The position numbers and the translations under genes were made by a program. Positions 1 through 64,000 of a stretch of 64,000 nucleotides of DNA are shown here, in pieces. How positions within the stretch are numbered: position 1 is the stretch's first letter; the number at the start of each line of letters is the position of its first letter. The notes under the pieces are model-generated. The model did no database searches, was not told the origin of the DNA, and saw only the letters and a list, made by a program, of their open reading frames with translations. The stretch is from Protaetiibacter intestinalis (GTDB lineage: Bacteria; Actinomycetota; Actinomycetes; Actinomycetales; Microbacteriaceae), in contig NZ_CP032630.1 of the NCBI RefSeq assembly GCF_003627075.1, forward strand, positions 2,046,001-2,110,000, in the 5' to 3' direction.

Positions 1-855
1 CGACTTGCGACGATCGACGGCATCGAGTCCGCCGTCGCGTTCGGTCAGGCGTACGACGTCACCAACAGCAGTATTCCCGATGGAAACAGGGTGGCTGCAC
101 GGAAGGTCTATGGCGGGGATCTCGAGACGTTAGGAATGACCATCGCGTCTCCGGTGCCAAGCGCATGGGCCTCTGGCGATGCCCTCAGCCGGCTGGGGAT
201 GCGCGGCGGCATCGGGTCGGTCACGACCTCACTCGGAGAGGACTATGCGGTGGCGGGGGAGTTGCGAGTGCCAAGCTGGCTAGTCTTCCTCGCTCCGGTC
301 GTCTTGATCCCCGACACGGAGCCGGAGCAGCCGGTCACGGTGCTGGTGGTCATTGCGGAACGGCCCGATCTGGTTGCACCGGTCGCCTCCGCTGTGCAAG
401 CGGTGCTGGCGGTGGACGACCCGAGCCAGGTAACGGTGACGACGAGCGAGGAACTCGCGCAGTTACGGGCGCTCGTCCAAGGGCAGCTCGGCTCCTTCGG
501 GCGGGGGCTCGTCATACTCGTGTTCGCAGTGAGCGGCATCCTCGTCGCGGCGATCCTCACAGGATTGGTCATCCAGCGGCGCAAGGACTTCGGCCGTCGC
601 CGTGCGCTGGGAGCCACCCGTGCCCTTGTCGTCGGAATCCTGTTGGTGCAGTCCCTTCTCCTGGCGTCGATGGGGGCGTTGGTAGGGGTCGCGGTCGCGC
701 TCGTCGTGTTGCTTGCGGGGGACGACCCGCTCCCGGGTGCCGCCTTCACCGCGGCCGTCGCGTTCCTGGCCGTGATGGTCAGCGTCGTCGCCGCAGTCGT
801 ACCCGCGCTCATCGCCGCCCGGCGTGATCCGCTCAAGGAGCTTCGCGTTCCGTAG
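1..855 (+). CDS. FtsX-like ABC transporter permease, C-terminal part (partial)
   Basis: The frame is open from the first base of the window, so only the C-terminal 284 residues are present and the true start lies upstream. The tail holds a soluble extracytoplasmic part followed by three hydrophobic segments. Between the first two is the cytoplasmic stretch RRKDFGRRRALGATR, and the end is the basic AARRDPLKELRVP. This is the usual C-terminal arrangement of MacB/FtsX-family permeases (FtsX domain). These proteins work with a separate ATP-binding subunit, which would be outside the window. The substrate cannot be told from this fragment. The gene converges on efeB, with about 50 bp between them. 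Confidence 0.8.
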   Translation, partial: RLATIDGIESAVAFGQAYDVTNSSIPDGNRVAARKVYGGDLETLGMTIASPVPSAWASGDALSRLGMRGGIGSVTTSLGEDYAVAGELRVPSWLVFLAPVVLIPDTEPEQPVTVLVVIAERPDLVAPVASAVQAVLAVDDPSQVTVTTSEELAQLRALVQGQLGSFGRGLVILVFAVSGILVAAILTGLVIQRRKDFGRRRALGATRALVVGILLVQSLLLASMGALVGVAVALVVLLAGDDPLPGAAFTAAVAFLAVMVSVVAAVVPALIAARRDPLKELRVP

Positions 856-906
856 AAGCGAACGCGTGCCACCAGGCGCGGCCGCGTTCGGCACGTGGTG
901 GTGGGC

Positions 907-2181
907 TCAGCCGAGCAGGCCGTCGCCGATCGAGGCGCCGGCCTGCACGCCGGGCGGCACGGCGAACACCGCCGAGCCCACGTGGCGCAGGTACTCGTTG
1001 AGGCCGTCGCGGGCGAGCGAGCGCTGCACCGCGACGAAGCGGGCGGGGTCGCGTTGGAAGCTCAGGAAGAACAGGCCCGCGTCGAGCCTGCCGAGCTCGT
1101 CGTTGCCGTCGACGAAGTTGTAGCCGCGGCGCAGCAGGCGGATGCCGCCGTTGACGTCCGGATGCGCGAGCCGCACGTGCGCGTCGTCGGCGATCGCGGG
1201 GGCGCCGTCGGGCGTGGTCGCCGTGAGGTCGAGCTCGGTGAACTCGCCGCCGCCCGACATCGGGCCGCCCTCGCCCTTCGTGCGGCCCACGAGGTCCTCC
1301 TGCTCGGCGAGCTGAACGCGGTCCCAGCTCTCGATGATCATCCGGATGCGGCGCGCCACGAGGTAGCTGCCGCCCGCCAACCAGCCGGGGCCGTCATCCG
1401 CGGAGACCCAGACGTGCTCGGCGACCGCATCCGGCTCCTCAGCCTTGATGTTCGCGGTGCCGTCCTTGAAGCCGAACAGGTTGCGCGGCGTCGTCTGGCT
1501 CGTCGAGGTGGAGGAGGTGCGGCCGAAGCCCAGCTGCGACCAGCGCAGGCTCGCGCGGCCGAAAGCGATGCGGCTGAGGTTGCGGATGGCGTGCACGGCC
1601 ACCTGCGGGTCGTCGGCGCAGGCCTGCACGCACAGGTCTCCGCCGCTCTTCTCGGGCACGAGCGCGTCGCCCGTGAACCGCGGCAGCGGCTCGAGCGCCG
1701 GGGGTCGACGGTCGGCGATGCCGAAGCGGTCGACGCCGTCGGCGGTCTCGAAGAGGGTCGGGCCGAAGCCGAAGGTGAGGGTGAGACCGGATGCCGGAAG
1801 ACCCAGCGCCTCGCCGGTGTCCTCCGGCGGGGCGTAGGGGGAGCCGCCCACGGCGCCCGACTCGCCCACCTCGAGACCCTGCGTCATCCGCGCGGCCGCC
1901 TCCGTCCAGTCGGCGAGCAGTGCCGCGAGGTCGTCGCGGCTTGCGTCCGCCGACATGTCGAACGCCGCGAAGTGCAGCCGGTCCTGGGCGGGCGTCGTGA
2001 TGCCCGCCTGGTGCCTGCCGTAGAAGTCGTACCGGCGGGCGGAGGCGGACCCGCCGCCCCCGTCCGCCGCCGAGACGGCCGCGGCACCCGCTGCGAGGCC
2101 CGCGACCGCGCCGACGCCCCCCGCCGCGGCGAGACCGAGCAGGCCGCGGCGGGAGAGGTCGGACGGGGAGGGTTCAGGCAA
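907..2181 (-). CDS. efeB: EfeB, Dyp-type haem peroxidase / deferrochelatase
   Basis: Last gene of the efeUOB operon. EfeB is a Tat-exported dye-decolourising peroxidase that oxidises ferrous iron or removes iron from haem for the Efe uptake system. The N-terminus carries a twin-arginine signal (LSRRGLLGLAA followed by an Ala/Gly-rich hydrophobic stretch). The Dyp-family GxxDG motif is seen as GFKDGTANI. The length of 424 aa fits the family. The start is TTG, placed directly after the efeO TGA stop with no gap. No ATG or GTG precedes the Tat motif, so TTG is the only start that keeps the signal peptide. The tight junction implies translational coupling to efeO. Confidence 0.93.
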   Translation of the reverse strand: MPEPSPSDLSRRGLLGLAAAGGVGAVAGLAAGAAAVSAADGGGGSASARRYDFYGRHQAGITTPAQDRLHFAAFDMSADASRDDLAALLADWTEAAARMTQGLEVGESGAVGGSPYAPPEDTGEALGLPASGLTLTFGFGPTLFETADGVDRFGIADRRPPALEPLPRFTGDALVPEKSGGDLCVQACADDPQVAVHAIRNLSRIAFGRASLRWSQLGFGRTSSTSTSQTTPRNLFGFKDGTANIKAEEPDAVAEHVWVSADDGPGWLAGGSYLVARRIRMIIESWDRVQLAEQEDLVGRTKGEGGPMSGGGEFTELDLTATTPDGAPAIADDAHVRLAHPDVNGGIRLLRRGYNFVDGNDELGRLDAGLFFLSFQRDPARFVAVQRSLARDGLNEYLRHVGSAVFAVPPGVQAGASIGDGLLG

Positions 2182-3399
2182 TCAGACTCCGAGGACGGTG
2201 CTGGTGAGCTGCGAGAGCGGCTCGGCGAGCGCGTTCACGGCGTCCGAGAGGTCCTTGCGCTGCGCGTCGGTCACCTGATCGTAGGACGTGAAGCCGTCGG
2301 CGATGGAACCGTACTCCGCGAGCTCGTCCTGCAGGGCCGAGAACTGCTTCTCGATCTCCGTCACGAGGGCGGCGCCCTCATCCGTCTCGGAGGCGAGCTT
2401 CTTCACGTTGCCGAAGGCGACGGATGCGCCGTCGACGTTCGCGGCGAAGTCGGTGAGGTCGGTGTGGCTCCACCAGTCCTCCTCGCCGGAGATCTTGCCG
2501 GTCGCGACCTCGTCGAGCAGGCCGATGGCGCCGTTCGAGATGTCGGAGAGGCTCACCGTGAACGACGGGTCCGACACGAGGTCGAACAGCTGCTGCACGT
2601 CGGCGACGAGCTGCTCGCCGAACTCGGCGCGCTGCTCGGTGCTCGAGGGCTGCCAGTCGAGCCAGGCGCTCGTGCCGTCCGAGTTGAGGGCGTCCTCGGC
2701 GGGCACCCAGAGGTCCTTCTCGATGCGGTGGAAGCCCGTCCAGTCGAGGCCCTCGGCGACCGCGTCGACCTCGCGGTAGTCGATCTTCGGGTCGAGGTCG
2801 CCGAACGCCTCGGCGGTCGGCTCGATGCGCTCGTAGGACACGCGCGTCGAGGCGAAGAGCGAACGCGCGGTCTCGTCGTCGCCCGAGGTGTAGGCGTCGA
2901 CGAAGGCCTGCACCTGCGGCAGCAGCTCGCCCACCTGGGAGCGGATGTAGGAGACGTAGTTGGTGACGGCCTCGTCCTCGAGGGCCTGGCGGTCCTCGTC
3001 GACGGCGGCGGCCTCGCCCGTGACGGTGAACTCGGCGAGGCCCGTCGGGGCGCCGACGAGCTGGAACTTGCACGCCGTGTAGTAGGTGCCGGGGTCGAGC
3101 TGGGCGACGTAGTCGACCGTCTGCCCCGGGGTCACGTTCTCCTTCTCGCCGACGATCCGCAGCTGGTCCTCGGCGAGGATCTCGAACTCGTTGACGTCGG
3201 TGCCGTTGTTGGTGAGCGAGAACGTCACCGGGCCCGCGGCGGCCGTGTTCGCCGAGACCGCGCATCCGGTGTCGGTGATGTCGACGGTGAGCGCGGTACC
3301 GGTCGGGTTGTTCGGCACGCAGCCGGCGAGCGCGAGCGCGGCGACGGCGACGGCCGCGCCGGCGGCGAGGGGGGTGCGGACGGTGGGGCGGCTGGGCAT
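2182..3399 (-). CDS. efeO: EfeO, iron-binding lipoprotein of the EfeUOB system
   Basis: Periplasmic-side iron donor for the EfeU permease. The N-terminus is a lipoprotein signal (LALAGC lipobox about residue 25). An N-terminal cupredoxin-like domain follows, then a C-terminal M75/imelysin-type helical domain with the metal-binding HxxE motif (FHRIEKDLW). The chosen ATG is preceded by a GAGGAGA ribosome site. A start ten codons upstream is possible but adds only a proline-rich extension with no better site. The gene lies about 50 bp after efeU and is immediately followed by efeB on the same strand, the standard efeUOB order. Confidence 0.93.
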   Translation of the reverse strand: MPSRPTVRTPLAAGAAVAVAALALAGCVPNNPTGTALTVDITDTGCAVSANTAAAGPVTFSLTNNGTDVNEFEILAEDQLRIVGEKENVTPGQTVDYVAQLDPGTYYTACKFQLVGAPTGLAEFTVTGEAAAVDEDRQALEDEAVTNYVSYIRSQVGELLPQVQAFVDAYTSGDDETARSLFASTRVSYERIEPTAEAFGDLDPKIDYREVDAVAEGLDWTGFHRIEKDLWVPAEDALNSDGTSAWLDWQPSSTEQRAEFGEQLVADVQQLFDLVSDPSFTVSLSDISNGAIGLLDEVATGKISGEEDWWSHTDLTDFAANVDGASVAFGNVKKLASETDEGAALVTEIEKQFSALQDELAEYGSIADGFTSYDQVTDAQRKDLSDAVNALAEPLSQLTSTVLGV

Positions 3400-3450
3400 G
3401 GGTCTCCTCGGTGGTGGGATGCCCGACATCGGGCGGGGTGGATCGCGTGG

Positions 3451-4317
3451 TCAGGCGGTGGGCTCCGCCGCGGCGGCCGTCGGCGTCGCCCCACGGGGGA
3501 GCGGTGCACGGCGGCTGAGGCGGAGGAACACGATGCTCGTCACGACGATGTAGGCGAGCCAGGCGATGAGTTGGGCCCAGGTGGGCTCCGGGGTGAAGTT
3601 GAAGATGCCCGCGAGCAGGGTCGCGTACCAGCTGGTGGGCGGGATGACCGCGGCGAGGCTGAAGGCGGGCTGGCCCCAGCCGGGGATGAGGCCCGCCTCC
3701 TGCAGGTCGCCGACGCCGTACGCGAGCACGCCCGCCGCCACCAGGATGAGGAAGACGCCCGTCCAGCGGAAGAAGACGGCGAGGTTGATGCGCACGAAGC
3801 CGCGGTAGATCAGGTACGAGATGACGACCGCCGCGAGGATGCCGGCGACGGCGCCGATCGTGCCGAGCACGGGCTCACCCGTCGACTTGACGCTCGCCCA
3901 CACGAACAGCGCGGTCTCGATCCCCTCGCGGCCGACCGCGACGACGCCGAGCAGCACGAGGCCCCATCCGCTGCCCGTCGCGCTGCGGGCGAGGGTCTCG
4001 TCGAGCTGGTGCTCGAGCTCGCCGCGCAGCCCGCGCGCGTGGCGCAGCATCCAGAAGATCATCCAGGTGACGAGCGCGACCGCGAGGATCGACAGCCCGC
4101 CGCCGAGCAGCTCCTGCGCCTGGAAGCTCAGCCCGTAGGGGCCCCAGGTGAGGATCGCGCCGACCGCGAGCGAGGCGGCGATCGCGAGCGAGATGCCGAT
4201 CCAGAGTCGGGGGAGCAGGTCGGCGCGCCCGAGCTTGCGCAGGTAGGCGATCAGGATGCCGACCACGAGGCCGGCCTCGAGGCCTTCTCGCAGGCCGATG
4301 AGCGCGTTGGCGAGCAC
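3451..4317 (-). CDS. efeU: EfeU, FTR1-family iron permease
   Basis: First gene of the operon, a 288-aa multi-pass membrane protein of the FTR1/EfeU iron-permease family. Both family REGxE iron-binding motifs are visible: REGLE at residues 10-14 in the first helix and REGIE in the middle of the protein. About seven hydrophobic segments are present. The GTG start gives the canonical N-terminus MLANALIGLREGLEAG. An iron-box palindrome sits about 30 bp upstream, so transcription is probably repressed by a DtxR/IdeR protein when iron is plentiful. Confidence 0.93.
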   Translation of the reverse strand: MLANALIGLREGLEAGLVVGILIAYLRKLGRADLLPRLWIGISLAIAASLAVGAILTWGPYGLSFQAQELLGGGLSILAVALVTWMIFWMLRHARGLRGELEHQLDETLARSATGSGWGLVLLGVVAVGREGIETALFVWASVKSTGEPVLGTIGAVAGILAAVVISYLIYRGFVRINLAVFFRWTGVFLILVAAGVLAYGVGDLQEAGLIPGWGQPAFSLAAVIPPTSWYATLLAGIFNFTPEPTWAQLIAWLAYIVVTSIVFLRLSRRAPLPRGATPTAAAAEPTA

Positions 4318-4344
4318 GGGACTTCCGGGTGAGGGGGATGGGGA

Positions 4345-4363
4345 TTAGGTAAGGCGATCCTTA
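4345..4363. promoter_or_regulatory. DtxR/IdeR-type iron box upstream of efeUOB
   Basis: The 19-mer TTAGGTAAGGCGATCCTTA matches the classical iron-box consensus TTAGGTTAGGCTAACCTAA at 15 of 19 positions by eye. It contains a perfect inverted repeat, GGTAAGG, 4 nt, CCTTACC, at 4348-4365. It sits 28 bp before the efeU start and about 80 bp before the divergent small membrane-protein gene, so it should control efeUOB. The consensus is established knowledge; binding is inferred. Confidence 0.85.
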
Positions 4364-4431
4364 CCGCGGATGACACGCTACCCCCGGGATCGGCGTCCTG
4401 TCCACCCGGCGCGCGCACGGCATCCGCGGGC

Positions 4432-4437
4432 TATCGT
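4432..4437 (+). promoter_or_regulatory. Leaderless-type -10 (TATCGT) for the small membrane-protein gene
   Basis: TATCGT lies exactly 6 nt before the GTG at 4444, so the transcript would begin at the start codon. Confidence 0.55.
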
Positions 4438-4443
4438 GACGAC

Positions 4444-4818
4444 GTGGACACGCACCTGCTCGGCCGGATCGGCGCGGCGCTCGTGGGCGCGATCGCGGGC
4501 GGGCTCGTCGGGCTCGTCACGACCTTCACGCACCGGCAGCTGCCGCCGTGGGGGCTCATCGCGGGGCTGCTCGTCATCGCGGCGCTGCTCGCCGGGCTGC
4601 GGCTCGCCGTCGCCGGGCGGCTCGTCGCGACCGTCGCGGCCCTCGCGGTGCTGGCCGCGGTGGGGGTGCTCGCGCTGCCCGTCGGCTCCGGATCCGTGCT
4701 CGTCGCGGACGACGAGCTCGGCTGGACCTGGCTCGTCGCGACGGCCGTGCTGTGCGTCGGCGCGGTCGCCTGGCCGTCGCCCCGCGCGCGTCCGGAGCGC
4801 CCCGGTACCGACGCCTAA
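4444..4818 (+). CDS. Small four-helix membrane protein upstream of fdxA
   Basis: A 124-aa hydrophobic protein with four predicted transmembrane segments separated by short loops (HRQLPPWG, RLAVAGR, ADDELGW) and an Arg/Pro-rich tail. It has no catalytic motif that I recognise. Its place just before fdxA and dapC suggests co-transcription with them. The GTG start is supported by the -10 box 6 nt upstream, with no Shine-Dalgarno sequence. Function unknown. Confidence 0.75.
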   Translation: MDTHLLGRIGAALVGAIAGGLVGLVTTFTHRQLPPWGLIAGLLVIAALLAGLRLAVAGRLVATVAALAVLAAVGVLALPVGSGSVLVADDELGWTWLVATAVLCVGAVAWPSPRARPERPGTDA

Positions 4819-4821
4819 GAT
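4816..4821 (+). promoter_or_regulatory. Leaderless-type -10 (TAAGAT) for fdxA
   Basis: TAAGAT is 6 nt before the fdxA GTG. Its first three bases are also the stop codon of the preceding gene, so the promoter is embedded in a coding end. Confidence 0.6.
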
Positions 4822-4827
4822 GGACGG

Positions 4828-5148
4828 GTGACCTACGTCATCGCCCTTCCCTGCGTGGATGTCAAAGACCGCGCCTGCATCGACGAATGCCCCGTCGACT
4901 GCATCTACGAAGGCGACCGGATGCTCTACATCCACCCCGACGAGTGCGTCGACTGCGGCGCCTGCGAGCCGGTCTGCCCCGTCGAGGCGATCTACTACGA
5001 AGACGACCTGCCCGAGCAGTGGGCCGACTACTACAAGGCCAACGTCGAGTTCTTCGAGGAGATCGGATCGCCCGGCGGCGCCGCAAAGGTCGGCGTGATC
5101 CCCGGCGACCACCCGCTCGTCGCCGCGCTCCCGCCGCAGGGCGAGTAG
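4828..5148 (+). CDS. fdxA: Seven-iron ferredoxin FdxA
   Basis: A 106-aa 7Fe ferredoxin that carries electrons in the cytoplasm. The N-terminal half has the pattern for one 3Fe-4S and one 4Fe-4S cluster: Cys residues in ACIDECPVDCIYEG, then CVDCGACEPVCPVEAI. The C-terminal extension (EQWADYYKANVEFF and following) is typical of the actinobacterial FdxA group. The gene ends 3 bp before dapC. The fdxA-dapC pair is a common actinobacterial neighbourhood; the link is positional rather than a known shared reaction. Confidence 0.95.
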   Translation: MTYVIALPCVDVKDRACIDECPVDCIYEGDRMLYIHPDECVDCGACEPVCPVEAIYYEDDLPEQWADYYKANVEFFEEIGSPGGAAKVGVIPGDHPLVAALPPQGE

Positions 5149-5151
5149 CCC

Positions 5152-6246
5152 GTGGCGCTCGCGCTCCCCGACTTCCCCTGGGACCTGCTGACGCCGTACG
5201 GCGACCGTGCCCGCGCGCATCCGGGCGGCATCGTCGACCTCTCGGTCGGCTCGCCCGTCGACCCGACCCCGGCATCCGTGCGCGAGGCGCTCGCCGCCGC
5301 CACCGACGCGCACGCCTACCCGGCGACCGCCGGCTCGCCCGCCCTGCGCGAGGCCATCGTCGAGTGGTACCGCCGTCGGCGCGGGGTGCCCGACCTCACG
5401 GTCGACAACGTCATCCCGACGATCGGCTCGAAGGAGTTCGTGGCGCTGCTGCCGACGCTGCTCGGGCTCGGCCCGGGGGATGTCGTGGTGCAGCCCACCG
5501 CCGCCTACCCGAGCTACGCGGTCGGCGCGGCGGTCGTCGGCGCGACCGTGCTGTCGTCGGACGAGCCCGAGGAGTGGCCCGCCGAGACGAAGCTCGTGTG
5601 GCTCAACAGCCCCGGCAACCCCGACGGCCGGGTGCACTCGCTCGCGTTCCTGCGTCGCGCCGTCGTGCGGGCGCGCGAACTCGGCGCCGTGATCGCGAAC
5701 GACGAGTGCTACGCCGAGCTCGACTGGGGCTCCGACGAGCCGACCCCGAGCATCCTGCACCCCGAGGTGACGCAGGGCTCGCGGCGCCTCACCCTCTCGG
5801 TGTACTCGCTCTCGAAGCAGTCCAACCTCGCCGGCTACCGCGCCGCGTTCGTCGCCGGATGCAGCGACCTCGTCGGCGAGCTGCTCGCCGCCCGCAAGCA
5901 CCTCGGCCTCATGCCGCCGGCGCCCGTGCAGGCCGCCATGCTCGTGGCGCTCGCCGACGAGCGGGGAGTGGCGGAGCAGAAGGAGCGCTACCGGCGGCGC
6001 CGCGACGCGCTCGCCGGGGCCCTCACGGCATCCGGGTTCCGCATCGACGGCTCCGAGGCCGGGCTCTACCTGTGGGCGACGCGCGACGAGGACTGCTGGA
6101 CGACCGTCGCGGCCCTCGCCGAGCTCGGCATCCTCGTCGCGCCCGGCGCGTTCTACGGGGATGCCGGGGCGCGTCACGTGCGGGTCGCCCTCACGGCCAC
6201 CGACGAGCGGGTGGACGAGGCGGTCTCCCGCCTCGGCGCCCGGTGA
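5152..6246 (+). CDS. dapC: N-succinyldiaminopimelate aminotransferase DapC
   Basis: A fold-type-I PLP aminotransferase, 364 aa. It converts N-succinyl-2-amino-6-ketopimelate to N-succinyl-LL-diaminopimelate in the succinylase branch of lysine and peptidoglycan-precursor synthesis. Visible family features are the substrate-side GSPVDPTP segment near residue 30, AYPATAGSPALREA, the LNSPGNPDG loop, and the PLP-lysine region YSLSKQSNLAGYR. The GTG start is 3 bp after the fdxA stop. dapD and dapE, which act before and after it, lie 3 kb downstream, so three steps of the pathway are clustered here. Confidence 0.92.
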   Translation: MALALPDFPWDLLTPYGDRARAHPGGIVDLSVGSPVDPTPASVREALAAATDAHAYPATAGSPALREAIVEWYRRRRGVPDLTVDNVIPTIGSKEFVALLPTLLGLGPGDVVVQPTAAYPSYAVGAAVVGATVLSSDEPEEWPAETKLVWLNSPGNPDGRVHSLAFLRRAVVRARELGAVIANDECYAELDWGSDEPTPSILHPEVTQGSRRLTLSVYSLSKQSNLAGYRAAFVAGCSDLVGELLAARKHLGLMPPAPVQAAMLVALADERGVAEQKERYRRRRDALAGALTASGFRIDGSEAGLYLWATRDEDCWTTVAALAELGILVAPGAFYGDAGARHVRVALTATDERVDEAVSRLGAR

Positions 6247-6259
6247 CCGCGGGCGCCGG

Positions 6260-6265
6260 TAGGCT
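6260..6265 (+). promoter_or_regulatory. Leaderless-type -10 (TAGGCT) for gltA
   Basis: TAGGCT is 6 nt before the GTG at 6272 and only 3 nt before the ATG at 6269. The spacing used by other genes in this window favours the GTG as the start. Confidence 0.55.
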
Positions 6266-6271
6266 GTCATG

Positions 6272-7567
<1,296 letters not shown>

Positions 7568-7596
7568 GCGCGCCGCCGCCCCTCTCCTCCGCCGCG

Positions 7597-7621
7597 CCTC
7601 CTCCTCCTCCTCCTCCTCCTC
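7597..7621. repeat. (CCT)n trinucleotide run
   Basis: About eight tandem CCT/CTC units just after the gltA stop, in a C-rich non-coding stretch. Possibly slippage-prone. No gene is seen in it. Confidence 0.7.
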
Positions 7622-7637
7622 ACGGGCCCGCTTCCCC

Positions 7638-7717
7638 AGAAATGCAGGAGATCCGCCCCACCTCCCCCCGGATCTCCGCGCCAGCACCCGCGCAACCGCT
7701 GAATCTCCTGCATTTCT
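7638..7717. repeat. Inverted-repeat element, copy 1
   Basis: An 80-bp element bounded by perfect 15-bp inverted arms, AGAAATGCAGGAGAT and its reverse complement, around a 50-nt unique core. It lies 70 bp after the gltA stop, between convergent genes. Three more copies occur at 7788-7871, 8835-8916 and 60886-60970. Arms and overall length are conserved while the cores differ, as in REP/MITE-like palindromic repeats. Confidence 0.85.
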
Positions 7718-7787
7718 CCACACACATCTCCACTTCGGGAGGCCGAGGGTGGCGCCTCGGCTTGAGGGCGTGAGCGTCACTGCCCGT

Positions 7788-7871
7788 CCAGAAATGCAGG
7801 AGATTCGGGTCGCGGCGGCTGGCGGATGCCGTGGCAGCAGAGAGCGGACCGAGACTCTCCTGCATTTCTGG
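7788..7871. repeat. Inverted-repeat element, copy 2
   Basis: An 84-bp element with 16-bp perfect inverted arms (CCAGAAATGCAGGAGA) that ends 6 bp from the stop codon of the DUF559 gene. It could act as that gene's transcription end, but no T-run follows. The core is unrelated to copy 1. Confidence 0.85.
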
Positions 7872-7876
7872 AGTGG

Positions 7877-8737
7877 TCAGCTGTGGTCGTTGCGGACGAG
7901 CGCGGCGCGGATGGCGGCGAGCACCTCGTCCGGACGATAGACGACCTGCGCGTAGCTGAAGCGCAACACCCGGTAGCCGAGGACGCTGAGCTTGGCATCG
8001 CGCATCCGATCGTGTTCGAAGCCCGCATGGGCACCGTGGAACTCGCGACCGTCGACCTCGATGACGAGCCGATCTCCGATGAGGAAGTCGACCCTCATGT
8101 CGTCGATCCACTCCTGGATGCGGAAGCCGATTCCCGCACGGATGAGGAGACCGCGCAAGACTGATTCGGGGAACGACCCCGATGCCGGGTCGCCGGCATC
8201 CGCGATCCATCTCGAGGCCGCGGGGAGGCGACGCGCCAGTTCGGGGAGTGCACTCCGGCGGATGAGGCCGAGCCGGAGCGCGCTGTCGACAGCCCCCAGC
8301 ACCCACTCGGCGGGGAAGCACGTCGCGAGGTCGAGGATGCACGCTTCGGGCGTGGTCCGGTAGCGGTCGGATGAGGGGCGGCGGCGCCAGTGGATCCGGA
8401 CGCGAGGGTCGGGTTCGTCCGCGATCCGCACCCGCATGTCGTGCGCGGTGCGCATCCGGGCGTGCCGCGGGGGAACGCAGACGTGCAGCCGGTCGTCGGG
8501 TGGAACCCACATGCCGAAGGTGCGGGCGGCGCTTGCGCAGCCGAGCAGCCCTCCGACGCGCCAGGCGGACGCGAGCAGCTCGTCGATGCCGGGCAGCGCG
8601 TACCAACCCTGCCGGATGCGCACGATCACGCCGTGGCGTGCAGCGTAGCTGAGCGAGTTGTAGCTCCAACCGAGTCGGAGGAGCGCGAAGGCGGGTGCGA
8701 GTCCGCCGAGGGTTCGGATGGCGTCGTGGAGGTCCAT
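7877..8737 (-). CDS. AbiEi-like winged-helix plus DUF559 (Vsr-like) nuclease-fold protein
   Basis: A 286-aa protein. The N-terminal 70-90 residues resemble the AbiEi/transcriptional-regulator winged-helix domain (ARHGVIVRIRQGWYALPG). The C-terminal 100 residues match DUF559, a PD-(D/E)xK fold related to very-short-patch repair endonucleases, with core residues VDFLIGDRLVIEVDGREFH and the late strand GYRVLRFSYAQV. Such proteins are common in actinobacteria and their substrates are unknown. The gene is bracketed by inverted-repeat copies (7788-7871 and 8835-8916) and separates gltA from dapD, which suggests an inserted module. The ATG start has no clear Shine-Dalgarno sequence; a GACGGT box lies 6 nt upstream. 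Known: the domain families. Inferred: any link to the repeats. Confidence 0.8.
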   Translation of the reverse strand: MDLHDAIRTLGGLAPAFALLRLGWSYNSLSYAARHGVIVRIRQGWYALPGIDELLASAWRVGGLLGCASAARTFGMWVPPDDRLHVCVPPRHARMRTAHDMRVRIADEPDPRVRIHWRRRPSSDRYRTTPEACILDLATCFPAEWVLGAVDSALRLGLIRRSALPELARRLPAASRWIADAGDPASGSFPESVLRGLLIRAGIGFRIQEWIDDMRVDFLIGDRLVIEVDGREFHGAHAGFEHDRMRDAKLSVLGYRVLRFSYAQVVYRPDEVLAAIRAALVRNDHS

Positions 8738-8834
8738 CCTGCGACCGTCGCCGATTCCGGAGTCGCATCCGCTTCGAACTCCCGCAACCGTGGAGTGCCG
8801 ACCACACGCACCGCTGTGGAGGACCGGTCACCGT

Positions 8835-8916
8835 CAGAAATGCAGGAGGGATGCGCACTGAGGCCACCGATTCCGGGAGCCGTCACTCGGGCGGGAGCGG
8901 ATCTCCTGCATTTCTG
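8835..8916. repeat. Inverted-repeat element, copy 3
   Basis: An 82-bp element with 14-bp perfect inverted arms (CAGAAATGCAGGAG). It lies about 100 bp upstream of the DUF559 start and 91 bp beyond the dapD stop. Its core shares a short GATTCCGGG stretch with the distant copy at 60886. The rest of the 8738-9007 gap is low-complexity: short GGACGCA direct repeats and GGC runs around 8925-9000. Confidence 0.85.
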
Positions 8917-9007
8917 GAGCGCGGAGGACGCAGGACGCAGGACCGAGGACTGAGTGCGGAGGGCGGCGGCGGCGGTGGCCGCACGGCGACGGCGGCGGCG
9001 CGGCCGG

Positions 9008-9925
9008 TCAGGCGTGCAGGGCGTCGTTGAGCTGGATGCCGTGGCCGGTGCGGGGGAGGGCCTCGACGGCGCCGGTGACCGAGTTGCGGCGGAAGAGGAT
9101 GCCGGGCACGCCCGAGAGCTCGACCGCCTTGACGGTGCGGGGGCCGGCGGGCAGCAGGTAGGTGACCTTGGTGCCGGCGGTCACGTAGAGCCCCGCCTCG
9201 ACGACCGAGTCGTCGCCGATCGAGATGCCGATGCCGGAGTTCGCCCCGAGCAGCGCCCGCGCGCCGATGACGACGCGCTCGGTGCCGCCGCCCGAGAGGG
9301 TGCCCATGATGGAGGCGCCGCCGCCGATGTCGGAGCCGTCGCCCACGACGACCCCCTGCGAGATGCGACCCTCGACCATCGAGGTGCCGAGCGTCCCCGC
9401 GTTGTAGTTCACGAAGCCCTCGTGCATGACGGTCGTGCCGGGTGCGAGGTGCGCGCCCAGCCGCACGCGCGAGGCGTCGGCGATGCGCACCCGGTCCGGC
9501 ACGACGTAGTCCACGAGCCGCGGGAACTTGTCGAGCCCGAGCACCGAGACGCCCGCCCGCTGCAGCCGCGCCCGCGCGCCGCGCAGGGTGCCCGGATGCA
9601 CCGGCCCGGCGGTCGTCCACGCCACGATCGGCAGGTGGGCGAAGATCCCGTCGAGGTTCACCTCGTTGGGCCGCACGAGCAGGTGCGAGAGCAGGTGCAG
9701 CCGCAGGTAGGCGTCCGGCGTGGAGGCGGGCGCCGCATCCGTGTCGAGCTCGACCAGCACCGCTTCGGTCGTGACGTCGCGCACCTCGTCCGCACCGACC
9801 TCCTCGGCGACGGATGCGGGCACGTCGCCCGCGGGCGTCCCGAGTGCGGGCGAGGGGAACCAGGTGTCGAGCACCGTCCCGTCGGCGGCGATCGTGGCGA
9901 GTCCGTGGCCCCAGGCGGTCGTCAT
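9008..9925 (-). CDS. dapD: Tetrahydrodipicolinate N-succinyltransferase DapD
   Basis: Transfers succinyl from succinyl-CoA to tetrahydrodipicolinate, the first committed step of the succinylase DAP pathway. The 305-aa protein has the actinobacterial DapD N-terminal domain. A left-handed beta-helix of hexapeptide repeats follows (from [24 protein letters not shown] to [21 protein letters not shown]). The C-terminus contains [11 protein letters not shown]. It is divergent from dapE, with 37 bp between the starts. The ATG lies 6 nt from a TAGCCT box. Confidence 0.95.
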
Positions 9926-9931
9926 GGCTCC

Positions 9932-9956
9932 AGGCTATCGGGGACCGTCATAGGGT
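9932..9956. promoter_or_regulatory. Divergent leaderless-type promoters of dapD and dapE
   Basis: On the minus strand TAGCCT (9932-9937) is 6 nt before the dapD ATG. On the plus strand TAGGGT (9951-9956) is 6 nt before the dapE GTG. Both fit the TANNNT-N6-start pattern, so the 37-bp gap holds both promoters. Confidence 0.6.
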
Positions 9957-9962
9957 TGAGCC

Positions 9963-11042
9963 GTGCCCGCCCTCGACCTGTCCGTCAGCACCCCCGAGCT
10001 CACCCGGCAGCTCGTCGACGTCTTCTCGGTCTCGGGCGAGGAGGCCGCGCTCGCGGACGCCATCGAGGCGGTCGTGCGCGCCCAGCCGCACCTCGAGGTG
10101 ATCCGCGAGGGGGATGCCGTGGTCGCCCGCACCACGCTCGGCCGGCCCCAGCGGGTCGTCATCGCGGGCCACATCGACACCGTGCCGGTGAACGGCAACC
10201 TGCCCTCGCGCTGGGATGACGGCGGGGCGACGCTCTGGGGCCGCGGCACGGTCGACATGAAGGGCGGCTGCGCCGTCATGCTCGCGCTCGCGGTGGAGCT
10301 CACGGCTCCCGCGGTCGACGTCACCTGGGTCTGGTACGACAACGAGGAGGTCGACTCGAGCCTCAACGGTCTCGGCCGCCTCGCGCGCGAGCGGCCCGAG
10401 CTGCTGGTGGCCGACTTCGCGGTGCTCGGCGAGCCCTCGAACGGCGAGATCGAGGGCGGCTGCAACGGCACGATCCGTGTCGACGTCACCACCCGCGGCC
10501 GCCGCGCCCACTCGGCGCGCGCCTGGCTCGGCGAGAACGCGATCCACGCGGCGGCCCCCGTGCTCGAACGGCTCGCGGCGTACGAGGCCGAGAGCGTCGA
10601 GGTCGACGGTCTCGTCTACCGCGAGAGCCTCTCGGCGGTGCGCATCTCGGGCGGGGTGGCCGGCAACGTCATCCCCGACGAGTGCACGGTGCACGTCAAC
10701 TACCGCTTCGCCCCGAGCCGGAGCGGCGCCGAGGCGCTCGCGCACCTCGAGCGGCTGTTCGCGGGGCTGCCGGTCGAGATCGCGGTCGCCGACCTCGCCG
10801 AGGGTGCCCGCCCGGGCCTCGACGCCCCGCTCGCGCAGCAGTTCGTGGCGGCGGTCGGCGGCGAGGCCCGCCCCAAGTACGGCTGGACGGATGTCGCCCG
10901 CTTCAGCGCGCTCGGCATCCCCGCCGTCAACTACGGCCCGGGTGACCCGGGCCTCGCGCACGCCGACGACGAGCGGGTGCCGGTCGCGCAGATCGAGCGG
11001 GTCGAGGCGGGCCTGCGCCGATGGCTGGCCTCGGCCGTCTGA
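9963..11042 (+). CDS. dapE: Succinyl-diaminopimelate desuccinylase DapE
   Basis: Zinc-dependent M20-family amidohydrolase, 359 aa. It removes succinate to give LL-diaminopimelate for lysine and cell-wall synthesis. Metal and catalytic motifs are seen in order: [33 protein letters not shown] (adjacent catalytic Glu), [15 protein letters not shown], and the C-terminal [15 protein letters not shown] with the last metal-binding His. The central part is the dimerisation domain. GTG start without a Shine-Dalgarno sequence. Overlaps the next gene by 22 bp. Confidence 0.95.
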
Positions 11043-12265
11043 GCCTCGCCGCGCGGGTGCGCTGGCGGCTCACGCCGTGGTGGGGCCGCGTGCTGCTGGT
11101 GTTCGCGGCGTCCCGTGCGGTCACGGGTGTCGCGATGCTGTGCTTCGCGGTCGTCGAGGCGCAGTTGAACCAGACGGTCGTGCCCGACCCGCTGACCTTC
11201 GCCAACAACTGGGACGGCAAGTGGTACGCGTGGATCGCGAGCTTCGGCTACCCGACCGAGCTGCCGGTCGGCCACGACGGGGTGGTGCAGCAGAACGCGT
11301 GGGCGTTCCTGCCGGTCTACCCGTTCCTGCTGGCGCCGTTCGTGCGCGCCGGCATCCCCTTCGCCCTCGCGGGGGTGGTGCTGACGCTCGCCGCGGGGGC
11401 CGCCGCCTCGCTGCTGTTCTTCGTGCTGCTGCGCGAGAACGGGTTCGCTCCCGGCTCCGCGCTCTTCGCCGTGGTGCTGCTGTGCACGGCGCCCGTGTCG
11501 CCGATCTTCCAGGTGACGTACGCGGATGCGCTGGGTCTCGCGCTGCTGTTCCTCGCGCTGCTGCTCGTGGTGCGTCGGCGGTTCGTCGTGCTGCTGCCGG
11601 TGCTCGTCGTGATGGCTCTCACGCGTCCGAGCGGGCTCGCCTTCGCGCTGTTCCTGCTGCTGTACTTCGTCACCCGCGTGGTGCGCGCGATCCGCACGCC
11701 GGCGTCGCATCCGCTGCCCCCGCGGGAGGCGGCCGCGCTGATCGTCGCGGGGCTCACGAGCGCGGCGGCGGGCCTCGCGTGGCCGGCGATCGCGTGGGCG
11801 GTGACCGGCTCGCCGACCGCCTACACCGACACGGAGCTCGCCTGGCGTTCGGGCTACGTGGGCACGGGCGGCTTCGAGCCGTTCGTCGACTGGTTCCACG
11901 GGATCGCGTTCTGGCTCGGCTTCTACGGCGCCCAGCCGGCGGATGCGATGCTCCCCGCGGCGGTCGTGCTGACGCTGCTCGCGGTGGCGCTGTTCGGCGT
12001 CTTCCTCGTCACCCCGTGGGCGCGGCGCCTCGGCATGGAGCTGCGGTGGTGGCTCGTCGGCTACCTCGTCTACCTGCTCGCGGTGTTCTTCCCGCAGTCG
12101 AGCACCTGGCGCCTGCTGCTGCCCCTCTCGCCCGCCCTCGGCGCCTTCGCGGTGCCCCGCTCGCGCGTGTTCCGGACGGCGCTCGTGGTGCTCGGGATCG
12201 CCGGGCAGCTGCTGTGGATCCACTGGTACTGGTTGCGCATGCCGGGCGACTGGTCGCCGCCGTGA
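11021..12265 (+). CDS. Membrane GT-C mannosyltransferase-like protein (PIG-V type)
   Basis: A 414-aa polytopic membrane protein with about nine hydrophobic segments. The first extracytoplasmic loop contains [17 protein letters not shown], resembling the WDG-x-WY catalytic-loop signature of PIG-V-like GT-C glycosyltransferases that use polyprenyl-phosphate sugars. The end loop [16 protein letters not shown] is also reminiscent of that group. Its start overlaps the end of dapE, so it is probably translated from the dapE message. Acceptor and sugar cannot be told. Known: family resemblance. Inferred: mannosyl transfer to a surface molecule. Confidence 0.7.
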
Positions 12266-12337
12266 GCGGGCACTCGATTCGCGGTGCCAGCGACTGGGCG
12301 GGATAATGGACTGAGCAACCATCGAAAGGGGACGACC

Positions 12338-12508
12338 ATGGCAGCCATGAAGCCGAGGACCGGTGACGGCCCGATGGAGGCTGTGAAGGAGGGTCGCCTC
12401 ATCATCGTGCGCGTTCCGCTGGAAGGCGGCGGGCGCCTCGTGGTCTCCGTCAACGATGACGAGGCCAAGGAGCTGCACGACGCACTCGCGAGCGTGATCG
12501 CGGGCTGA
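12338..12508 (+). CDS. DUF3117 small conserved protein
   Basis: A 56-aa protein starting MAAMKPRTGDGPMEAVKEG and ending in an acidic helix, the conserved actinobacterial DUF3117 family, whose function is unknown. It has a proper AAGGGG ribosome site 8 nt before ATG and is followed by a strong hairpin terminator. It is expressed on its own, from a probable TATAAT-like box (GATAATGG near 12301-12309). Confidence 0.9.
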   Translation: MAAMKPRTGDGPMEAVKEGRLIIVRVPLEGGGRLVVSVNDDEAKELHDALASVIAG

Positions 12509-12521
12509 CCCGATCCTGAAC

Positions 12522-12564
12522 CGCAGACGCCCCGCCCGATCCCCGGATCGGCGGGGCGTCTGCG
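12522..12564. terminator. Bidirectional hairpin terminator between DUF3117 and the O-methyltransferase
   Basis: A 20-bp stem (CGCAGACGCCCCGCC and onward, pairing with GGCGGGGCGTCTGCG) with one bulged C and a tiny loop. It lies between two convergent genes, 14 bp and 20 bp from their stops. Confidence 0.85.
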
Positions 12565-12583
12565 TTCGCGGGGGTCTCGGGCG

Positions 12584-13216
12584 TCAGTCGCCCGTCTTGA
12601 CGAGCTGCAGCAGGCCGTCGCCCGCGACGCTCAGCGCGGCCGTCACGGCGCTCGACTCGGCGATGGTGGCGAGCAGCGCCCGGAAGTCGGCGACCGTCTC
12701 GTCGCGCTGCGCCGGGTCGGCGACGCGACCCCGCCACAGGGCGTGGGCGACCGCGACGACACCGCCGCGCCGCGCGATCCGCAGGCCGTGCTCCACGTAG
12801 TCGAGCACGGATGCCGGGTCGGCGTCCACGAGCACGAGGTCGTAGGCGCCGTCGTTCATGCGCGGCAGCACATCGGTGGCGCGTCCGGCGATGAGCCGGG
12901 CCCGCGCGGCGGCGATGCCGGCGTCGGTATAGGCCTGGCGGGCGCGGTTCTGGTGGTCGATCTCGACGTCGATCGTCGTGAGGGTCGCCGCGGGTGCGCC
13001 CTGCAGCAGCCACAGGCCGCTGACGCCGGCCCCCGTGCCGATCTCGAGGATGCTCTTCGCGTCGGTCGCCGCCGCGAGCACCGCGAGCTGCGCGCCCACC
13101 GCGGGCGAGACGGGCTCGATGCCGAGCTCGAGCGAGTGCTGTCGGGCGGTCTGCGTCGCGGCGGGTTCCACGGGGAACTCCTCCGCGAACTTCCAGCTCA
13201 GGTCCTTGTCGCTCAC
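12584..13216 (-). CDS. SAM-dependent O-methyltransferase (Rv1220c-like)
   Basis: A 210-aa class I methyltransferase of the catechol-O-methyltransferase-like group. The SAM-binding motif is ILEIGTGAGVSGLWLL, followed by the acidic TTIDVEIDHQ strand end and the metal/catalytic-site segment LVLVDADPASVLDYVEHGL. The GTG start follows GGAGGAG. It is divergent from tatB; in mycobacteria the homologue Rv1220c is likewise near tatB. The substrate is unknown. Confidence 0.88.
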   Translation of the reverse strand: MSDKDLSWKFAEEFPVEPAATQTARQHSLELGIEPVSPAVGAQLAVLAAATDAKSILEIGTGAGVSGLWLLQGAPAATLTTIDVEIDHQNRARQAYTDAGIAAARARLIAGRATDVLPRMNDGAYDLVLVDADPASVLDYVEHGLRIARRGGVVAVAHALWRGRVADPAQRDETVADFRALLATIAESSAVTAALSVAGDGLLQLVKTGD

Positions 13217-13261
13217 ATCTCCTCCGCCCCCAGCGTAGGCCCGCGCCCAGGCGGTGCCGGT

Positions 13262-13267
13262 TATCCT
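13262..13267 (+). promoter_or_regulatory. Leaderless-type -10 (TATCCT) for tatB
   Basis: TATCCT is 6 nt before the tatB GTG at 13274 and decides that start. A longer reading of the frame runs back into the divergent methyltransferase gene. Confidence 0.6.
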
Positions 13268-13273
13268 GGGCGG

Positions 13274-13657
13274 GTGTCCTTCGGGTTGACCTTCGACAAG
13301 ATCCTGATCATCTTGGTGATCGCGGTCTTCCTGGTCGGCCCCGAACGGCTTCCCGGCTACGCGGCCCAGCTCGCGCGCCTCACCCGCTCGCTGCGCGACC
13401 TCGCGAACGGCGCCAAGGATCGCATGCGCGAGGAGATGGGGCCCGAGTTCGACGAGGTCGACTGGGCCAAGCTCGACCCGCGCAAGTACGACCCGCGGCG
13501 CATCATTCGCGACGCGCTGCTCGACGAGGATGCGGCGGCTCCCGCGATCGCGGGGCCCGCGGCCGCGCCGCGCCGCGGTTCGGCGACCGCCTACGAGTTG
13601 CGGCAGCGCCGCCTCGGGCGGGGTGCGGTGCCGCCCTTCGACGCCGAGGCGACGTAG
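13274..13657 (+). CDS. tatB: Sec-independent translocase subunit TatB
   Basis: A 127-aa single-span protein: one N-terminal transmembrane helix ending in the TatA/B hinge (FLVGPERLPGYA), then an amphipathic helix (LARLTRSLRDLANGAKDRM) and an acidic, unstructured tail. The GPERLP hinge indicates TatB rather than TatA. With TatA and TatC, which are not in this window, it exports folded proteins with twin-arginine signals, such as EfeB encoded 11 kb upstream. GTG start without a Shine-Dalgarno sequence. Confidence 0.88.
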   Translation: MSFGLTFDKILIILVIAVFLVGPERLPGYAAQLARLTRSLRDLANGAKDRMREEMGPEFDEVDWAKLDPRKYDPRRIIRDALLDEDAAAPAIAGPAAAPRRGSATAYELRQRRLGRGAVPPFDAEAT

Positions 13658-13673
13658 CGGCCCGATGCAGGGC

Positions 13674-13679
13674 TAGACT
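13674..13679 (+). promoter_or_regulatory. Candidate -10 (TAGACT) for the terC leader RNA
   Basis: TAGACT lies 7 nt before the predicted 5' end of the riboswitch, in the 157-bp gap between tatB and terC. Confidence 0.5.
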
Positions 13680-13685
13680 GGCGCG

Positions 13686-13797
13686 AGCGAAGGGGAGTAT
13701 CCCACCTCGTCGCGACCGTCATCACGGGCTCCGACGCCGCAGCCCCGGTCGCGGCCACGGCATCCGCCGTGCGGGAGAGACGTTCGAGTCTCTCCCG
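13686..13797 (+). ncRNA. yybP-ykoY-type manganese riboswitch in the terC leader
   Basis: The 5' part has the conserved AAGGGGAGTAT core of yybP-ykoY aptamers. A CGACCGTCATCAC segment and two GC-rich helices follow. The 3' part is GGGAGAGAC, a 6-nt loop, GTCTCTCCC (a perfect 9-bp stem) ending 18 nt before the terC GTG. This class binds Mn2+ and commonly controls TerC/Alx-type exporters, which matches the downstream gene. The assignment is from remembered consensus elements, not a covariance search. Confidence 0.72.
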
Positions 13798-13814
13798 TCC
13801 CCGAAAGGATCCCC

Positions 13815-14825
13815 GTGCCGGCCCTGCCCCTCTGGTTCGAGATCGGCACCTACGCGGTGCTCGCGCTCATCCTCGCCTTCGACCTGACGCTCGCCTTCAA
13901 GCGTCCGCATGTGCCGTCCACGCGCGAGTCGGCGCTGTGGATCGCGTTCTACGTCGTGCTGGCGCTCGCCTTCGCGGGCCTCATGCTGTGGCTCGGCGAC
14001 GCCGAGCACGCCGGCCAGTTCGTGGCCGGCTGGCTCACCGAGTACAGCCTGTCGATCGACAACCTGTTCGTGTTCCTGCTGATCATGGCGCGCTTCTCGG
14101 TGCCGCGGCGCTACCAGCAGGAGCTCCTGATGATCGGCATCATCCTCGCGCTCGTGTTCCGCGGCATCTTCATCCTGCTGGGCTCCGCGCTCATCGAGAA
14201 CTTCAGCTGGGTGTTCTACATCTTCGGCGCCTTCCTCGTGTACACGGCGATCCAGCAGGTGCGCACGGGTCCGCACGACGAGGTGGAGCGCGAGAGCCGC
14301 ATGCTCAGCTGGGTGCGCAAGCGCATCGCCATCACCGACACCTTCGAGGGTGCGAAGATCCGCACCACGGTCGACGGCCGCCGGGTGTTCACCCCGGTGC
14401 TCATGGTGCTCATCGCGCTCGGCACGACCGACCTCGTCTTCGCCCTCGACTCGATCCCGGCGATCTTCGGCATCACGCGCAGCCCGTTCATCGTGTTCAC
14501 GGCGAACGTCTTCGCGCTCATGGGGCTGCGGCAGCTCTACTTCCTGCTGGGCGACCTCGTCGACAAGCTGCACTACCTCAAGTACGGCATCGCCTTCATC
14601 CTGCTGTTCATCGGCGTGAAGCTCGTCTTCCACGCGATGCATGCCAACGAGCTGCCGTTCATCAACGGCGGCGAGGCCATCGAGTGGGCGCCTGAGATCA
14701 GCACCTGGACCTCGCTCGCGGTGATCGTGGCGTCGATGACGGTGGCGGTCGTGGCGAGCCTCGTCCGGATGCGGGTCGAGGCCCGGGCGGAGGCGAAGTC
14801 CGGGGAGCACGGCGAGCGCTCTTGA
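13815..14825 (+). CDS. TerC-family membrane protein (probable Mn2+ exporter)
   Basis: A 336-aa polytopic membrane protein of the TerC/Alx family. Conserved acidic transmembrane motifs are present: EYSLSIDNLFVFLLIM in the third helix and TTDLVFALDSIPAIFGIT later, with RGIFILLG between them. TerC/Alx members export manganese or protect against oxyanions. The riboswitch immediately upstream supports manganese homeostasis. The GTG start is preceded by GAAAGGA at good spacing. Confidence 0.9.
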   Translation: MPALPLWFEIGTYAVLALILAFDLTLAFKRPHVPSTRESALWIAFYVVLALAFAGLMLWLGDAEHAGQFVAGWLTEYSLSIDNLFVFLLIMARFSVPRRYQQELLMIGIILALVFRGIFILLGSALIENFSWVFYIFGAFLVYTAIQQVRTGPHDEVERESRMLSWVRKRIAITDTFEGAKIRTTVDGRRVFTPVLMVLIALGTTDLVFALDSIPAIFGITRSPFIVFTANVFALMGLRQLYFLLGDLVDKLHYLKYGIAFILLFIGVKLVFHAMHANELPFINGGEAIEWAPEISTWTSLAVIVASMTVAVVASLVRMRVEARAEAKSGEHGERS

Positions 14826-14850
14826 CGTGAACGTCCCGGCTGGAAATGAT
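14822..14850 (+). promoter_or_regulatory. Promoter for the first FHA gene
   Basis: TTGACG (14822-14827), 17 nt, AATGAT (14845-14850), then 6 nt to the ATG at 14857. The -35 overlaps the terC stop region. The spacing supports the ATG at 14857 over the GTG at 14827 as the start. Confidence 0.5.
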
Positions 14851-14856
14851 CGGGGA

Positions 14857-15375
14857 ATGGATGAGCGTCCGCCGGGGTACTTCCCGCCCGAACAGCCGCT
14901 GCGTCCGCCGTGGCTGCGCGAGGCGGGCGACGAGCTCGCGCCCGAACTCGTCGACACCCGCACCAAGCTCGTCGGCCGGGGGCTTCCGCCCCGCGACCCG
15001 TCCGAGCCCGTGTTCTTCCCGGGGGGTCCGCCGCGGCACGTGAGCGCGGGTTGGGTGCTGCTGCTCGCGGACGGCGACCGTGTCGCGGTCGACGGCCCGA
15101 TCGTCATCGGGCGCAAGCCCTTCGAGGTCGAGGGGTTCCCGGGCGCGAAGCTCGTGAGCGTCGTCGACCGTGAGAAGACGGTCTCCAAGAACCACGCGAT
15201 CCTGCTGCCGTACGACGGCGGCCTGTTCGTGCTCGACCTGAACTCGACGAACGGGGTGGCGGTCGTCGCGAACCGCAAGCGCACCCCCGTCACCTCGACC
15301 GAGTTCTCGCCCGTGCCCGACGGTGCGGTCGTCGAGCTCGGCTCCTACCTGCTCGGCGTCGACCAGGTCTCCTGA
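14857..15375 (+). CDS. FHA-domain protein, left end of the T7SS locus
   Basis: A 172-aa soluble protein. The N-terminal 60 residues are proline-rich (ERPPGYFPPEQPLRPPW). The C-terminal half is an FHA phosphothreonine-binding domain (VIGRKP, KTVSKNHAILL, LDLNSTNGV, VELGSYLLGV) with the Arg, Ser, Asn and His of the binding loops present. It is clearly paralogous to the FHA protein at 41248-41949 at the other end of the locus. It probably reads phosphothreonines made by the kinase at 17566. The start is set by promoter spacing and a CGGGGA before ATG. Confidence 0.8.
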   Translation: MDERPPGYFPPEQPLRPPWLREAGDELAPELVDTRTKLVGRGLPPRDPSEPVFFPGGPPRHVSAGWVLLLADGDRVAVDGPIVIGRKPFEVEGFPGAKLVSVVDREKTVSKNHAILLPYDGGLFVLDLNSTNGVAVVANRKRTPVTSTEFSPVPDGAVVELGSYLLGVDQVS

Positions 15376-15433
15376 GCGCGGCCCGCCTCGCCGGTCCCGC
15401 TCCCGGTCGTCGCGGGTGCCGCGCGCGATGCAT

Positions 15434-15447
15434 GGGGAGTTCTCCCC
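15434..15447. promoter_or_regulatory. T7SS-locus palindrome, copy 1 (GGGGAGTTCTCCCC)
   Basis: A 14-bp palindrome upstream of the phosphatase-FHA-kinase-regulator operon. A candidate -10 (TACGGT, 15482-15487) starts 34 nt after its end and a GTG with AGGGGA site follows at 15513. The same GGGGAGTnnTCCCC is found at 19956 and 34816. Proposed activator or repressor site of the locus. Confidence 0.7.
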
Positions 15448-15512
15448 GGTGCCCGCGTAGGAGGAGGGTCCGCCGGATTGCTACGGTGGGGCGGACTGCG
15501 TTGCTGAGGGGA

Positions 15513-16364
15513 GTGCCGGTGGAGGTTCGCGAGGAGTTCGCGATCGGCGACATCGCCGTGCACTTGCGCTACGCGGGCGACAGCAACGTGGGCTCGGTGC
15601 GTGCGAACAACGAGGACAGCTTCCTCGCGGCCCCGCCCTTCTGGATCGTCGCGGACGGCATGGGCGGTCACGCCCACGGCGACCTCGCGAGCCGCTCCGC
15701 GGTGCAGGCCTTCGAGGCGCTCGCGGCCGGCTCCGCGACGAACGCGCGTGCCGTCGTCGACGCCGTGCGCGCCGCGAACGCGGCCGTGCGCGAACTGCGC
15801 GAGGAGACGATCGCCGGCACGACCCTCACGGGCGTCGCGCTCGTCGACATCGAGGGCGCGGGCCCGCACTGGATGACGTTCAACGTCGGCGACTCCCGCA
15901 CCTACAGCTGGGACGGCCGCCGCCTCGAGCAGCAGAGCGTCGACCACTCGGCCGTGCAGGAGCTGCTCGACGCGGGCATCATCACCCCCGCCGAGGCGGC
16001 CGCGCATCCGCAGCGCAACGTCGTGACGCGCGCGCTCGGCGCGGAGGCGGAGGTCGAGGCGGACGTGTGGCTGCTGCCCCTGCGGGGTCGGCAGACGTTC
16101 CTGCTGTGCAGCGACGGGCTCACGAAGGAGCTCGACGACGAGGAGATCGCCCGCATCATCGTCTTCCACGACCAGCAGGCGGCGCGCGAGCCCGACGGGC
16201 CGACGCTCGCCGAGCGGCTCGTCGGGGCGGCCATCGCGGCCGGGGGACGCGATAACGTGACGGTCGTCGTGGTGGAGTCGGAGCTCGCCGGGGTGCCCGG
16301 TGAGCTCGGCGAGACCGTCGACCGCGATCCCCGCCTGTTCGAAGACACGATGCCGAGAGCCTGA
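15513..16364 (+). CDS. PP2C-family Ser/Thr protein phosphatase
   Basis: A 283-aa PPM/PP2C phosphatase that would dephosphorylate kinase targets. Metal-binding motifs are in order: SVRANNEDSF, VADGMGGHAHGD, NVGDSRTYSW, LLCSDGLTKELDDEEI, and the C-terminal GGRDNVTVVVV. No transmembrane segment, so cytoplasmic. I chose the GTG at 15513 (after TGAGGGGA); the frame is open further upstream, but that part is not conserved-looking and overlaps the palindrome. It is followed by an FHA gene (2 bp gap) and the kinase, forming a kinase/phosphatase pair. Confidence 0.9.
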   Translation: MPVEVREEFAIGDIAVHLRYAGDSNVGSVRANNEDSFLAAPPFWIVADGMGGHAHGDLASRSAVQAFEALAAGSATNARAVVDAVRAANAAVRELREETIAGTTLTGVALVDIEGAGPHWMTFNVGDSRTYSWDGRRLEQQSVDHSAVQELLDAGIITPAEAAAHPQRNVVTRALGAEAEVEADVWLLPLRGRQTFLLCSDGLTKELDDEEIARIIVFHDQQAAREPDGPTLAERLVGAAIAAGGRDNVTVVVVESELAGVPGELGETVDRDPRLFEDTMPRA

Positions 16365-16366
16365 CC

Positions 16367-17566
16367 ATGACCCATCGCTACACCGCGGCCGGTGACGGCT
16401 GGCTCGCGTTCGTCACGCCGGGGCGTCAGCTGTTCGTCGGTGCCGAGCTCGACCCGGCGGTGATCGACCGGCTCTGGGCGCGGATGCGCGACGAGCGCGG
16501 CCCCGCGGGGATCCTCGAGGCGCTCACCGCGAACGGCCTGTTCGCGACGCCGCCGTTCGCCTTCGTCGAGGCCGGCGACGGCACCGTGGGCGTCATCGTC
16601 CGCGGGGACGCGGTGGTGCGCGCGGGCGCCGAGCAGGTCTCGGGCGCCGGGGCGACCACCTGGATCGAGCGCCGGCTGCCGGGCGGTTCCGTCGGGGTCA
16701 CGCTCTCCGGCACCGGGTCGCTCGAGCTCCCGATCGAGGCGGGCGTCGTGCGCGCCGGCTCGTTCGCGAGCGGCAGCGCCGCGCTCGCGGCACCGGCACC
16801 GGCGGCACCGGCACCCGCACCGGTCGCCGAGCCCGCCGCTCCCGCGCCCGACCCGTCGCCGGCGCCCGCGCCGGCCCCCGTCGTCGCACCCGCAGCCGTC
16901 GCCGAGCCCGCACCCGCGGCACCCGAACCCGTCGCATCGGAGATCTCCGAGGAGACCGTCGTGAGCGTCGACGAGGTCGGGCTGCCGCCCGCGGCCTCCG
17001 CCGAGGACGCCGCGGCGCCCGCGGGCGGCTACGACTACCTGTTCGGCGACACGATGTACCGCTCGGTCGAGGACGCCGCGGTGCGCGCCGAGGAGCCGGA
17101 GGAGGCCGAGGAGGAGGCGCCCGCCGCCGGCGGCGACCACGACGGCAGCACCGTGCTCGCCTCCTCGATCACCCGCACGCGCGGCTCGAAGCGCGCCGCG
17201 CGCGAGGCGCCCGCCCCGCCGCCCCCCGCATCCGTCTTCGTGGTGCTGCCGAACGGCACGCGCGAGCCGCTCGACCAGGCGATCGTGATCGGCCGCGCGC
17301 CGAGCGTCTCGGGCGTGCCCGCGGCGCAGCTGCCGCGGCTCGTGACCGTCACGGGCGGCGACCAGGACATCTCGCGCTCGCACGTGCGGCTCGCGCTCGA
17401 GGGCGGCACCGTCGTCGTCACCGACCTGCACTCGCGCAACGGCACCACGATCGTGCTGCCGAACGGCGAGACCCAGAAGCTGCGCGGCGGGGAGCCGACC
17501 CCCGTGATCGTGGGCACCGTGGTGGATCTCGGCGGCGGCGTCGAGCTGCGACTCGAGGAGGTCTGA
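16367..17566 (+). CDS. FHA-domain protein with Ala/Pro-rich linker
   Basis: A 399-aa cytoplasmic protein. Residues 1-135 form a conserved-looking alpha/beta region (ending ERRLPGGSVGVTLSGTGSLELPI). Residues 145-185 are an Ala/Pro low-complexity linker, then come acidic segments. The last 100 residues are an FHA domain (VIGRAPS, DISRSHVRLAL, DLHSRNGTTI). It lies between phosphatase and kinase in one operon. The stop overlaps the kinase start (TGATG). A likely scaffold that binds phosphorylated kinase or T7SS components. Confidence 0.82.
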   Translation: MTHRYTAAGDGWLAFVTPGRQLFVGAELDPAVIDRLWARMRDERGPAGILEALTANGLFATPPFAFVEAGDGTVGVIVRGDAVVRAGAEQVSGAGATTWIERRLPGGSVGVTLSGTGSLELPIEAGVVRAGSFASGSAALAAPAPAAPAPAPVAEPAAPAPDPSPAPAPAPVVAPAAVAEPAPAAPEPVASEISEETVVSVDEVGLPPAASAEDAAAPAGGYDYLFGDTMYRSVEDAAVRAEEPEEAEEEAPAAGGDHDGSTVLASSITRTRGSKRAAREAPAPPPPASVFVVLPNGTREPLDQAIVIGRAPSVSGVPAAQLPRLVTVTGGDQDISRSHVRLALEGGTVVVTDLHSRNGTTIVLPNGETQKLRGGEPTPVIVGTVVDLGGGVELRLEEV

Positions 17567-19236
17567 TGCGTCGGCCCACGTCGTCGCCCCCCGAACTGCC
17601 CGGCTACAGCTACGTGCGGGTGCTCGGCTCGGGCGGGTTCTCGGACGTCTTCCTCTACGACCAGCAGCTGCCCAAGCGCCGCGTCGCCGTCAAGGTGCTG
17701 CTGCTCGACGAGCTCACCCCCGCCAACCGCGCCGCCTTCGTCGCCGAGGCGAACCTCATGGCGCAGCTCTCGGCGCACCCCTACATCGTCACGATCTACC
17801 ACGCCGACGTCGCCTCCGACGACCGGCCCTACTTCGTCATGGAGTACTGCTCGGGCCCGAGCCTGGGCGAGCGCTACAAGCAGGCGCCGCTCGCGGTCGC
17901 GGATGCGCTGCGCACAGGGGTGCGGCTCTCGAGCGCCGTGCAGACGGCGCACCAGGCCGGCATCCTGCACCGCGACATCAAGCCCGCCAACGTGCTCAGC
18001 AACGACTACGGGTGGCCGGCGCTCACCGACTTCGGCATCTCCTCGGCGGTCGACGACGCTCTGCCCGCCCACACGACGACCGTCGCGGGCGCGGTCGGCG
18101 ACACGAGCACGAGCGGTACGAGCGGTCAGGTGGGCCTCTCGGTGCCGTGGTCGCCGCCCGAGATGTTCGAGGACGATCCCGATCCGGACGTGCGCAGCGA
18201 CGTGTTCTCGCTCGCCGCGACGATCTGGACGGTGCTGGCAGGCCAGACCCCCTTCGAGGTGAAGGGTCGCGGCAACGGCACCCTCGACCTCATCGGCCGG
18301 ATCGAGCGCGGTGCGATCACCCCGATGGACCGCACCGACATCCCGCGCTCGCTCATCGCGGTGCTGCAGAAGGGCATGGCGACCGAACGCGAGGACCGCT
18401 TCGCGAGCGCCCTCGACTTCGGGCGCGCGCTGCAGCGGGTCGAGATGGAGCTGGGCTACGCGCGCACCGAGCTCGAGGTGCCGAACCTGCACCTCGAGGC
18501 GCCCGAGCGGCCCGCCGACACCGGGGGAGCGGACGAGACCCGCGTGCGGCAGGTGGCGACGATCGAGGCGCAGCCTGTCGCCGCAGCCCCGCCGCCCGGC
18601 GGCGCCGACGAGACGCGCGTGCGGTCGACGACCACGATCGAGGCGCAGCCGTCCGCAGCCCACGTCTCCATGCCGCCGGCCGCCCCGTCGGCACCGGTCA
18701 CCCCGCCTGTCGTCGTCGACGCACTGCCGTCCGAGACGGTCGTGCGGCCGCGCGGACCCGCGCCGCAGCAGCCGCCGCCGGCTCAGGTGGAGTCGGTCGA
18801 CCCCGCGCCCACGCGCTCGGGCCGCGGACGCGTCGTCGGCATCGTCGTGGGTGTGCTCGCGGCGCTCGTGGTCGCGGCCGTGGTCGTCGGGATCGTGCTG
18901 TTCGGGGGATCGCCCGAGGAGGCGGGGCCGACGCCCGGGGCCAGCTCGAGTCCCGACGCCGTCGTGCCGACGATCATCCCGGTGCCGGAGCTCGCCTCCG
19001 CGGCGACCGCCGAGGGCACGGTCGTCACCTTCCCGGTGACGAACCCCGACCCCGAGGACGGCGACCGGCTCGTGTGGCGGCTCAGCCGGGCAGACCAGCC
19101 CCAGTTGAAGACCGCCGAGGGGGATGCCGTGGTCGTCGACGGCTACACCGAGGGCACGCCGCTGTGCGTCGACATCATGATCCTCCGCGCCGGTAAGACG
19201 TCGGATCCGCTCACGACCTGCTACCCGCCCGCATGA
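17566..19236 (+). CDS. Transmembrane serine/threonine protein kinase (PknB-like)
   Basis: A 556-aa Hanks-type kinase: kinase domain at residues 12-290 with GSGGFSDVF P-loop, catalytic Lys about 43 (RVAVKVLL), HRDIKPANV (Asp about 137) and DFGISS. A Pro/Ala-rich juxtamembrane region of about 120 residues follows, one transmembrane helix at about 422-446, and a 100-residue extracytoplasmic domain without PASTA repeats. The juxtamembrane part has two copies of a motif, GADETRVR..., each followed by TIEAQP (about 321-336 and 346-361), good candidates for autophosphorylated FHA docking sites. Translationally coupled on both sides (TGATG, ATGA). Confidence 0.9.
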   Translation: MRRPTSSPPELPGYSYVRVLGSGGFSDVFLYDQQLPKRRVAVKVLLLDELTPANRAAFVAEANLMAQLSAHPYIVTIYHADVASDDRPYFVMEYCSGPSLGERYKQAPLAVADALRTGVRLSSAVQTAHQAGILHRDIKPANVLSNDYGWPALTDFGISSAVDDALPAHTTTVAGAVGDTSTSGTSGQVGLSVPWSPPEMFEDDPDPDVRSDVFSLAATIWTVLAGQTPFEVKGRGNGTLDLIGRIERGAITPMDRTDIPRSLIAVLQKGMATEREDRFASALDFGRALQRVEMELGYARTELEVPNLHLEAPERPADTGGADETRVRQVATIEAQPVAAAPPPGGADETRVRSTTTIEAQPSAAHVSMPPAAPSAPVTPPVVVDALPSETVVRPRGPAPQQPPPAQVESVDPAPTRSGRGRVVGIVVGVLAALVVAAVVVGIVLFGGSPEEAGPTPGASSSPDAVVPTIIPVPELASAATAEGTVVTFPVTNPDPEDGDRLVWRLSRADQPQLKTAEGDAVVVDGYTEGTPLCVDIMILRAGKTSDPLTTCYPPA

Positions 19237-19964
19237 GCACCGCCCTCCGCATCGAGTTCTGCGGCGAGCGGTACACCGCGACGCCGGGGGAGACGTTCGT
19301 CATCGGCCGCGAGGGCGACCTCGAGATCGACGACAACCCCTACCTGCACCGCCGCTTCCTCGCCATCGACGAGGAGCGGGGACTGTGGTGGATCAGCAAC
19401 GTCGGCAGCCTGCTCTCCGCCACGATCACCGACGGCTCGGGCGGGGTGCAGGCCTGGCTGCCGCCCGGTGCCCGGCTGCCCGTCGTGTTCCCGCTCGTGC
19501 AGGTGCTGTTCAGCGCGGGCTCCACCACCTACGACTTCACGATCGAGAACGACGAGCAGTACTTCTCGACGACCAACATCCACTCGGGCGCATCCGGCAC
19601 GACGACGATCGGCGTGGTGCCGCTCACCAGCTCGCAGCGCCTGCTCGTCGTGGCGCTGTCCGAGCACGTGCTGCGGCAGGATTCCCCCGGCCGTGGCGAG
19701 ATCCCGAGCTCGGCGGAGGCGGCGGAGCGTCTCGGTTGGCCGCTCACGACGTTCAACCGCAAACTCGACAACGTGTGCGAGAAGCTCGACAAGGTGGGCG
19801 TGCAGGGGCTGCGCGGAGGCCGTGGCAAGCTCGCCACCAACCGCCGTGCGCGGCTCGTCGAGTACGCCGTCGCGAGCCACCTGGTGAGCCGCGAGGACCT
19901 CGTGCTGCTCGACCGCAACACCTCCGCGGGAGCCGCGGCGCACGCGGATGGGGATGGGGAGTAG
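19233..19964 (+). CDS. FHA-like plus helix-turn-helix protein, candidate regulator of the T7SS locus
   Basis: A 243-aa soluble protein. Residues 1-100 look like an FHA-type beta-sandwich (FVIGREGDLEIDDN, LHRRFLAID). Residues 130-215 look like a winged helix-turn-helix DNA-binding domain (LTSSQRLLVVALSEHVL, then SAEAAERLGWPLTTFNRKLDNVCEKL). It is the last gene of the phosphatase-kinase operon, coupled to the kinase by ATGA. It is the only DNA-binding-looking protein of the locus, so it is the best candidate to bind the GGGGAGTnnTCCCC sites, one of which overlaps its own stop codon. A kinase-to-FHA signal could control it; this is inference. Confidence 0.75.
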   Translation: MSTALRIEFCGERYTATPGETFVIGREGDLEIDDNPYLHRRFLAIDEERGLWWISNVGSLLSATITDGSGGVQAWLPPGARLPVVFPLVQVLFSAGSTTYDFTIENDEQYFSTTNIHSGASGTTTIGVVPLTSSQRLLVVALSEHVLRQDSPGRGEIPSSAEAAERLGWPLTTFNRKLDNVCEKLDKVGVQGLRGGRGKLATNRRARLVEYAVASHLVSREDLVLLDRNTSAGAAAHADGDGE

Positions 19965-19969
19965 TCCCC
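19956..19969. promoter_or_regulatory. T7SS-locus palindrome, copy 2 (GGGGAGTAGTCCCC)
   Basis: It overlaps the stop codon of the FHA-HTH gene and precedes the surface-protein operon. A candidate -10, TAGCCT (20004-20009), starts 34 nt after its end, the same spacing as copy 1. No good -35 is seen, consistent with activator dependence. Confidence 0.7.
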
Positions 19970-20070
19970 GTTCGCGGGCAGAAAACGAACAGCGCTCGCA
20001 TGTTAGCCTGAACCGGCTCGACCCCGGACGGGGGCAGACAACACGCGATTCCGAGGGGTGATCTCAGCAC

Positions 20071-23000
20071 GTGATGGGGGGGATCCAGCGCGCGCGCCGC
20101 AAGACGATCGCATCCGCGGCGGTCGTCGCACTCGTCGCCGGCGGCACGCTGACGGTGGCCGCGCTGCACCCCGGATTCCCGGTGACGGATGTCGACCTCA
20201 CCTCCCGCGACGTCTGGGTGACGAACGCCGAGCAGCAGCTCGGCGGGCGGCTCAACCGCCAGATCGACGAGCTCAACGGCTCGGTCACGGCGGCCTCCCC
20301 GAACTTCGAGGTGCTGCAGGACGGCGACGCGCTGTTCCTCGTCGACCCCGACAACCTGCACCTCGAGTCGGTCGACCCGGCCACCACCTCCGTCACGAGC
20401 TCCGTCGACCTGCCGGCCGATGCGGAGGTCAGCTACGGGGGCGACGTGCTCGCCGTGGTCTCCGGCGGCAAGCTCTGGGCGCTGCCCGCGGTCGGCGACC
20501 TGCAGCTCAACACCGTCTCCCAACCTCCGCTGCTCGACCTCGGCAAGGGCGGCCACGCGGTCGTCACCGCGAGCGGGGCGATCGTCGCGGTCTCCCCGCA
20601 GGACAAGACGCTCTACCGCATCCCGACCCTCGCCGACGTGCCCGTCGAATCCGCCTTCCCGAAGATCGGCGACTTCCAGCTCGCGGCGATCGGCGAGACC
20701 GTCGTGGCCCTCGACACCTCCACCAACGAGCTCGTCACCGAGGACGGCACCGTCCGCCCGCTCGGCGACGAGCGCGCCCTGAAGCTCCAGCAGAGCGGCC
20801 CGGCCTCCGAGTTCGCGATCCTCGCGACCGGCGCGGGGCTGCTGCGGGTCGCCCTCGGTTCGGGCGAGGTCGAGACCCTGGATGCCGGGGGCGCCTCCTC
20901 GAACGACCCCGACGACGTGGCGGCCCCCGTCAACCTCGACGGCTGCGCGCACGGCGCCTGGGCGCACGCGCAGCTGTACATGCTGGCGTGCCAGGGCCAG
21001 CAGCCGGCGACGCAGGACATCGAGCAGCCGACCGCGGGCGACCGCCTCGAGTTCCGGGTCAACCGCAGCATCGTGGTGCTCAACAACCTCAGCAACGGCA
21101 ACGTCTGGGTGCCGTCCGAGAACATGCGTCTCGTCGACAACTGGGACGACATCACGCCGCCCGAGCAGGAGGAGACCGAGGAGGAGGGCGACGAGAAGTC
21201 GGCGCTGCAGTCCTTCGAGGACACCCTCGCCGAGCGCACCGACGAGAACCGCGACCCGACCGCCGTCGACGACGCGTTCGGTGCGCGCCCCGGCCGCACC
21301 ACGATCCTCTCGGTGCTCGACAACGACTCCGACCCGGACGGCGACGTGCTCATCGTCTCGGAGTTCGGGTCGGTCGCCGAGAGCTCCGGCACCCTCGACC
21401 TCATCGACGGCGACCGGGCACTGCAGTTCACGCCGTCGCCCACGGCCTCCGGCACCCTCCACTTCAGCTACACCGTCGACGACGGACGCGGGGGTCACGC
21501 GACCGCGCAGGTCTCGGTGCACGTCGTCCCCGAGGGGTCGAACGAGGCGCCCGTCGAGCTCCGACGCTCGGCCGTGACGGTCGAGGCCAACCAGACCGTC
21601 GAGTACAACGTGCTCGCCAACTGGCGCGACCCCGACGGCGACGACATGATCGTGGTCGGCGCGGCCCCGACCTCGGGCGACCTCGTGCAGTTCACGCCCG
21701 ACGGCGTCATCACCTTCACGCACCAGACCTCGGAGCTCGGCGAGAAGGAGGTGCAGTTCCAGGTCTCGGACGGCACCGACGGCGGCATCACGACCGGCAC
21801 GCTCACCGTGACGGTGCAGCCCGCCGGATCGCAGAAGCCCGTCGGCACGCCCGACTTCGCCACCGCGTTCACGGGTGAGGAGATCACCCTCAAGCCGCTC
21901 GGCAACGACATCTCGCCCTCGGGCGCGCTGCTCGCGATCACGGGGATCGAGGACCCGGGCGAGGGCGCGTCGGCGACACTCGACACCGACAAGAACGCGG
22001 TGCGCTTCAGTGCCTCGAAGGCCGACGTCTACTACTTCGAGTACACCCTGGTCGGCAACGGCATCCCGAGCGTCGGCATCATCCGGGTCGACGTCAAGGA
22101 CGTCCCGGCCGAGCAGGCCCTGCCGCCCATCGCGGTGAAGGACACGGCCTATCTGCGCGGCGACCAACCCACCACCGTCTCGGTGCTCACCAACGACGTG
22201 AGCCCGGCGGGGCGCATCCTCGCGGTGCAGAGCATCCAGGTGCCGCCCGAGCTCACCGCGAAGGGCGTCGTCGTCGAACTGCTCGAGGCGACCCAGGTGC
22301 GGATCACCTCCCCGCAGGCGCTCACCTCGCAGGTGAGCTTCACCTACACGATCTCCGACGGCCTGAACACGGCGACGGCGGGCGTGACCGTCGTGCCGGT
22401 CGCCCCGCTCACCAAGCACCAGCCGCCCGTCGCCCTCGACGACTTCGTCACCGTGCGGGCCGGCGACATCGTCACGGTCGACGTGCTCGCCAACGACCGG
22501 CACCCCGACGACTCGCGGATGTTCCTCGACGAGGCGCTCATCGCCGAGCCGAGCGCGGGCATCGCCTTCGTGAGCGACGACAAGGTGCGCTTCCAGGCGC
22601 CGACCGAGCCCGGCCAGTACCGCGCCGACTACCGCGTGCTCGACGCCTACGGCGAGTCGGCCGCGGCGAGCGTCGTCTTCACGGTGACGCCGTTCTCGGA
22701 GGACGGCAACCGCGACCCGAAGCCCGAACCCGTCGTGGCGCGGGTGCTCGCGGGCGGCACCATCACGATCCCGCTGCCCCTGCAGCAGATCGACCCCGAC
22801 GGCGACTCGACCCAGCTGCTGCGGTTCCCGACCGGCCCCACCCTGGGCAGCATCACGGATCAGGGCGAGGACTTCTTCGAGTACACCGCCTCGCCCGCGG
22901 CATCCGGCACCGACACCTTCAGCTACCAGGTCTACGACACCTTCGGCGCCACGGGCACGGCCGAGATCCGCATCGCCGTCATCCCGCAGCCCGACGAGCC

Positions 23001-25662
23001 GGGCAACCCCTCGGCGGTGCCCGACAGCGTCTCGGTGCGGCCGGGGAAGATCGCCCAGGTCGACCTGACGCTCAACGACTCCGACCCGCAGGGTTCGCCC
23101 ATCTCGGTCTCCGAGGACCTCATCGACGTGCCGAAGGGCATCGAGGCGGAGGTCGTGGGCCACCGGTACCTCGTGCTCACCGCGCCGAAGGAGGAGGGCT
23201 CCTTCTCACTGCGCTACACGCTCACCAACGGGACGGGCGGATCGGCCGTCACCTACGTGCTCGTGCAGGTGACGCCCACCGCGCCGCTGCTGCCGCCCTC
23301 CGCGGACGACCTCGCCCTCACCCTCAAGGACATCGCGGGCAAGAAGTCGGTGACGGTCGACATCTTCGACGGTTCGGCGTTCAACCCCGCCGGTTCGAAC
23401 GACGCGCTCGAGGTGTCGCTCGAGGGGCCGAACGCGTCCTCCGCCGAGCTCGTGCCGGACCAGCACGGCAAGATCTCGGTGACGCCCGGTGAGCGTCGCC
23501 AGGCGATCGCGTACCGGGTCACCGACCCCGAGACGAAGCTCAGCGCGACCGCCTTCCTGCTCGTGCCCGCCGCGGTCGACGACTCCTACGACGATCCGCC
23601 GCGGATCGACCCGAACCTGCCCACCCAGTACGTGTCGATGAACGAGGCGCGCGAGTGGAAGCTGTCCGACATCCTCGAGGTGCCCTCGGGCCGCGAGGCG
23701 TGGATCCCGGATGCGAGCACCGTCTCCTCGATCCAGTCGGACGGCACCTCGAACTACGTCGACAAGGGCACCATCCGCTTCCAGGGGGGCCTCGACTACC
23801 GCGGGCCGGCATCCATCAGCTTCACCGTCACCGACGGCGCGTCGAAGGACGACCCCAAGGGCAACACCATCCCGCTGACGATGACGATCATCGTGGGCGA
23901 CCCGGAGTTCCGCGACACCCCGCCCACCTGGACGCCCCCGAACATCCAGCTCGAGGTCGGTGAGACCTCCACCTTCGACCTGCGCACCGCGACGGGCCAC
24001 CCGAACGAGCAGATCCGCCAGGAGGTCACCTACTCGGATCTGCAGGGCATCGGCGGCCGGATCACCGGCTCGCTCGACGGCTCGACGCTCACCGTGAGCA
24101 CCCCGCGCAACACCCCCAAGGGCACGACGTTCGAGCTCGACGTGACGCTGCGCTGGGACAAGTTCGTCGTGCCCGGCAGGATCACGGTCACCGTCGTCGG
24201 GTCGACGCGCGCCCCCGCGGTCGCGGTGGCGGACGACTACGAGACCCAACGCGGCGACGGGGCCGTCGTCGCGAGCCCGCTCGTGAACGACTCGAACCCC
24301 TACGGCGACTCCGGCGAGCCGCTCACGATCGTGGGCGCCGAGGTGCAGAACTCGGGCGAGCCCGCGGTCGTCACCTTCACCGACGACACGGTGCGGATCA
24401 CGCCCAACGCGAGCCTCAAGTCCGGCACCGTCGTGGTCTTCTACACGATCCAGGACGCGACCGAGGATCCGGACCGGCAGACGACCGGCACGATCACGGT
24501 CGTCGTGAGCGACGTGCCCGACCAGCCGCAGAAGCCCACGGTGCCGACCCAGGGCGACGAGGGCACCGTGCAGATCGGGTTCCAGGCGCCCGCCACCAAC
24601 GGCAAGCCCATCACCTCCTACGAGGTGCGGTCGACGCCCTCCGCGACCATGCCGACGAACTGCGGCCCGCCCTCGTGCACCATCACGGGCCTCACCAACG
24701 GCACGAGCTACCAGTTCTCGGTGCGCGCGATCAACGAGCACGGGCCCGGCGCGTGGTCCGAGTGGTCGAACGCCGTGATCCCCTACGGCACCCCCGGCAC
24801 TCCCACCGTGGCGATCGCCGTCTCCGACCAGTGGGCGCCGAACGCCGTCATCAGCGCCAGCTGGTCGGGCGTCTCCGCCAACGGCGGCAGCGTGAGCTAC
24901 CGCTGGCGGCTCGACAACGGCTCGTGGAACTCGACGACCGGCACGAGCACGGGCAATCAGACCGTCCAGGGCGGCAACCACACCTTCGAGGTGTTCGCGG
25001 TGAACTCCGGCGGCAAGGAGGGCGCGCACGACTCCGAGGTGCGCAGCATCCAGACGCAGACCGTGCCGAACGCTCCCGGGGGCCTCACGGCAACCGTGAC
25101 CGACAGTCAGGCCCCGGGTGCGATCCGGTGGAACTGGAACGCGACGAGCGCCTCGACCGGCGGGACGGCCAACCTCAGCTACCAGGTCAGCACCGACGGG
25201 TCGAACTGGGTCAGCCCCAACAACGGGACGCTCTCCCACGCGCGATCGGGACTGGCGCAGGGGGAGTACAGCCTGTGGGTGCGCGCGGTCAACAAGGCGG
25301 GGTCGTCCGGTGCGACGGGCCCCGTGAAGGGCACGGTCACGAGCCCGCCTCCGCCGACCGCGACCATCGTCAGCAAGACCGCCCAGGCAGTGGATGGCTG
25401 CTCGTCGGGCTGCTATGCGGCGAACGTCCGACTCGACAACATCTCGGCCGGCACGTACACCATCGTCATGGCGTGGGAGAGCGGGTGGGATGACAACTCC
25501 AAGTCGGGATACGTCTCGTCCGGCGGCACCCTGCGCACCAGCGGTGCCACCGGCACGCTGCCGACGAACGAACGGCTCATCATCCGCGTGACCGGGCCCT
25601 CCGGCTCCTTCGACACCGGATACCTCACCCGCGCTCAATGGGCTGCGATCCCCACCACCTGA
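20071..25662 (+). CDS. Giant N-terminally anchored surface protein with Ig-like and fibronectin type III domains
   Basis: 1863 aa. Residues 10-33 form an uncleaved signal-anchor helix. Residues 35-350 are beta-rich with Ser/Asp repeats suggestive of a beta-propeller. An acidic linker follows (EQEETEEEGDE, about residues 370-380). From about residue 400 to 1480 come roughly ten bacterial Ig/cadherin-like modules, many starting with a D-x-V-x-x-G pattern and VLxNDSDPDGD-type calcium-binding loops. Residues 1483-1572 are a fibronectin type III domain, with further FN3/Ig-like modules to the end. No sortase signal. The start is GTG followed by ATG. First gene of the MoxR-DUF58-transglutaminase-EccC operon, so it may be an outer part of, or partner for, the secretion machine. 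Codon use relaxes in the last 500 bp. Confidence 0.82.
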   Translation: MMGGIQRARRKTIASAAVVALVAGGTLTVAALHPGFPVTDVDLTSRDVWVTNAEQQLGGRLNRQIDELNGSVTAASPNFEVLQDGDALFLVDPDNLHLESVDPATTSVTSSVDLPADAEVSYGGDVLAVVSGGKLWALPAVGDLQLNTVSQPPLLDLGKGGHAVVTASGAIVAVSPQDKTLYRIPTLADVPVESAFPKIGDFQLAAIGETVVALDTSTNELVTEDGTVRPLGDERALKLQQSGPASEFAILATGAGLLRVALGSGEVETLDAGGASSNDPDDVAAPVNLDGCAHGAWAHAQLYMLACQGQQPATQDIEQPTAGDRLEFRVNRSIVVLNNLSNGNVWVPSENMRLVDNWDDITPPEQEETEEEGDEKSALQSFEDTLAERTDENRDPTAVDDAFGARPGRTTILSVLDNDSDPDGDVLIVSEFGSVAESSGTLDLIDGDRALQFTPSPTASGTLHFSYTVDDGRGGHATAQVSVHVVPEGSNEAPVELRRSAVTVEANQTVEYNVLANWRDPDGDDMIVVGAAPTSGDLVQFTPDGVITFTHQTSELGEKEVQFQVSDGTDGGITTGTLTVTVQPAGSQKPVGTPDFATAFTGEEITLKPLGNDISPSGALLAITGIEDPGEGASATLDTDKNAVRFSASKADVYYFEYTLVGNGIPSVGIIRVDVKDVPAEQALPPIAVKDTAYLRGDQPTTVSVLTNDVSPAGRILAVQSIQVPPELTAKGVVVELLEATQVRITSPQALTSQVSFTYTISDGLNTATAGVTVVPVAPLTKHQPPVALDDFVTVRAGDIVTVDVLANDRHPDDSRMFLDEALIAEPSAGIAFVSDDKVRFQAPTEPGQYRADYRVLDAYGESAAASVVFTVTPFSEDGNRDPKPEPVVARVLAGGTITIPLPLQQIDPDGDSTQLLRFPTGPTLGSITDQGEDFFEYTASPAASGTDTFSYQVYDTFGATGTAEIRIAVIPQPDEPGNPSAVPDSVSVRPGKIAQVDLTLNDSDPQGSPISVSEDLIDVPKGIEAEVVGHRYLVLTAPKEEGSFSLRYTLTNGTGGSAVTYVLVQVTPTAPLLPPSADDLALTLKDIAGKKSVTVDIFDGSAFNPAGSNDALEVSLEGPNASSAELVPDQHGKISVTPGERRQAIAYRVTDPETKLSATAFLLVPAAVDDSYDDPPRIDPNLPTQYVSMNEAREWKLSDILEVPSGREAWIPDASTVSSIQSDGTSNYVDKGTIRFQGGLDYRGPASISFTVTDGASKDDPKGNTIPLTMTIIVGDPEFRDTPPTWTPPNIQLEVGETSTFDLRTATGHPNEQIRQEVTYSDLQGIGGRITGSLDGSTLTVSTPRNTPKGTTFELDVTLRWDKFVVPGRITVTVVGSTRAPAVAVADDYETQRGDGAVVASPLVNDSNPYGDSGEPLTIVGAEVQNSGEPAVVTFTDDTVRITPNASLKSGTVVVFYTIQDATEDPDRQTTGTITVVVSDVPDQPQKPTVPTQGDEGTVQIGFQAPATNGKPITSYEVRSTPSATMPTNCGPPSCTITGLTNGTSYQFSVRAINEHGPGAWSEWSNAVIPYGTPGTPTVAIAVSDQWAPNAVISASWSGVSANGGSVSYRWRLDNGSWNSTTGTSTGNQTVQGGNHTFEVFAVNSGGKEGAHDSEVRSIQTQTVPNAPGGLTATVTDSQAPGAIRWNWNATSASTGGTANLSYQVSTDGSNWVSPNNGTLSHARSGLAQGEYSLWVRAVNKAGSSGATGPVKGTVTSPPPPTATIVSKTAQAVDGCSSGCYAANVRLDNISAGTYTIVMAWESGWDDNSKSGYVSSGGTLRTSGATGTLPTNERLIIRVTGPSGSFDTGYLTRAQWAAIPTT

Positions 25663-25676
25663 AACGAGAGAGAGAC

Positions 25677-26645
25677 ATGCCCGTCACCCAGGAGCAGGCG
25701 ACCTGGTTCGCCGACGCCTTCCAGAAGCTCGTCGCGAACGTCGACAAGGCGATCGTCGGCAAGGACCACGTCATCACGCTCGTGCTGACCGCCCTCATCT
25801 CCGACGGCCACGTGCTGCTCGAGGACTACCCGGGCACCGGCAAGACGGTGCTCGCGAAGTCGCTCGCTAACACCCTCGACGGCACGACGAGCCGCATCCA
25901 GTTCACGCCCGACCTGCTGCCCTCCGACGTCACGGGCGTGCAGATCTACGACCAGGGCAAGGGGCGCTTCCAGTTCCACCCGGGCCCGATCTTCGCCTCG
26001 ATCGTGCTCGCCGACGAGATCAACCGCGCCTCGCCGAAGACCCAGTCGGCACTGCTCGAGGTCATGGAGGAGGGCGTCGTCACGATCGACGGCGAGGGTC
26101 ACGCCGTCGGTGCCCCGTTCCTCGTCATCGCGACCCAGAACCCGGTCGAGCAGGCCGGAACGTACAAGCTGCCCGAGGCGCAGCTCGACCGCTTCCTCAT
26201 CAAGACGAGCCTCGGCTACCCGGACACGAAGACCGCGGTCAGCCTGCTGATGGACTCCTCGACGCGTGCCCGCGCCTCGCTCGTCTCGCCCATCATCAAG
26301 CCCGAGTCGATCGTCGCGATGAGCGCGCTCGCCTCCGAGGTGCACGTCGACGAGGCCGTCATGCAGTACCTCTCCGACATCGTCGACGCGACGCGCAAGC
26401 ACCGCGACGTCGTGCTCGGCGTGAGCATGCGCGGCGCCATGGCGCTCGCGCGCGCCGTGAGGACCTGGGCGATCTCGAAGGGTCGCAGCTACGTGACGCC
26501 CGACGACGTGCGCGAGCTCGCCGTGCCGGTGCTCGCCCACCGCCTCGTCATCGACCCCGAGTCGGACTTCGCGGGCGTCAAGGCCGAGGACGTCGTCTCG
26601 CGCATCCTCGTCGACATCGAGCCCCCGGCCTACCGCGCCGCCTGA
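25677..26645 (+). CDS. MoxR-family AAA+ ATPase
   Basis: A 322-aa cytoplasmic MoxR ATPase: Walker A EDYPGTGKT near residue 50, Walker B SIVLADEINRA, sensor-1 VIATQNP, and the MoxR C-terminal lid. MoxR proteins act as chaperones, usually with DUF58/von Willebrand partners encoded next door, as here. The ATG at 25677 is preceded by GAGAGAGA; the frame is open further upstream but overlaps the surface-protein gene. Gap to the next gene 4 bp. Confidence 0.92.
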   Translation: MPVTQEQATWFADAFQKLVANVDKAIVGKDHVITLVLTALISDGHVLLEDYPGTGKTVLAKSLANTLDGTTSRIQFTPDLLPSDVTGVQIYDQGKGRFQFHPGPIFASIVLADEINRASPKTQSALLEVMEEGVVTIDGEGHAVGAPFLVIATQNPVEQAGTYKLPEAQLDRFLIKTSLGYPDTKTAVSLLMDSSTRARASLVSPIIKPESIVAMSALASEVHVDEAVMQYLSDIVDATRKHRDVVLGVSMRGAMALARAVRTWAISKGRSYVTPDDVRELAVPVLAHRLVIDPESDFAGVKAEDVVSRILVDIEPPAYRAA

Positions 26646-26649
26646 ACGC

Positions 26650-27939
26650 ATGACCATCGCCACCCGACTCGACACCGCGACCGCCCTGCTGCGCCCCGCG
26701 GGCGCGAGCCTGCGCCGCTTCGGCACGGGCGTCGCGAACGTCGTGCGACCCGCGGCGCGGGTCGTGTGGCGGATCGTCGGGCCGGTGCTGCGGGTCATCA
26801 CGGGGGCCGGCTGGGTCGTGCTCGGCCTCGGGGCGCTCGCGATCGTGCTGAGCCTCGTGTTCGACTGGCAGGAGTTCACCTTCCTCGGCTTCGTGCTGCT
26901 CGCCTCCGTCGTCGTGGCCGCGTTCTTCCTCGTCGGGCGCTCGAGCTACGGCGTGCTCATCGAGCTCAACCCGCGTCGCGTCGTCGTCGGCGAGCGGGCG
27001 ATGGGCCGCATGGTGGTCACCAACACGGGCGCGCGCCGACTCGCGCCGACCCGCATGGAGCTGCCCGTCGGCAAGGGCGTCGCCGAGTTCCAGCTGCCGG
27101 CGATGACGCCCAAGCAGGAGGAGGAGGAGCTCTTCCAGGTGCCCACCAACCGGCGTGCCGTCATCGTCGCGGGCCCGGTGGAGTCGATCCGGGGCGACCA
27201 GCTCGGCCTGCTGCGCCGTGCCGTGAAGTGGGCGGATGCCGTGGACCTGTTCGTGCATCCGCGGACGGTGCGTCTGGCCTCCTCGGCCGCGGGCCTCGTG
27301 CGCGATCTCGAGGGCCAGGTGTCGTCGAAGATCACCAACAACGACCTCGCCTTCCACGCGCTGCGCCCCTACGTGCCGGGCGACGACCGCCGCTACGTGC
27401 ACTGGCGCACCTCGGCGCGCATCGGGCAGCTCATGGTGCGCCAGTTCCAGGAGACCCGGCGCTCGCAGATCATCGTCGTGCAGCCGACCGGCGCCCAGTT
27501 CTTCGCGGGCGAGGACGAGTTCGAGCTCGCCGTCTCGGCGGCCGCGTCGATCGCCTCGCAGATCATCCGCGACGGCACCCAGCTCGACGTCGTGAGCGAG
27601 GCCGGGCCGTGGCGCACCCGCACCGTGACCTCGATGCTCGACTCCTCGAGCCGTCTCGAGTACGGCCACACGGGCGGCTTCACGACGCTGCGCGACCTCG
27701 TGCGCGAGCGCACCAAGCGCCTGCCCGCCCCGAGCGTCGTCGTGACGGTCGGCGGTTCGAAGCTGTCGCCCGGCGACATCCGCAGCGTGCAGACGCTGTT
27801 CGGCTCGGACACCACCCACCTCGGTGTCACCGCCGAGCTCGGCGCCCAGCCGCGGCTCGGCTCGGTCGCGGGGATGACGATGCTCACCGTCGGCCGGCTC
27901 GAGGACCTGCCCGGCCTGTTCCGAGGGCTCAGCTCGTGA
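26650..27939 (+). CDS. DUF58-domain membrane protein
   Basis: 429 aa. Two transmembrane helices (residues about 55-95) after a 50-residue cytoplasmic N-terminus. A beta-rich domain follows, then the DUF58 signature with ALRPYVPGDDRRYVHWRTSAR at about residue 237 and a vWA-like C-terminus. DUF58 proteins pair with MoxR ATPases and transglutaminase-like proteins; all three occur here in order. The stop overlaps the next start (GTGA). Confidence 0.9.
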   Translation: MTIATRLDTATALLRPAGASLRRFGTGVANVVRPAARVVWRIVGPVLRVITGAGWVVLGLGALAIVLSLVFDWQEFTFLGFVLLASVVVAAFFLVGRSSYGVLIELNPRRVVVGERAMGRMVVTNTGARRLAPTRMELPVGKGVAEFQLPAMTPKQEEEELFQVPTNRRAVIVAGPVESIRGDQLGLLRRAVKWADAVDLFVHPRTVRLASSAAGLVRDLEGQVSSKITNNDLAFHALRPYVPGDDRRYVHWRTSARIGQLMVRQFQETRRSQIIVVQPTGAQFFAGEDEFELAVSAAASIASQIIRDGTQLDVVSEAGPWRTRTVTSMLDSSSRLEYGHTGGFTTLRDLVRERTKRLPAPSVVVTVGGSKLSPGDIRSVQTLFGSDTTHLGVTAELGAQPRLGSVAGMTMLTVGRLEDLPGLFRGLSS

Positions 27940-30314
27940 CCGCCGCGACCACGACCGCCGCGGCATCCGCCCCCCGCACCTCGGCGCTCGCCTGGCCCGG
28001 GGGTCGCACCTGGCTCGACATCACCGTGCTGCTGGCGCTCGCCGCGCTCGGCGTCATCGGCTTCACCCCGTCGTACGGCGGCTACAGCTTCCTCGCGGCC
28101 GGGATCGGCGGGCTCGTGCTCGGCGCGCTCACGGGCGTGTTCACGAGCGTCTTCCGGCTCGGCGGGCTGCTGACCTTCGCGGTGGCGATCGTCGGGTACT
28201 TCGTCGTGGGCTCGGCGGTCGCGGTGCCGAGCCAGACGATCTTCGGCGTCGTGCCGACGCTGCAGTCGCTCGCGAGCCTCGCGATCGGCACGGTCTACGG
28301 CTGGGCGGACCTGCTCACGCTCTCGACCCCGGTCGGCGCACCCGCCTACATCGCCGTCGTCCCGTACGCCGCGAGCTGGGTCGTCGCCCTCGTCTCGACC
28401 CTGCTCGCGACGCGTTGGCTGGCCCACCGGCCGCGCACGGCCTGGCGGTTCGGGGTGGCCCTCGTGCCCGCGACCGTGCTCTACCTGGTGGGCATCCTGG
28501 TGGGCACCGACGAGGCGTACCAGGCCGGCATCCGCGGCGTCGCCTTCGCGGTGCTCGTGCTCGTCTGGCTCGGCTGGCGCACGCCCGTCGGCGGCGTCGC
28601 CGCGACGGCCGACCGCTCGCTGCTCACCCGCAAGATCGCGGGGACGGTCGCCGTGGTGCTCGTCGCCGTGCTCGCGGGCGGGGCGGCCGGATACTGGCTC
28701 GCCCCCGCGAAGGACCAGCGCTTCGTGCTGCGCGACGAGATCGAGCCGCCCTTCGACCCGCTCGACTATCCGAGCCCCCTCGCCGGCTACCGGCACTTCA
28801 CCAAGCAGGTGGACGAGGAGGAGCAGTTCACGGCGACCGGGCTGCAGCCGGGCGACCGCATCCGCATGGCGACCCTCGACTCCTACACCGGCAAGCTCTG
28901 GAACGTCACCGACTCGAACGCGAGCGCGGCAGGGTCGGGCTCGTACGAGCTCGTCGGCCGGAGCCTGCCGTCCGCGCCCCTCGTGACCCCGGTGGCGCAC
29001 CCCGAGGTCGACATCACGATCACCGGCTACCAGGACGTCTGGGTGCCGGGCGTCGGCTATCCCACCGACTTCGAGCTCACCGGCGGCGAGGCGAAGACGC
29101 ACTCCGACGACCTGCGCTACAACGCCTCCACAGGCAGCATGGTGCTCACCACGGGGCTGCACGAGGGCGACAGCTACCGCATCGACGCGGTGACCCAGGA
29201 GGCGCCGAGCATCGAGGAGCTGTCGTCGGTCCCGGTGGCGAACGTCGAGCTGCCGCCCGTGACGGGCGTGCCCGACATCGTGTCGTCGAAGGCCCAGGAG
29301 TGGGCCACCGGTGCCGTCTCGCCCGCCGAGCAGCTCGAGGCGATCCGGCTGAAGTTCGTGACCACAGGCTTCCTCAGCCACGGGCGCGCCTCCGACGCGG
29401 TGCCCTCACGTGCCGGACACGGCGCCGACCGGATCTCGGACCTGCTCGACGCCACCCAGATGATCGGCGACGAGGAGCAGTACACCTCGGCCTTCGCCCT
29501 CATGGCGCGCAGTCTCGGCTACCCGGCGCGCGTCGTCATGGGCTTCGCCCCGGAGGTCGGCGAGGGCGGCGGCACCGTCTCGGTCACCGGCGACGACGTC
29601 ACCGCGTGGGTCGAGGTGGCCTTCGAGGGGGTCGGCTGGGTGCCGTTCGACCCGACGCCCGACGAGACCGACATCCCGCAGGACCAGGTGCCGAAGCCGC
29701 AGAGCGAGCCGCAGCCGCAGGTGCGCCAGCCCCCGCGCTCCGACAAGGAGCCGGAGGACCTGCTCACGCCCGTCGAGCTCGAGAAGCAGGACCCGGACGA
29801 GGACGACGTCGACTTCGTCATCCCCGGCTGGGCCTACGGGGTGGGCATCGGCCTCGTCTCGCTGCTCGCGGTGGTGTTCGTACCGCTGCTCATCGTGGGG
29901 ACGGTGAAGGCCCGTCGCCTGCGCAAGCGCCGCCGCGGACCCGTCGCCGACCAGGCGGCCGGCGCCTGGGAGGAGCTCGCCGACCGGTACTCCGAGCTCG
30001 GCTACCAGGTGCCGCCGAAGCTCACCCGGCCGCTGCTCGCCTCGCGCCTCGAGGCGCAGTTCCCGGCGAGCGAGCAGCAGGCGCCGCCGCGCCTGCGGGT
30101 GCTCGCCTCCGAGACCGACGAGCTCGTCTTCTCCGGCCGCGAGGGTGCCGCCGAGGAGGGGACGGCGCTGTGGGATGACGCCCTCGGCGCCGTGGGCGCC
30201 GCCCGCGCCGCAGCCCCCGCGCGCGTGCGCCTGCTCAGCCGCTACCGCATCCGATCCGCACGCGACCTCGCGGCGCGCCTCACCACCACCGCACCGCGAA
30301 GGAGCGAGCACTGA
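27936..30314 (+). CDS. Transglutaminase-fold membrane protein lacking catalytic Cys and His
   Basis: 792 aa, with TgpA-like layout. Residues 20-270 hold about six transmembrane helices. An extracytoplasmic transglutaminase-like domain spans about 300-600, one more helix lies near 630, and the tail is cytoplasmic. In the transglutaminase core the usual GFCEHYASAFA is replaced by DEEQYTSAFA, so Glu513 stands where the nucleophilic Cys should be. The usual HAWVEV is TAWVEV, so Thr556 replaces the catalytic His. The third-site Asp572 (FDPTP) and ARVVMGF are kept. It is therefore probably a structural or peptide-binding pseudoenzyme. The GTG start overlaps the DUF58 stop. The end overlaps the EccC start (CTGA). 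Confidence 0.85.
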   Translation: MTAATTTAAASAPRTSALAWPGGRTWLDITVLLALAALGVIGFTPSYGGYSFLAAGIGGLVLGALTGVFTSVFRLGGLLTFAVAIVGYFVVGSAVAVPSQTIFGVVPTLQSLASLAIGTVYGWADLLTLSTPVGAPAYIAVVPYAASWVVALVSTLLATRWLAHRPRTAWRFGVALVPATVLYLVGILVGTDEAYQAGIRGVAFAVLVLVWLGWRTPVGGVAATADRSLLTRKIAGTVAVVLVAVLAGGAAGYWLAPAKDQRFVLRDEIEPPFDPLDYPSPLAGYRHFTKQVDEEEQFTATGLQPGDRIRMATLDSYTGKLWNVTDSNASAAGSGSYELVGRSLPSAPLVTPVAHPEVDITITGYQDVWVPGVGYPTDFELTGGEAKTHSDDLRYNASTGSMVLTTGLHEGDSYRIDAVTQEAPSIEELSSVPVANVELPPVTGVPDIVSSKAQEWATGAVSPAEQLEAIRLKFVTTGFLSHGRASDAVPSRAGHGADRISDLLDATQMIGDEEQYTSAFALMARSLGYPARVVMGFAPEVGEGGGTVSVTGDDVTAWVEVAFEGVGWVPFDPTPDETDIPQDQVPKPQSEPQPQVRQPPRSDKEPEDLLTPVELEKQDPDEDDVDFVIPGWAYGVGIGLVSLLAVVFVPLLIVGTVKARRLRKRRRGPVADQAAGAWEELADRYSELGYQVPPKLTRPLLASRLEAQFPASEQQAPPRLRVLASETDELVFSGREGAAEEGTALWDDALGAVGAARAAAPARVRLLSRYRIRSARDLAARLTTTAPRRSEH

Positions 30315-33300
30315 AACTCAAGCTGACCCTCCAGCGGCCCTCCGGGCCCGAGGCCGACATCGTCGTCACCGCGGACGCCGGCGCCACCGTCGCCGACGTC
30401 GCCGCCGGAATCCAGGCGCGCGACCCCTACCTCGCCAAGCTCGGCGCGACGTCGGGCGGTCCGGTCACGCTGACCGTCACCGACGCAGGCGGGACGGCGC
30501 CTCGGGTGCTCGACGCCGACTTCGCGATCGCAGAGGCGGCCGTCGGTTCGGGCGCGACGATCTCGATCGTGCCGGAGGGCACGAGCGTGCAGCCCGCGAA
30601 GACGGCCGCGGCCGCGAAACTCGTCGTCGTCGAGGGGCCGGATGCCGGTGCCGAGTTCGCGCTCGTGCCCGGCACCGTCTTCATCGGCCGCGACGCGGCG
30701 AGCGCCGACCTGGTGCTCGCCGACTCGCTCGTGTCGAAGCGCCACGCTCGTGTCGACGTGTTCAGTCACGCCATCCGCCTCGTCGACCTCAACTCCGCCA
30801 ACGGCATCGAGGTCGACGGAGGGCTCGTGACGCGCGTCGACCTCGAGGATGGCGACACGGTGCGTCTCGGCGACACGGTGCTGCGGGCCGCGATCTCCGC
30901 GCCCGTCGCGGCCGCCCCTTCCGGACCGCCGCCCGGCCCGATCGCCTTCAACCGTTCGCCGCGCGTCGAGTCGCGTTACCCCGGGCAGGAGTTCGCGGCC
31001 CCCGCGCCGCCCGCCGAGCAGGACGCGCAGCCCTTCCCCTGGCTCGCGCTCGTCGCCCCGCTCGCGATCGGCGTCGTCGGCATCTTCTTCATGAACCGCA
31101 ACCCCGCGATGCTGCTCCTCGTGCTCGCCTCGCCGATCCTCATGCTCGGCACCTGGTGGACGGCGCGCTCGACCCGCAAACGCAAGCGCAAACTCGACAT
31201 CGAGAACTTCGACGCCCGATCCGAGGCGCTCGAGAAGACCCTCGCCGAGGAGGTCGAGCGCGAGCGCGCCGTGCGCCTCGCCGAGAGCCCGTCGACGGCC
31301 GAGGTGTACCAGCAGGCGCTCGAGCTCGGCCCGCTGCTATGGACCCGTCGGCCCGAGCATTGGCAGTTCCTCTCGGTCAACCTCGGCATCGGCACCATGG
31401 AGTCGCGCAACCGGGTGACGAGTTCCAAGGAGGACACCGGACTCCCCGAGTACGTCGAGCGGGTCAAGAAGACCCAGGACGCCTACCGCCACATCGCGGG
31501 CGTACCCGTCACCGAGAACCTGTACTTCTCGGGTGCGCTCGGCATCGCGGGACCGCAGCCGGTCGCCGCGGACGCCGCGCGCGGTCTGATCGTGCAGCTC
31601 GCGGGGCTGCACTCGCCCGCCGAGCTCGTGGTGGCCGCCGTCGTCTCGAGCACCTGGACGAACGAGTTCGAGTGGCTCAAGTGGTTGCCGCACACGGCAT
31701 CCCCGCACAGCCCCCTCGATGCCGTGCACCTCGCCAACAGCCAGGCGACCGGCGGAGCCCTGCTCTCGGCCATCGAGGAGCTCATCGCCACCCGCGCGAA
31801 GGACCGCGAGCTGCGCGGCGCCAAGATGCTCGAGAAGTCCGCGCTCGTCGCGGGAGCGTCGGCCGGCGACGGCGCGGACGAGGTCGCCCCGCCACCCGCG
31901 GCCACGCCGGCGGTCGCGCTGCTCATCTCCGACGACGCCCCCGTCGACCGCGCGCGCCTCGTGCAGCTCGCGGAGCGCGCCGCCGACGCGGGCGTGTACC
32001 CGATCTGGGTCTCTCCGGCGCAGGCGCAGCTGCCCGCCGTCGCCCGCACCTACGTCGCGTTCGGCGACGATTCGACCGCCCAGGTCGGTCTCGTCCGGCT
32101 GGGCGACGCGATCACCGACGTGCGCACCGAGCCGGTCACGCGCGAGCAGGCCCTGTGGTTCGCCCGTCGTCTCGCCCCCGTGACGGATGCGGGCGCCCTC
32201 GTCGAGGACTCGAGCGACCTGCCGCGATCGATCATGATGCTCTCCCTCGTCGGCCCGTCGCTCGCGACGAGCCCCTCGGCGGCGGTGGGTCGCTGGCGGG
32301 AGAACGACTCCATCCACGACCGCTCCGGCGGGCCGCTCGTGCGGCGCCGCGCCGGCAAGCTGCGTGCGATCGTCGGCTCGGCGGGCGTCGACGCGATGCA
32401 CCTCGACCTTCGCACCCAGGGACCGCACGCCCTCGTCGGCGGCACCACCGGATCCGGCAAGTCGGAGTTCCTGCAGGCCTGGGTGCTCGGCATGGCGGCC
32501 GAGTACAGCCCCGACCGGGTCACCTTCCTGTTCGTGGACTACAAGGGCGGCTCGGCGTTCGCCGACTGCGTCGCCCTGCCGCACTGCGTCGGCCTCGTCA
32601 CCGACCTGAGCCCGCACCTCGTGCGCCGCGCCCTCACCTCGCTGCGCGCCGAGCTGCACCACCGCGAGCACCTCTTCAACCGCAAGAAGGCGAAGGACCT
32701 CCTCGACCTCGAGAAGCGCGGCGACCCGGATGCGCCTCCCGCTCTCGTGCTCGTCATCGACGAGTTCGCGGCTCTCGCGGGCGAGGTGCCGGAGTTCGTG
32801 GACGGCGTCGTCGACATCGCCCAGCGCGGGCGCTCGCTCGGCATCCACCTCATCATGGCCACCCAGCGCCCCGCGGGTGTCATCAAGGACAACCTGCGCG
32901 CCAACACCAACCTGCGCATCGCGCTGCGGATGGCCGACGAGTCGGACTCGATGGACGTCGTGGGCGACAAGATCGCCGGCACCTTCGACCCCTCGATCCC
33001 CGGGCGCGGCATCGCGAAGACCGGCCCCGGGCGGCTCACCCCCTTCCAGTCCGCGTACGCGGGCGGCTGGACGAGCGACACCCCCGTCGCGCCGAGCGTC
33101 GAGGTGGCCGAGCTGCGCTTCGGAGCCGAGCACCAGTGGGAGCAGCCCGGCAAGGACGAGGCGGTCGCCGCCGAGACGCAGGCGGATCCCGGCCCCACCG
33201 ACCAGGCCCGGCTCGTCGCGAACCTCATCGCCGCGGCGGGCGAGGCGCGCATCCCGGCGCCGCGGCGTCCGTGGCTCGACGAGCTGGCCCCCGTCTTCGA

Positions 33301-34804
33301 CCTCACCCGGCTGCACCAGCGCACCGACGCCGAGCTCGTGCTCGGCGTGGTCGACCTGCCGCAGCTGCAGCGCCAGCAGGAGGTCGTGTTCCGCCCCGAC
33401 GTCGACGGCCACATCGCGTACTACGGCGCAGGCGGCGCGGGCAAGACGGTCGCGCTCCGCAGTCTCGCCGCCGCGGCCGGCATCACCCCGCGCGGCGGCC
33501 CCGTCGACGTGTACGGCCTCGACTTCGGCACCGGCGGGCTCCGGATGCTGGAGGCGCTCCCGCACGTCGGCTCGATCGTCTCGGGCGACGACCCCGAGCG
33601 CGTCGTGCGGCTGCTGCGGCTGCTGCGCGACGAGCTCGAGCGCCGCAGCGCGGCGTACACGGCCGTCGATGCGGGCTCCATCGTCGACTACCGGCGGATC
33701 GCGGGCATGCCCGAGGAGCGACGCATCCTGCTGCTCGTGGACAACTTCCCGTCGTTCAAGAACGATTTCGAGATCGGTGCGACGCGCGCCCCCTGGTACG
33801 GCGTGTTCCAGCAGATCCTGGGGGAGGGGCGCGGCCTCGGCATGCACGTGGCGATCACCGCCGACCGTCCGGGTTCGGTGCCCACGGGCATCTCCTCGGC
33901 ATTCCAGCGCCGGGTGGCGCTGCGTCTCGCCGACGAGGGCGGCTACATGCTGCTCGATGCACCTGCCGACATCCTCTCGGCCTCCTCGCCCCCCGGCCGC
34001 GCCGTCATCGACGGGGCCGAGGCACAGCTCGCGATCGTGGGCGGCGAGGTCGGCGTGGCGGAGCAGGCGAAGGCGATCACGGCGCTCGGCGAGGCGATCC
34101 GCCGCACCGGGCGCGCCGAGGCCGCCGAGGTCGGCACCCTCGGCACCGAGATCCCCGCGGCGACGCTTCCCTCAGAGGTCGGGGGGCTGCCGGTGCTGGG
34201 CGTCTCCGACGACACGCTCCAGCCGGTGGGCTTCGAGCCCTCGGGGGCGATCGTGCTCTCGGGGCCCCCCGCCTCGGGCCGCACCAACGCGCTGCGCTGG
34301 CTCATCGCATCCGTCGCGCGCGCGCACCCGAAGATCGCCCGTTACTACTTCGGATCGCCCCGCTCGGAGATCGGACAGCGGCCGGGGTGGGAGGCGAAGG
34401 CGCTCACCGTCGAGGATGCCGCCGCGCTCGCCAAGGAGGTGACGGCGACCGTCGCCGAGACAGGCGGTGACGAGAAGATCCTGGTGGTCATCGAGCAGAT
34501 CGGCGACTTCCTCTCGACCTCCGCGGACTCGGCCATGGTCGAGATGATCAAGGCGATCAAGCGCAGCGACCACCTGCTGATCGCCGAGAACGAGAGCGGT
34601 GGCTGGGGCTCGTCCTGGCCGCTCCTGCAGGAGGTCAAGGCGGCGCGCACGGGCTTCCTGCTGCAACCGGAGTCGATGGAGGGCGACACGATCCTCAAGA
34701 CCTCGCTGCCCCGCGTCTCGCGTGGGGACTTCCCGCCCGGCCGCGGGTTCTTCATCGCCCGTGGCAAGGCGGTACGAGTTCAGCTGCCGCTCGCGCCGGA
34801 CTGA
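30311..34804 (+). CDS. eccC: EccC/EssC-type T7SS ATPase with N-terminal ubiquitin-like and FHA domains
   Basis: 1497 aa with the proposed CTG start. Residues 1-90 look ubiquitin/YukD-like (KLKLTLQRPSGPEADIVV). Residues 105-190 are an FHA domain (FIGRDAASADL, SKRHARVDV, DLNSANGIEV). Two transmembrane helices lie at about 241-285, then three FtsK/SpoIIIE P-loop modules. Module 1 is complete (GGTTGSGKSE, Lys717; LVLVIDEFAAL). Module 2 has GAGGAGKT (Lys1045) and ILLLVDNF. Module 3 has GPPASGRT with Arg1324 instead of Lys. This is the motor of ESX/T7 secretion; the FHA fusion recalls firmicute EssC. CTG is the only candidate with an AAGGAG site 6 nt upstream and it overlaps the previous stop; the next start, GTG at 30506, would cut the ubiquitin-like domain. 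Confidence 0.9.
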   Translation: MKLKLTLQRPSGPEADIVVTADAGATVADVAAGIQARDPYLAKLGATSGGPVTLTVTDAGGTAPRVLDADFAIAEAAVGSGATISIVPEGTSVQPAKTAAAAKLVVVEGPDAGAEFALVPGTVFIGRDAASADLVLADSLVSKRHARVDVFSHAIRLVDLNSANGIEVDGGLVTRVDLEDGDTVRLGDTVLRAAISAPVAAAPSGPPPGPIAFNRSPRVESRYPGQEFAAPAPPAEQDAQPFPWLALVAPLAIGVVGIFFMNRNPAMLLLVLASPILMLGTWWTARSTRKRKRKLDIENFDARSEALEKTLAEEVERERAVRLAESPSTAEVYQQALELGPLLWTRRPEHWQFLSVNLGIGTMESRNRVTSSKEDTGLPEYVERVKKTQDAYRHIAGVPVTENLYFSGALGIAGPQPVAADAARGLIVQLAGLHSPAELVVAAVVSSTWTNEFEWLKWLPHTASPHSPLDAVHLANSQATGGALLSAIEELIATRAKDRELRGAKMLEKSALVAGASAGDGADEVAPPPAATPAVALLISDDAPVDRARLVQLAERAADAGVYPIWVSPAQAQLPAVARTYVAFGDDSTAQVGLVRLGDAITDVRTEPVTREQALWFARRLAPVTDAGALVEDSSDLPRSIMMLSLVGPSLATSPSAAVGRWRENDSIHDRSGGPLVRRRAGKLRAIVGSAGVDAMHLDLRTQGPHALVGGTTGSGKSEFLQAWVLGMAAEYSPDRVTFLFVDYKGGSAFADCVALPHCVGLVTDLSPHLVRRALTSLRAELHHREHLFNRKKAKDLLDLEKRGDPDAPPALVLVIDEFAALAGEVPEFVDGVVDIAQRGRSLGIHLIMATQRPAGVIKDNLRANTNLRIALRMADESDSMDVVGDKIAGTFDPSIPGRGIAKTGPGRLTPFQSAYAGGWTSDTPVAPSVEVAELRFGAEHQWEQPGKDEAVAAETQADPGPTDQARLVANLIAAAGEARIPAPRRPWLDELAPVFDLTRLHQRTDAELVLGVVDLPQLQRQQEVVFRPDVDGHIAYYGAGGAGKTVALRSLAAAAGITPRGGPVDVYGLDFGTGGLRMLEALPHVGSIVSGDDPERVVRLLRLLRDELERRSAAYTAVDAGSIVDYRRIAGMPEERRILLLVDNFPSFKNDFEIGATRAPWYGVFQQILGEGRGLGMHVAITADRPGSVPTGISSAFQRRVALRLADEGGYMLLDAPADILSASSPPGRAVIDGAEAQLAIVGGEVGVAEQAKAITALGEAIRRTGRAEAAEVGTLGTEIPAATLPSEVGGLPVLGVSDDTLQPVGFEPSGAIVLSGPPASGRTNALRWLIASVARAHPKIARYYFGSPRSEIGQRPGWEAKALTVEDAAALAKEVTATVAETGGDEKILVVIEQIGDFLSTSADSAMVEMIKAIKRSDHLLIAENESGGWGSSWPLLQEVKAARTGFLLQPESMEGDTILKTSLPRVSRGDFPPGRGFFIARGKAVRVQLPLAPD

Positions 34805-34815
34805 GGAGACGCCAT

Positions 34816-34829
34816 GGGGAGTCATCCCC
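34816..34829. promoter_or_regulatory. T7SS-locus palindrome, copy 3 (GGGGAGTCATCCCC)
   Basis: It lies 11 bp after the eccC stop and before the WXG100 operon. The symmetry extends to ATGGGGAGTCATCCCCAT. A candidate -10, TACTGT (34854-34859), starts 24 nt after it, one helical turn closer than at copies 1 and 2. Confidence 0.7.
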
Positions 34830-34907
34830 ATCGACGCTTGCTCAACAATTGAATACTGTCGAAGACACCAGCCCCCGTGCCTCGCGGGAACCACTAGAAG
34901 GAGCATC

Positions 34908-35204
34908 ATGGCCAACCTCAACGTCACCTACGACGAGCTTCGCGACGCCGCCCGCCGTCTCCAGGCCGGCAAGGACGACCTGCACTCGAAGCTCGCCGAG
35001 CTGTCGAACCTCGTGCAGTCGCTCACCGCCTCCGGCTTCCAGGCCGAGCAGTCGTCTGCCGCGTACCGCGACTCGTTCGAGCAGTTCCGCACGGGCACCT
35101 CGCAGGCCATCGACGGCCTGGAGGGCCTCGCCAACTTCCTCGTCTCGGCGGCCGACGCGCTGCAGCAGACCGACGAGGGCCTGGCCAACGCCATCCGCGG
35201 CTAG
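34908..35204 (+). CDS. WXG100-family (EsxA-like) secreted protein
   Basis: A 98-aa all-helical hairpin protein, the expected small substrate of EccC. The turn between helices reads TASGFQAEQSSAAY, where the usual Trp-x-Gly is degenerate but the flanking pattern of actinobacterial WXG100 proteins is kept. The second helix has SFEQFRTGTSQAIDGLEGLANFL. The ATG has an AGAAGGAG site. A hairpin follows the stop, which may make this gene more abundant than those downstream. Frame-open sequence upstream of the ATG overlaps eccC and is not part of the gene. Confidence 0.92.
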   Translation: MANLNVTYDELRDAARRLQAGKDDLHSKLAELSNLVQSLTASGFQAEQSSAAYRDSFEQFRTGTSQAIDGLEGLANFLVSAADALQQTDEGLANAIRG

Positions 35205-35214
35205 TCCGCGTCAC

Positions 35215-35244
35215 GGTGGTCCCCGCCTCGAGGTGGGGACCACC
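35215..35244 (+). terminator. Intra-operon hairpin after the WXG100 gene
   Basis: Perfect 10-bp stem GGTGGTCCCC / GGGGACCACC with an inner CCTCGAGG, 10 nt after the WXG100 stop and 43 nt before the next start. No T-run follows, so partial termination or 3' end protection is more likely than full termination. Confidence 0.65.
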
Positions 35245-35287
35245 GGCCATACCACCACCGCCCACCGCCGCCCGAGAGGATCCACCC

Positions 35288-35572
35288 GTGGCCGACAGAC
35301 TCCGGATCGACTACGACGATCTCGCCACGCTCGACAGCGGGCTCACGCGCGCGATCACCGCGCTCGAGCACGACGGCGAATCGGCGGAGACCCTTGCGGG
35401 CGCGGTGGGTGACGCGCGACTGGCCGACCGCATCCGCGGTTACAGCCACGGCTGGGCGGTGCACCGTGGCCACATCCGCGAGAACCTCGTCTGGCTGCGC
35501 GACTCCGTGAAGCAGATCCACACCGAATTCGAGGCGACCGACAGCGATCTCGCGAAGGGGCTGAAGGGCTGA
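35288..35572 (+). CDS. WXG100-like small helical partner, cassette A
   Basis: A 94-aa helical protein homologous to the one at 38130. Shared features are an ID-x-x-x-L start, a VG-x-x-x-LAD turn, and GWAVHR / NWDVRR in the second helix, a Trp-centred motif at the place of WXG. It probably heterodimerises with the larger effector encoded next. GTG start; 1 bp gap to the following ATG. Confidence 0.75.
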   Translation: MADRLRIDYDDLATLDSGLTRAITALEHDGESAETLAGAVGDARLADRIRGYSHGWAVHRGHIRENLVWLRDSVKQIHTEFEATDSDLAKGLKG

Positions 35573-35573
35573 A

Positions 35574-36899
35574 ATGAGCATCGACGACCCGATCCCCGAC
35601 CCGCTGCCGGGGAACGTCGCAACCATCGGCATCCAGGCCCGCAGGCTCGCCACGACGGCCGACGCCCTGCTCGACGCGATCACCGAGCTGCGCGCCCTCG
35701 CCTCCGAGCACATCACGATCAGCGAGGCCGCCGACGAGGTCCGCGAGAAGGCGAGCGAGGCGCGCGTCGACGCAGAGAAGGTCGAGTCCCGCTATCGTGG
35801 CGCGGCGGATGCCGTCTCCGGATACCGCACCGCCCTCGTCGCCGCCCAGCAGCGGGCCGATGCGGCGCGCGGCCGCATCGAGGCCAACAACGCGCAGGCG
35901 CGCTACTGGCGCCGACGCAAGGAACAGCTTCGCGAGACCATCTCGAACGGCGCCGGTGATCAGGAGACCGTCGAGGACTATCAGCAGGCCAGGGATCACG
36001 TCGCCCGCTACGACGCCGAGTACTTCGCCGCTCTGAAGGAGTACGACGCAGCCGTACAGGACAAGGACGACGCGGCCATCGCGGCGGCGAACGCCCTGCA
36101 GGCGGCCGCCGACGGATCCGGCCTCAACGACGGCTTCTGGGATCGGGCGGGTGCCGTACTCGAGTTCGTCTACGAGCTCGCGCAGCAGTACCTCGCGCCA
36201 CTCATCGAGAAGCTGCGGGCGATCCTCGAGATCCTCAAATCGATCGTCGACATCCTGTGCCTCATCGTCACGATCCTCGCGATCTTCCTTCCGTTCCTCG
36301 CTCCGCTCGCGGCCGCGCTCACGGTGATCTCGGTCGCGCTCGCGGCGGCCATCTTCCTCTGCTCGCTCGCGCTCGTCATCCTCGGACGCGAGTCGCTTGG
36401 CCGGCTGCTCGCCGACGCCATCAACGTCGCAGTCGGCATCGTCACGGCGAAGATGGGCGGCGTCAACGTCTTCAAGCCGGGCCCCGCGGTCTCGGGTGCC
36501 ATGCAGGCGTTCAGCAAGGCGGCGTGGGTCCAGGGCGCCGCCGAGGTGAAGCTCGCCTTCTCGTTCGCGACGGCGATCGAAGGCGGTCATACGGCCGAGG
36601 TGCTGGCCGGTTGCGCCCTCGACGTCGGCGGGGAGCTATTCTCGAAGGAGCTCGGCATCACGCTCGTGAGCGACTTCGGCCGCGGCGTGATCGACTCGGC
36701 GCTCGATGTGCGCTTCGACGCCTTCCCCGAGCCCGGCGAGTCCACCTGGTTCTCGGAAGGCGACCAGATGTGGAACTGGGACGTGGAGACCTGGGCTGTG
36801 CCCCTCGGCCAGGGCATCGTGTCCGGGATGACGGGCGGCGTCGCCGGCCCCGTGTTCGACGGGATCGCCGGTGTGCAGAGCCTGGTGGGTGCCGCGTGA
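35574..36899 (+). CDS. Putative T7SS effector with LXG-like helical N-terminus and hydrophobic core, cassette A
   Basis: 441 aa. Residues 1-185 are predicted long amphipathic helices rich in Ala/Glu/Arg (EVREKASEARVDAEKVESRYRG). Residues 216-275 are strongly hydrophobic, enough for two membrane spans (ILAIFLPFLAPLAAALTVIS). Residues 290-441 form a Gly/Ala-rich tail without a catalytic motif I recognise (FPEPGESTWFSEGDQMWNWD). Size and layout parallel the hydrolase effector at 38438, suggesting a pore-forming or membrane-acting secreted protein. The function is inferred from context only. The ATG start follows the upstream stop by 1 bp; the stop overlaps the next GTG. Confidence 0.7.
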   Translation: MSIDDPIPDPLPGNVATIGIQARRLATTADALLDAITELRALASEHITISEAADEVREKASEARVDAEKVESRYRGAADAVSGYRTALVAAQQRADAARGRIEANNAQARYWRRRKEQLRETISNGAGDQETVEDYQQARDHVARYDAEYFAALKEYDAAVQDKDDAAIAAANALQAAADGSGLNDGFWDRAGAVLEFVYELAQQYLAPLIEKLRAILEILKSIVDILCLIVTILAIFLPFLAPLAAALTVISVALAAAIFLCSLALVILGRESLGRLLADAINVAVGIVTAKMGGVNVFKPGPAVSGAMQAFSKAAWVQGAAEVKLAFSFATAIEGGHTAEVLAGCALDVGGELFSKELGITLVSDFGRGVIDSALDVRFDAFPEPGESTWFSEGDQMWNWDVETWAVPLGQGIVSGMTGGVAGPVFDGIAGVQSLVGAA

Positions 36900-37501
36900 G
36901 CCTCGACGTGACCCTGCCGAGTGAGTGGTGGCATCTCGGCGCGCCCATCGAGGACCCGCAGGCGATCATCGCCGCCCACCTCGCGACATCCGGTGCGACG
37001 TCCGCAGCCCAGGAGCGACTGCGGCACGGCCTCTCCGCGGTCCTCGACTACACCCATCGGCTCGGCGACGGACGCCGCACGAGCTTCGCGCTCGTCCGTG
37101 ACGTCGAACGCGGGCAGGTCGAGGCGCTCCTGAGTGCGCGCATCACGCGCGTGAGCGTCGATTTCGCCGAGAAGTACCACGCGGCGCTCGTGGAGGCGAC
37201 GGTGCCCGACGGCGTCGAGGTCGTGAACCAGCGCATCGAGCGCGCGACGCTGCCGACGGGGGAGGCGATCGTCGTGCATCACTTCGTGCTGCCACTGGAC
37301 GACGCCGGGCCCATGGTGCCGGCGATGGAGCGCTGCGTCGTCGCCCTGTTCCCGCCTGCCCCGGAGCCGACGATGGTCGAGTTCCTGTTCGCGACACAGA
37401 ACCTCGCCCTCTTCCCCGATCTCGTCGACTACGCGCTTGCCGTCGTATCGGGCGACAACCCCGGGGTTCCGGCGTCCTTCGAGCTGGAGGCGGCCTCGTG
37501 A
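36896..37501 (+). CDS. Conserved T7SS-associated protein (LP-x-x-W family), cassette A copy 1
   Basis: A 201-aa soluble protein without signal peptide, beginning VTLPSEWWHLG. Two other proteins in the locus (37498 and 40569) start with the same LPxxW pattern and share length and a late hydrophobic strand before an FD/LVD segment. The pattern resembles Mog1/PsbP-like (LpqN-type) folds. A chaperone role for secreted partners, like mycobacterial EspG, is possible but unproven. This copy is the most diverged of the three. Both ends overlap neighbours (GTGA). Confidence 0.65.
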   Translation: MSLDVTLPSEWWHLGAPIEDPQAIIAAHLATSGATSAAQERLRHGLSAVLDYTHRLGDGRRTSFALVRDVERGQVEALLSARITRVSVDFAEKYHAALVEATVPDGVEVVNQRIERATLPTGEAIVVHHFVLPLDDAGPMVPAMERCVVALFPPAPEPTMVEFLFATQNLALFPDLVDYALAVVSGDNPGVPASFELEAAS

Positions 37502-38133
37502 GCGCACCGCGGTTCATCCTTCCGGGGCAATGGGGTCGCGTGAACCTCACCAACGAGACGAGCATGCGCAAGTCGATCCGCCGGCTCACCGAGCAGGTGA
37601 CGGGGCGCAAGGAGGAGCTGGCCTCGACGCGCGCGGAGCTGCGCGACCGCTTCCTCAAGGCCGCTGAGGTCGCGCGTGAGGGGGGCGCGAGCGACCTCTA
37701 CACGGGTCTCAGCATCGCCCCCGGCATTCCCCTGCCTGCCTGGATCGCGGTCTTCGAGATGGAGATCGGCAGCACCGACTTCGCCGCCCTCGGCATCGAG
37801 AAGCTGCGCGAGGTGCTGGACGCCGCCGTCGGAGCCGCACCAGAGGGTGGCGAGACGTCGCGCGAGGACATCGCCTCGCCGACGCCGATCCACGCGGTCC
37901 GGCACACCTGGCGGCGAAGTCGGCTCGTCTCGGAGGGTGACGTCGAGCGCGAGTTCGATCTCATCGAGGCCGACTACTGGATCGCGGCTGCGGCACCGGC
38001 GCGGCTCGCCATGATCACCTTCACCACCGCGTACGCGGAGTACGAGGAGGAGATGCTCGAACTGTTCGATGCCGTCGTGTCCACGATCCGCTGGGAGGTC
38101 GCCGCGGACGTCCGAGAGGAGCAACGGTCATGA
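37498..38133 (+). CDS. Conserved T7SS-associated protein (LP-x-x-W family), cassette A copy 2
   Basis: A 211-aa cytoplasmic protein starting with FILPGQWGRVNL. The helical segment ELRDRFLKAAEVAREGGASDLYTGLSI corresponds to LTDRLQSAVESGAIALFVALEI of the protein at 40569. EADYWIAAAAP and MLELFDAVVSTIRWEV correspond to VDYWLTVPD and MLDLFDAIIEVSYWV. So these two are clear paralogues. The GTG start overlaps the previous stop; the stop overlaps the next ATG. Unknown function; proposed secretion chaperone. Confidence 0.7.
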   Translation: MSAPRFILPGQWGRVNLTNETSMRKSIRRLTEQVTGRKEELASTRAELRDRFLKAAEVAREGGASDLYTGLSIAPGIPLPAWIAVFEMEIGSTDFAALGIEKLREVLDAAVGAAPEGGETSREDIASPTPIHAVRHTWRRSRLVSEGDVEREFDLIEADYWIAAAAPARLAMITFTTAYAEYEEEMLELFDAVVSTIRWEVAADVREEQRS

Positions 38134-38441
38134 GCGATCTCGTGATCGACGACGAGGGGCTTGAGGAGCTCGAGACGCGGCTGCGTCGCGTACGCACCGA
38201 GTTCCAGAACGCCGAGAAGGGGGCGCGCCACGTCGCCGATCAGGTGGGTCACCCCGGGCTCGCGGACGTCGTGCGCCGCTTCGGCGAGAACTGGGATGTG
38301 CGCCGGGAGGAGCTCATCGAGGAACTCGGCGGACTCGTGGATGTCGTGCAGACGATCCGCGAGACACTCGACGAGCTCGACGCCGAGCTCGCAGCCTCGG
38401 TCCCCACAGGATCCGACGACTCGGAGGACACGGACGGATGA
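38130..38441 (+). CDS. WXG100-like small helical partner, cassette B
   Basis: A 103-aa helical protein, paralogue of the 35288 product (VGHPGLADVVRRFGENWDVRREEL against VGDARLADRIRGYSHGWAVHRGHI), with an acidic tail (GSDDSEDTDG). Immediately followed, with ATGA overlap, by the hydrolase effector, its probable partner. Confidence 0.75.
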   Translation: MSDLVIDDEGLEELETRLRRVRTEFQNAEKGARHVADQVGHPGLADVVRRFGENWDVRREELIEELGGLVDVVQTIRETLDELDAELAASVPTGSDDSEDTDG

Positions 38442-40114
38442 GCCTCGCCACACTTCCCGGCGACCCTGACGCGGTCGCCGCCGCGGGCAGCGGCTACGAG
38501 CACATCGCGGAGGCGATCGCTCGCAGCGTCGCCCGCCTGCGCGAGGTCACGGACGGTAGCGGTCGCGGGCATACGGTGACGGCGCTCGCGGAGCGGGCAG
38601 AGGGTGTCGCGGACAAACTCGGGAGGGCGAAGCCCCGCTATTCGACGACGGGCAGCGCATTACGCACCTACGCGGTCGCTCTGCGCGAGGCGCAGCGTTC
38701 TGCGGCGGGCGCCGCATCCGAGCAGAGCAGCCGTCAGGGCAGCCTGAACACTCACCGCTACCGGCTCGAGAACCTGATCGACGAGCGCCAGACCGCCATC
38801 ATGGCCGGCGACGCGCAGCATGCCGACGAGCTGCGGGACCGGATCGCCTACGAGACGCACCGCGTCAACGAACTCGACGGGGAGGTGCGCGAGGCCGAAC
38901 AGGCCTACCACCGGGCCGTCGAGTACCGCGACGCGGCCGCGCGCACGGCGATCGAGGCCATCTCGCCCGTGCTGGAGGACCTCAAGGACACCTTCGGTTC
39001 GGTCTTCCACGCCTGGGTCGATTCGCTACCGGGCTTCCTGCAGCAGATCGGCCGTTGGGTCGAGGCGATCCTCGTGCCGCTCATCACGGCGATACAGGAG
39101 GCGATCGCGACGATCGTGTCGCGAATCGGCTACCTGATCACCTTCGTGAGCCTGCTGGTGCAGGTGCTGCAGCACCTGCCACCCGAGATGTGGTTGGTGC
39201 TCCTCGCCGGCGTCGGACTCATCCTCTTCGGCGGGGTTGTCGGCGTCGTCCTCGGTTCGTTGATCATCGGCGTCCTCGGGGCGGTCGTCCTCCTGCTCAC
39301 CCAGTCGCTCGCGGCAGATCTCAACCAACCCACCCCCGTCATGACCCCCGTCAACAAGACACCGGTATCGCGTGAATCCGCTGAGGGCCGTGGCGACCGG
39401 TACGCCCAGGTCATGTCGGACGACAACGACCTGGACGAGCTCGGCGGCGCCGACATGACCGTCGTCGAGGTCATCGAGGTGCTCGACGAGAACGGCAACC
39501 GGATCGGCTGGCGCGTCATCCTGCCGAGCACTCAGGACTGGCAGGAGGCGGGGCCGATCGTCGGCAACGACCCGACGGGTGACAAGGGCGCGATGAACGA
39601 CTGGGGCTCGAACCTCGCGCTCATGCTGACCCCCGAGCAGCAGGCCGCGTACGAGCGCGCCGTCATCCAGGCGATGCAGAAGGCCGGGGTCGGTCCCGAC
39701 GACCCGGTGATGCTGTGCGGGTTCAGTCAGGGCGGCATCCTCGCCGGCAAGATGGCGGCCGATCCGAACTCGCCCTTCAACATCCAGGCGGTGTTCGCCG
39801 CGGGTGCGTCGATCGACGGCATGAAGATCCCCGACGATGTGGCCGTGCTCTCGCTGCAGCACACAGGAGATGTGGTTCCCATGCTCGATGGCCCGCTCTC
39901 GAACTCGAGCCACCGAGGCGACAACTGGTACACGTACTACGAGGATCCACCCGTCGCGACCGACCAGCCGCATAATGCCTTGCTGTACGGCGACACCGCC
40001 CGGAAGCTCGACGGCCTCGGCGACCCGCTCGTGCGCGAGATCATGGAAGAGCAGGACATGTTCTTCAGCCAGAACGAGCGGTCGACCCTCTACTCGGGCG
40101 CAGAGCCACGATGA
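38438..40114 (+). CDS. Putative T7SS effector: LXG-like helices, membrane segment, alpha/beta-hydrolase domain
   Basis: 558 aa. Residues 1-185 are coiled-coil-like helices. Residues 198-293 are hydrophobic with several potential spans. Residues about 340-545 form an alpha/beta-hydrolase domain: nucleophile elbow CGFSQGG (Ser430), then Asp478 in QHTGDVVP and His512 in DQPHNALLYGD, in the right order and spacing for a catalytic triad. A secreted lipase or esterase fits (compare the cutinase/PE-PPE folds and the firmicute T7SS lipase TslA). No signal peptide, as expected for T7SS cargo. Both junctions are ATGA overlaps. Target unknown. Confidence 0.8.
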   Translation: MSLATLPGDPDAVAAAGSGYEHIAEAIARSVARLREVTDGSGRGHTVTALAERAEGVADKLGRAKPRYSTTGSALRTYAVALREAQRSAAGAASEQSSRQGSLNTHRYRLENLIDERQTAIMAGDAQHADELRDRIAYETHRVNELDGEVREAEQAYHRAVEYRDAAARTAIEAISPVLEDLKDTFGSVFHAWVDSLPGFLQQIGRWVEAILVPLITAIQEAIATIVSRIGYLITFVSLLVQVLQHLPPEMWLVLLAGVGLILFGGVVGVVLGSLIIGVLGAVVLLLTQSLAADLNQPTPVMTPVNKTPVSRESAEGRGDRYAQVMSDDNDLDELGGADMTVVEVIEVLDENGNRIGWRVILPSTQDWQEAGPIVGNDPTGDKGAMNDWGSNLALMLTPEQQAAYERAVIQAMQKAGVGPDDPVMLCGFSQGGILAGKMAADPNSPFNIQAVFAAGASIDGMKIPDDVAVLSLQHTGDVVPMLDGPLSNSSHRGDNWYTYYEDPPVATDQPHNALLYGDTARKLDGLGDPLVREIMEEQDMFFSQNERSTLYSGAEPR

Positions 40115-40572
40115 CCCTCAACCCCTACGGACGTGTCGCGCAGGAGATCGCCCGCGCTCTCGGTGCACCACAGCCTGGCGGTGCACCTCTGCCCCCGTCC
40201 GAGCACCCTGTCGATCTCGCCGCCGTGGCCGCGGCACCGGATGCGAAGGTCCGCGTGCGGGCCTGGTCGACCGGTATCCCCGGATTCGGCGTACGAGTCG
40301 AGCTCGCGACCACCGTCGACGACGCGCGTCTCGCGCAGATCATCGACTCCGTGTTCGCGAGCGTGTGGCGCGCGTGCCCGAGGACGCCGGACGCGGTCTC
40401 CGTGGCGGTCGCGCGCAGGAGCGAGCTGCCCGCGATCGACGAGGTGCTCGACTATGCGGATCTGCACGTCCCTGCGGTGCTGCTCGGTCTCGCCGCCGAC
40501 GTGCGGCGTTTCGGCAACATCCGCCTCGAGCGCGCGGAGCTCGAGGCCCGGTACGGGGAGCGTGCGGAGTGA
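40111..40572 (+). CDS. Uncharacterised T7SS-locus protein, cytoplasmic relative of the 41946 lipoprotein
   Basis: A 153-aa soluble protein with no signal or catalytic motif. Its layout (a GFGVRVELATTVDDARLAQIIDSVF strand-helix, a central SVWRACPRTPDAV, a DYADLHVPAVLLGL helix and the ending LERAELEARYG) parallels the lipoprotein at 41946 (GLTMKVFLD, AAWSAVPYEPEG, DLTDVASRLGL, LKQAFLSARYG). It directly follows the hydrolase effector (ATGA), the place where an immunity or accessory protein would be expected. Function unknown. Confidence 0.65.
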   Translation: MTLNPYGRVAQEIARALGAPQPGGAPLPPSEHPVDLAAVAAAPDAKVRVRAWSTGIPGFGVRVELATTVDDARLAQIIDSVFASVWRACPRTPDAVSVAVARRSELPAIDEVLDYADLHVPAVLLGLAADVRRFGNIRLERAELEARYGERAE

Positions 40573-41213
40573 ACGAGACGATCGCCGAGACCACCTCAGA
40601 CGAGCGCCAGACGCTTCCTGAGTTGCGGTTCCGGCTGCCGGGGGCGTGGCAGCAGGTGCGCCTCGATGACCCGGAGACGGCGCGGGCCGACGTGAAGGCG
40701 CTCATCGAACGCCAGGTGGGGCGGCAGGACGAACGCGCGGCACTGCGCGGAGAACTGCGGGCGGCTCTGACCGATCGCCTTCAGTCTGCTGTCGAGAGCG
40801 GGGCGATCGCGCTGTTCGTCGCGCTCGAGATCGAGGGACTGCCGCTGTCGGCCTACTACACCGTCTATCTGCCGGCCCAGCCGATCTCGGGCGCGGTGGG
40901 CACCTCCGCCGATGCGGTCGCCGGGGTGTTCGAGACCGGACTGCGTCAGGCGGATCCGGGCGCCACCGTCGTGCGCGTCGCCTCCGAGGAGTCGATCGCG
41001 CTGCGCACCCACCGTCATCAGGCGGTCGACGTGCCGACGGAGGAGGGCGAGCCGCAGCGGCAGCTCGACACCCTCGTCGTCGACTACTGGCTCACGGTGC
41101 CCGACACGAAACGCGTCGTGTTGGTGAGCTTCGCCACCGCTCTCGGTGGGATCGAGGAGATCATGCTCGACCTCTTCGACGCCATCATCGAGGTGAGCTA
41201 CTGGGTCCGCTAG
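40569..41213 (+). CDS. Conserved T7SS-associated protein (LP-x-x-W family), cassette B
   Basis: A 214-aa cytoplasmic protein, paralogue of the 37498 product: FRLPGAWQQVRL start, LQSAVESGAIALFVALEIEG, VDYWLTVPDTKRVVLVSF and MLDLFDAIIEVSYWV. The N-terminal 20 residues are a polar extension. The GTG start overlaps the previous stop. Last member of cassette B. Proposed chaperone for the hydrolase effector; not demonstrated. Confidence 0.7.
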   Translation: MNETIAETTSDERQTLPELRFRLPGAWQQVRLDDPETARADVKALIERQVGRQDERAALRGELRAALTDRLQSAVESGAIALFVALEIEGLPLSAYYTVYLPAQPISGAVGTSADAVAGVFETGLRQADPGATVVRVASEESIALRTHRHQAVDVPTEEGEPQRQLDTLVVDYWLTVPDTKRVVLVSFATALGGIEEIMLDLFDAIIEVSYWVR

Positions 41214-41247
41214 CCTCAAACGGGGCGTTGGCCCACGGGAGGTGACG

Positions 41248-41949
41248 GTGGCGGACACGGACGACGACGGCTTCATCGGCATGCCGCCGGGCATCTTCGA
41301 CTCCGGCACCTTCAAGCTGCCGCCGAAGCCGGAACGCCCTCGCGTGGAGCGCGAGGAGATCGTCTTCGTTCCCACGACGCCCGGGATGCAGCCCGCCGTC
41401 CCGGAGCCCGAGTCCGTCTCCGCGGCGACCGGGCCCGCGGATGAGGGCCTCGCGGTGCAACCCCCGGCGGAGACGTTGTCGATCGAGACTCGGCGATCCT
41501 TTGCAGACCCGGCCGACTCACCGTATAGGGCACCGCTCGTCGCCGAGCCGGCCGCCGTCACCGCGGAGACCCCCGTCGTACTCGCATCAGCGCCGACCAC
41601 CCTGGCCGCCGCATCCCCGCCCACGCGCTGGCGGCTCTTGCTCGCGGACGGAACTGAGGTCGCCGTGAGCGGCACCGTGCTCATCGGGCGCAACCCGGCT
41701 CCGTTCGATGCATGGCCCGATGCCGCGTTGTCGCCCGTGGACGACACCACCCACTCGGTTTCCAAGACGCACGCCGCCTTCGAAGCAGACGACTCGGGGT
41801 TGTGGGTGCACGACCTCGACTCGACGAACGGTGTGTGGGTCGTACACGGCGAGGACGTGACAGAGGTCGTCCCCGGTCGCCGCGTCAACGTGCCCGACGG
41901 CTCGACCGTCGAACTGGGCGACTATGTGCTCGGGGTGCGACGCTCGTGA
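41248..41949 (+). CDS. FHA-domain protein, right end of the T7SS locus
   Basis: A 233-aa protein. The N-terminal 120 residues are acidic and Pro/Ala-rich and include two tyrosine/threonine-containing low-complexity parts. The C-terminal 100 residues are an FHA domain (VLIGRNPAP, HSVSKTHAAFE, DLDSTNGVWV, VELGDYVLGV). It is the closest relative of the protein at 14857. The start is the GTG at 41248, 6 nt after GGGAGG; an in-frame GTG at 41242 overlaps that site and is rejected. The stop overlaps the lipoprotein start. Confidence 0.8.
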   Translation: MADTDDDGFIGMPPGIFDSGTFKLPPKPERPRVEREEIVFVPTTPGMQPAVPEPESVSAATGPADEGLAVQPPAETLSIETRRSFADPADSPYRAPLVAEPAAVTAETPVVLASAPTTLAAASPPTRWRLLLADGTEVAVSGTVLIGRNPAPFDAWPDAALSPVDDTTHSVSKTHAAFEADDSGLWVHDLDSTNGVWVVHGEDVTEVVPGRRVNVPDGSTVELGDYVLGVRRS

Positions 41950-42518
41950 CGTCGCGTGGGGGGTGGAGCCGACGGGCGCGCTGGGTGAGCTCCGTGACAC
42001 GTCGACCCACGGGACGTCACGAACGACGATTCCTCGCGGTGGCGGCTGCCGTCGTGGCGATGTGCCTGGTCGCCTGCGCGCCGACGAGGCCCCCGCGTGC
42101 GGAGTCGGACGCAGCTGTCGTCGCCGCTGTGGAGGCCGTCCCGGGCGTGGACGGCGTTCTCCTCAGTCAGTACACGGCGGGGCTGTCCGGGTCGGGGCTC
42201 ACCATGAAGGTCTTCCTCGATGCGAACGGACAAGGGGACCTGGCAGCCGTCGCCGACGAGGTCATCGGGGCCGCATGGTCTGCCGTGCCGTACGAGCCGG
42301 AGGGGATCACGCTCCAGGCACTACCCGGCCCGCTGCCGGACGGCGCACGATTCGGCGACTCGTCGGACCCTGGCATCGACCTCACGGACGTCGCGTCCCG
42401 ACTCGGTCTTGAGAGCGACGACGACTCGGGATCGCACCTGGGCTCGGCCGGCACCTCGCTGCATCTGAAGCAGGCCTTCCTGTCAGCGCGATACGGCGCA
42501 TGGAACGATCCCGGCTGA
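41946..42518 (+). CDS. Lipoprotein at the end of the T7SS locus
   Basis: A 190-aa protein with a long basic N-terminus (RRARWVSSVTRRPTGRHERR), a hydrophobic helix and a lipobox LVAC at about residue 41, so it is a membrane-anchored extracytoplasmic protein. The mature part resembles the cytoplasmic protein at 40111. The lipoprotein/cytoplasmic pair could be two halves of an immunity or assembly function. GTG start overlapping the FHA stop. Last gene before leuCD. Confidence 0.75.
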   Translation: MTSRGGWSRRARWVSSVTRRPTGRHERRFLAVAAAVVAMCLVACAPTRPPRAESDAAVVAAVEAVPGVDGVLLSQYTAGLSGSGLTMKVFLDANGQGDLAAVADEVIGAAWSAVPYEPEGITLQALPGPLPDGARFGDSSDPGIDLTDVASRLGLESDDDSGSHLGSAGTSLHLKQAFLSARYGAWNDPG

Positions 42519-42537
42519 GGCGTTCGGCTTGCGGTGA

Positions 42538-42543
42538 TATCCT
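42538..42543 (+). promoter_or_regulatory. Leaderless-type -10 (TATCCT) for the leu leader peptide
   Basis: TATCCT is exactly 6 nt before the ATG of the leader peptide, so the message should begin with the peptide's start codon. Confidence 0.6.
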
Positions 42544-42549
42544 CGGGGG

Positions 42550-42594
42550 ATGCTCGTTCGGCGCCTCCTCCTTCGTCGCCGCGACGAGGCCTAG
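42550..42594 (+). CDS. leuL: Leucine-rich leader peptide of the leuCD attenuator
   Basis: A 14-codon frame, MLVRRLLLRRRDEA, with four leucine codons (CTC, CTC, CTC, CTT) and one valine. It sits 109 bp upstream of leuC between a promoter and mutually exclusive hairpins. This is the expected design of a branched-chain amino-acid attenuator: stalling at Leu codons 42565-42573 would cover the 5' arm of the downstream hairpin. Leucine leader peptides upstream of leu genes are known in actinobacteria. Confidence 0.75.
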   Translation: MLVRRLLLRRRDEA

Positions 42595-42615
42595 CCCCGG
42601 CCTCCCTCGTCGCGG
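42579..42615 (+). promoter_or_regulatory. leuCD attenuator hairpins
   Basis: Stem CCGCGACGAGG (42579-42589) with CCTCGTCGCGG (42605-42615), loop 15 nt. A competing stem pairs TTCGTCG (42572-42578) with CGACGAG (42582-42588). The two share sequence and cannot form together. No T-run follows the larger stem, so the effect may be Rho-type or on translation. Confidence 0.65.
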
Positions 42616-42658
42616 AGTCTCGCCGTGGGCCGACCCACTTCGTTGAAGGAACCCATCC

Positions 42659-44137
42659 ATGAGCATCGTCTCCGAAACCGAGACCACCCCTGCGGCTGAC
42701 GCCCACATCCCCGAGCGTCCCCGCACCCTGGCCGAGAAGGTCTGGGACGCCCACGTCGTCGCCAAGGGCGAGAACGGCGAACCCGACCTCATCTACATCG
42801 ACCTGCACCTCGTGCACGAGGTCACGAGCCCGCAGGCCTTCGACGGCCTCCGCCAGGCCGGCCGCCCCGTGCGCCGCCCCGACCTGACGATCGCCACCGA
42901 GGACCACAACACCCCCACCCTCGCGATCGACCGGCCCATCGCCGACCTCACGAGCCGCACCCAGATCGACACGCTCCGCAGGAACGCCGAGGAGTTCGGC
43001 ATCCGCCTGCACTCGCTCGGCGACATCGAGCAGGGCATCGTGCACGTCGTCGGCCCGCAGCTCGGCCTCACGATGCCCGGCATCACGGTCGTCTGCGGCG
43101 ACAGCCACACGAGCACCCACGGTGCGTTCGGCGCGATGGCGTTCGGCATCGGCACCTCCGAGGTCGAGCACGTCATGGCCACCCAGACGCTGCCGCTCAA
43201 GCCCTTCAAGACGATGGCGATCACCGTCGAGGGCGAGCTGCGTCCCGGCGTCACCGCGAAGGACATCATCCTCGCCGTCATCGCCCAGATCGGCACCGGC
43301 GGCGGCCAGGGCTACGTGCTCGAGTACCGCGGCAGCGCCATCCGCTCGCTCTCCATGGAGGGCCGCATGACGATCTGCAACATGTCGATCGAGGCGGGCG
43401 CGCGCGCCGGCATGGTCGCCCCCGACCAGATCACCTTCGACTACGTCGAGGGCCGCCCGCATGCGCCGGCCGGTGCGGACTGGGACGCCGCGGTCGAGTA
43501 CTGGAAGACGCTCGGCACCGACGAGGGGGCCGTGTTCGACGCCGAGGTGTTCCTCGACGCGAACGAGCTCGAGCCCTTCGTCACGTGGGGCACCAACCCC
43601 GGGCAGGGCGTCTCGCTCTCCGACGTCGTGCCGAGCCCCGAGCAGTACACCGACCCCAACGACGTCACCGCGGCGCAGCGCGCGCTCGAGTACATGGACC
43701 TCGAGGCCGGCACCCCGATGAAGGACATCAAGGTCGACGCGGTGTTCATGGGCTCCTGCACCAACTCGCGCATCGAGGACCTGCGGGCCTTCGCCTCGAT
43801 CATCCAGGGCCGGAAGAAGGCGGACGGCGTGCGCGTCATGGTCGTGCCGGGATCTGCCCGGGTGCGCATCGAGGCCGAGGCCGAGGGCATCGACAAGATC
43901 GTCGAGGAGTTCGGCGCCGAATGGCGCTTCGCCGGCTGCTCGATGTGTCTCGGCATGAACCCCGACCAGCTCGCGCCGGGGGAGCGGTGCGCCTCCACCT
44001 CGAACCGCAACTTCGAGGGCCGGCAGGGCAAGGGCGGGCGCACGCACCTCGTGTCGCCGCTCGTCGCCGCCGCCACCGCCATCCGCGGCACCCTGTCGAG
44101 CCCGTGGGATCTGGCGCAGTCCGAGGGGGGGAACTGA
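42659..44137 (+). CDS. leuC: 3-isopropylmalate dehydratase large subunit LeuC
   Basis: 492-aa aconitase-family subunit. With LeuD it isomerises 2-isopropylmalate to 3-isopropylmalate in leucine synthesis. The 4Fe-4S ligands are visible as FMGSCTNSR and [26 protein letters not shown] and the [11 protein letters not shown] segment are also typical. The ATG follows GAAGGA by 8 nt. Upstream lies the leader-peptide attenuator, so expression should rise when charged leucyl-tRNA is short. leuD follows 2 bp after the stop. Confidence 0.97.
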
Positions 44138-44139
44138 CC

Positions 44140-44736
44140 ATGGAGAAGATCACCGTCATCGAGGGCGTCGCCGTGCCGTTCCGCCGCTCGAACGTCGACA
44201 CCGACCAGATCATCCCCGCGCAGTTCCTCAAGCGCGTCACCAAGACCGGCTTCGACGACGCCCTGTTCTACTCGTGGCGCCAGGACCCGGACTTCATCCT
44301 CAACCAGCCCGCCTACCAGGGCGCGAAGGTGCTCATCACGGGCCCCGACTTCGGCACCGGCTCGAGCCGCGAGCACGCGGTCTGGGCGCTGCGCGACTTC
44401 GGCTTCCGCGCGGTCATCTCGCCGCGGTTCGGCGACATCTTCCGCGGCAACTCAGGCAAGCAGGGGCTGCTCACCGGCACCATCCCCGAGGAGCAGATCG
44501 AGCAGCTCTGGGCCCGCATCGAGGCCGAACCGGGAATGGATGCCACCGTCGACCTGGTTGAACGCACGGTGAGCGTGGGCGAGCTCCGCTTCGGATTCGA
44601 CATCGACGATTACACTCGGTGGAGACTGCTGGAGGGGCTCGACGACATCGGGCTCACCCTGCGCGACGAAGCGCGGATCAGCGAGTTCGAGACCACCCGC
44701 GAGAGCTGGCGGCCCCGGACCCTCCCCGTCCGCTAG
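44140..44736 (+). CDS. leuD: 3-isopropylmalate dehydratase small subunit LeuD
   Basis: 198-aa swivel-domain subunit that completes the LeuCD active site. Motifs: [17 protein letters not shown] near the start and [17 protein letters not shown] in the middle. The ATG is preceded by GGGGGG-rich sequence 2 bp after the leuC stop, so the two are co-translated. Confidence 0.97.
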
Positions 44737-44771
44737 CCCCACCGGGCATCAGGCAAGGCAATAGGTAGCAA

Positions 44772-46148
44772 GTGGTGGATTCTGTCGCGACGAATCTCGC
44801 GCGTGACGCCCAGAAGGCGGGAGCGCGCGTGGGTCTGACGGCCGACCGGATCGTGGTCGACGGCGGCAAGCCGCTCGTCGGCCGGATCGAGGTGCGCGGG
44901 GCCAAGAACCTCGCCACCAAGGCGATGGTGGCGGCGCTCCTCGGCGACAGCCCGAGCCTGCTGCAGAACGTGCCCGAGATCAGCGACGTGCACGTCGTCA
45001 CGCGCATGCTCGACGCCTACGGCGTCGCCGTCACGAGCCCTGCCGAGGGCGAGCTGCTGCTCGACCCGTCGAACGTCGAGAAGGCGCACTTCGCCCAGAT
45101 CGACGCGCTCGCGGGCTCCAGCCGCATCCCGATCCTGTTCTGCGGGCCGCTGCTGCACCGCCTCGGCGAGGCGCTCATCCCCGACCTCGGCGGCTGCCGC
45201 ATCGGCGACCGGCCGATCGACTTCCACATGGATGCACTGCGCGCGTTCGGGGCGATCGTCGACAAGAGCTACGAGGGCATCCGGATCACGGCCCCCGACG
45301 GCTTGCGCGGCGCGAACATCGAGCTGCCGTATCCGAGCGTCGGCGCCACCGAGCAGGTGCTGCTCACGGCGGTGCGCGCCGAGGGCGTCACCGAGCTCAA
45401 GAACGCGGCGATCGAGCCCGAGATCATGGACCTCATCGCGATCCTGCAGAAGATGGGCGCGATCATCTCGGTCGAGCCGAACCGCACGATCTTCATCGAG
45501 GGCGTCGAGACCCTGCAGGGCTACACGCACCGCGCGATCTTCGACCGCAACGAGGCCGCCAGCTGGGCCTCGGCCGCGCTCGCGACCGACGGCGACGTGT
45601 TCGTCGGCGGCGCGAAGCAGCAGGAGCTCATGACGTTCCTCAACATCTTCCGCAAGGCGGGCGGCGGCTTCGACATCCAGGAGGACGGCATCCGCTTCTT
45701 CCGCGCGGGCGAGCTGAAGCCCGTCGTCGTCGAGACGGATGTGCACCCCGGTTTCATGACCGACTGGCAGCAGCCGCTCATCGTCGCGCTGACCCAGGCC
45801 GACGGCGTCTCGGTCGTGCGCGAGACGGTCTACGAGAACCGCTTCGGCTTCACGAACGCGCTCGTCGAGATGGGCGCCGAGATCGTCGTGCACCGGGACG
45901 GCTACGACTCGCCCGACTGGCGCGTGCCGCGCCGCCCGCTCGAGCAGGTGGCGGTGATCACCGGCCCGTCGCAGCTGCACGGGGCCGACGTCAACGTGCC
46001 CGACCTGCGCGGCGGCTTCAGCTACCTCATCGCCGCTCTCACGGCGCAGGGACGCTCGACGATCACCAACGTCGGCATCATCAGCCGCGGCTACGAGCGC
46101 TTCGTGGAGAAGCTCGAGCAGCTCGGCGCCGAGTTCACGCTCGGCTGA
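44772..46148 (+). CDS. murA: UDP-N-acetylglucosamine 1-carboxyvinyltransferase MurA
   Basis: First committed step of peptidoglycan synthesis: enolpyruvyl transfer to UDP-GlcNAc. 458 aa, with a 15-20 residue N-terminal extension relative to many MurA. Substrate-loop GAKNLATKAMVAALL. The catalytic Cys is present in DLGGCRIGDRPIDFH (fosfomycin-sensitive type). FDRNEAASWASAAL and RGGFSYLIAALTAQG are also seen. The start may be either of two adjacent GTGs (44772 or 44775); a TAGGTA box lies just upstream with no Shine-Dalgarno sequence. The stop overlaps the next ATG (TGATG), beginning a murA-plsC-gpsA-ddl run. Confidence 0.94.
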   Translation: MVDSVATNLARDAQKAGARVGLTADRIVVDGGKPLVGRIEVRGAKNLATKAMVAALLGDSPSLLQNVPEISDVHVVTRMLDAYGVAVTSPAEGELLLDPSNVEKAHFAQIDALAGSSRIPILFCGPLLHRLGEALIPDLGGCRIGDRPIDFHMDALRAFGAIVDKSYEGIRITAPDGLRGANIELPYPSVGATEQVLLTAVRAEGVTELKNAAIEPEIMDLIAILQKMGAIISVEPNRTIFIEGVETLQGYTHRAIFDRNEAASWASAALATDGDVFVGGAKQQELMTFLNIFRKAGGGFDIQEDGIRFFRAGELKPVVVETDVHPGFMTDWQQPLIVALTQADGVSVVRETVYENRFGFTNALVEMGAEIVVHRDGYDSPDWRVPRRPLEQVAVITGPSQLHGADVNVPDLRGGFSYLIAALTAQGRSTITNVGIISRGYERFVEKLEQLGAEFTLG

Positions 46149-46927
46149 TGGCGGGGAAGCCCCCGCGGCGCAGGCGGGAGAAGACCTTCGGCTGGCGTGT
46201 GATCGCGGCGATCCTCATCCCGCCGCTGCTGTTCCTGGCGCGCTACCGCATCCGCCACCCGGAGCGGCTGCCGAAGCAGGGCGCGTTCGTGCTCTCGCCC
46301 AACCACTACTCGAACCTCGACCCGGTGACCACGGGCTACATCGTCTGGAAGCTCGGCCGGGTGCCGCGGTTCCTCGCCAAGGCGAGCGTCTTCCGGGTGC
46401 CGGTGATCGGCCGGATCCTGCGGGCGACCGGCCAGATCCCCGTCGAACGCGCCGACCGCGGGCAGGGGCGCGAGTCGCTCGCCGCGGCCGCGAACCTCGT
46501 CGACGACGGGCTCGCCGTCATCATCTACCCCGAGGGCACCCTCACCCGGGAGCCCGACCTCTGGCCCATGCGCGGCAAGTCGGGCGCGGTGCGGATGGCG
46601 CTCGAGCACGACGTGCCGCTCATCCCCATGGCGCACTGGGGCGTGCAGCAGATCCTGCCGCGCTACTCCAAGAAGGTCAGCCTCTTCCCGCGCAAGACGA
46701 TCGACGCGATCATCGGCGAGCCCGTCGACCTCGACCGCTGGCGGGGGAGGCCGGTCGACGCGGCGCTGCTCGCCGAGGCGACGGAGGCCGTGATGGCGGC
46801 GATCACCGCCCTGCTCGAGGAGCTGCGCGGCGAGACCGCGCCGCTCGAGCGCTGGGATCCGGCACGGCACGGCCAGAGCGAGGTGGGCCGGTTCGACGCC
46901 TCGCCGTCCTCCGGTGCGGGAGAATGA
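46148..46927 (+). CDS. plsC: 1-acyl-sn-glycerol-3-phosphate acyltransferase (PlsC-like)
   Basis: 259-aa membrane-associated acyltransferase of phospholipid synthesis. The catalytic NHxxxxD box is SPNHYSNLDPVTTG; the PEGT box is IIYPEGTLTREPDLWPMRGKSG. A single N-terminal hydrophobic segment (VIAAILIPPLLFL) anchors it. Coupled to murA by TGATG and followed 4 bp later by gpsA, which makes the glycerol-3-phosphate used by this pathway. Confidence 0.88.
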   Translation: MAGKPPRRRREKTFGWRVIAAILIPPLLFLARYRIRHPERLPKQGAFVLSPNHYSNLDPVTTGYIVWKLGRVPRFLAKASVFRVPVIGRILRATGQIPVERADRGQGRESLAAAANLVDDGLAVIIYPEGTLTREPDLWPMRGKSGAVRMALEHDVPLIPMAHWGVQQILPRYSKKVSLFPRKTIDAIIGEPVDLDRWRGRPVDAALLAEATEAVMAAITALLEELRGETAPLERWDPARHGQSEVGRFDASPSSGAGE

Positions 46928-46931
46928 TCCC

Positions 46932-47954
46932 GTGACCGTCGACGCCGCCGAGCCCCGCCGGGTCGCCGTGCTCGGCGCCGGCTCCTGGGGGACCACCTTC
47001 GCGAAGATCCTCGCCGACGGCGGGTCGCGGGTGGCGCTGTGGGCGCGACGCCCTGAGCTCGCCCGCGAGATCACCCAGTCGCACCGCAACTCCGACTACC
47101 TCCCCGGCATCAACCTGCCCCTCGGCCTCGCCTCCTCGAGCCGCCTGCCCGAGGTGCTCGAGGGCGCCCAGCAGGTCTACCTCTCGGTGCCGAGCCAGTC
47201 GCTGCGCGAGAACCTGCGCATCGTGCGCGAACTCATCCCCGACGGCGCGCCCGTCGTCTCGCTCATGAAGGGCGTCGAGAAGGGCACCGGCGACCGGATG
47301 AGCGAGGTGATCGCGCAGGAGCTCGGCGTGGGGCCCGAGCGCATCGCGGTCGTCTCGGGCCCGAACCTGGCCCTCGAGATCGCCAAGGAGCAGCCGACGG
47401 CGGCCGTCGTCTCCTCGGCGAGCCTCGACACGGCATCCGCGGTCGCCCGGGTGGCGAGCAACCCCTACTTCCGGTCGTTCGTCAACACCGACGTCATCGG
47501 CACCGAGTTCGGCGGCGTGCTGAAGAACCTCATCGCGGTCGCGATCGGCATCGTCGACGGCGTGGGCTATGGCGAGAACACCAAGGCGTCGATCATCACC
47601 CGCGGGCTCGTCGAGATGACGGACTTCGCGGTCGCCTTCGGCGCGCGGCCCGAGACCCTCGCGGGGCTCGCGGGGCTCGGCGACCTCATCGCCACGTGCG
47701 AGTCGTCGCTGTCGCGCAACAACACGGCGGGTCGCCTCCTCGGCCAGGGCTACGCCTACCAGGAGGTCATCGCCCAGATGAACCAGACCGCGGAGGGGCT
47801 GTCGTCGGTGGCTCCGGTGCTCGAGCTCGCCGCGAGCGTCGGGGTCGAGATGCCGATCGTGAGCCAGGTGGCCGAGGTGCTGGCCGGTACGCTGGAGCCG
47901 CGGGACATCGCCCCGCATCTCACGACCGACACCGACGTGCCGCAGGGCGAATGA
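46932..47954 (+). CDS. gpsA: Glycerol-3-phosphate dehydrogenase [NAD(P)+] GpsA
   Basis: Reduces dihydroxyacetone phosphate to sn-glycerol-3-phosphate for phospholipids. 340 aa; Rossmann motif VAVLGAGSWGTTFAKIL, then SLMKGVEKGTGDRMSE, the catalytic-lysine region GVLKNLIAVAIGIVDG, and NNTAGRLLGQGY. The GTG at 46932 follows GGGAGA at good distance; a start further upstream would overlap plsC. Confidence 0.95.
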   Translation: MTVDAAEPRRVAVLGAGSWGTTFAKILADGGSRVALWARRPELAREITQSHRNSDYLPGINLPLGLASSSRLPEVLEGAQQVYLSVPSQSLRENLRIVRELIPDGAPVVSLMKGVEKGTGDRMSEVIAQELGVGPERIAVVSGPNLALEIAKEQPTAAVVSSASLDTASAVARVASNPYFRSFVNTDVIGTEFGGVLKNLIAVAIGIVDGVGYGENTKASIITRGLVEMTDFAVAFGARPETLAGLAGLGDLIATCESSLSRNNTAGRLLGQGYAYQEVIAQMNQTAEGLSSVAPVLELAASVGVEMPIVSQVAEVLAGTLEPRDIAPHLTTDTDVPQGE

Positions 47955-47982
47955 CCCGCGCAGTCCCGAACCCGGAGGCCGC

Positions 47983-49065
47983 ATGATCCGCGTCGCCCTG
48001 CTGTTCGGCGGACGCTCGAGCGAGCACGGCATCTCGTGCGTGACCGCCGCGGGCGTGCTGTCGGCGCTCGACCGGGAGCGGTTCGAGGTGGTGCCGATCG
48101 GCATCACGCGCGACGGCGCCTGGACGCTTCAGCCGGACGACCCGGAGCTGTTCGGCCTGCGCGCGGAGCTGCCCACCGTGCTCGACAACGGATCGCGTGT
48201 GCGGCTTCCCGAGTCGGCGGCCTCGCGCGAGTTCACCCTCGTGCACGCCGACGGCTCGGTCTCGTCGCTCGGCGAGATCGACGTGTGCTTCCCGATCCTG
48301 CACGGCCGCTTCGGCGAGGACGGCACCGTGCAGGGTGCGCTCGAGCTGCTCGGCCTGCCGTACGTCGGCAACGGGGTGCTCGCCTCGGCGCTCGCGATGG
48401 ACAAGCACATGACGAAGACCGTGCTCGCCGCCGTCGGCATCGAGGTGGCGCCCTGGGTGGCCCTCACCCCGCACGGCTGGCGCGACGACCGCGCGTCGCT
48501 CGAGGACCGCATCCGCGCGCTCGGGCTGCCCGTGTTCGTGAAGCCCTCGCGTGCGGGCTCCTCGGTGGGCGTCACGAAGGTGACCGACTGGTCGCAGCTC
48601 GAGATCGCCGTCGACATCGCCTTCGCCGAGGACACGACCGTGCTCGTCGAGGCGGCGATCGCCGGCCGCGAGGTCGAGTGCGCGGTGCTCGAGGGCCGGG
48701 CGAGCGCGAGCCCGCGGGTGAGCGTCGCGGGCGAGATCGTCGTCACGGGTCGGGACTTCTACGACTTCGAGGCCAAGTACCTCGACCCCGACGCGGCCGA
48801 GCTCATCTGCCCCGCACCACTCGATGCGGGCGAGCTCGGCGAGATGCAGCGCATCGCCGCCGAGGCGTTCACGGCGATCGGCGGCGCGGGGCTCGCGCGC
48901 GTCGACTTCTTCCTCACCGAGCACGGCTTCGTCGTCAACGAGATCAACACGATGCCCGGCTTCACGCCGATCTCGATGTTCCCGAGCTGCTGGCAGGCCT
49001 CCGGGCTGTCGTATCCGGAGCTCATCACCGAGCTCGTCGAGCTGGGGCTCGCGGCGAGCCGCTGA
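47983..49065 (+). CDS. ddl: D-alanine--D-alanine ligase
   Basis: ATP-grasp enzyme of peptidoglycan precursor synthesis, 360 aa. Motifs: LFGGRSSEHGISCVTA at the N-terminus, FPILHGRFGEDGTVQGALELLGLPYVGNG, the ATP-binding FVKPSRAGSSVGVTKV, REVECAVLEG, and the metal-binding VNEINTMPGFTPISMFP. ATG preceded by GGAGG. Last gene of the murA-plsC-gpsA-ddl run; converges on the DUF3515 gene 12 bp away. Confidence 0.96.
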   Translation: MIRVALLFGGRSSEHGISCVTAAGVLSALDRERFEVVPIGITRDGAWTLQPDDPELFGLRAELPTVLDNGSRVRLPESAASREFTLVHADGSVSSLGEIDVCFPILHGRFGEDGTVQGALELLGLPYVGNGVLASALAMDKHMTKTVLAAVGIEVAPWVALTPHGWRDDRASLEDRIRALGLPVFVKPSRAGSSVGVTKVTDWSQLEIAVDIAFAEDTTVLVEAAIAGREVECAVLEGRASASPRVSVAGEIVVTGRDFYDFEAKYLDPDAAELICPAPLDAGELGEMQRIAAEAFTAIGGAGLARVDFFLTEHGFVVNEINTMPGFTPISMFPSCWQASGLSYPELITELVELGLAASR

Positions 49066-49077
49066 CACCGGCGGGTG

Positions 49078-49581
49078 TCAGCCGCCCAGCCCCGAGTCGG
49101 AATCGATGATGTCGGCGTCGTCGAGGTCGGTGCACTCGTGGCCGTTCGGGGTCGTGTAGGAGACCGCCCGCTGCAGATCCATGAGCACGGGCGTCGAGCC
49201 GACCTTCTCGGTGTCGATCACGACGTCCACCGCCGGCTCGCGGCCGTAGCTGGTGAGGATGTAGCTCGGGGCGTCGTCGCCGTCGACGAGCCAGAAGATG
49301 CCGTCGATCTCGATGCAGCGCGTCGTGGAGGCGCTCGGCACCTCGACGCCGCAGTACAGCAGCACCGAGACCGGGTCGCCCCAGGCGCCCGTGGCCTGCG
49401 CGTTCGTCTGCCGGCGCTGCTGGTCGCCGACGGTGTCGGGCAGACGCACGATGACGTCCGCGCATCCGGGGTTGTTGGCGTCGTCGGCCGGATCCATCGC
49501 GACGATCGGCGTGCAGCCCGAGAGGGATGCGGCGAGCGCCACCGCGACGGCGGCGGCGACGGGGACTCGGGCGATGCGCAT
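49078..49581 (-). CDS. DUF3515-family lipoprotein
   Basis: 167-aa lipoprotein (lipobox LSGC at about residue 23) of the DUF3515 family, which is conserved beside ddl and thiL in actinobacteria and has no known function. Features include NPGCADVIVRLPDTVG and a CGV-x-VPSASTTRCIEIDGIFWL pair of cysteines. The ATG lies 7 nt from a TAGCCT box that overlaps the thiL promoter. Confidence 0.88.
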   Translation of the reverse strand: MRIARVPVAAAVAVALAASLSGCTPIVAMDPADDANNPGCADVIVRLPDTVGDQQRRQTNAQATGAWGDPVSVLLYCGVEVPSASTTRCIEIDGIFWLVDGDDAPSYILTSYGREPAVDVVIDTEKVGSTPVLMDLQRAVSYTTPNGHECTDLDDADIIDSDSGLGG

Positions 49582-49588
49582 CGCATCC

Positions 49589-49598
49589 AGGCTAGCCT
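49589..49598. promoter_or_regulatory. Overlapping divergent -10 boxes of DUF3515 and thiL
   Basis: AGGCTAGCCT is a perfect palindrome in which the minus strand reads TAGCCT (49589-49594; 7 nt to the DUF3515 ATG) and the plus strand reads TAGCCT (49593-49598; 6 nt to the thiL GTG). The two -10 boxes share bases, so only one polymerase could open the site at a time. Confidence 0.65.
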
Positions 49599-49604
49599 GG
49601 CGCG

Positions 49605-50588
49605 GTGAGCGCGCCCGACGAGACCCTCGGCTCCCTCGGCGAGGGCGCCGTGCTGGGGCGCATCTTCCCGCGGCTGCCGGATGCGGCATCCGCCCTGGTG
49701 GGACCGGGAGACGACGCGGCGGTGGTCGCGGCGCCCGATGGCCGCTTCGTCGTGACGACCGACACGCTCGTGCACGGTCCGGACTTCCGGCTCGCGTGGT
49801 CGAGCGCGCACCAGCTCGGCTGGAAGTCGGCGGCCGTGAACCTCGCCGACGTCGCCGCCATGGGGGCACGGCCGACGGCGCTCGTCGTGGCCCTCGTCGC
49901 ACCCGCCGCGACGCCCGTCGCCTGGCTCGAGGAGTTCGCCGACGGGCTGCGCGAGGGGTGCGCCGCGCTCGCGCCCGGCTGCGGGGTGGTCGGCGGCGAC
50001 CTTTCGGTCTCGGACACGCTGACCGTCGCCGTCACGGCGTTCGGCGACCTCGAGGGCCGGGCCCCCGTGCTCCGCTCCGGAGCCCGCGCGGGGGATGCCG
50101 TGGCGGTGTGCGGAGAGCTGGGGCTCGCGGGGGAGGGCATCGCGCTGCTGTTCGCGCGGGCCGTCGACACCGGCGGCGCCCCGGATGCCGTGCTCGCGCG
50201 GGCGCTCCGCCCCGAGTTCGACCGCGTGCTCGACGCACAGCTGACGCCCTCGCCGCCCGTCGAGGCCGGCGCGCGGGCCGCGCTCGCGGGGGCGACCGCG
50301 ATGCTCGACGTGAGCGACGGGCTCGCGCTCGACGCGCGGCGGATCGCCGCGGCGTCCGGGGTCGTGCTCGACCTGGACTCGGCCGCCGTCGGCTCGCGCA
50401 CGGCGCTCACCGGCGGCGAGGACCACGCTCTGCTCGCGACGTTCCCGGCCGACGCGCCCCTGCCCTCCGGGTTCCGCCGGATCGGCACGGTGCGGGCGGG
50501 CGAGGCGGCGCTGCACGTCGACGGCCGCCCCTTCGACGCGCGCGGCGGCTGGGACCCCTACGCCGACTGGGACGGCGGGGTCGGCTGA
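49605..50588 (+). CDS. thiL: Thiamine-monophosphate kinase ThiL
   Basis: Phosphorylates thiamine monophosphate to thiamine pyrophosphate. 327 aa, AIR-synthase/ThiL fold: VGPGDDAAVV, TTDTLVHGPDFR, KSAAVNLADVAAMGARP, VVGGDLSVSDT, AMLDVSDGLALDARRIA, GGEDHALLATF. GTG start, leaderless type. Its last 31 bp overlap the convergent rsmD gene. Confidence 0.95.
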   Translation: MSAPDETLGSLGEGAVLGRIFPRLPDAASALVGPGDDAAVVAAPDGRFVVTTDTLVHGPDFRLAWSSAHQLGWKSAAVNLADVAAMGARPTALVVALVAPAATPVAWLEEFADGLREGCAALAPGCGVVGGDLSVSDTLTVAVTAFGDLEGRAPVLRSGARAGDAVAVCGELGLAGEGIALLFARAVDTGGAPDAVLARALRPEFDRVLDAQLTPSPPVEAGARAALAGATAMLDVSDGLALDARRIAAASGVVLDLDSAAVGSRTALTGGEDHALLATFPADAPLPSGFRRIGTVRAGEAALHVDGRPFDARGGWDPYADWDGGVG

Positions 50589-51157
50589 GCCGACTGCGGG
50601 GAGAGCCAGAAGACCGCGGTCTCGCCGTAGGCGGTGCGCCGGTCGAGGGAGAGCCCGGCGGGCCAGGCCGGCTCCGGGTCGCGCGCCGAACGCTCGACCA
50701 CGATCACGGCATCCGGGGCGACGCGCGGGGCCAGCAGCAGCAGGTCGTCGACGAGCTCGGCCCCCGTGAGGTCGTAGGGCGGGTCGAGGAACACGAGATC
50801 CCAGCCGCCCGCGGCCGCCGCCAGGAACGACTGCACCGGCTGCACGACCGCGCGGATGCGGGGGGTCGCGTCGGCGGGGGCCGCGCGCCCCACGCGCTCC
50901 GCGTTCCGGCGCGAGACGACCGCGGCATCCCGCGAATGGTCGACGAGCGTGATCTCGGCCGCGCCGCGCGACGCGGCCTCGAGGCCGAGCGCACCCGAAC
51001 CGGCGTACAGGTCGAGCACGCGCGCCCCCGCGACGAGCCCCCGCGCGTCGAGCGCCGAGAAGATCGCCTCGCGCACCCGGTCGCTCGTCGGACGCGTGCC
51101 GACCTTCGGCACCGTCAGGGCGAGCGAGCCGGCGTATCCGGCGATGATGCGCGTCAC
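50558..51157 (-). CDS. rsmD: 16S rRNA (guanine966-N2)-methyltransferase RsmD
   Basis: 199 aa: TRPTSDRVREAIFSAL, SAM site VLDLYAGSGALGLEAASRGA, catalytic DPPY in LVFLDPPYDLTGAEL. The C-terminus has a short Pro/Gln/Ser tail encoded inside the thiL overlap. GTG start with TACCCT 6 nt upstream. recG and coaD, frequent neighbours of rsmD in actinobacteria, lie 1.4-3.6 kb downstream. Confidence 0.94.
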   Translation of the reverse strand: MTRIIAGYAGSLALTVPKVGTRPTSDRVREAIFSALDARGLVAGARVLDLYAGSGALGLEAASRGAAEITLVDHSRDAAVVSRRNAERVGRAAPADATPRIRAVVQPVQSFLAAAAGGWDLVFLDPPYDLTGAELVDDLLLLAPRVAPDAVIVVERSARDPEPAWPAGLSLDRRTAYGETAVFWLSPQSAQPTPPSQSA

Positions 51158-51163
51158 CCGCTC

Positions 51164-51169
51164 AGGGTA
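51164..51169 (-). promoter_or_regulatory. Leaderless-type -10 (TACCCT) for rsmD
   Basis: Read on the minus strand, 6 nt before the rsmD GTG. Confidence 0.55.
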
Positions 51170-51187
51170 GCGAAAGCGCGACGGCGG

Positions 51188-51532
51188 TCACGCGTCGATC
51201 TGGTCACGGCGGGCGGCCACGAGCGCCCCCAGGGTCGCATCGGGCAGCGGCGCGTCGATCGGCACGCGGATGGTGCCCTTCGCGTGGTCGACCCCGTCGA
51301 GCAGCCCCGCGATCGCCTCGATGGCGGCCGGGCTGAAGGGGTAGATGCCCACGTGCGCCTTCGCCCGCATGACCGAGAGCAGCGGCTTGCCCCGGTAGAC
51401 GAGCGCCGCCATCCCGTAGCCGGTGCCCTGCTCCGCCTCCGGCACCGTCTGCCGCGCCACCTCGTAGAGGTGCGCGACGGTCGCCCGTGCCGGTTCGTCG
51501 AGGTCGGCCAGGTAGTCGTCGACGGTTCCCAT
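51188..51532 (-). CDS. DUF1801-family protein
   Basis: 114-aa YdhG/CyaY-like DUF1801 protein (VDDYLADLDEPARATVAHLYEV, GYGMAALVYRGKPLLSVMRAKAHVGIYPFSPAAIEA). The family is small, cytoplasmic and uncharacterised, and often chosen as an accessory gene. The start is the ATG of MGTVDDY. Reading further upstream gives low-complexity sequence that overlaps the divergent gene. Confidence 0.85.
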   Translation of the reverse strand: MGTVDDYLADLDEPARATVAHLYEVARQTVPEAEQGTGYGMAALVYRGKPLLSVMRAKAHVGIYPFSPAAIEAIAGLLDGVDHAKGTIRVPIDAPLPDATLGALVAARRDQIDA

Positions 51533-51626
51533 GCCGCGATCCTCGCACCCCGCGCCGTCCGGCAACAGGCCGGGGATGCGCGACTGGCCGGGGCGGTTCG
51601 CGCCGTCGGCGTGCCACGATGCCGCC

Positions 51627-52487
51627 ATGACGGTGGGATTCGCGGGCCTCGGCATCATGGGCACCCCGATGGCGGGACGGCTGCGGGAGGCGGGGGTGCC
51701 GCTCGCGGTGTGGAGCAGGCGCCCGGAGGCATGCGCCGAGCTGGTCGCCCGCGGGGCGGTCGCGGCGCCGGATGCGGGCGCGCTGTTCGCGGTGAGTGAC
51801 GCCGTCATCCTCATGCTGCGCGACGAGGCGGCCACGGACGAGGTGCTCGCCCGCGGCACGGATGTCTTCGCCGGGCGGGTGGCGGGGCGCCTCGTGATCG
51901 TCATGGGCACCAACTCTCCCGCCTACTCGGCCGCGCTCGAGGCCGACATCCGCGCCGCGGGCGGTCGCTACGTGGAGGCACCCGTGTCGGGCTCCCGGGT
52001 GCCCGCGGAGCGCGGCGAGCTCGTCGTGATGCTGGCGGGCGCCGACGATGCGGCGCTCGCGGAGGCCGCAGAGCTGCTCGCCCCGCTCGGCCGGGCCGTC
52101 GTGCCGTGCGGGGCCGTTCCGGGGGCGCTGCGCACCAAGGTCGCCGTCAACCACTACATGATGGCGATGGTCGCGGCCCTCGCCGAGTCGTTGACGACGG
52201 CGCGGCTCGCGGGCCTCGACGTGGATGCCGTGCTGCGGGTGCTCGAGGCGAGCCCCATGGACAGCGCCATCGGCCGGGTGAAGGGCGCGAAGCTCGTCGC
52301 GGGCGACGAGACCCCGCAGGCGGCCGTCTCCGACGTCGTCAAGAACTGCATGCTCGCGCTCGACGCGGCCCGCGCCTCGGGCGCGACGACGCCGATCATC
52401 GAGCTCGTGGCATCCCTCTACGAGGCGACCGCGGCATCCGGCCACGCCGACGCCGACATGGTGGCCGTCGCCCGCCGCTTCGCCTGA
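51627..52487 (+). CDS. NAD(P)-dependent oxidoreductase, 3-hydroxyisobutyrate dehydrogenase-like
   Basis: 286-aa beta-hydroxyacid dehydrogenase family member: dinucleotide site VGFAGLGIMGTPMAGRL, substrate-side PVSGSRVPAERGEL, and the catalytic-lysine helix KVAVNHYMMAMVAALAES, followed by KNCMLALDAARASG. The substrate cannot be told. ATG at 51627 with CACGAT 6 nt upstream. It is followed by a long inverted repeat. Confidence 0.88.
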   Translation: MTVGFAGLGIMGTPMAGRLREAGVPLAVWSRRPEACAELVARGAVAAPDAGALFAVSDAVILMLRDEAATDEVLARGTDVFAGRVAGRLVIVMGTNSPAYSAALEADIRAAGGRYVEAPVSGSRVPAERGELVVMLAGADDAALAEAAELLAPLGRAVVPCGAVPGALRTKVAVNHYMMAMVAALAESLTTARLAGLDVDAVLRVLEASPMDSAIGRVKGAKLVAGDETPQAAVSDVVKNCMLALDAARASGATTPIIELVASLYEATAASGHADADMVAVARRFA

Positions 52488-52490
52488 CCT

Positions 52491-52563
52491 TCGTTCGGGA
52501 GGACGACGCGCCGCGCGGCGGGCGGATCCCGGGGCCGCCACGGCGTGTCATCCTCCCGAACGA
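52491..52563. repeat. 73-bp inverted repeat between the dehydrogenase gene and recG
   Basis: 23-bp arms (5' TCGTTCGGGAGGACGACGC, 3' GTGTCATCCTCCCGAACGA) pair with two mismatches that are G-U wobbles on one strand. The 27-nt core itself can form GCGGC/GCCGC. It starts 4 bp after a stop codon and ends 21 bp before the recG -10. It resembles in architecture, but not in sequence, the four AATGCAGGAG elements. Confidence 0.8.
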
Positions 52564-52583
52564 AAGCGGTCGGCGGCGCTCGC

Positions 52584-52589
52584 TACCCT
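52584..52589 (+). promoter_or_regulatory. Leaderless-type -10 (TACCCT) for recG
   Basis: 6 nt before the GTG at 52596, which decides that start over an upstream frame extension through the inverted repeat. Confidence 0.6.
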
Positions 52590-52595
52590 CGGAGG

Positions 52596-54752
52596 GTGGA
52601 CTCGCCGCTCGACCAGAGGCTGGCATCCGCGCTCGGCGGTCGCACGGCGCAGGTGCTCGAGAAGTCCTTCGGCATGCACACGGTCGGCGATCTGCTCGCG
52701 CACTACCCGCGCCGCTACGGTCGCCGCGGTGAGCTGACCGCGCTCAGCGAGCTGCGCATCGACGAGCCGGTCACGATCGTCGCCGAGGTGCGCAGCGTCA
52801 CCGAGCGGCGCATGCAGAACCGGCGCGGCTCGATCCTCGAGGCCACCATCAGCGACGGGCACGGCATCCTCACCCTCACCTTCTTCAACCAGGGCTTCCG
52901 CAAGAACGAGCTGCGGCCGGGCGTGCGGGGCATCTTCTCGGGCAAGATCGGCGCCTACCGCGGCACGCGGCAGCTCACCCACCCCGACTACGAGCTCTTC
53001 GACCCCGACGAGGCGGCCACCATGGACGCCGAGCAGGCGCAGCGCTGGGCCGAGACGCCGGTGCCGCTCTACCCCGCGACGGCGTCCTTCCCGAGCTGGA
53101 AGCTGCAGAAGGCCGTCGAGACGATCCTCGACGTGCTGCCGCCGCTGCCCGACCCGGTGCCGGACGAGGTGCGCGCGGCCCGGGGGCTCATGGACTTCCG
53201 CGACGCGCTCGTGAAGGTGCACCGCCCCGAGACGGATGCCGACTGGCGTCGCGCGCGCGACGCGCTGCGGTTCCAGGAGGCCCTCGTGCTGCAGCTGGCC
53301 CTGCTCGGGCAGCGCGCCGAGCGGCGCGCGGTGACGGGGCCGCCGCGCATCCCGGGCGCCCTCTCGGAGGCGTTCGAGGCCGCGCTCCCGTGGGCCCTCA
53401 CCGACGACCAGCGGGCGGTGGGGGAGCAGATCGAGGCGGAGTTCCTCGACGGCACGCCCATGAACCGGCTGCTGCAGGGCGAGGTGGGTTCCGGCAAGAC
53501 GCTCGTGGCGCTGCGGGCGATGCTCGCGGTGGCCGAGTCGGGTGGGCAGTCGGCGTTCCTCGCCCCCACCGAGGTGCTCGCCGGTCAGCACCTCCGCTCG
53601 ATCGTGGCGATGCTCGGGCCCGACCTCGCGGCGCGGCTGCGGGTGACGCTGCTCACCGGGCAGCTGCCCGCCGCCGAGCGCCGCAAGGCGCTGCTCGCCG
53701 CGGCATCCGGCGGCGCCGCGATCGTCGTCGGCACGCACGCCCTGCTCGGCGACCAGGTCACCTTCGCCGACCTCGGGCTCGTGATCGTCGACGAGCAGCA
53801 CCGCTTCGGGGTCGAGCAGCGCGAGGCGCTGCGACTCAAGGGGCAGGCGCCGCACGTGCTCGTGCTCTCGGCCACCCCCATCCCGCGCACCGTCGCGATG
53901 ACCGTGTTCGGCGACCTCGACGTCTCGACCCTGCGCACCCTGCCCGCGGGCCGCGCGCCCATCACCTCGCACGTCGTGCCGCTCGCCGAGCACCCCGGCT
54001 GGGAGGCGCGCGTGTGGGAGCGCCTCGCCGAGGAGCTCGCCCAGGGCCGTCAGGGCTTCGTGGTGTGCCCCGCGATCGAGGCGGGGCAGCTCGAGGAGGC
54101 GGATGCGGAGGAGCTGGAGGGCGTCGAGCAGGCCGTGCCCCCCGCCGCGGTCGACGAGACGCTCGCCCGGCTGCGCACGCATCCCTCGCTCGCCGGGCGC
54201 CGCATCGAGCCGCTGCACGGGCGCATGTCGGGGGAGGAGAAGGACCGCGTGATGCGGGCCTTCGCCGCCGGCGACATCGACGTGCTCGTCGCGACGACCG
54301 TCATCGAGGTGGGCGTCGACGTGCCGAACGCCTCCACCATGATCGTGCTCGACGCCGACCGCTTCGGCGTCGCCCAGCTGCACCAGCTGCGCGGCCGCGT
54401 CGGGCGCGGCGGGGTGCCCGGCATCGCCCTGTTCGTGACGCGGGCCGAGCAGGGCAGCCTCGCGCGCGAGCGGGTCGACGCCGTCGCGGCGACGCTCGAC
54501 GGCTTCGAGCTCGCCCAGGCCGACCTCGAGCTGCGCCGCGAGGGCGACGTGCTCGGCGGCACCCAGTCGGGGCGGCGCTCCTCGCTCAAGCTGCTGCGGG
54601 TGATCGAGGATGCGGAGGTGATCGCCGAGGCCCGCGCGGTGGCCGAGGGGCTGCTCGACGCCGATCCCGCGCTCGTCGGGCACGAGGCCCTGCGCGAGGC
54701 GGTCGCGCGCCGCTTCGACACGGCCGAGCGCGCGTTCCTCGGCAAGGCGTGA
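52596..54752 (+). CDS. recG: ATP-dependent DNA helicase RecG
   Basis: 718 aa. Branch-migration helicase that remodels stalled forks and Holliday junctions. N-terminal wedge/OB domain (about 60-170: ITIVAEVRSVTERRMQNRRGS). Helicase motifs: I QGEVGSGKTLVAL, Ia FLAPTEVLA, II VIVDEQHRFGVEQR, III LSATPIPRT, V TTVIEVGVDVPNAS, VI QLHQLRGRVGRG. The motif II DEQH variant is normal for RecG. The GTG start is leaderless type. Confidence 0.96.
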   Translation: MDSPLDQRLASALGGRTAQVLEKSFGMHTVGDLLAHYPRRYGRRGELTALSELRIDEPVTIVAEVRSVTERRMQNRRGSILEATISDGHGILTLTFFNQGFRKNELRPGVRGIFSGKIGAYRGTRQLTHPDYELFDPDEAATMDAEQAQRWAETPVPLYPATASFPSWKLQKAVETILDVLPPLPDPVPDEVRAARGLMDFRDALVKVHRPETDADWRRARDALRFQEALVLQLALLGQRAERRAVTGPPRIPGALSEAFEAALPWALTDDQRAVGEQIEAEFLDGTPMNRLLQGEVGSGKTLVALRAMLAVAESGGQSAFLAPTEVLAGQHLRSIVAMLGPDLAARLRVTLLTGQLPAAERRKALLAAASGGAAIVVGTHALLGDQVTFADLGLVIVDEQHRFGVEQREALRLKGQAPHVLVLSATPIPRTVAMTVFGDLDVSTLRTLPAGRAPITSHVVPLAEHPGWEARVWERLAEELAQGRQGFVVCPAIEAGQLEEADAEELEGVEQAVPPAAVDETLARLRTHPSLAGRRIEPLHGRMSGEEKDRVMRAFAAGDIDVLVATTVIEVGVDVPNASTMIVLDADRFGVAQLHQLRGRVGRGGVPGIALFVTRAEQGSLARERVDAVAATLDGFELAQADLELRREGDVLGGTQSGRRSSLKLLRVIEDAEVIAEARAVAEGLLDADPALVGHEALREAVARRFDTAERAFLGKA

Positions 54753-54784
54753 GGGCGTGTAACGAAACGGTCACATCCGCCCGA

Positions 54785-54790
54785 TAGGAT
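54785..54790 (+). promoter_or_regulatory. Leaderless-type -10 (TAGGAT) for coaD
   Basis: 6 nt before the coaD ATG, in the 44-bp gap after recG. Confidence 0.6.
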
Positions 54791-54796
54791 CCGAAC

Positions 54797-55282
54797 ATGA
54801 CCAGGATCGCCGTCGTTCCCGGGTCGTTCGACCCCGTCACGCTGGGCCACCTCGATGTCATCGAGCGTGCCGCGAACCTCTTCGACGAGCTGCACGTGCT
54901 CGTGGTGCACAACCCCGACAAGTCGGCGCTGCTGCCGATCGCGCAACGCGTGTCGCTCATCCAGGAGTCGATCGCGGAGGCCCGCATCCCCGGGAGCATC
55001 CTCGTGACCAGCTGGAGCGTCGGGCTGCTCGTCGACTACTGCACGGATGTCGGGGCGAGCGTGCTCGTGAAGGGCATCCGCTCGCAGGTCGACGTCGCCT
55101 ACGAGACGCCGATGGCGATCGTGAACCGCGACCTCGCGAAGGTCGAGACGATCTTCATGCTGCCCGACCCCGCGCACGCGCACGTGTCGAGCTCGCTCGT
55201 GCGGCAGGTGGCGTCGCTCGGCGGCGACGTCTCGCCCTACGTGCCGCGGGTGGTCGCGGACTTCCTCGAGCAGCCGCGCTGA
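54797..55282 (+). CDS. coaD: Phosphopantetheine adenylyltransferase CoaD
   Basis: 161-aa nucleotidyltransferase of coenzyme A synthesis: [19 protein letters not shown] (with the HxGH-type motif as LGHL preceded by T), [16 protein letters not shown], and the ATP-side [21 protein letters not shown]. Length fits the family. Converges on the DUF2510 gene. Confidence 0.96.
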
Positions 55283-55297
55283 CGCGACCGTCGGCCC

Positions 55298-56557
55298 CTA
55301 GCCGACGAGCAGCCCCAGCGAGCTTGCGACCCACAGGCTGAACGCGATGAAGCCGGCCGGGAACACGATCGACACGAGCACGCCGAGCAGCAGTCCGCCG
55401 AGGGCCGCACCGCGTCCGACGCGCACGCGGTGCGCGACGACGAGGCCGACGATGCCGACGATGATGGCGACGAGGCCCGAGACGAACGCGAGCGCCACGA
55501 GGCCGAGCCGCACGAGTCCGAAGATGTCGGGCAGCGCGACGAGCAGCATCCCGACGACGGCGAGCGACGAGAACAGCGCGACGAATCCGAAGCTGAGCGC
55601 GGTCTTCGCGGGCCGGTTGCTCGGCGAGGAGTACTGCGCGTAGGTGGGCACGTTGACGCTCGCGAACGCCGAGGGGTTCTGTGCGGGCCAGGATCCGGTG
55701 ACGGGCGCGGGCTCGACCGGGACGACCTCCGCCTGGTCGGCCGCATGGATGACGGCGCGGTAGCGGTTCGCGATGTCGGGGTCGGCGGATGCGGTGTAGC
55801 CGACGGGACGCGGCGCGGCCGCCACCGGGGGCTTCGGCGGCTCGGGCACGACGTCGGCGTGGCGGCCGATGCGTGCGGCGATCTCGTCGCTCGACGGGCC
55901 GGGTGCCGCGAGCGGCACGGGCGCGCCGGGCATCACGAAGCCGGTGGATGCCGCGGGCTGCGGGGCCGGGACGTGCAGCACGGGCTCGACCGACTGCGGC
56001 GCGAAGGCGGCGGGTGCCGGCGCAGCGGGGGCGGGCTGCTGCGGCTGCACGAACTGCGGAGCCTCCGGCGCGGGTGCCGGGGCGACGGCGGCGAGAGGTG
56101 CGACGGGCGCCTGGGGTGTGGCGAGCGCCTCGGGCATCGTGAAGACGGGGGCCTCGGGCATCGTGAAGGCCGGGGCCGCCTCGGGCATCGTGAACGCGGG
56201 GGCGGCGGCTGCCATCGGCTCGGCGTTCGGGAGCACGTAGCCGTCCATCGCGGGGGCGGCGGCCACGGGTGCGGCCGGGGCGCCGTAGGCGGTGGCGGCG
56301 GGCGCGGTGAGGACGGGTGCCGCGGCCTCGGCCGGCGCGGCGGAGCTCGGGGTCATGGCGAACACGAAGGGCTCCGGCTCACGCGGGGCCGGGGGAGCGG
56401 CGACGAGCGTGTCGACGTGCGCGGCGACGGCCGCGGGGGCCTCGCCCAGGGGCGCGCGCGTGTGCTCGGTCCACCCGTGTCCCGACCACCACCGCTCGGT
56501 GGTTGCGTCTTCGGGGTCGGTGAACCACCCCGCTGCAGGCGCAGTGCTCGAATCCAT
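55298..56557 (-). CDS. DUF2510 membrane protein with Ala/Pro repeat linker
   Basis: 419 aa. The N-terminal 30 residues are a DUF2510 motif (AAGWFTDPEDATTERWWSGHGWTEHTR). A 240-residue Ala/Pro-rich linker follows, with tandem APAFTMPEA-type repeats (about residues 112-150). The C-terminus holds three or four membrane helices resembling DUF4190. The DNA of the repeat shows near-identical units at 56120-56205. Function unknown; such proteins are common envelope proteins in Microbacteriaceae. The ATG has a GACGGT box 6 nt upstream. Confidence 0.78.
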   Translation of the reverse strand: MDSSTAPAAGWFTDPEDATTERWWSGHGWTEHTRAPLGEAPAAVAAHVDTLVAAPPAPREPEPFVFAMTPSSAAPAEAAAPVLTAPAATAYGAPAAPVAAAPAMDGYVLPNAEPMAAAAPAFTMPEAAPAFTMPEAPVFTMPEALATPQAPVAPLAAVAPAPAPEAPQFVQPQQPAPAAPAPAAFAPQSVEPVLHVPAPQPAASTGFVMPGAPVPLAAPGPSSDEIAARIGRHADVVPEPPKPPVAAAPRPVGYTASADPDIANRYRAVIHAADQAEVVPVEPAPVTGSWPAQNPSAFASVNVPTYAQYSSPSNRPAKTALSFGFVALFSSLAVVGMLLVALPDIFGLVRLGLVALAFVSGLVAIIVGIVGLVVAHRVRVGRGAALGGLLLGVLVSIVFPAGFIAFSLWVASSLGLLVG

Positions 56558-56612
56558 ACCACTACCGTCATGGAGCGGGGCCGGTCTGTTCTAGCCCCCG
56601 AAGTGGGCTACC

Positions 56613-57173
56613 TCAGTGCGACAGGCCCGCGGCGTGGCGCGCCGCGTCGAGGAAGGCGGGGCGTACGCGTTCCCAGCCGTCGAGGTAACCGCCGACGAGT
56701 GCGGCGTCGCGCAGCAGCACGAGCTCGCCGGCGGCCCGCGCCGGATCCGGTGCTCCGGATGCCGTGAGCAGGTTTTCGAGGACGCCGCGGAACCAGCCGC
56801 GCTGGGCGTCGACGGTGCGCCGCACGCCGCTGTCGGCATCCGGGTACTCCGCGGCGGCGTTGATGAACGGGCAGCCGCGGGTGTGGTTGCGTTCCACGTC
56901 GGCGGCGAGGCCGTCGATGACGAGTTCGAGCCGCTGTCGCGGGTCGTCGGTGCTCGCCTCGGCCGCGTCGAACGCCTCGCGGAGCCGGGCGTCCTCGAGC
57001 CCGAGGTAGGCCTCGACGAGGTCCTCCTTGCTGGGGAAGTGGCGGTAGAAGGTGGCGCGCGTGACCCCGGCCTCGCTCACGATGCGGTCGACGCCGACCG
57101 AGTGGATGCCTTCGCGGTAGAAGAGCTCGGATGCCGTGCGCAGCAGGCGCTCGCGGGGTTCGGAGATGGCCAT
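56613..57173 (-). CDS. TetR-family transcriptional repressor
   Basis: 186 aa. N-terminal TetR helix-turn-helix: RERLLRTASELFYREGIHSVGVDRIVSEAGVTRATFYRHFPSKEDLVEAYL. A helical ligand-binding C-terminus follows. Divergent from the alpha/beta hydrolase; two copies of an AGAACGAT-type operator lie between them. One touches its own -10, so it probably represses both itself and the hydrolase. Inducer unknown. Confidence 0.93.
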   Translation of the reverse strand: MAISEPRERLLRTASELFYREGIHSVGVDRIVSEAGVTRATFYRHFPSKEDLVEAYLGLEDARLREAFDAAEASTDDPRQRLELVIDGLAADVERNHTRGCPFINAAAEYPDADSGVRRTVDAQRGWFRGVLENLLTASGAPDPARAAGELVLLRDAALVGGYLDGWERVRPAFLDAARHAAGLSH

Positions 57174-57179
57174 GGGGAA

Positions 57180-57185
57180 ATGATA
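57180..57185 (-). promoter_or_regulatory. Leaderless-type -10 (TATCAT) of the tetR gene
   Basis: Minus-strand TATCAT, 6 nt before the ATG and adjoining operator 1. Confidence 0.55.
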
Positions 57186-57198
57186 GAACGATCTTTCT
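57185..57198. promoter_or_regulatory. TetR operator 1 (AGAACGATCTTTCT)
   Basis: Near-palindrome matching operator 2 at 13 of 14 positions. It lies between the tetR -10 and the hydrolase -35. Confidence 0.75.
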
Positions 57199-57206
57199 CT
57201 TTTTGC

Positions 57207-57235
57207 TTGACATCCGAGATGTCGAGGTCTAGCTT
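57207..57235 (+). promoter_or_regulatory. Promoter of the alpha/beta hydrolase gene
   Basis: TTGACA (57207-57212), 17 nt, TAGCTT (57230-57235): a near-consensus housekeeping promoter flanked by the two operators. Confidence 0.75.
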
Positions 57236-57251
57236 CGGGAATGTCAAAGAA

Positions 57252-57265
57252 AGAACGATCGTTCT
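57252..57265. promoter_or_regulatory. TetR operator 2 (AGAACGATCGTTCT)
   Basis: A perfect 14-bp palindrome just downstream of the hydrolase -10, placed to block transcription initiation or clearance. Confidence 0.8.
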
Positions 57266-57307
57266 ACCAACCGACACGGAACGACGAACCCCCGAGGAGC
57301 AGGAATC

Positions 57308-58123
57308 ATGACCGCCACCAAGACCCCCATCGTGCTCATCCACGGACTGTGGATGACCCCCAAGAGCTGGGACACCTGGGCCGCGTACTTCGAAGCACGT
57401 GGCCACCGGGTGATCCGTCCGGGCTGGCCGGGAATCGACGACCGGGAGGTCGACGACATCCGGAGCAACCCCGAGGCGCTCAAGGGCGTCGGCCTCGCGC
57501 AGATCGCCGACCACTACGAGCGGATCATCCGCGAGCTGCCCGAGAAGCCCATCATCATGGGCCACTCCTTCGGCGGCCTGCTCACCCAGATGCTCGCCGA
57601 CCGCGACCTCGGCGTCGCCTACGTCGCCGTCACCCCGGGGCAGCCGGCGGGCATCACGACGCTGCCGGCGTCGACGCTGCGCACGGGCTTCCCGATCCTG
57701 TCGAACCCGTTCGGCAAGAACGGCGCGAAGCCGATCTCGAAGGCGCACTTCCACTTCACCTTCGGCAACGACCTCTCGCGGGCCGCGTCGGACGAACTGT
57801 GGGAGCAGTTCGCGGTGCCGTCCTACAACCGGGTGTTCTTCGAGGGCGTCGCGGCCGCCTTCGACGAGAAGGGCGGCGTGAGCCACGTCGACTACGCGAA
57901 GGCCGACCGTGCCCCGCTGCTCGTCATCGCGGGTGAGATCGACCACGTGGTGCCGCCGGCCATCGGCACGGCGATCGTGAAGAAGTACCGGGCGAGCGGC
58001 AGCCCGTCGCTCGTCGAGTACAAGGAGTACGCGGGCCGCACGCACCGCATCGTGTCGCAGGACGGCTGGGAGGAAGTGGCCGAGTACGCCCTCGACTGGG
58101 CGCTCGAGCACGCGCAGGCCTGA
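57308..58123 (+). CDS. Alpha/beta hydrolase under TetR control
   Basis: 271 aa: oxyanion-side LIHGLWMTPKSWDTW, nucleophile GHSFGG (Ser87), Asp in AGEIDHVVPP, His in AGRTHRIVSQ. No signal peptide, so cytoplasmic. The substrate is unknown; the TetR arrangement suggests detoxification or use of an inducing ester. The ATG is preceded by GAGGAG. It ends at a strong terminator. Confidence 0.9.
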   Translation: MTATKTPIVLIHGLWMTPKSWDTWAAYFEARGHRVIRPGWPGIDDREVDDIRSNPEALKGVGLAQIADHYERIIRELPEKPIIMGHSFGGLLTQMLADRDLGVAYVAVTPGQPAGITTLPASTLRTGFPILSNPFGKNGAKPISKAHFHFTFGNDLSRAASDELWEQFAVPSYNRVFFEGVAAAFDEKGGVSHVDYAKADRAPLLVIAGEIDHVVPPAIGTAIVKKYRASGSPSLVEYKEYAGRTHRIVSQDGWEEVAEYALDWALEHAQA

Positions 58124-58132
58124 CCACGGGAC

Positions 58133-58165
58133 AAGGCGCGGCACCCGCACGGGTGGCCGCGCCTT
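58133..58165 (+). terminator. Hairpin terminator after the alpha/beta hydrolase
   Basis: AAGGCGCGG(C)ACCC pairs with GGGTGGCCGCGCCTT around GCAC (14-bp stem, one bulge), ending in TT, 10 bp after the stop. Confidence 0.8.
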
Positions 58166-58198
58166 CCGCGTGTCCGGGGTCGGTGGCACACTTCCCGC

Positions 58199-58549
58199 AT
58201 GGTGACGGATGCGGAGCGCCGCGCGGCGGATGCGTCGCGCGCCCGGCTCGGGGCGCTGACGGCGCCGCTGCTCGCACGGCCGGGGGTGAGCTGGGGCCGC
58301 ATGTTCTCGACCGAGGGGCTCGGCATCCGCGGCAAGATCTTCGCCGTCGTGGTGCACGACGGCGGGCTCATGGTCAAGGTGCCCGAGCCGCGCGCCGACG
58401 AACTCGTCGCCGACGGTGCGGTCGTGCGCATGGTGATGCGCGGCCGCGAGCTGCGCGAGTGGGTCGTGTCGGCCCCCGCGGCATCCGACGCCGAGTGGCT
58501 CGCGCTCGTCGAGGAGGCCTACGTCTACCTCGACGAGATCACGCCCTGA
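58199..58549 (+). CDS. TfoX N-terminal-domain-like protein
   Basis: 116-aa cytoplasmic protein resembling the stand-alone TfoX/Sxy N-terminal fold: GVSWGRMFSTEGLGIRGKIFAVVVHDGGLMVKV followed by a C-terminal helix. The family role in actinobacteria is unknown. The start could be the ATG at 58199 or the adjoining GTG. Overlaps the convergent gene by 11 bp. Confidence 0.75.
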   Translation: MVTDAERRAADASRARLGALTAPLLARPGVSWGRMFSTEGLGIRGKIFAVVVHDGGLMVKVPEPRADELVADGAVVRMVMRGRELREWVVSAPAASDAEWLALVEEAYVYLDEITP

Positions 58550-58907
58550 ACTCGCGCCGCGCGCCCGGGCCCAGCGGCCGCAGTTCGTCGCCCACGGGCA
58601 GCGGAAGCTCGTGGAAGCGCTGCGGAGCCCCGACGGCGCCGAAGTCGTCGTCCTTCACGACGACGCGTGTGCTCGACACCTCGGCGATGCGCACCGTCAG
58701 CCACGCACCATCCGACTGACGCAGTTCGTAGAGGTCGGCGAGGTAGCCGATCCCGAGCTCCTCGAGCGCATTCTCGGCGCTCGACCAGTCGGTCTGCCCG
58801 GTGCGCTCCCGCCCGAGCAGATCGATCGCGACGAAGCCGTCGCCGACGGGGAGGATCCACCCCACGCGCTCACCGTCGCCGCGCCGATGCTCGATCCACT
58901 CGTCCAC
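58539..58907 (-). CDS. Hypothetical 122-aa protein
   Basis: Not recognised. A soluble, beta-rich, acidic protein starting VDEWIEHRRGDGERVGWILPVGDGF, with a possible small SH3-like core (VTVRIAEVSSTRVVVKDDDFG-type strands). The GTG start has a minus-strand TAGGCT box 7 nt upstream (58915-58920), like other leaderless genes here. It lies 22 bp after the DUF3800 gene, on the same strand. Confidence 0.65.
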   Translation of the reverse strand: MDEWIEHRRGDGERVGWILPVGDGFVAIDLLGRERTGQTDWSSAENALEELGIGYLADLYELRQSDGAWLTVRIAEVSSTRVVVKDDDFGAVGAPQRFHELPLPVGDELRPLGPGARREFRA

Positions 58908-58929
58908 GTGCCCGAGCCTAGGCGCGTCG

Positions 58930-59787
58930 TCACCGTGTGACGGGCCAGGCTTCCGGCTTCGGGAAGATGACGAGTCCCTCGCCGTCGGGGTCGCCGGTCG
59001 CCGGGTCGGGCGCGAGCAGGCCGCGGACCGTCGGCCAGAGCGCCCGGGCCCCGGCGGAGGAGAAGCCGCGGTCGACGCCCTCGTGGGTGGTGAAGGCCAC
59101 CAGGTCGGCGAGCTGGATGATCTCGCGATCCCAGGTGGAGAGGCTCGAATCGATCCACAGTGGACGGTCGAGCAGCAGCCGGTAGTCGGCGCGCAGGCGG
59201 CCGCGCGCGGCCAGCTCGTCGCGGATGCGGGTGAGCTCGTGGTCGCGGAACGCCTTCTCGTGCTCGGTCTGCTGGTCGGCGACGAGGATGCCGCCCTCCT
59301 CCGGGTGGTGGCGTTCGAGCTCCATCGCGATGCGGCGGTACAGGAACGCGTACGCCCAGCCGAGCGCGGGTTCCCCCGGGCGCTCCACGAACAGCGCCCG
59401 CTTGTCGATGGCGACGGTGAAGACGATCGGGTGCGCGTGTGCGAGCAGCCCGACGACCTCCGTCTCGAGCGCGTCGAGTTCTGCACCGTCGGTGATCGCG
59501 GCGTAGTCGGCGTCCGGGTCGGTACGCGCGCCCTCGACGCGACGCCGCGTGATCGCGAGGCGGCGCCCTTTGAGCTCGGTCTCGTTCCACGGGCGGTCGG
59601 CACCGGCGCCCAGGTGGTCCCGCTTCACGCGGTCGATCGCCTCCGCGAGCGGGCGTCGGGAGGTGTCGCGGATGCCGACCGCCGACAGCACGAACCAGTC
59701 GGTCGTGTCGCGGGCGAGCCGCGTCGGGTCGGCCGGATCGGCGGCCATCCGGTGGTGCCCGGACTCGTCGATGTAGAAGAGCAGCAT
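58930..59787 (-). CDS. DUF3800-domain protein
   Basis: 285 aa. The start is MLLFYIDESG, the RNase H-like first strand with catalytic-type Asp/Glu of DUF3800. Later acidic residues occur (VTVAIDKRALF; the C-terminal QLADLVAF). DUF3800 proteins are predicted nucleases often seen in accessory or defence regions. The ATG at 59787 is preferred: a minus-strand TAGCGT box (59795-59800) lies 7 nt upstream and the family N-terminus begins there. The frame is open for 16 more codons upstream. Confidence 0.82.
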   Translation of the reverse strand: MLLFYIDESGHHRMAADPADPTRLARDTTDWFVLSAVGIRDTSRRPLAEAIDRVKRDHLGAGADRPWNETELKGRRLAITRRRVEGARTDPDADYAAITDGAELDALETEVVGLLAHAHPIVFTVAIDKRALFVERPGEPALGWAYAFLYRRIAMELERHHPEEGGILVADQQTEHEKAFRDHELTRIRDELAARGRLRADYRLLLDRPLWIDSSLSTWDREIIQLADLVAFTTHEGVDRGFSSAGARALWPTVRGLLAPDPATGDPDGEGLVIFPKPEAWPVTR

Positions 59788-59864
59788 CGCGGCCACGCTA
59801 GCGCGCCGGGCCGGCATCCGGGTGCGCGAAAGCATCCGGAAATGTCCATGAGCAGAATGGGGGT

Positions 59865-60875
59865 ATGACTCGTGCGCTTCGACTCGGATACAAGGCTTCG
59901 GCCGAGCAGTTCGCCCCCCGTGAGCTCGTGGAGTTCGCCGTCGCGGCGGAGGAGCACGGCTTCGAGTCGGTGACGACCTCCGACCACTTCCAGCCGTGGC
60001 GGCACGAGGGCGGGCACGCGCCGTTCTCGCTCGCCTGGATGACGGCCGTCGGCGAGCGCACCTCGAAGGTGCTCATCGGCACGAGCGTCATGACGCCGAC
60101 GTTCCGCTACAACCCCGCCGTCATCGCGCAGGCGTTCGCCACGATGGGCGTGCTGTACCCGGGCCGCATCTTCCTGGGGGTCGGATCGGGGGAGGCGCTC
60201 AACGAGATCGCCACCGGGTGGCGGGGCGAGTGGCCCGAGTTCAAGGAGCGGTTCGCGCGGTTGCGGGAGTCGGTCGACCTCATGCGGGCGCTGTGGACCG
60301 GCGACCGGGTGAGCTTCGAGGGCGAGTACTACCAGACCGTCGACGCCTCCATCTACGACCGACCCGAGAGCCCCATCCCCGTCTACATCGCCGCGGGCGG
60401 CCCGATGGTGGCCCGCTACGCGGGACGCGCGGGCGACGGTTTCATCTGCACCTCGGGCAAGGGCGCCGAGCTCTACCGCGACGAGCTGATGCCGGCCGTC
60501 GAGGAGGGCGCGGGCAAGGCCGGCAAGACCCTCGACGACGTCGACCGCATGATCGAGATCAAGCTCTCCTACGACACCGACCCCGACGTGGCGCTCGAGA
60601 ACACCCGCTTCTGGGCGCCGCTCGCGCTCAGCAAGGAGCAGAAGCACGACATCACCGACCCGGTCGAGATGGAGCGGGCGGCGGATGCGCTGCCGATCGA
60701 GCAGATCGCCTCGCGCTGGATCGTCGGCTCCGACCCCGACGAGGTCGTCGCCCAGATCGCGCAGTACGTCGACTGGGGCCTCAACCACCTGGTCTTCCAC
60801 GCGCCGGGTGCGGACCAGTACCGCTTCCAGGAGCTGTTCGCGCGCGACCTCGCGCCGCGCCTGCGCGCGCTGTGA
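59865..60875 (+). CDS. fgd: F420-dependent glucose-6-phosphate dehydrogenase
   Basis: 336-aa luciferase-like flavin/F420 family enzyme that reduces coenzyme F420 with glucose-6-phosphate. The N-terminus [96 protein letters not shown] and [15 protein letters not shown] follow mycobacterial FGD almost residue for residue, from memory. It implies that the organism makes F420; no F420 biosynthesis gene is in the window. A CAGAAT box lies 6 nt before ATG. Confidence 0.92.
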
Positions 60876-60885
60876 TCCTCACCCC

Positions 60886-60970
60886 TCAGGAATGCAGGAG
60901 CGGCGAACCCGGAACCCACTGATTCCGGGTCTCACTCCCGTCATCCGGCAGAATCTCCTGCATTTTCTGA
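60886..60970. repeat. Inverted-repeat element, copy 4
   Basis: An 85-bp copy 11 bp after the fgd stop, between convergent genes. Arms TCAGGAATGCAGGAG and CTCCTGCATTTTCTGA are slightly diverged from copies 1-3, 52 kb away. The core adds a perfect nested hairpin, ACCCGGAA / TTCCGGGT. Confidence 0.8.
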
Positions 60971-61006
60971 GGTAGCGGACGCGGATGGGGGCGGCCGCGC
61001 CGTCGC

Positions 61007-61393
61007 TCAGCCCGCGTTCGCGGACCAGTCGGGCAGCTGCTGCACCGCCCAGGTGTTGCCGTCGGGGTCGGCGAAGTAGATGAAGCGGCCCCAGGGCTGC
61101 TCGTCGATGTCGGAGCACTCGACCCCGCGCCCGCGGAGGTCGGCGAGGGCGTCGTCCGCCGACGAGACGACGACCTGCAGCGCCTTGAGTGTGCCGGGCG
61201 CCATCTCGCTGACGCCCTTGCCGAAGGCGATCGAGCAGGCCGAGCCGGGCGGTGTGACCTGGATGAAGTGGATGTCGTCGCTCACGACCTGGTCGTGATC
61301 GACGGGCCAGCCGAGCGTGTCGCCGTAGAAGGCGCGTGCGCGGGGGATGTCCGACACGGGAAGTCCGACGAGTTCGATGCGGTAGTCGACCAT
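61007..61393 (-). CDS. VOC/glyoxalase-family protein
   Basis: 128 aa of the vicinal-oxygen-chelate fold: VGLPVSDIPRARAFYGDTLGWPV at the start, a central MAPGTLKALQVVVSS strand, and FIYFADPDGNTWAVQQLP at the end. The metal-binding set is partly replaced, so the activity is uncertain. The ATG follows AAGGAG. Confidence 0.85.
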   Translation of the reverse strand: MVDYRIELVGLPVSDIPRARAFYGDTLGWPVDHDQVVSDDIHFIQVTPPGSACSIAFGKGVSEMAPGTLKALQVVVSSADDALADLRGRGVECSDIDEQPWGRFIYFADPDGNTWAVQQLPDWSANAG

Positions 61394-61487
61394 GGTGTGC
61401 TCCTTCGGTCGTACCCGACGCTACGCCCGGCCGCCGACAGCGCCGCCGAGGTCTCGGCTCGAGCTGGCGGACCAGAACGTGGGCGTA

Positions 61488-61557
61488 CCGGAAGCAGGGT
61501 GAATCGCGCTGTTCGAGCCGGTACGACCCCAATAGTGCCATTTCAGCCTGCTTCTGG
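61488..61557. repeat. 70-bp intergenic inverted repeat
   Basis: Arms CCGGAAGCAGG and CCTGCTTCTGG (11 bp, one mismatch) around a 48-nt core, in the gap between the VOC gene and the alcohol dehydrogenase gene. Same architecture as the other palindromic elements but a different arm sequence. The remainder of this 205-bp gap holds only promoters. Confidence 0.55.
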
Positions 61558-61586
61558 GACGCGGGCGCGGCCGCCGCGCATCCGCG

Positions 61587-61592
61587 TAGCCT
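61587..61592 (+). promoter_or_regulatory. Leaderless-type -10 (TAGCCT) for the alcohol dehydrogenase gene
   Basis: 6 nt before the ATG at 61599. Confidence 0.6.
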
Positions 61593-61598
61593 CGGAGC

Positions 61599-62648
61599 AT
61601 GCACGCGACGCTCATCCATGCCCCCGGCGACATCCGCTTCGAGGAGGTGCCCGATCCGCGGCTGTCGACCGGCGGCGACGCGATCGTGCGGGTCGTGGCG
61701 GCCTGCGTGTGCGGTTCGGACCTGTGGCCGTACCGCGGTGTCACGCCGACGGACGAGCCGCACCGCATCGGCCACGAGTTCGTGGGGGTCGTCGAGGAGG
61801 TGGGGCCAGAGGTCCGCAGGATCAAGGTCGGCGACTTCGTGATCGCCCCCTTCTACGACTGCTGCATGGCCTGCGTCAATTGCCTGAACGGCTTCTCGAC
61901 CTCGTGCCTGAACGGCGGATGGTGGGGTGAGGACGACCGGATGGGCGCCTTCGCCGACGCCGGGCAGGGCGAGCGGGTGCGGGTTCCGCACGCCGACGGC
62001 TCGCTCGTGGCGACCCCGTCGATGCCGGACGACGCGCTCGTGCCGCACCTGCTGACCCTGTCGGACGTCATGGGCACGGGCCACCACGCCGCCGTCTCGG
62101 GCGGCGTGGGGCCCGGCAAGACGGTCGTCGTGGTGGGGGATGGCGCGGTCGGGCTGTGCGCGGTGCTGGCATCCGCGCGTCTCGGCGCCGACCGGATCAT
62201 CGCCATGTCGCGGCACGCCGACCGCCAGGCGCTTGCGCGCCGTTTCGGCGCGACCGAGCTCGTCGAGGAGCGCGGCAAGGAGGGCGTGGCCCGCATCCGC
62301 GAGCTGACGGGCGGCGTCGGGGCGGATGTGGTGCTCGAGTGCGTGGGCACGAAGGAGTCGATGGATCAGGCGCTCCGCTCCGCGCGGCCCGGCGGCCAGG
62401 TGGGCTTCGTGGGCGTGCCGAACGGCGGCCCCGAGCTGCCGCTGCGCGTCATGTTCGGCACCAACGTCGGGGTGCGCGGCGGCGTCGCCCCCGTGCGCAA
62501 CTACATCGAGGAGCTGCTGCCGGAGGTGTGGGACGGGCGCCTGCAGCCGGGCGCCGTCTTCGACCTCGAACTGCCGATGTCCGAGGTGGCCGACGCATAC
62601 CGCGCGATGGACGAGCGCCGCGCCATCAAGGTGCTGCTGCGCCCGTAG
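61599..62648 (+). CDS. Zinc-dependent alcohol dehydrogenase
   Basis: 349-aa medium-chain dehydrogenase: catalytic-zinc residues in CVCGSDLWPYRG and IGHEFVG; structural-zinc cysteines in DCCMACVNCLNGFSTSC; cofactor fold VVVVGDGAVGLCAVLAS. The residues after the second strand (SRHADR) suggest NADP preference. Substrate unknown. Leaderless-type start. Confidence 0.9.
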   Translation: MHATLIHAPGDIRFEEVPDPRLSTGGDAIVRVVAACVCGSDLWPYRGVTPTDEPHRIGHEFVGVVEEVGPEVRRIKVGDFVIAPFYDCCMACVNCLNGFSTSCLNGGWWGEDDRMGAFADAGQGERVRVPHADGSLVATPSMPDDALVPHLLTLSDVMGTGHHAAVSGGVGPGKTVVVVGDGAVGLCAVLASARLGADRIIAMSRHADRQALARRFGATELVEERGKEGVARIRELTGGVGADVVLECVGTKESMDQALRSARPGGQVGFVGVPNGGPELPLRVMFGTNVGVRGGVAPVRNYIEELLPEVWDGRLQPGAVFDLELPMSEVADAYRAMDERRAIKVLLRP

Positions 62649-62664
62649 GACGCGCGCCGGAGGC

Positions 62665-63429
62665 TCAGGCGAAGCGGCGCCGGTACACGAGCCCGGCGGC
62701 CACGACCGCGGCGGCCAGGATGCCGACGCACCAGGCGAGCGCGATCCAGAGCTCCGAGCCCACCGGCTGCTGCGCGAACAGCGCGCGGATGCTGTCGACG
62801 ATCGAGGTGACCGGCTGGTTCTCGGCGAACCAGCGAACCGGCCCCGGCATCGTCTCGGTCGGCACGAACGCCGAGCTCACGAACGGCAGGAAGATGAGCG
62901 GGTAGGCGAACGCCCCCGCACCCTCCACCGAGCTCGCGCTCAACCCCGCGATCACGGCGAGCCAGGTGAGCGCGAGTGTGAACAGCACGAGGATGCCGAC
63001 CACGGCGAGCCAGGCTCCCGCATCCGCCCCCGTGCGGAAGCCGATGAGCAGCGCCACGCCCACGACGATGACGAGCGACACGAGGTTCGCGACGAGCGAG
63101 GTGAGCACGTGCGCCCAGAGCACGCCCGTGCGGGCGATCGGCAGCGACTGGAAGCGCTCGAAGATGCCGCCCGTGAGGTCCATGAAGAGGCGGTAGGAGG
63201 TGTACGAGACGCCGGACGCCACGGTGATCAGCAGGATGCCGGGCAGCAGGTAGTCGACGTAGGCGACGCCGCCGGTGTCGATCGCGCCGCCGAACACGAA
63301 CACGAACAGCGCCATGATGCCGACCGGCATGATCGCGGTCGTGATGACGGTGTCGAGGCTGCGCGTCACGTGGCGGAGCGTGCGGCCGGTGAGGGCGGCC
63401 GTGTCGGAGAGTGCGTGTGCGAGGGTCAT
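62665..63429 (-). CDS. ABC-2 type transporter permease (DrrB-like)
   Basis: 254 aa, six membrane spans, of the ABC-2/DrrB drug-exporter permease family (VYVDYLLPGI-type segment as GVAYVDYLLPGILLITVASGVSYTSYRLFMDLTGGIFERFQSLPI, and the late FVPTETMPGPVRWFAENQPVT). Its ATG overlaps the ATPase stop (ATGA), so the two make one exporter. Confidence 0.9.
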   Translation of the reverse strand: MTLAHALSDTAALTGRTLRHVTRSLDTVITTAIMPVGIMALFVFVFGGAIDTGGVAYVDYLLPGILLITVASGVSYTSYRLFMDLTGGIFERFQSLPIARTGVLWAHVLTSLVANLVSLVIVVGVALLIGFRTGADAGAWLAVVGILVLFTLALTWLAVIAGLSASSVEGAGAFAYPLIFLPFVSSAFVPTETMPGPVRWFAENQPVTSIVDSIRALFAQQPVGSELWIALAWCVGILAAAVVAAGLVYRRRFA

Positions 63430-64000
63430 GCCGCGTCCTCCTCGCCGCCTTCGCGCTCGCCGACGAGGGCGAAGAAGATCTCCTCGAGCGTCGGCTGCTT
63501 CTGCACGTACTGCACCTCGGAGGCCGGCAGCAGGGCGGTCAGCTCGGCGAGCGTGCCGTCGACGATGATCCGCCCGCGGTGCAGGATGGCGATCCGGTCG
63601 GCCAACTGCTCGGCCTCCTCGAGCTGCTGCGTCGTCAGCAGCACCGTGGTGCCGCCGCGGGCGAGCTCCTTCACCGCATCCCACACCTCGAGCCGCGCCT
63701 CGGGGTCGAGGCCCGTCGTGGGCTCGTCGAGGAAGATGACGCGCGGGCTGCCGATGAGACTCATCGCGATGTCGAGCCGGCGCCGCATGCCGCCGGAGTA
63801 GGTGGCTGCGCGGCGCGCGCCCGCCTCGGTGAGCGAGAAGCGCGCGAGCAGTGCGTCGGCGACGGCACCCGGGTCGGTCTCGTGGCGCAGTCGCGCGACG
63901 AGTGCGAGGTTCTCACGTCCCGTGAGCATGTCGTCGACGGCCGCGAACTGGCCGGTGAGGCTGATCGCCTCGCGCACGCGGGCGGGCTGGGCGGCGACGT
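63426..64000 (-). CDS. ABC transporter ATP-binding protein (DrrA-like), partial
   Basis: Only the C-terminal 191 residues are in the window; the frame stays open to the last base and the Walker A is outside. The Q-loop region SLTGQFAAVDDMLTGRENL, the signature YSGGMRRRLDIAMSLIG, Walker B VIFLDEPTTGLDP and the switch LLTTQQ (Gln in the usual His position) match the DrrA daunorubicin-type exporter family, which has this same TTQ switch. The internal GTG at 63977 is not the start. Confidence 0.9.
   Translation of the reverse strand, partial: VAAQPARVREAISLTGQFAAVDDMLTGRENLALVARLRHETDPGAVADALLARFSLTEAGARRAATYSGGMRRRLDIAMSLIGSPRVIFLDEPTTGLDPEARLEVWDAVKELARGGTTVLLTTQQLEEAEQLADRIAILHRGRIIVDGTLAELTALLPASEVQYVQKQPTLEEIFFALVGEREGGEEDAA

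Follow-up and report, generated by a model that had tools for sequence, protein, structure and literature searches.

The question raised by this locus is whether the short palindrome standing ahead of three operons of its type VII secretion system (T7SS) is a regulatory site that joins them in one regulon and, if so, which protein reads it. The window considered here, by which we mean the whole stretch of DNA analysed (64,000 nucleotides), contains three markers of T7SSd, viz. an FtsK-type ATPase with an N-terminal FHA domain (TsdC), a WXG100 protein (TsdA) and a Ser/Thr kinase with a membrane segment (TsdD), and the system resembles the T7SSd of Olsenella and Bifidobacterium (Garrett, Higginson, and Palmer, 2024; PMC11217815). 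Based upon the available part of that account, an FHA-bearing ATPase, a WXG100 protein, a membrane kinase and a large Ig-repeat protein are common to that system and the present one, the present locus adds PP2C, FHA-protein, MoxR, DUF58 and transglutaminase genes, and no transcriptional regulator or operator is named there for T7SSd. In gene content the locus is also like the PFNA cluster of bifidobacteria (pkb2, fn3, aaa-atp, duf58, and tgm; PMC8430577), with which it shares a kinase, an fn3 protein, a MoxR-type ATPase, a DUF58 protein and a transglutaminase, although in the available part of that source the cluster is discussed in terms of host-signal sensing and not as a secretion regulon.

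The preliminary description of this DNA had placed the palindromes ahead of a phosphatase-kinase operon, an operon running from a surface protein to EccC, and a WXG100 operon, and domain searches of the genes bear this out, the limits of the operons being inferred from gene spacing. All of these genes lie on the forward strand. The first operon comprises a PP2C-type phosphatase (15519–16364; PP2C_2, 8e-11; GTG start at 15519 assumed), a protein with a C-terminal FHA domain (16367–17566), a TsdD-like Ser/Thr kinase (17566–19236; HRD at residue 135, DFG at 155) and an FHA-HTH protein, P0002 (19233–19964), which is our proposed activator. The kinase has one hydrophobic segment within residues ~418–453, followed by a tail that is taken to be extracellular, and the linker between its kinase domain and this segment carries two repeats of the form GGADETRVR...TIEAQP, which are possible phospho-threonine sites for FHA domains. 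The second operon encodes a large TsdI-like surface protein with Ig/fn3 repeats (20071–25662), which has an N-terminal hydrophobic segment and in which a simple hydropathy scan found no C-terminal membrane segment, a MoxR-type AAA ATPase (25638–26645), a DUF58 protein (26650–27939), a membrane protein with a transglutaminase core (27936–30314; Transglut_core, 8.7e-16) and the TsdC/EccC-like FHA-FtsK/SpoIIIE ATPase (30506–34804). The latter may truly start at a CTG at 30311, which AAGGAG precedes and which lies 65 codons ahead of the first ATG/GTG/TTG (30506). The third operon begins with the TsdA-like WXG100 protein (34908–35204; WXG100, 8.3e-16), which contains no Trp and hence no literal W-x-G.

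The palindrome itself, ATGGGGA-N4-TCCCCAT, occurs in three near-identical forms ahead of these operons. An exact search found GGGGAGTNNTCCCC at 15434, 19956, and 34816, all on the forward strand, with no further exact copy in the whole window, just as first reported, and none of 100 shuffled windows reached three copies. AT stands before each of the three copies, so that the operator extends beyond the form first noted: operator 1 (ATGGGGAGTTCTCCCCGG) spans 15432–15449 with its core at 15434–15447, operator 2 (ATGGGGAGTAGTCCCCGT) spans 19954–19971 (core 19956–19969) and overlaps the stop codon of the P0002 gene, and operator 3 (ATGGGGAGTCATCCCCAT) spans 34814–34831 (core 34816–34829). The palindromic character of the motif was described correctly, but the form in which it was written was slightly too narrow, GT being a preference and the pattern lying nearer to ATGGG-n-A-N4-T-n-CCCAT. 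The first letters of operator 1 are an ATG (15432), mechanically the first start of the phosphatase reading frame; with the phosphatase start assumed to lie further down, at ~15519, this operator is upstream of the gene.

A -10 box follows each operator core: TACGGT (15482–15487) and TAGCCT (20004–20009), both with an extended TG and both 34 nt after the core, and TACTGT (34854–34859), 24 nt after it. The offsets given earlier therefore stand when measured from the core, whereas the statement that no site has a good -35 applies to sites 1 and 2, where the best matches are 2 and 3 of 6, and does not extend to site 3, where a weak -35 (TCGACG, 4 of 6) with 17-nt spacing overlaps the edge of the operator. 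The same arrangement was found in 106 unique sites with full flanks from related loci, which remained after removal of duplicates and had been chosen by the palindrome alone, regardless of promoters. A -10-like TANNNT started 23–26 or 33–36 nt after the core at 95 of these 106 sites. The starts at 23, 24, 25, and 26 nt numbered 2, 33, 41, and 3, respectively, and those at 33, 34, and 35 nt numbered 1, 15, and 3, while the remaining 68 offsets had 0 to 2 each (11 in total). A phased box, i.e., one at either of these distances, was present in both directions at 2 of the 95 sites, and at 11 of the 106 there was none. The palindrome thus holds a fixed position relative to the promoter.

The promoters at the two distances differ in kind. 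The TG of an extended -10 is present in all 18 of the far-class promoters vs. 21 of the 79 near-class ones, and a weak -35 (match 4 of 6) touches the operator in 41 of the 79 near-class promoters, compared with a match of 4 or more in 11 of 79 when the spacers were shuffled and in 16% when two operator letters were kept in place in the shuffled control. The near class tends to retain a poor -35 beside the operator, whereas the far class relies on the extended -10. With the -10 assumed to begin at position -12, the operator centres lie near -43.5 (near class) and -53.5 (far class). This geometry agrees with an activator that works from either of two positions separated by one DNA turn and contacts RNA polymerase on the same side of the helix, as the preliminary description had proposed from the three sites of the window, and its reading of the palindrome as a regulon operator is likewise supported by the two phased distances. 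The spacers between the operator and the -10 are little conserved, the exceptions being ATCG beside the near-class operator and the extended -10 of far-class promoters, and a conserved spacer or mRNA element was not retained as a candidate; Rfam gave no family in the window. Tandem pairs of operators were observed in one genome, G053 (5168–5205 in L161 and 5199–5256 in L162, with starts 24 and 44 bp apart), and in G195 (L244) a second, imperfect palindrome adjoins the site.

Chance frequency in the genome had been named as the result that would speak against an operator. In the genome of this organism (3.10 Mb, one contig), GGGGAGTNNTCCCC occurs four times and the reversed control pattern not at all, and the copies cluster at the secretion system. 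The fourth copy (L001, at 1041419 of contig G000:C1) lies between divergent genes, lacks a phased -10 whichever direction is read and is most plausibly a chance occurrence. A looser pattern gave, outside the system, a near-palindrome at 361428 and two less symmetric matches, at 1707000 and 2021726. As a fourth regulon member in this genome, the copy at 1041419 and the near-palindrome at 361428 were considered and rejected, both being unphased.

In 60 relatives, exact copies often follow the ATPase gene closely or lie ~10.5 kb ahead of it, at the promoter of the surface protein. Conservation was further examined in 80 loci centred on P0002 homologues (the best 80 of 154) and in further stretches of the relatives' genomes. 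There are 33 exact copies in 28 of the 80 loci, and nine control patterns gave 0 to 3. GGGGA-N4-TCCCC occurs 118 times in 131 sources, a count that includes duplicates because some loci and genome stretches are the same DNA, vs. 1–4 times for any other spacer length between 0 and 8, and the looser ATGGG-N8-CCCAT, with the exact form excluded, 24 times in the 80 loci vs. 0 to 3 for twelve other lengths. A weight matrix combined with a phased -10 detected a site in 63 of the 80 loci at the loosest cut and in 57 at the strictest, and none in their reversed sequences; the training set of the matrix came in part from these loci, against which the zero reversed controls are the safeguard. When these loci are grouped by where the site lies, the groups overlap: a site precedes the signalling operon in 10 loci, P0002 is closely followed by one in 33, and in 27 there is one at another place, most often 4.7–6 or 8.7–10.4 kb further along. 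In 17 of the 80 loci a phased site was absent from the available stretch; these include a few short contigs, and five of the 17 have an unphased operator-like palindrome. Several Arthrobacter and Cryobacterium loci with full flanks have no nearby site, and a search of these and others for a different operator, viz. any palindrome of like geometry followed by a phased -10, yielded nothing shared. Conservation upstream of orthologous loci, by which the first reading had asked to be judged, is therefore found in most relatives and fails in some.

These data bear directly on two other ideas, namely that an alternative sigma factor recognises the palindrome as a -35-like element and that the palindrome is merely a chance G+C-rich repeat. 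The genome is G+C-rich, and by base composition the exact pattern is estimated to be expected ~1–2 times per genome. However, the other spacers are at background and the reversed controls at zero, and chance was ruled out by the shuffles, the reversed genome control, the spacer controls and the reversed loci. A sigma factor, for its part, is not expected to tolerate a shift of 10 bp. The likelihood of either explanation is, in our view, close to negligible.

As to the protein that would bind this operator, the best candidate is encoded within the first operon. ATGGGGANNNNTCCCC is present in 27 of the 60 genomes and P0002 also in 27, with both in 25 (25/2/2/31 for both, either alone, and neither; p 2e-12), so that site and P0002 agree in 56 genomes with four exceptions. 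The ATPase is not a better correlate of the site: of the 39 genomes with an ATPase relative (a best match of 337 bits or more; counted by hand), all 24 with P0002 have the site, whereas only 1 of the 15 without P0002 does. In a broader set of 246 genomes of the class, the site is found in 14 of 18 genomes with a strong P0002 homologue (E below 1e-30) vs. 44 of 228 others, which include 14 genomes with weak P0002 matches; many of the 44 are large genomes with single copies. When seven genomes shared with the first set were removed, the numbers were 10 of 14 vs. 44 of 225 (p 8e-5). Kinship was handled in these tests only by a one-per-genus count. Outside the order, three sites are present in G148, the two retrieved ones both being phased; G195 has one phased site and G102 two sites, neither phased.

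The predicted models of P0002 show an FHA domain followed by a LuxR/NarL-like helical DNA-binding domain, and Thr125 in its linker is invariant. By sequence, there was no match to the LuxR/GerE profile, the helical part had only weak HTH_8 matches in Pfam at E up to 10 (13 of 35 members, best 0.023), NCBIfam has no family for the protein, and a search for solved relatives gave none that was convincing (best E 0.11). Based upon co-occurrence and predicted fold, P0002 is likely the binder. It is rather unlikely, although less so than the other rival readings considered here, that the operator is real and activating but is bound by a protein encoded elsewhere, e.g., an ordinary NarL-type response regulator, with P0002 only modulating it or co-occurring with it. 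Such a binder would explain the P0002 loci without a nearby operator in Arthrobacter, Cryobacterium, and others, though the helix is conserved there where aligned, and also G033 and G036, which have the site without P0002; a crude motif scan near the G036 ATPase saw no divergent FHA-HTH gene. Against it stand the agreement across the 60 genomes, the presence of a site within 4.5 kb of P0002 in G102, G148, and G195, and the finding of no other DNA-binding family among those window genes of the system that were scanned with Pfam (part of the ORFs).

In predicted DNA-binding fold, palindromic site and class II-like position, P0002 and the operator are like the LuxR/NarL-type activators DosR, LiaR, VraR, and GerE. 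Matches of these types carry receiver, ligand-binding or no sensor domains, whereas P0002 has an FHA domain in the sensor's place. In domain layout P0002 is likened to EspM (Rv3863/MMAR_5438), the FHA-HTH regulator of mycobacterial ESX-1 (PMC7002343; PMC11005418), which similarly has an N-terminal FHA domain and a C-terminal HTH (in P0002, by predicted models) and is encoded beside a type VII system. According to the available parts of these sources, EspM regulates the adjoining system, the role proposed here for P0002, but it is a reported repressor acting via whiB6, its C-terminal part of ~237 residues contains two HTH domains, and ESX-1 is a T7SSa, not a T7SSd; the word palindrome does not occur in the main text of either paper. 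With EspM as precedent, and with an operator at -43.5 touching the -35 region, one could suppose that the bound dimer blocks the promoter until relieved. However, strict phasing at two positions, a -35 that is weak or absent and, at the far distance, an extended -10 are what an activator needs, and phasing would gain a repressor little. We regard repression as very improbable and retain activation as the probable function.

Sites outside the core loci were examined in forty stretches, plus L161 and L162. In 9 of 24 phased distal directions, an ORF with W-x-G at about residues 35–65 starts within 300 nt, as compared with 1821 of 20000 random places (p 1.6e-4), and of the nine, that of L228 looks like a wrong-frame ORF; the other 15 directions lack a WXG-type ORF. 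Some unphased distal sites also score, among which L232 looks real and others look like chance. In G047, 4 of 11 distal stretches have a phased site ahead of a WXG-type ORF, and G041 and G059 have no site in the retrieved core loci but one before an unlinked WXG-type gene. Downstream of other distal sites there is a lipoprotein-like gene or genes for SH3-type secreted proteins (named by eye); for some no secreted product is evident. In G053, phased operators stand ahead of secreted SH3-like proteins (L162 and L211; also named by eye), which suggests an envelope branch of the regulon. The unlinked operator-led genes of L199, L200, L204, L206, L220, L230, and L232 share an N-terminal pattern, read by eye, of [FI]-x-GAD-x3-LR followed by W-x-G-x-D-x3-F-x3-W, and from this pattern they are a candidate family of T7SSd substrates.

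Taken as a whole, it is probable that the palindrome is the operator of an activator which switches on the T7SSd-like system as one regulon, consisting of the signalling operon, the machine operon from surface protein to ATPase, and the substrate operon with WXG100 and its partners, and that P0002 is the most likely activator. A dimer would bind with its centre either ~43.5 bp upstream of the transcription start, where it overlaps the -35 position, or ~53.5 bp upstream, one helical turn farther off, and would compensate for a weak or absent -35 in a housekeeping promoter. P0002, in which the FHA domain is joined to a LuxR/NarL-like DNA-binding domain, is encoded last in the operator-led first operon and so would raise its own level. 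FHA domains in other proteins read phospho-threonine, and the kinase and phosphatase of the first operon may set the activity of P0002, perhaps via Thr125. In relatives, the same operator marks WXG-type proteins encoded far from the system. More tentatively, and at somewhat less than an even chance, P0002 may represent a class of kinase-read activators in which FHA replaces the NarL receiver, phospho-threonine (perhaps at Thr125 or in the kinase's DETR repeats) brings about dimerisation on ATGGGGA-N4-TCCCCAT, and T7SSd substrates are tagged by the operator throughout the genome in many Actinomycetes.

No account of the operator or of the regulator was found in PubMed Central, where preprints and most subscription papers are missing, the nearest find being EspM; this is in keeping with the first labelling of the operator as undescribed, and so far as found we consider it likely from the sequence comparisons that this is a real and new activator operator defining a T7SSd-like regulon. 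In the literature searched, T7SSd has been described by genome comparison, with no account of its control. A sharply defined operator leads to a candidate regulator, to promoters and to a means of finding substrates without knowing the substrate sequence, and a single protein with a single short DNA is enough to test the question. Such an operator also points to a route by which Ser/Thr kinase signalling may influence transcription in these bacteria.
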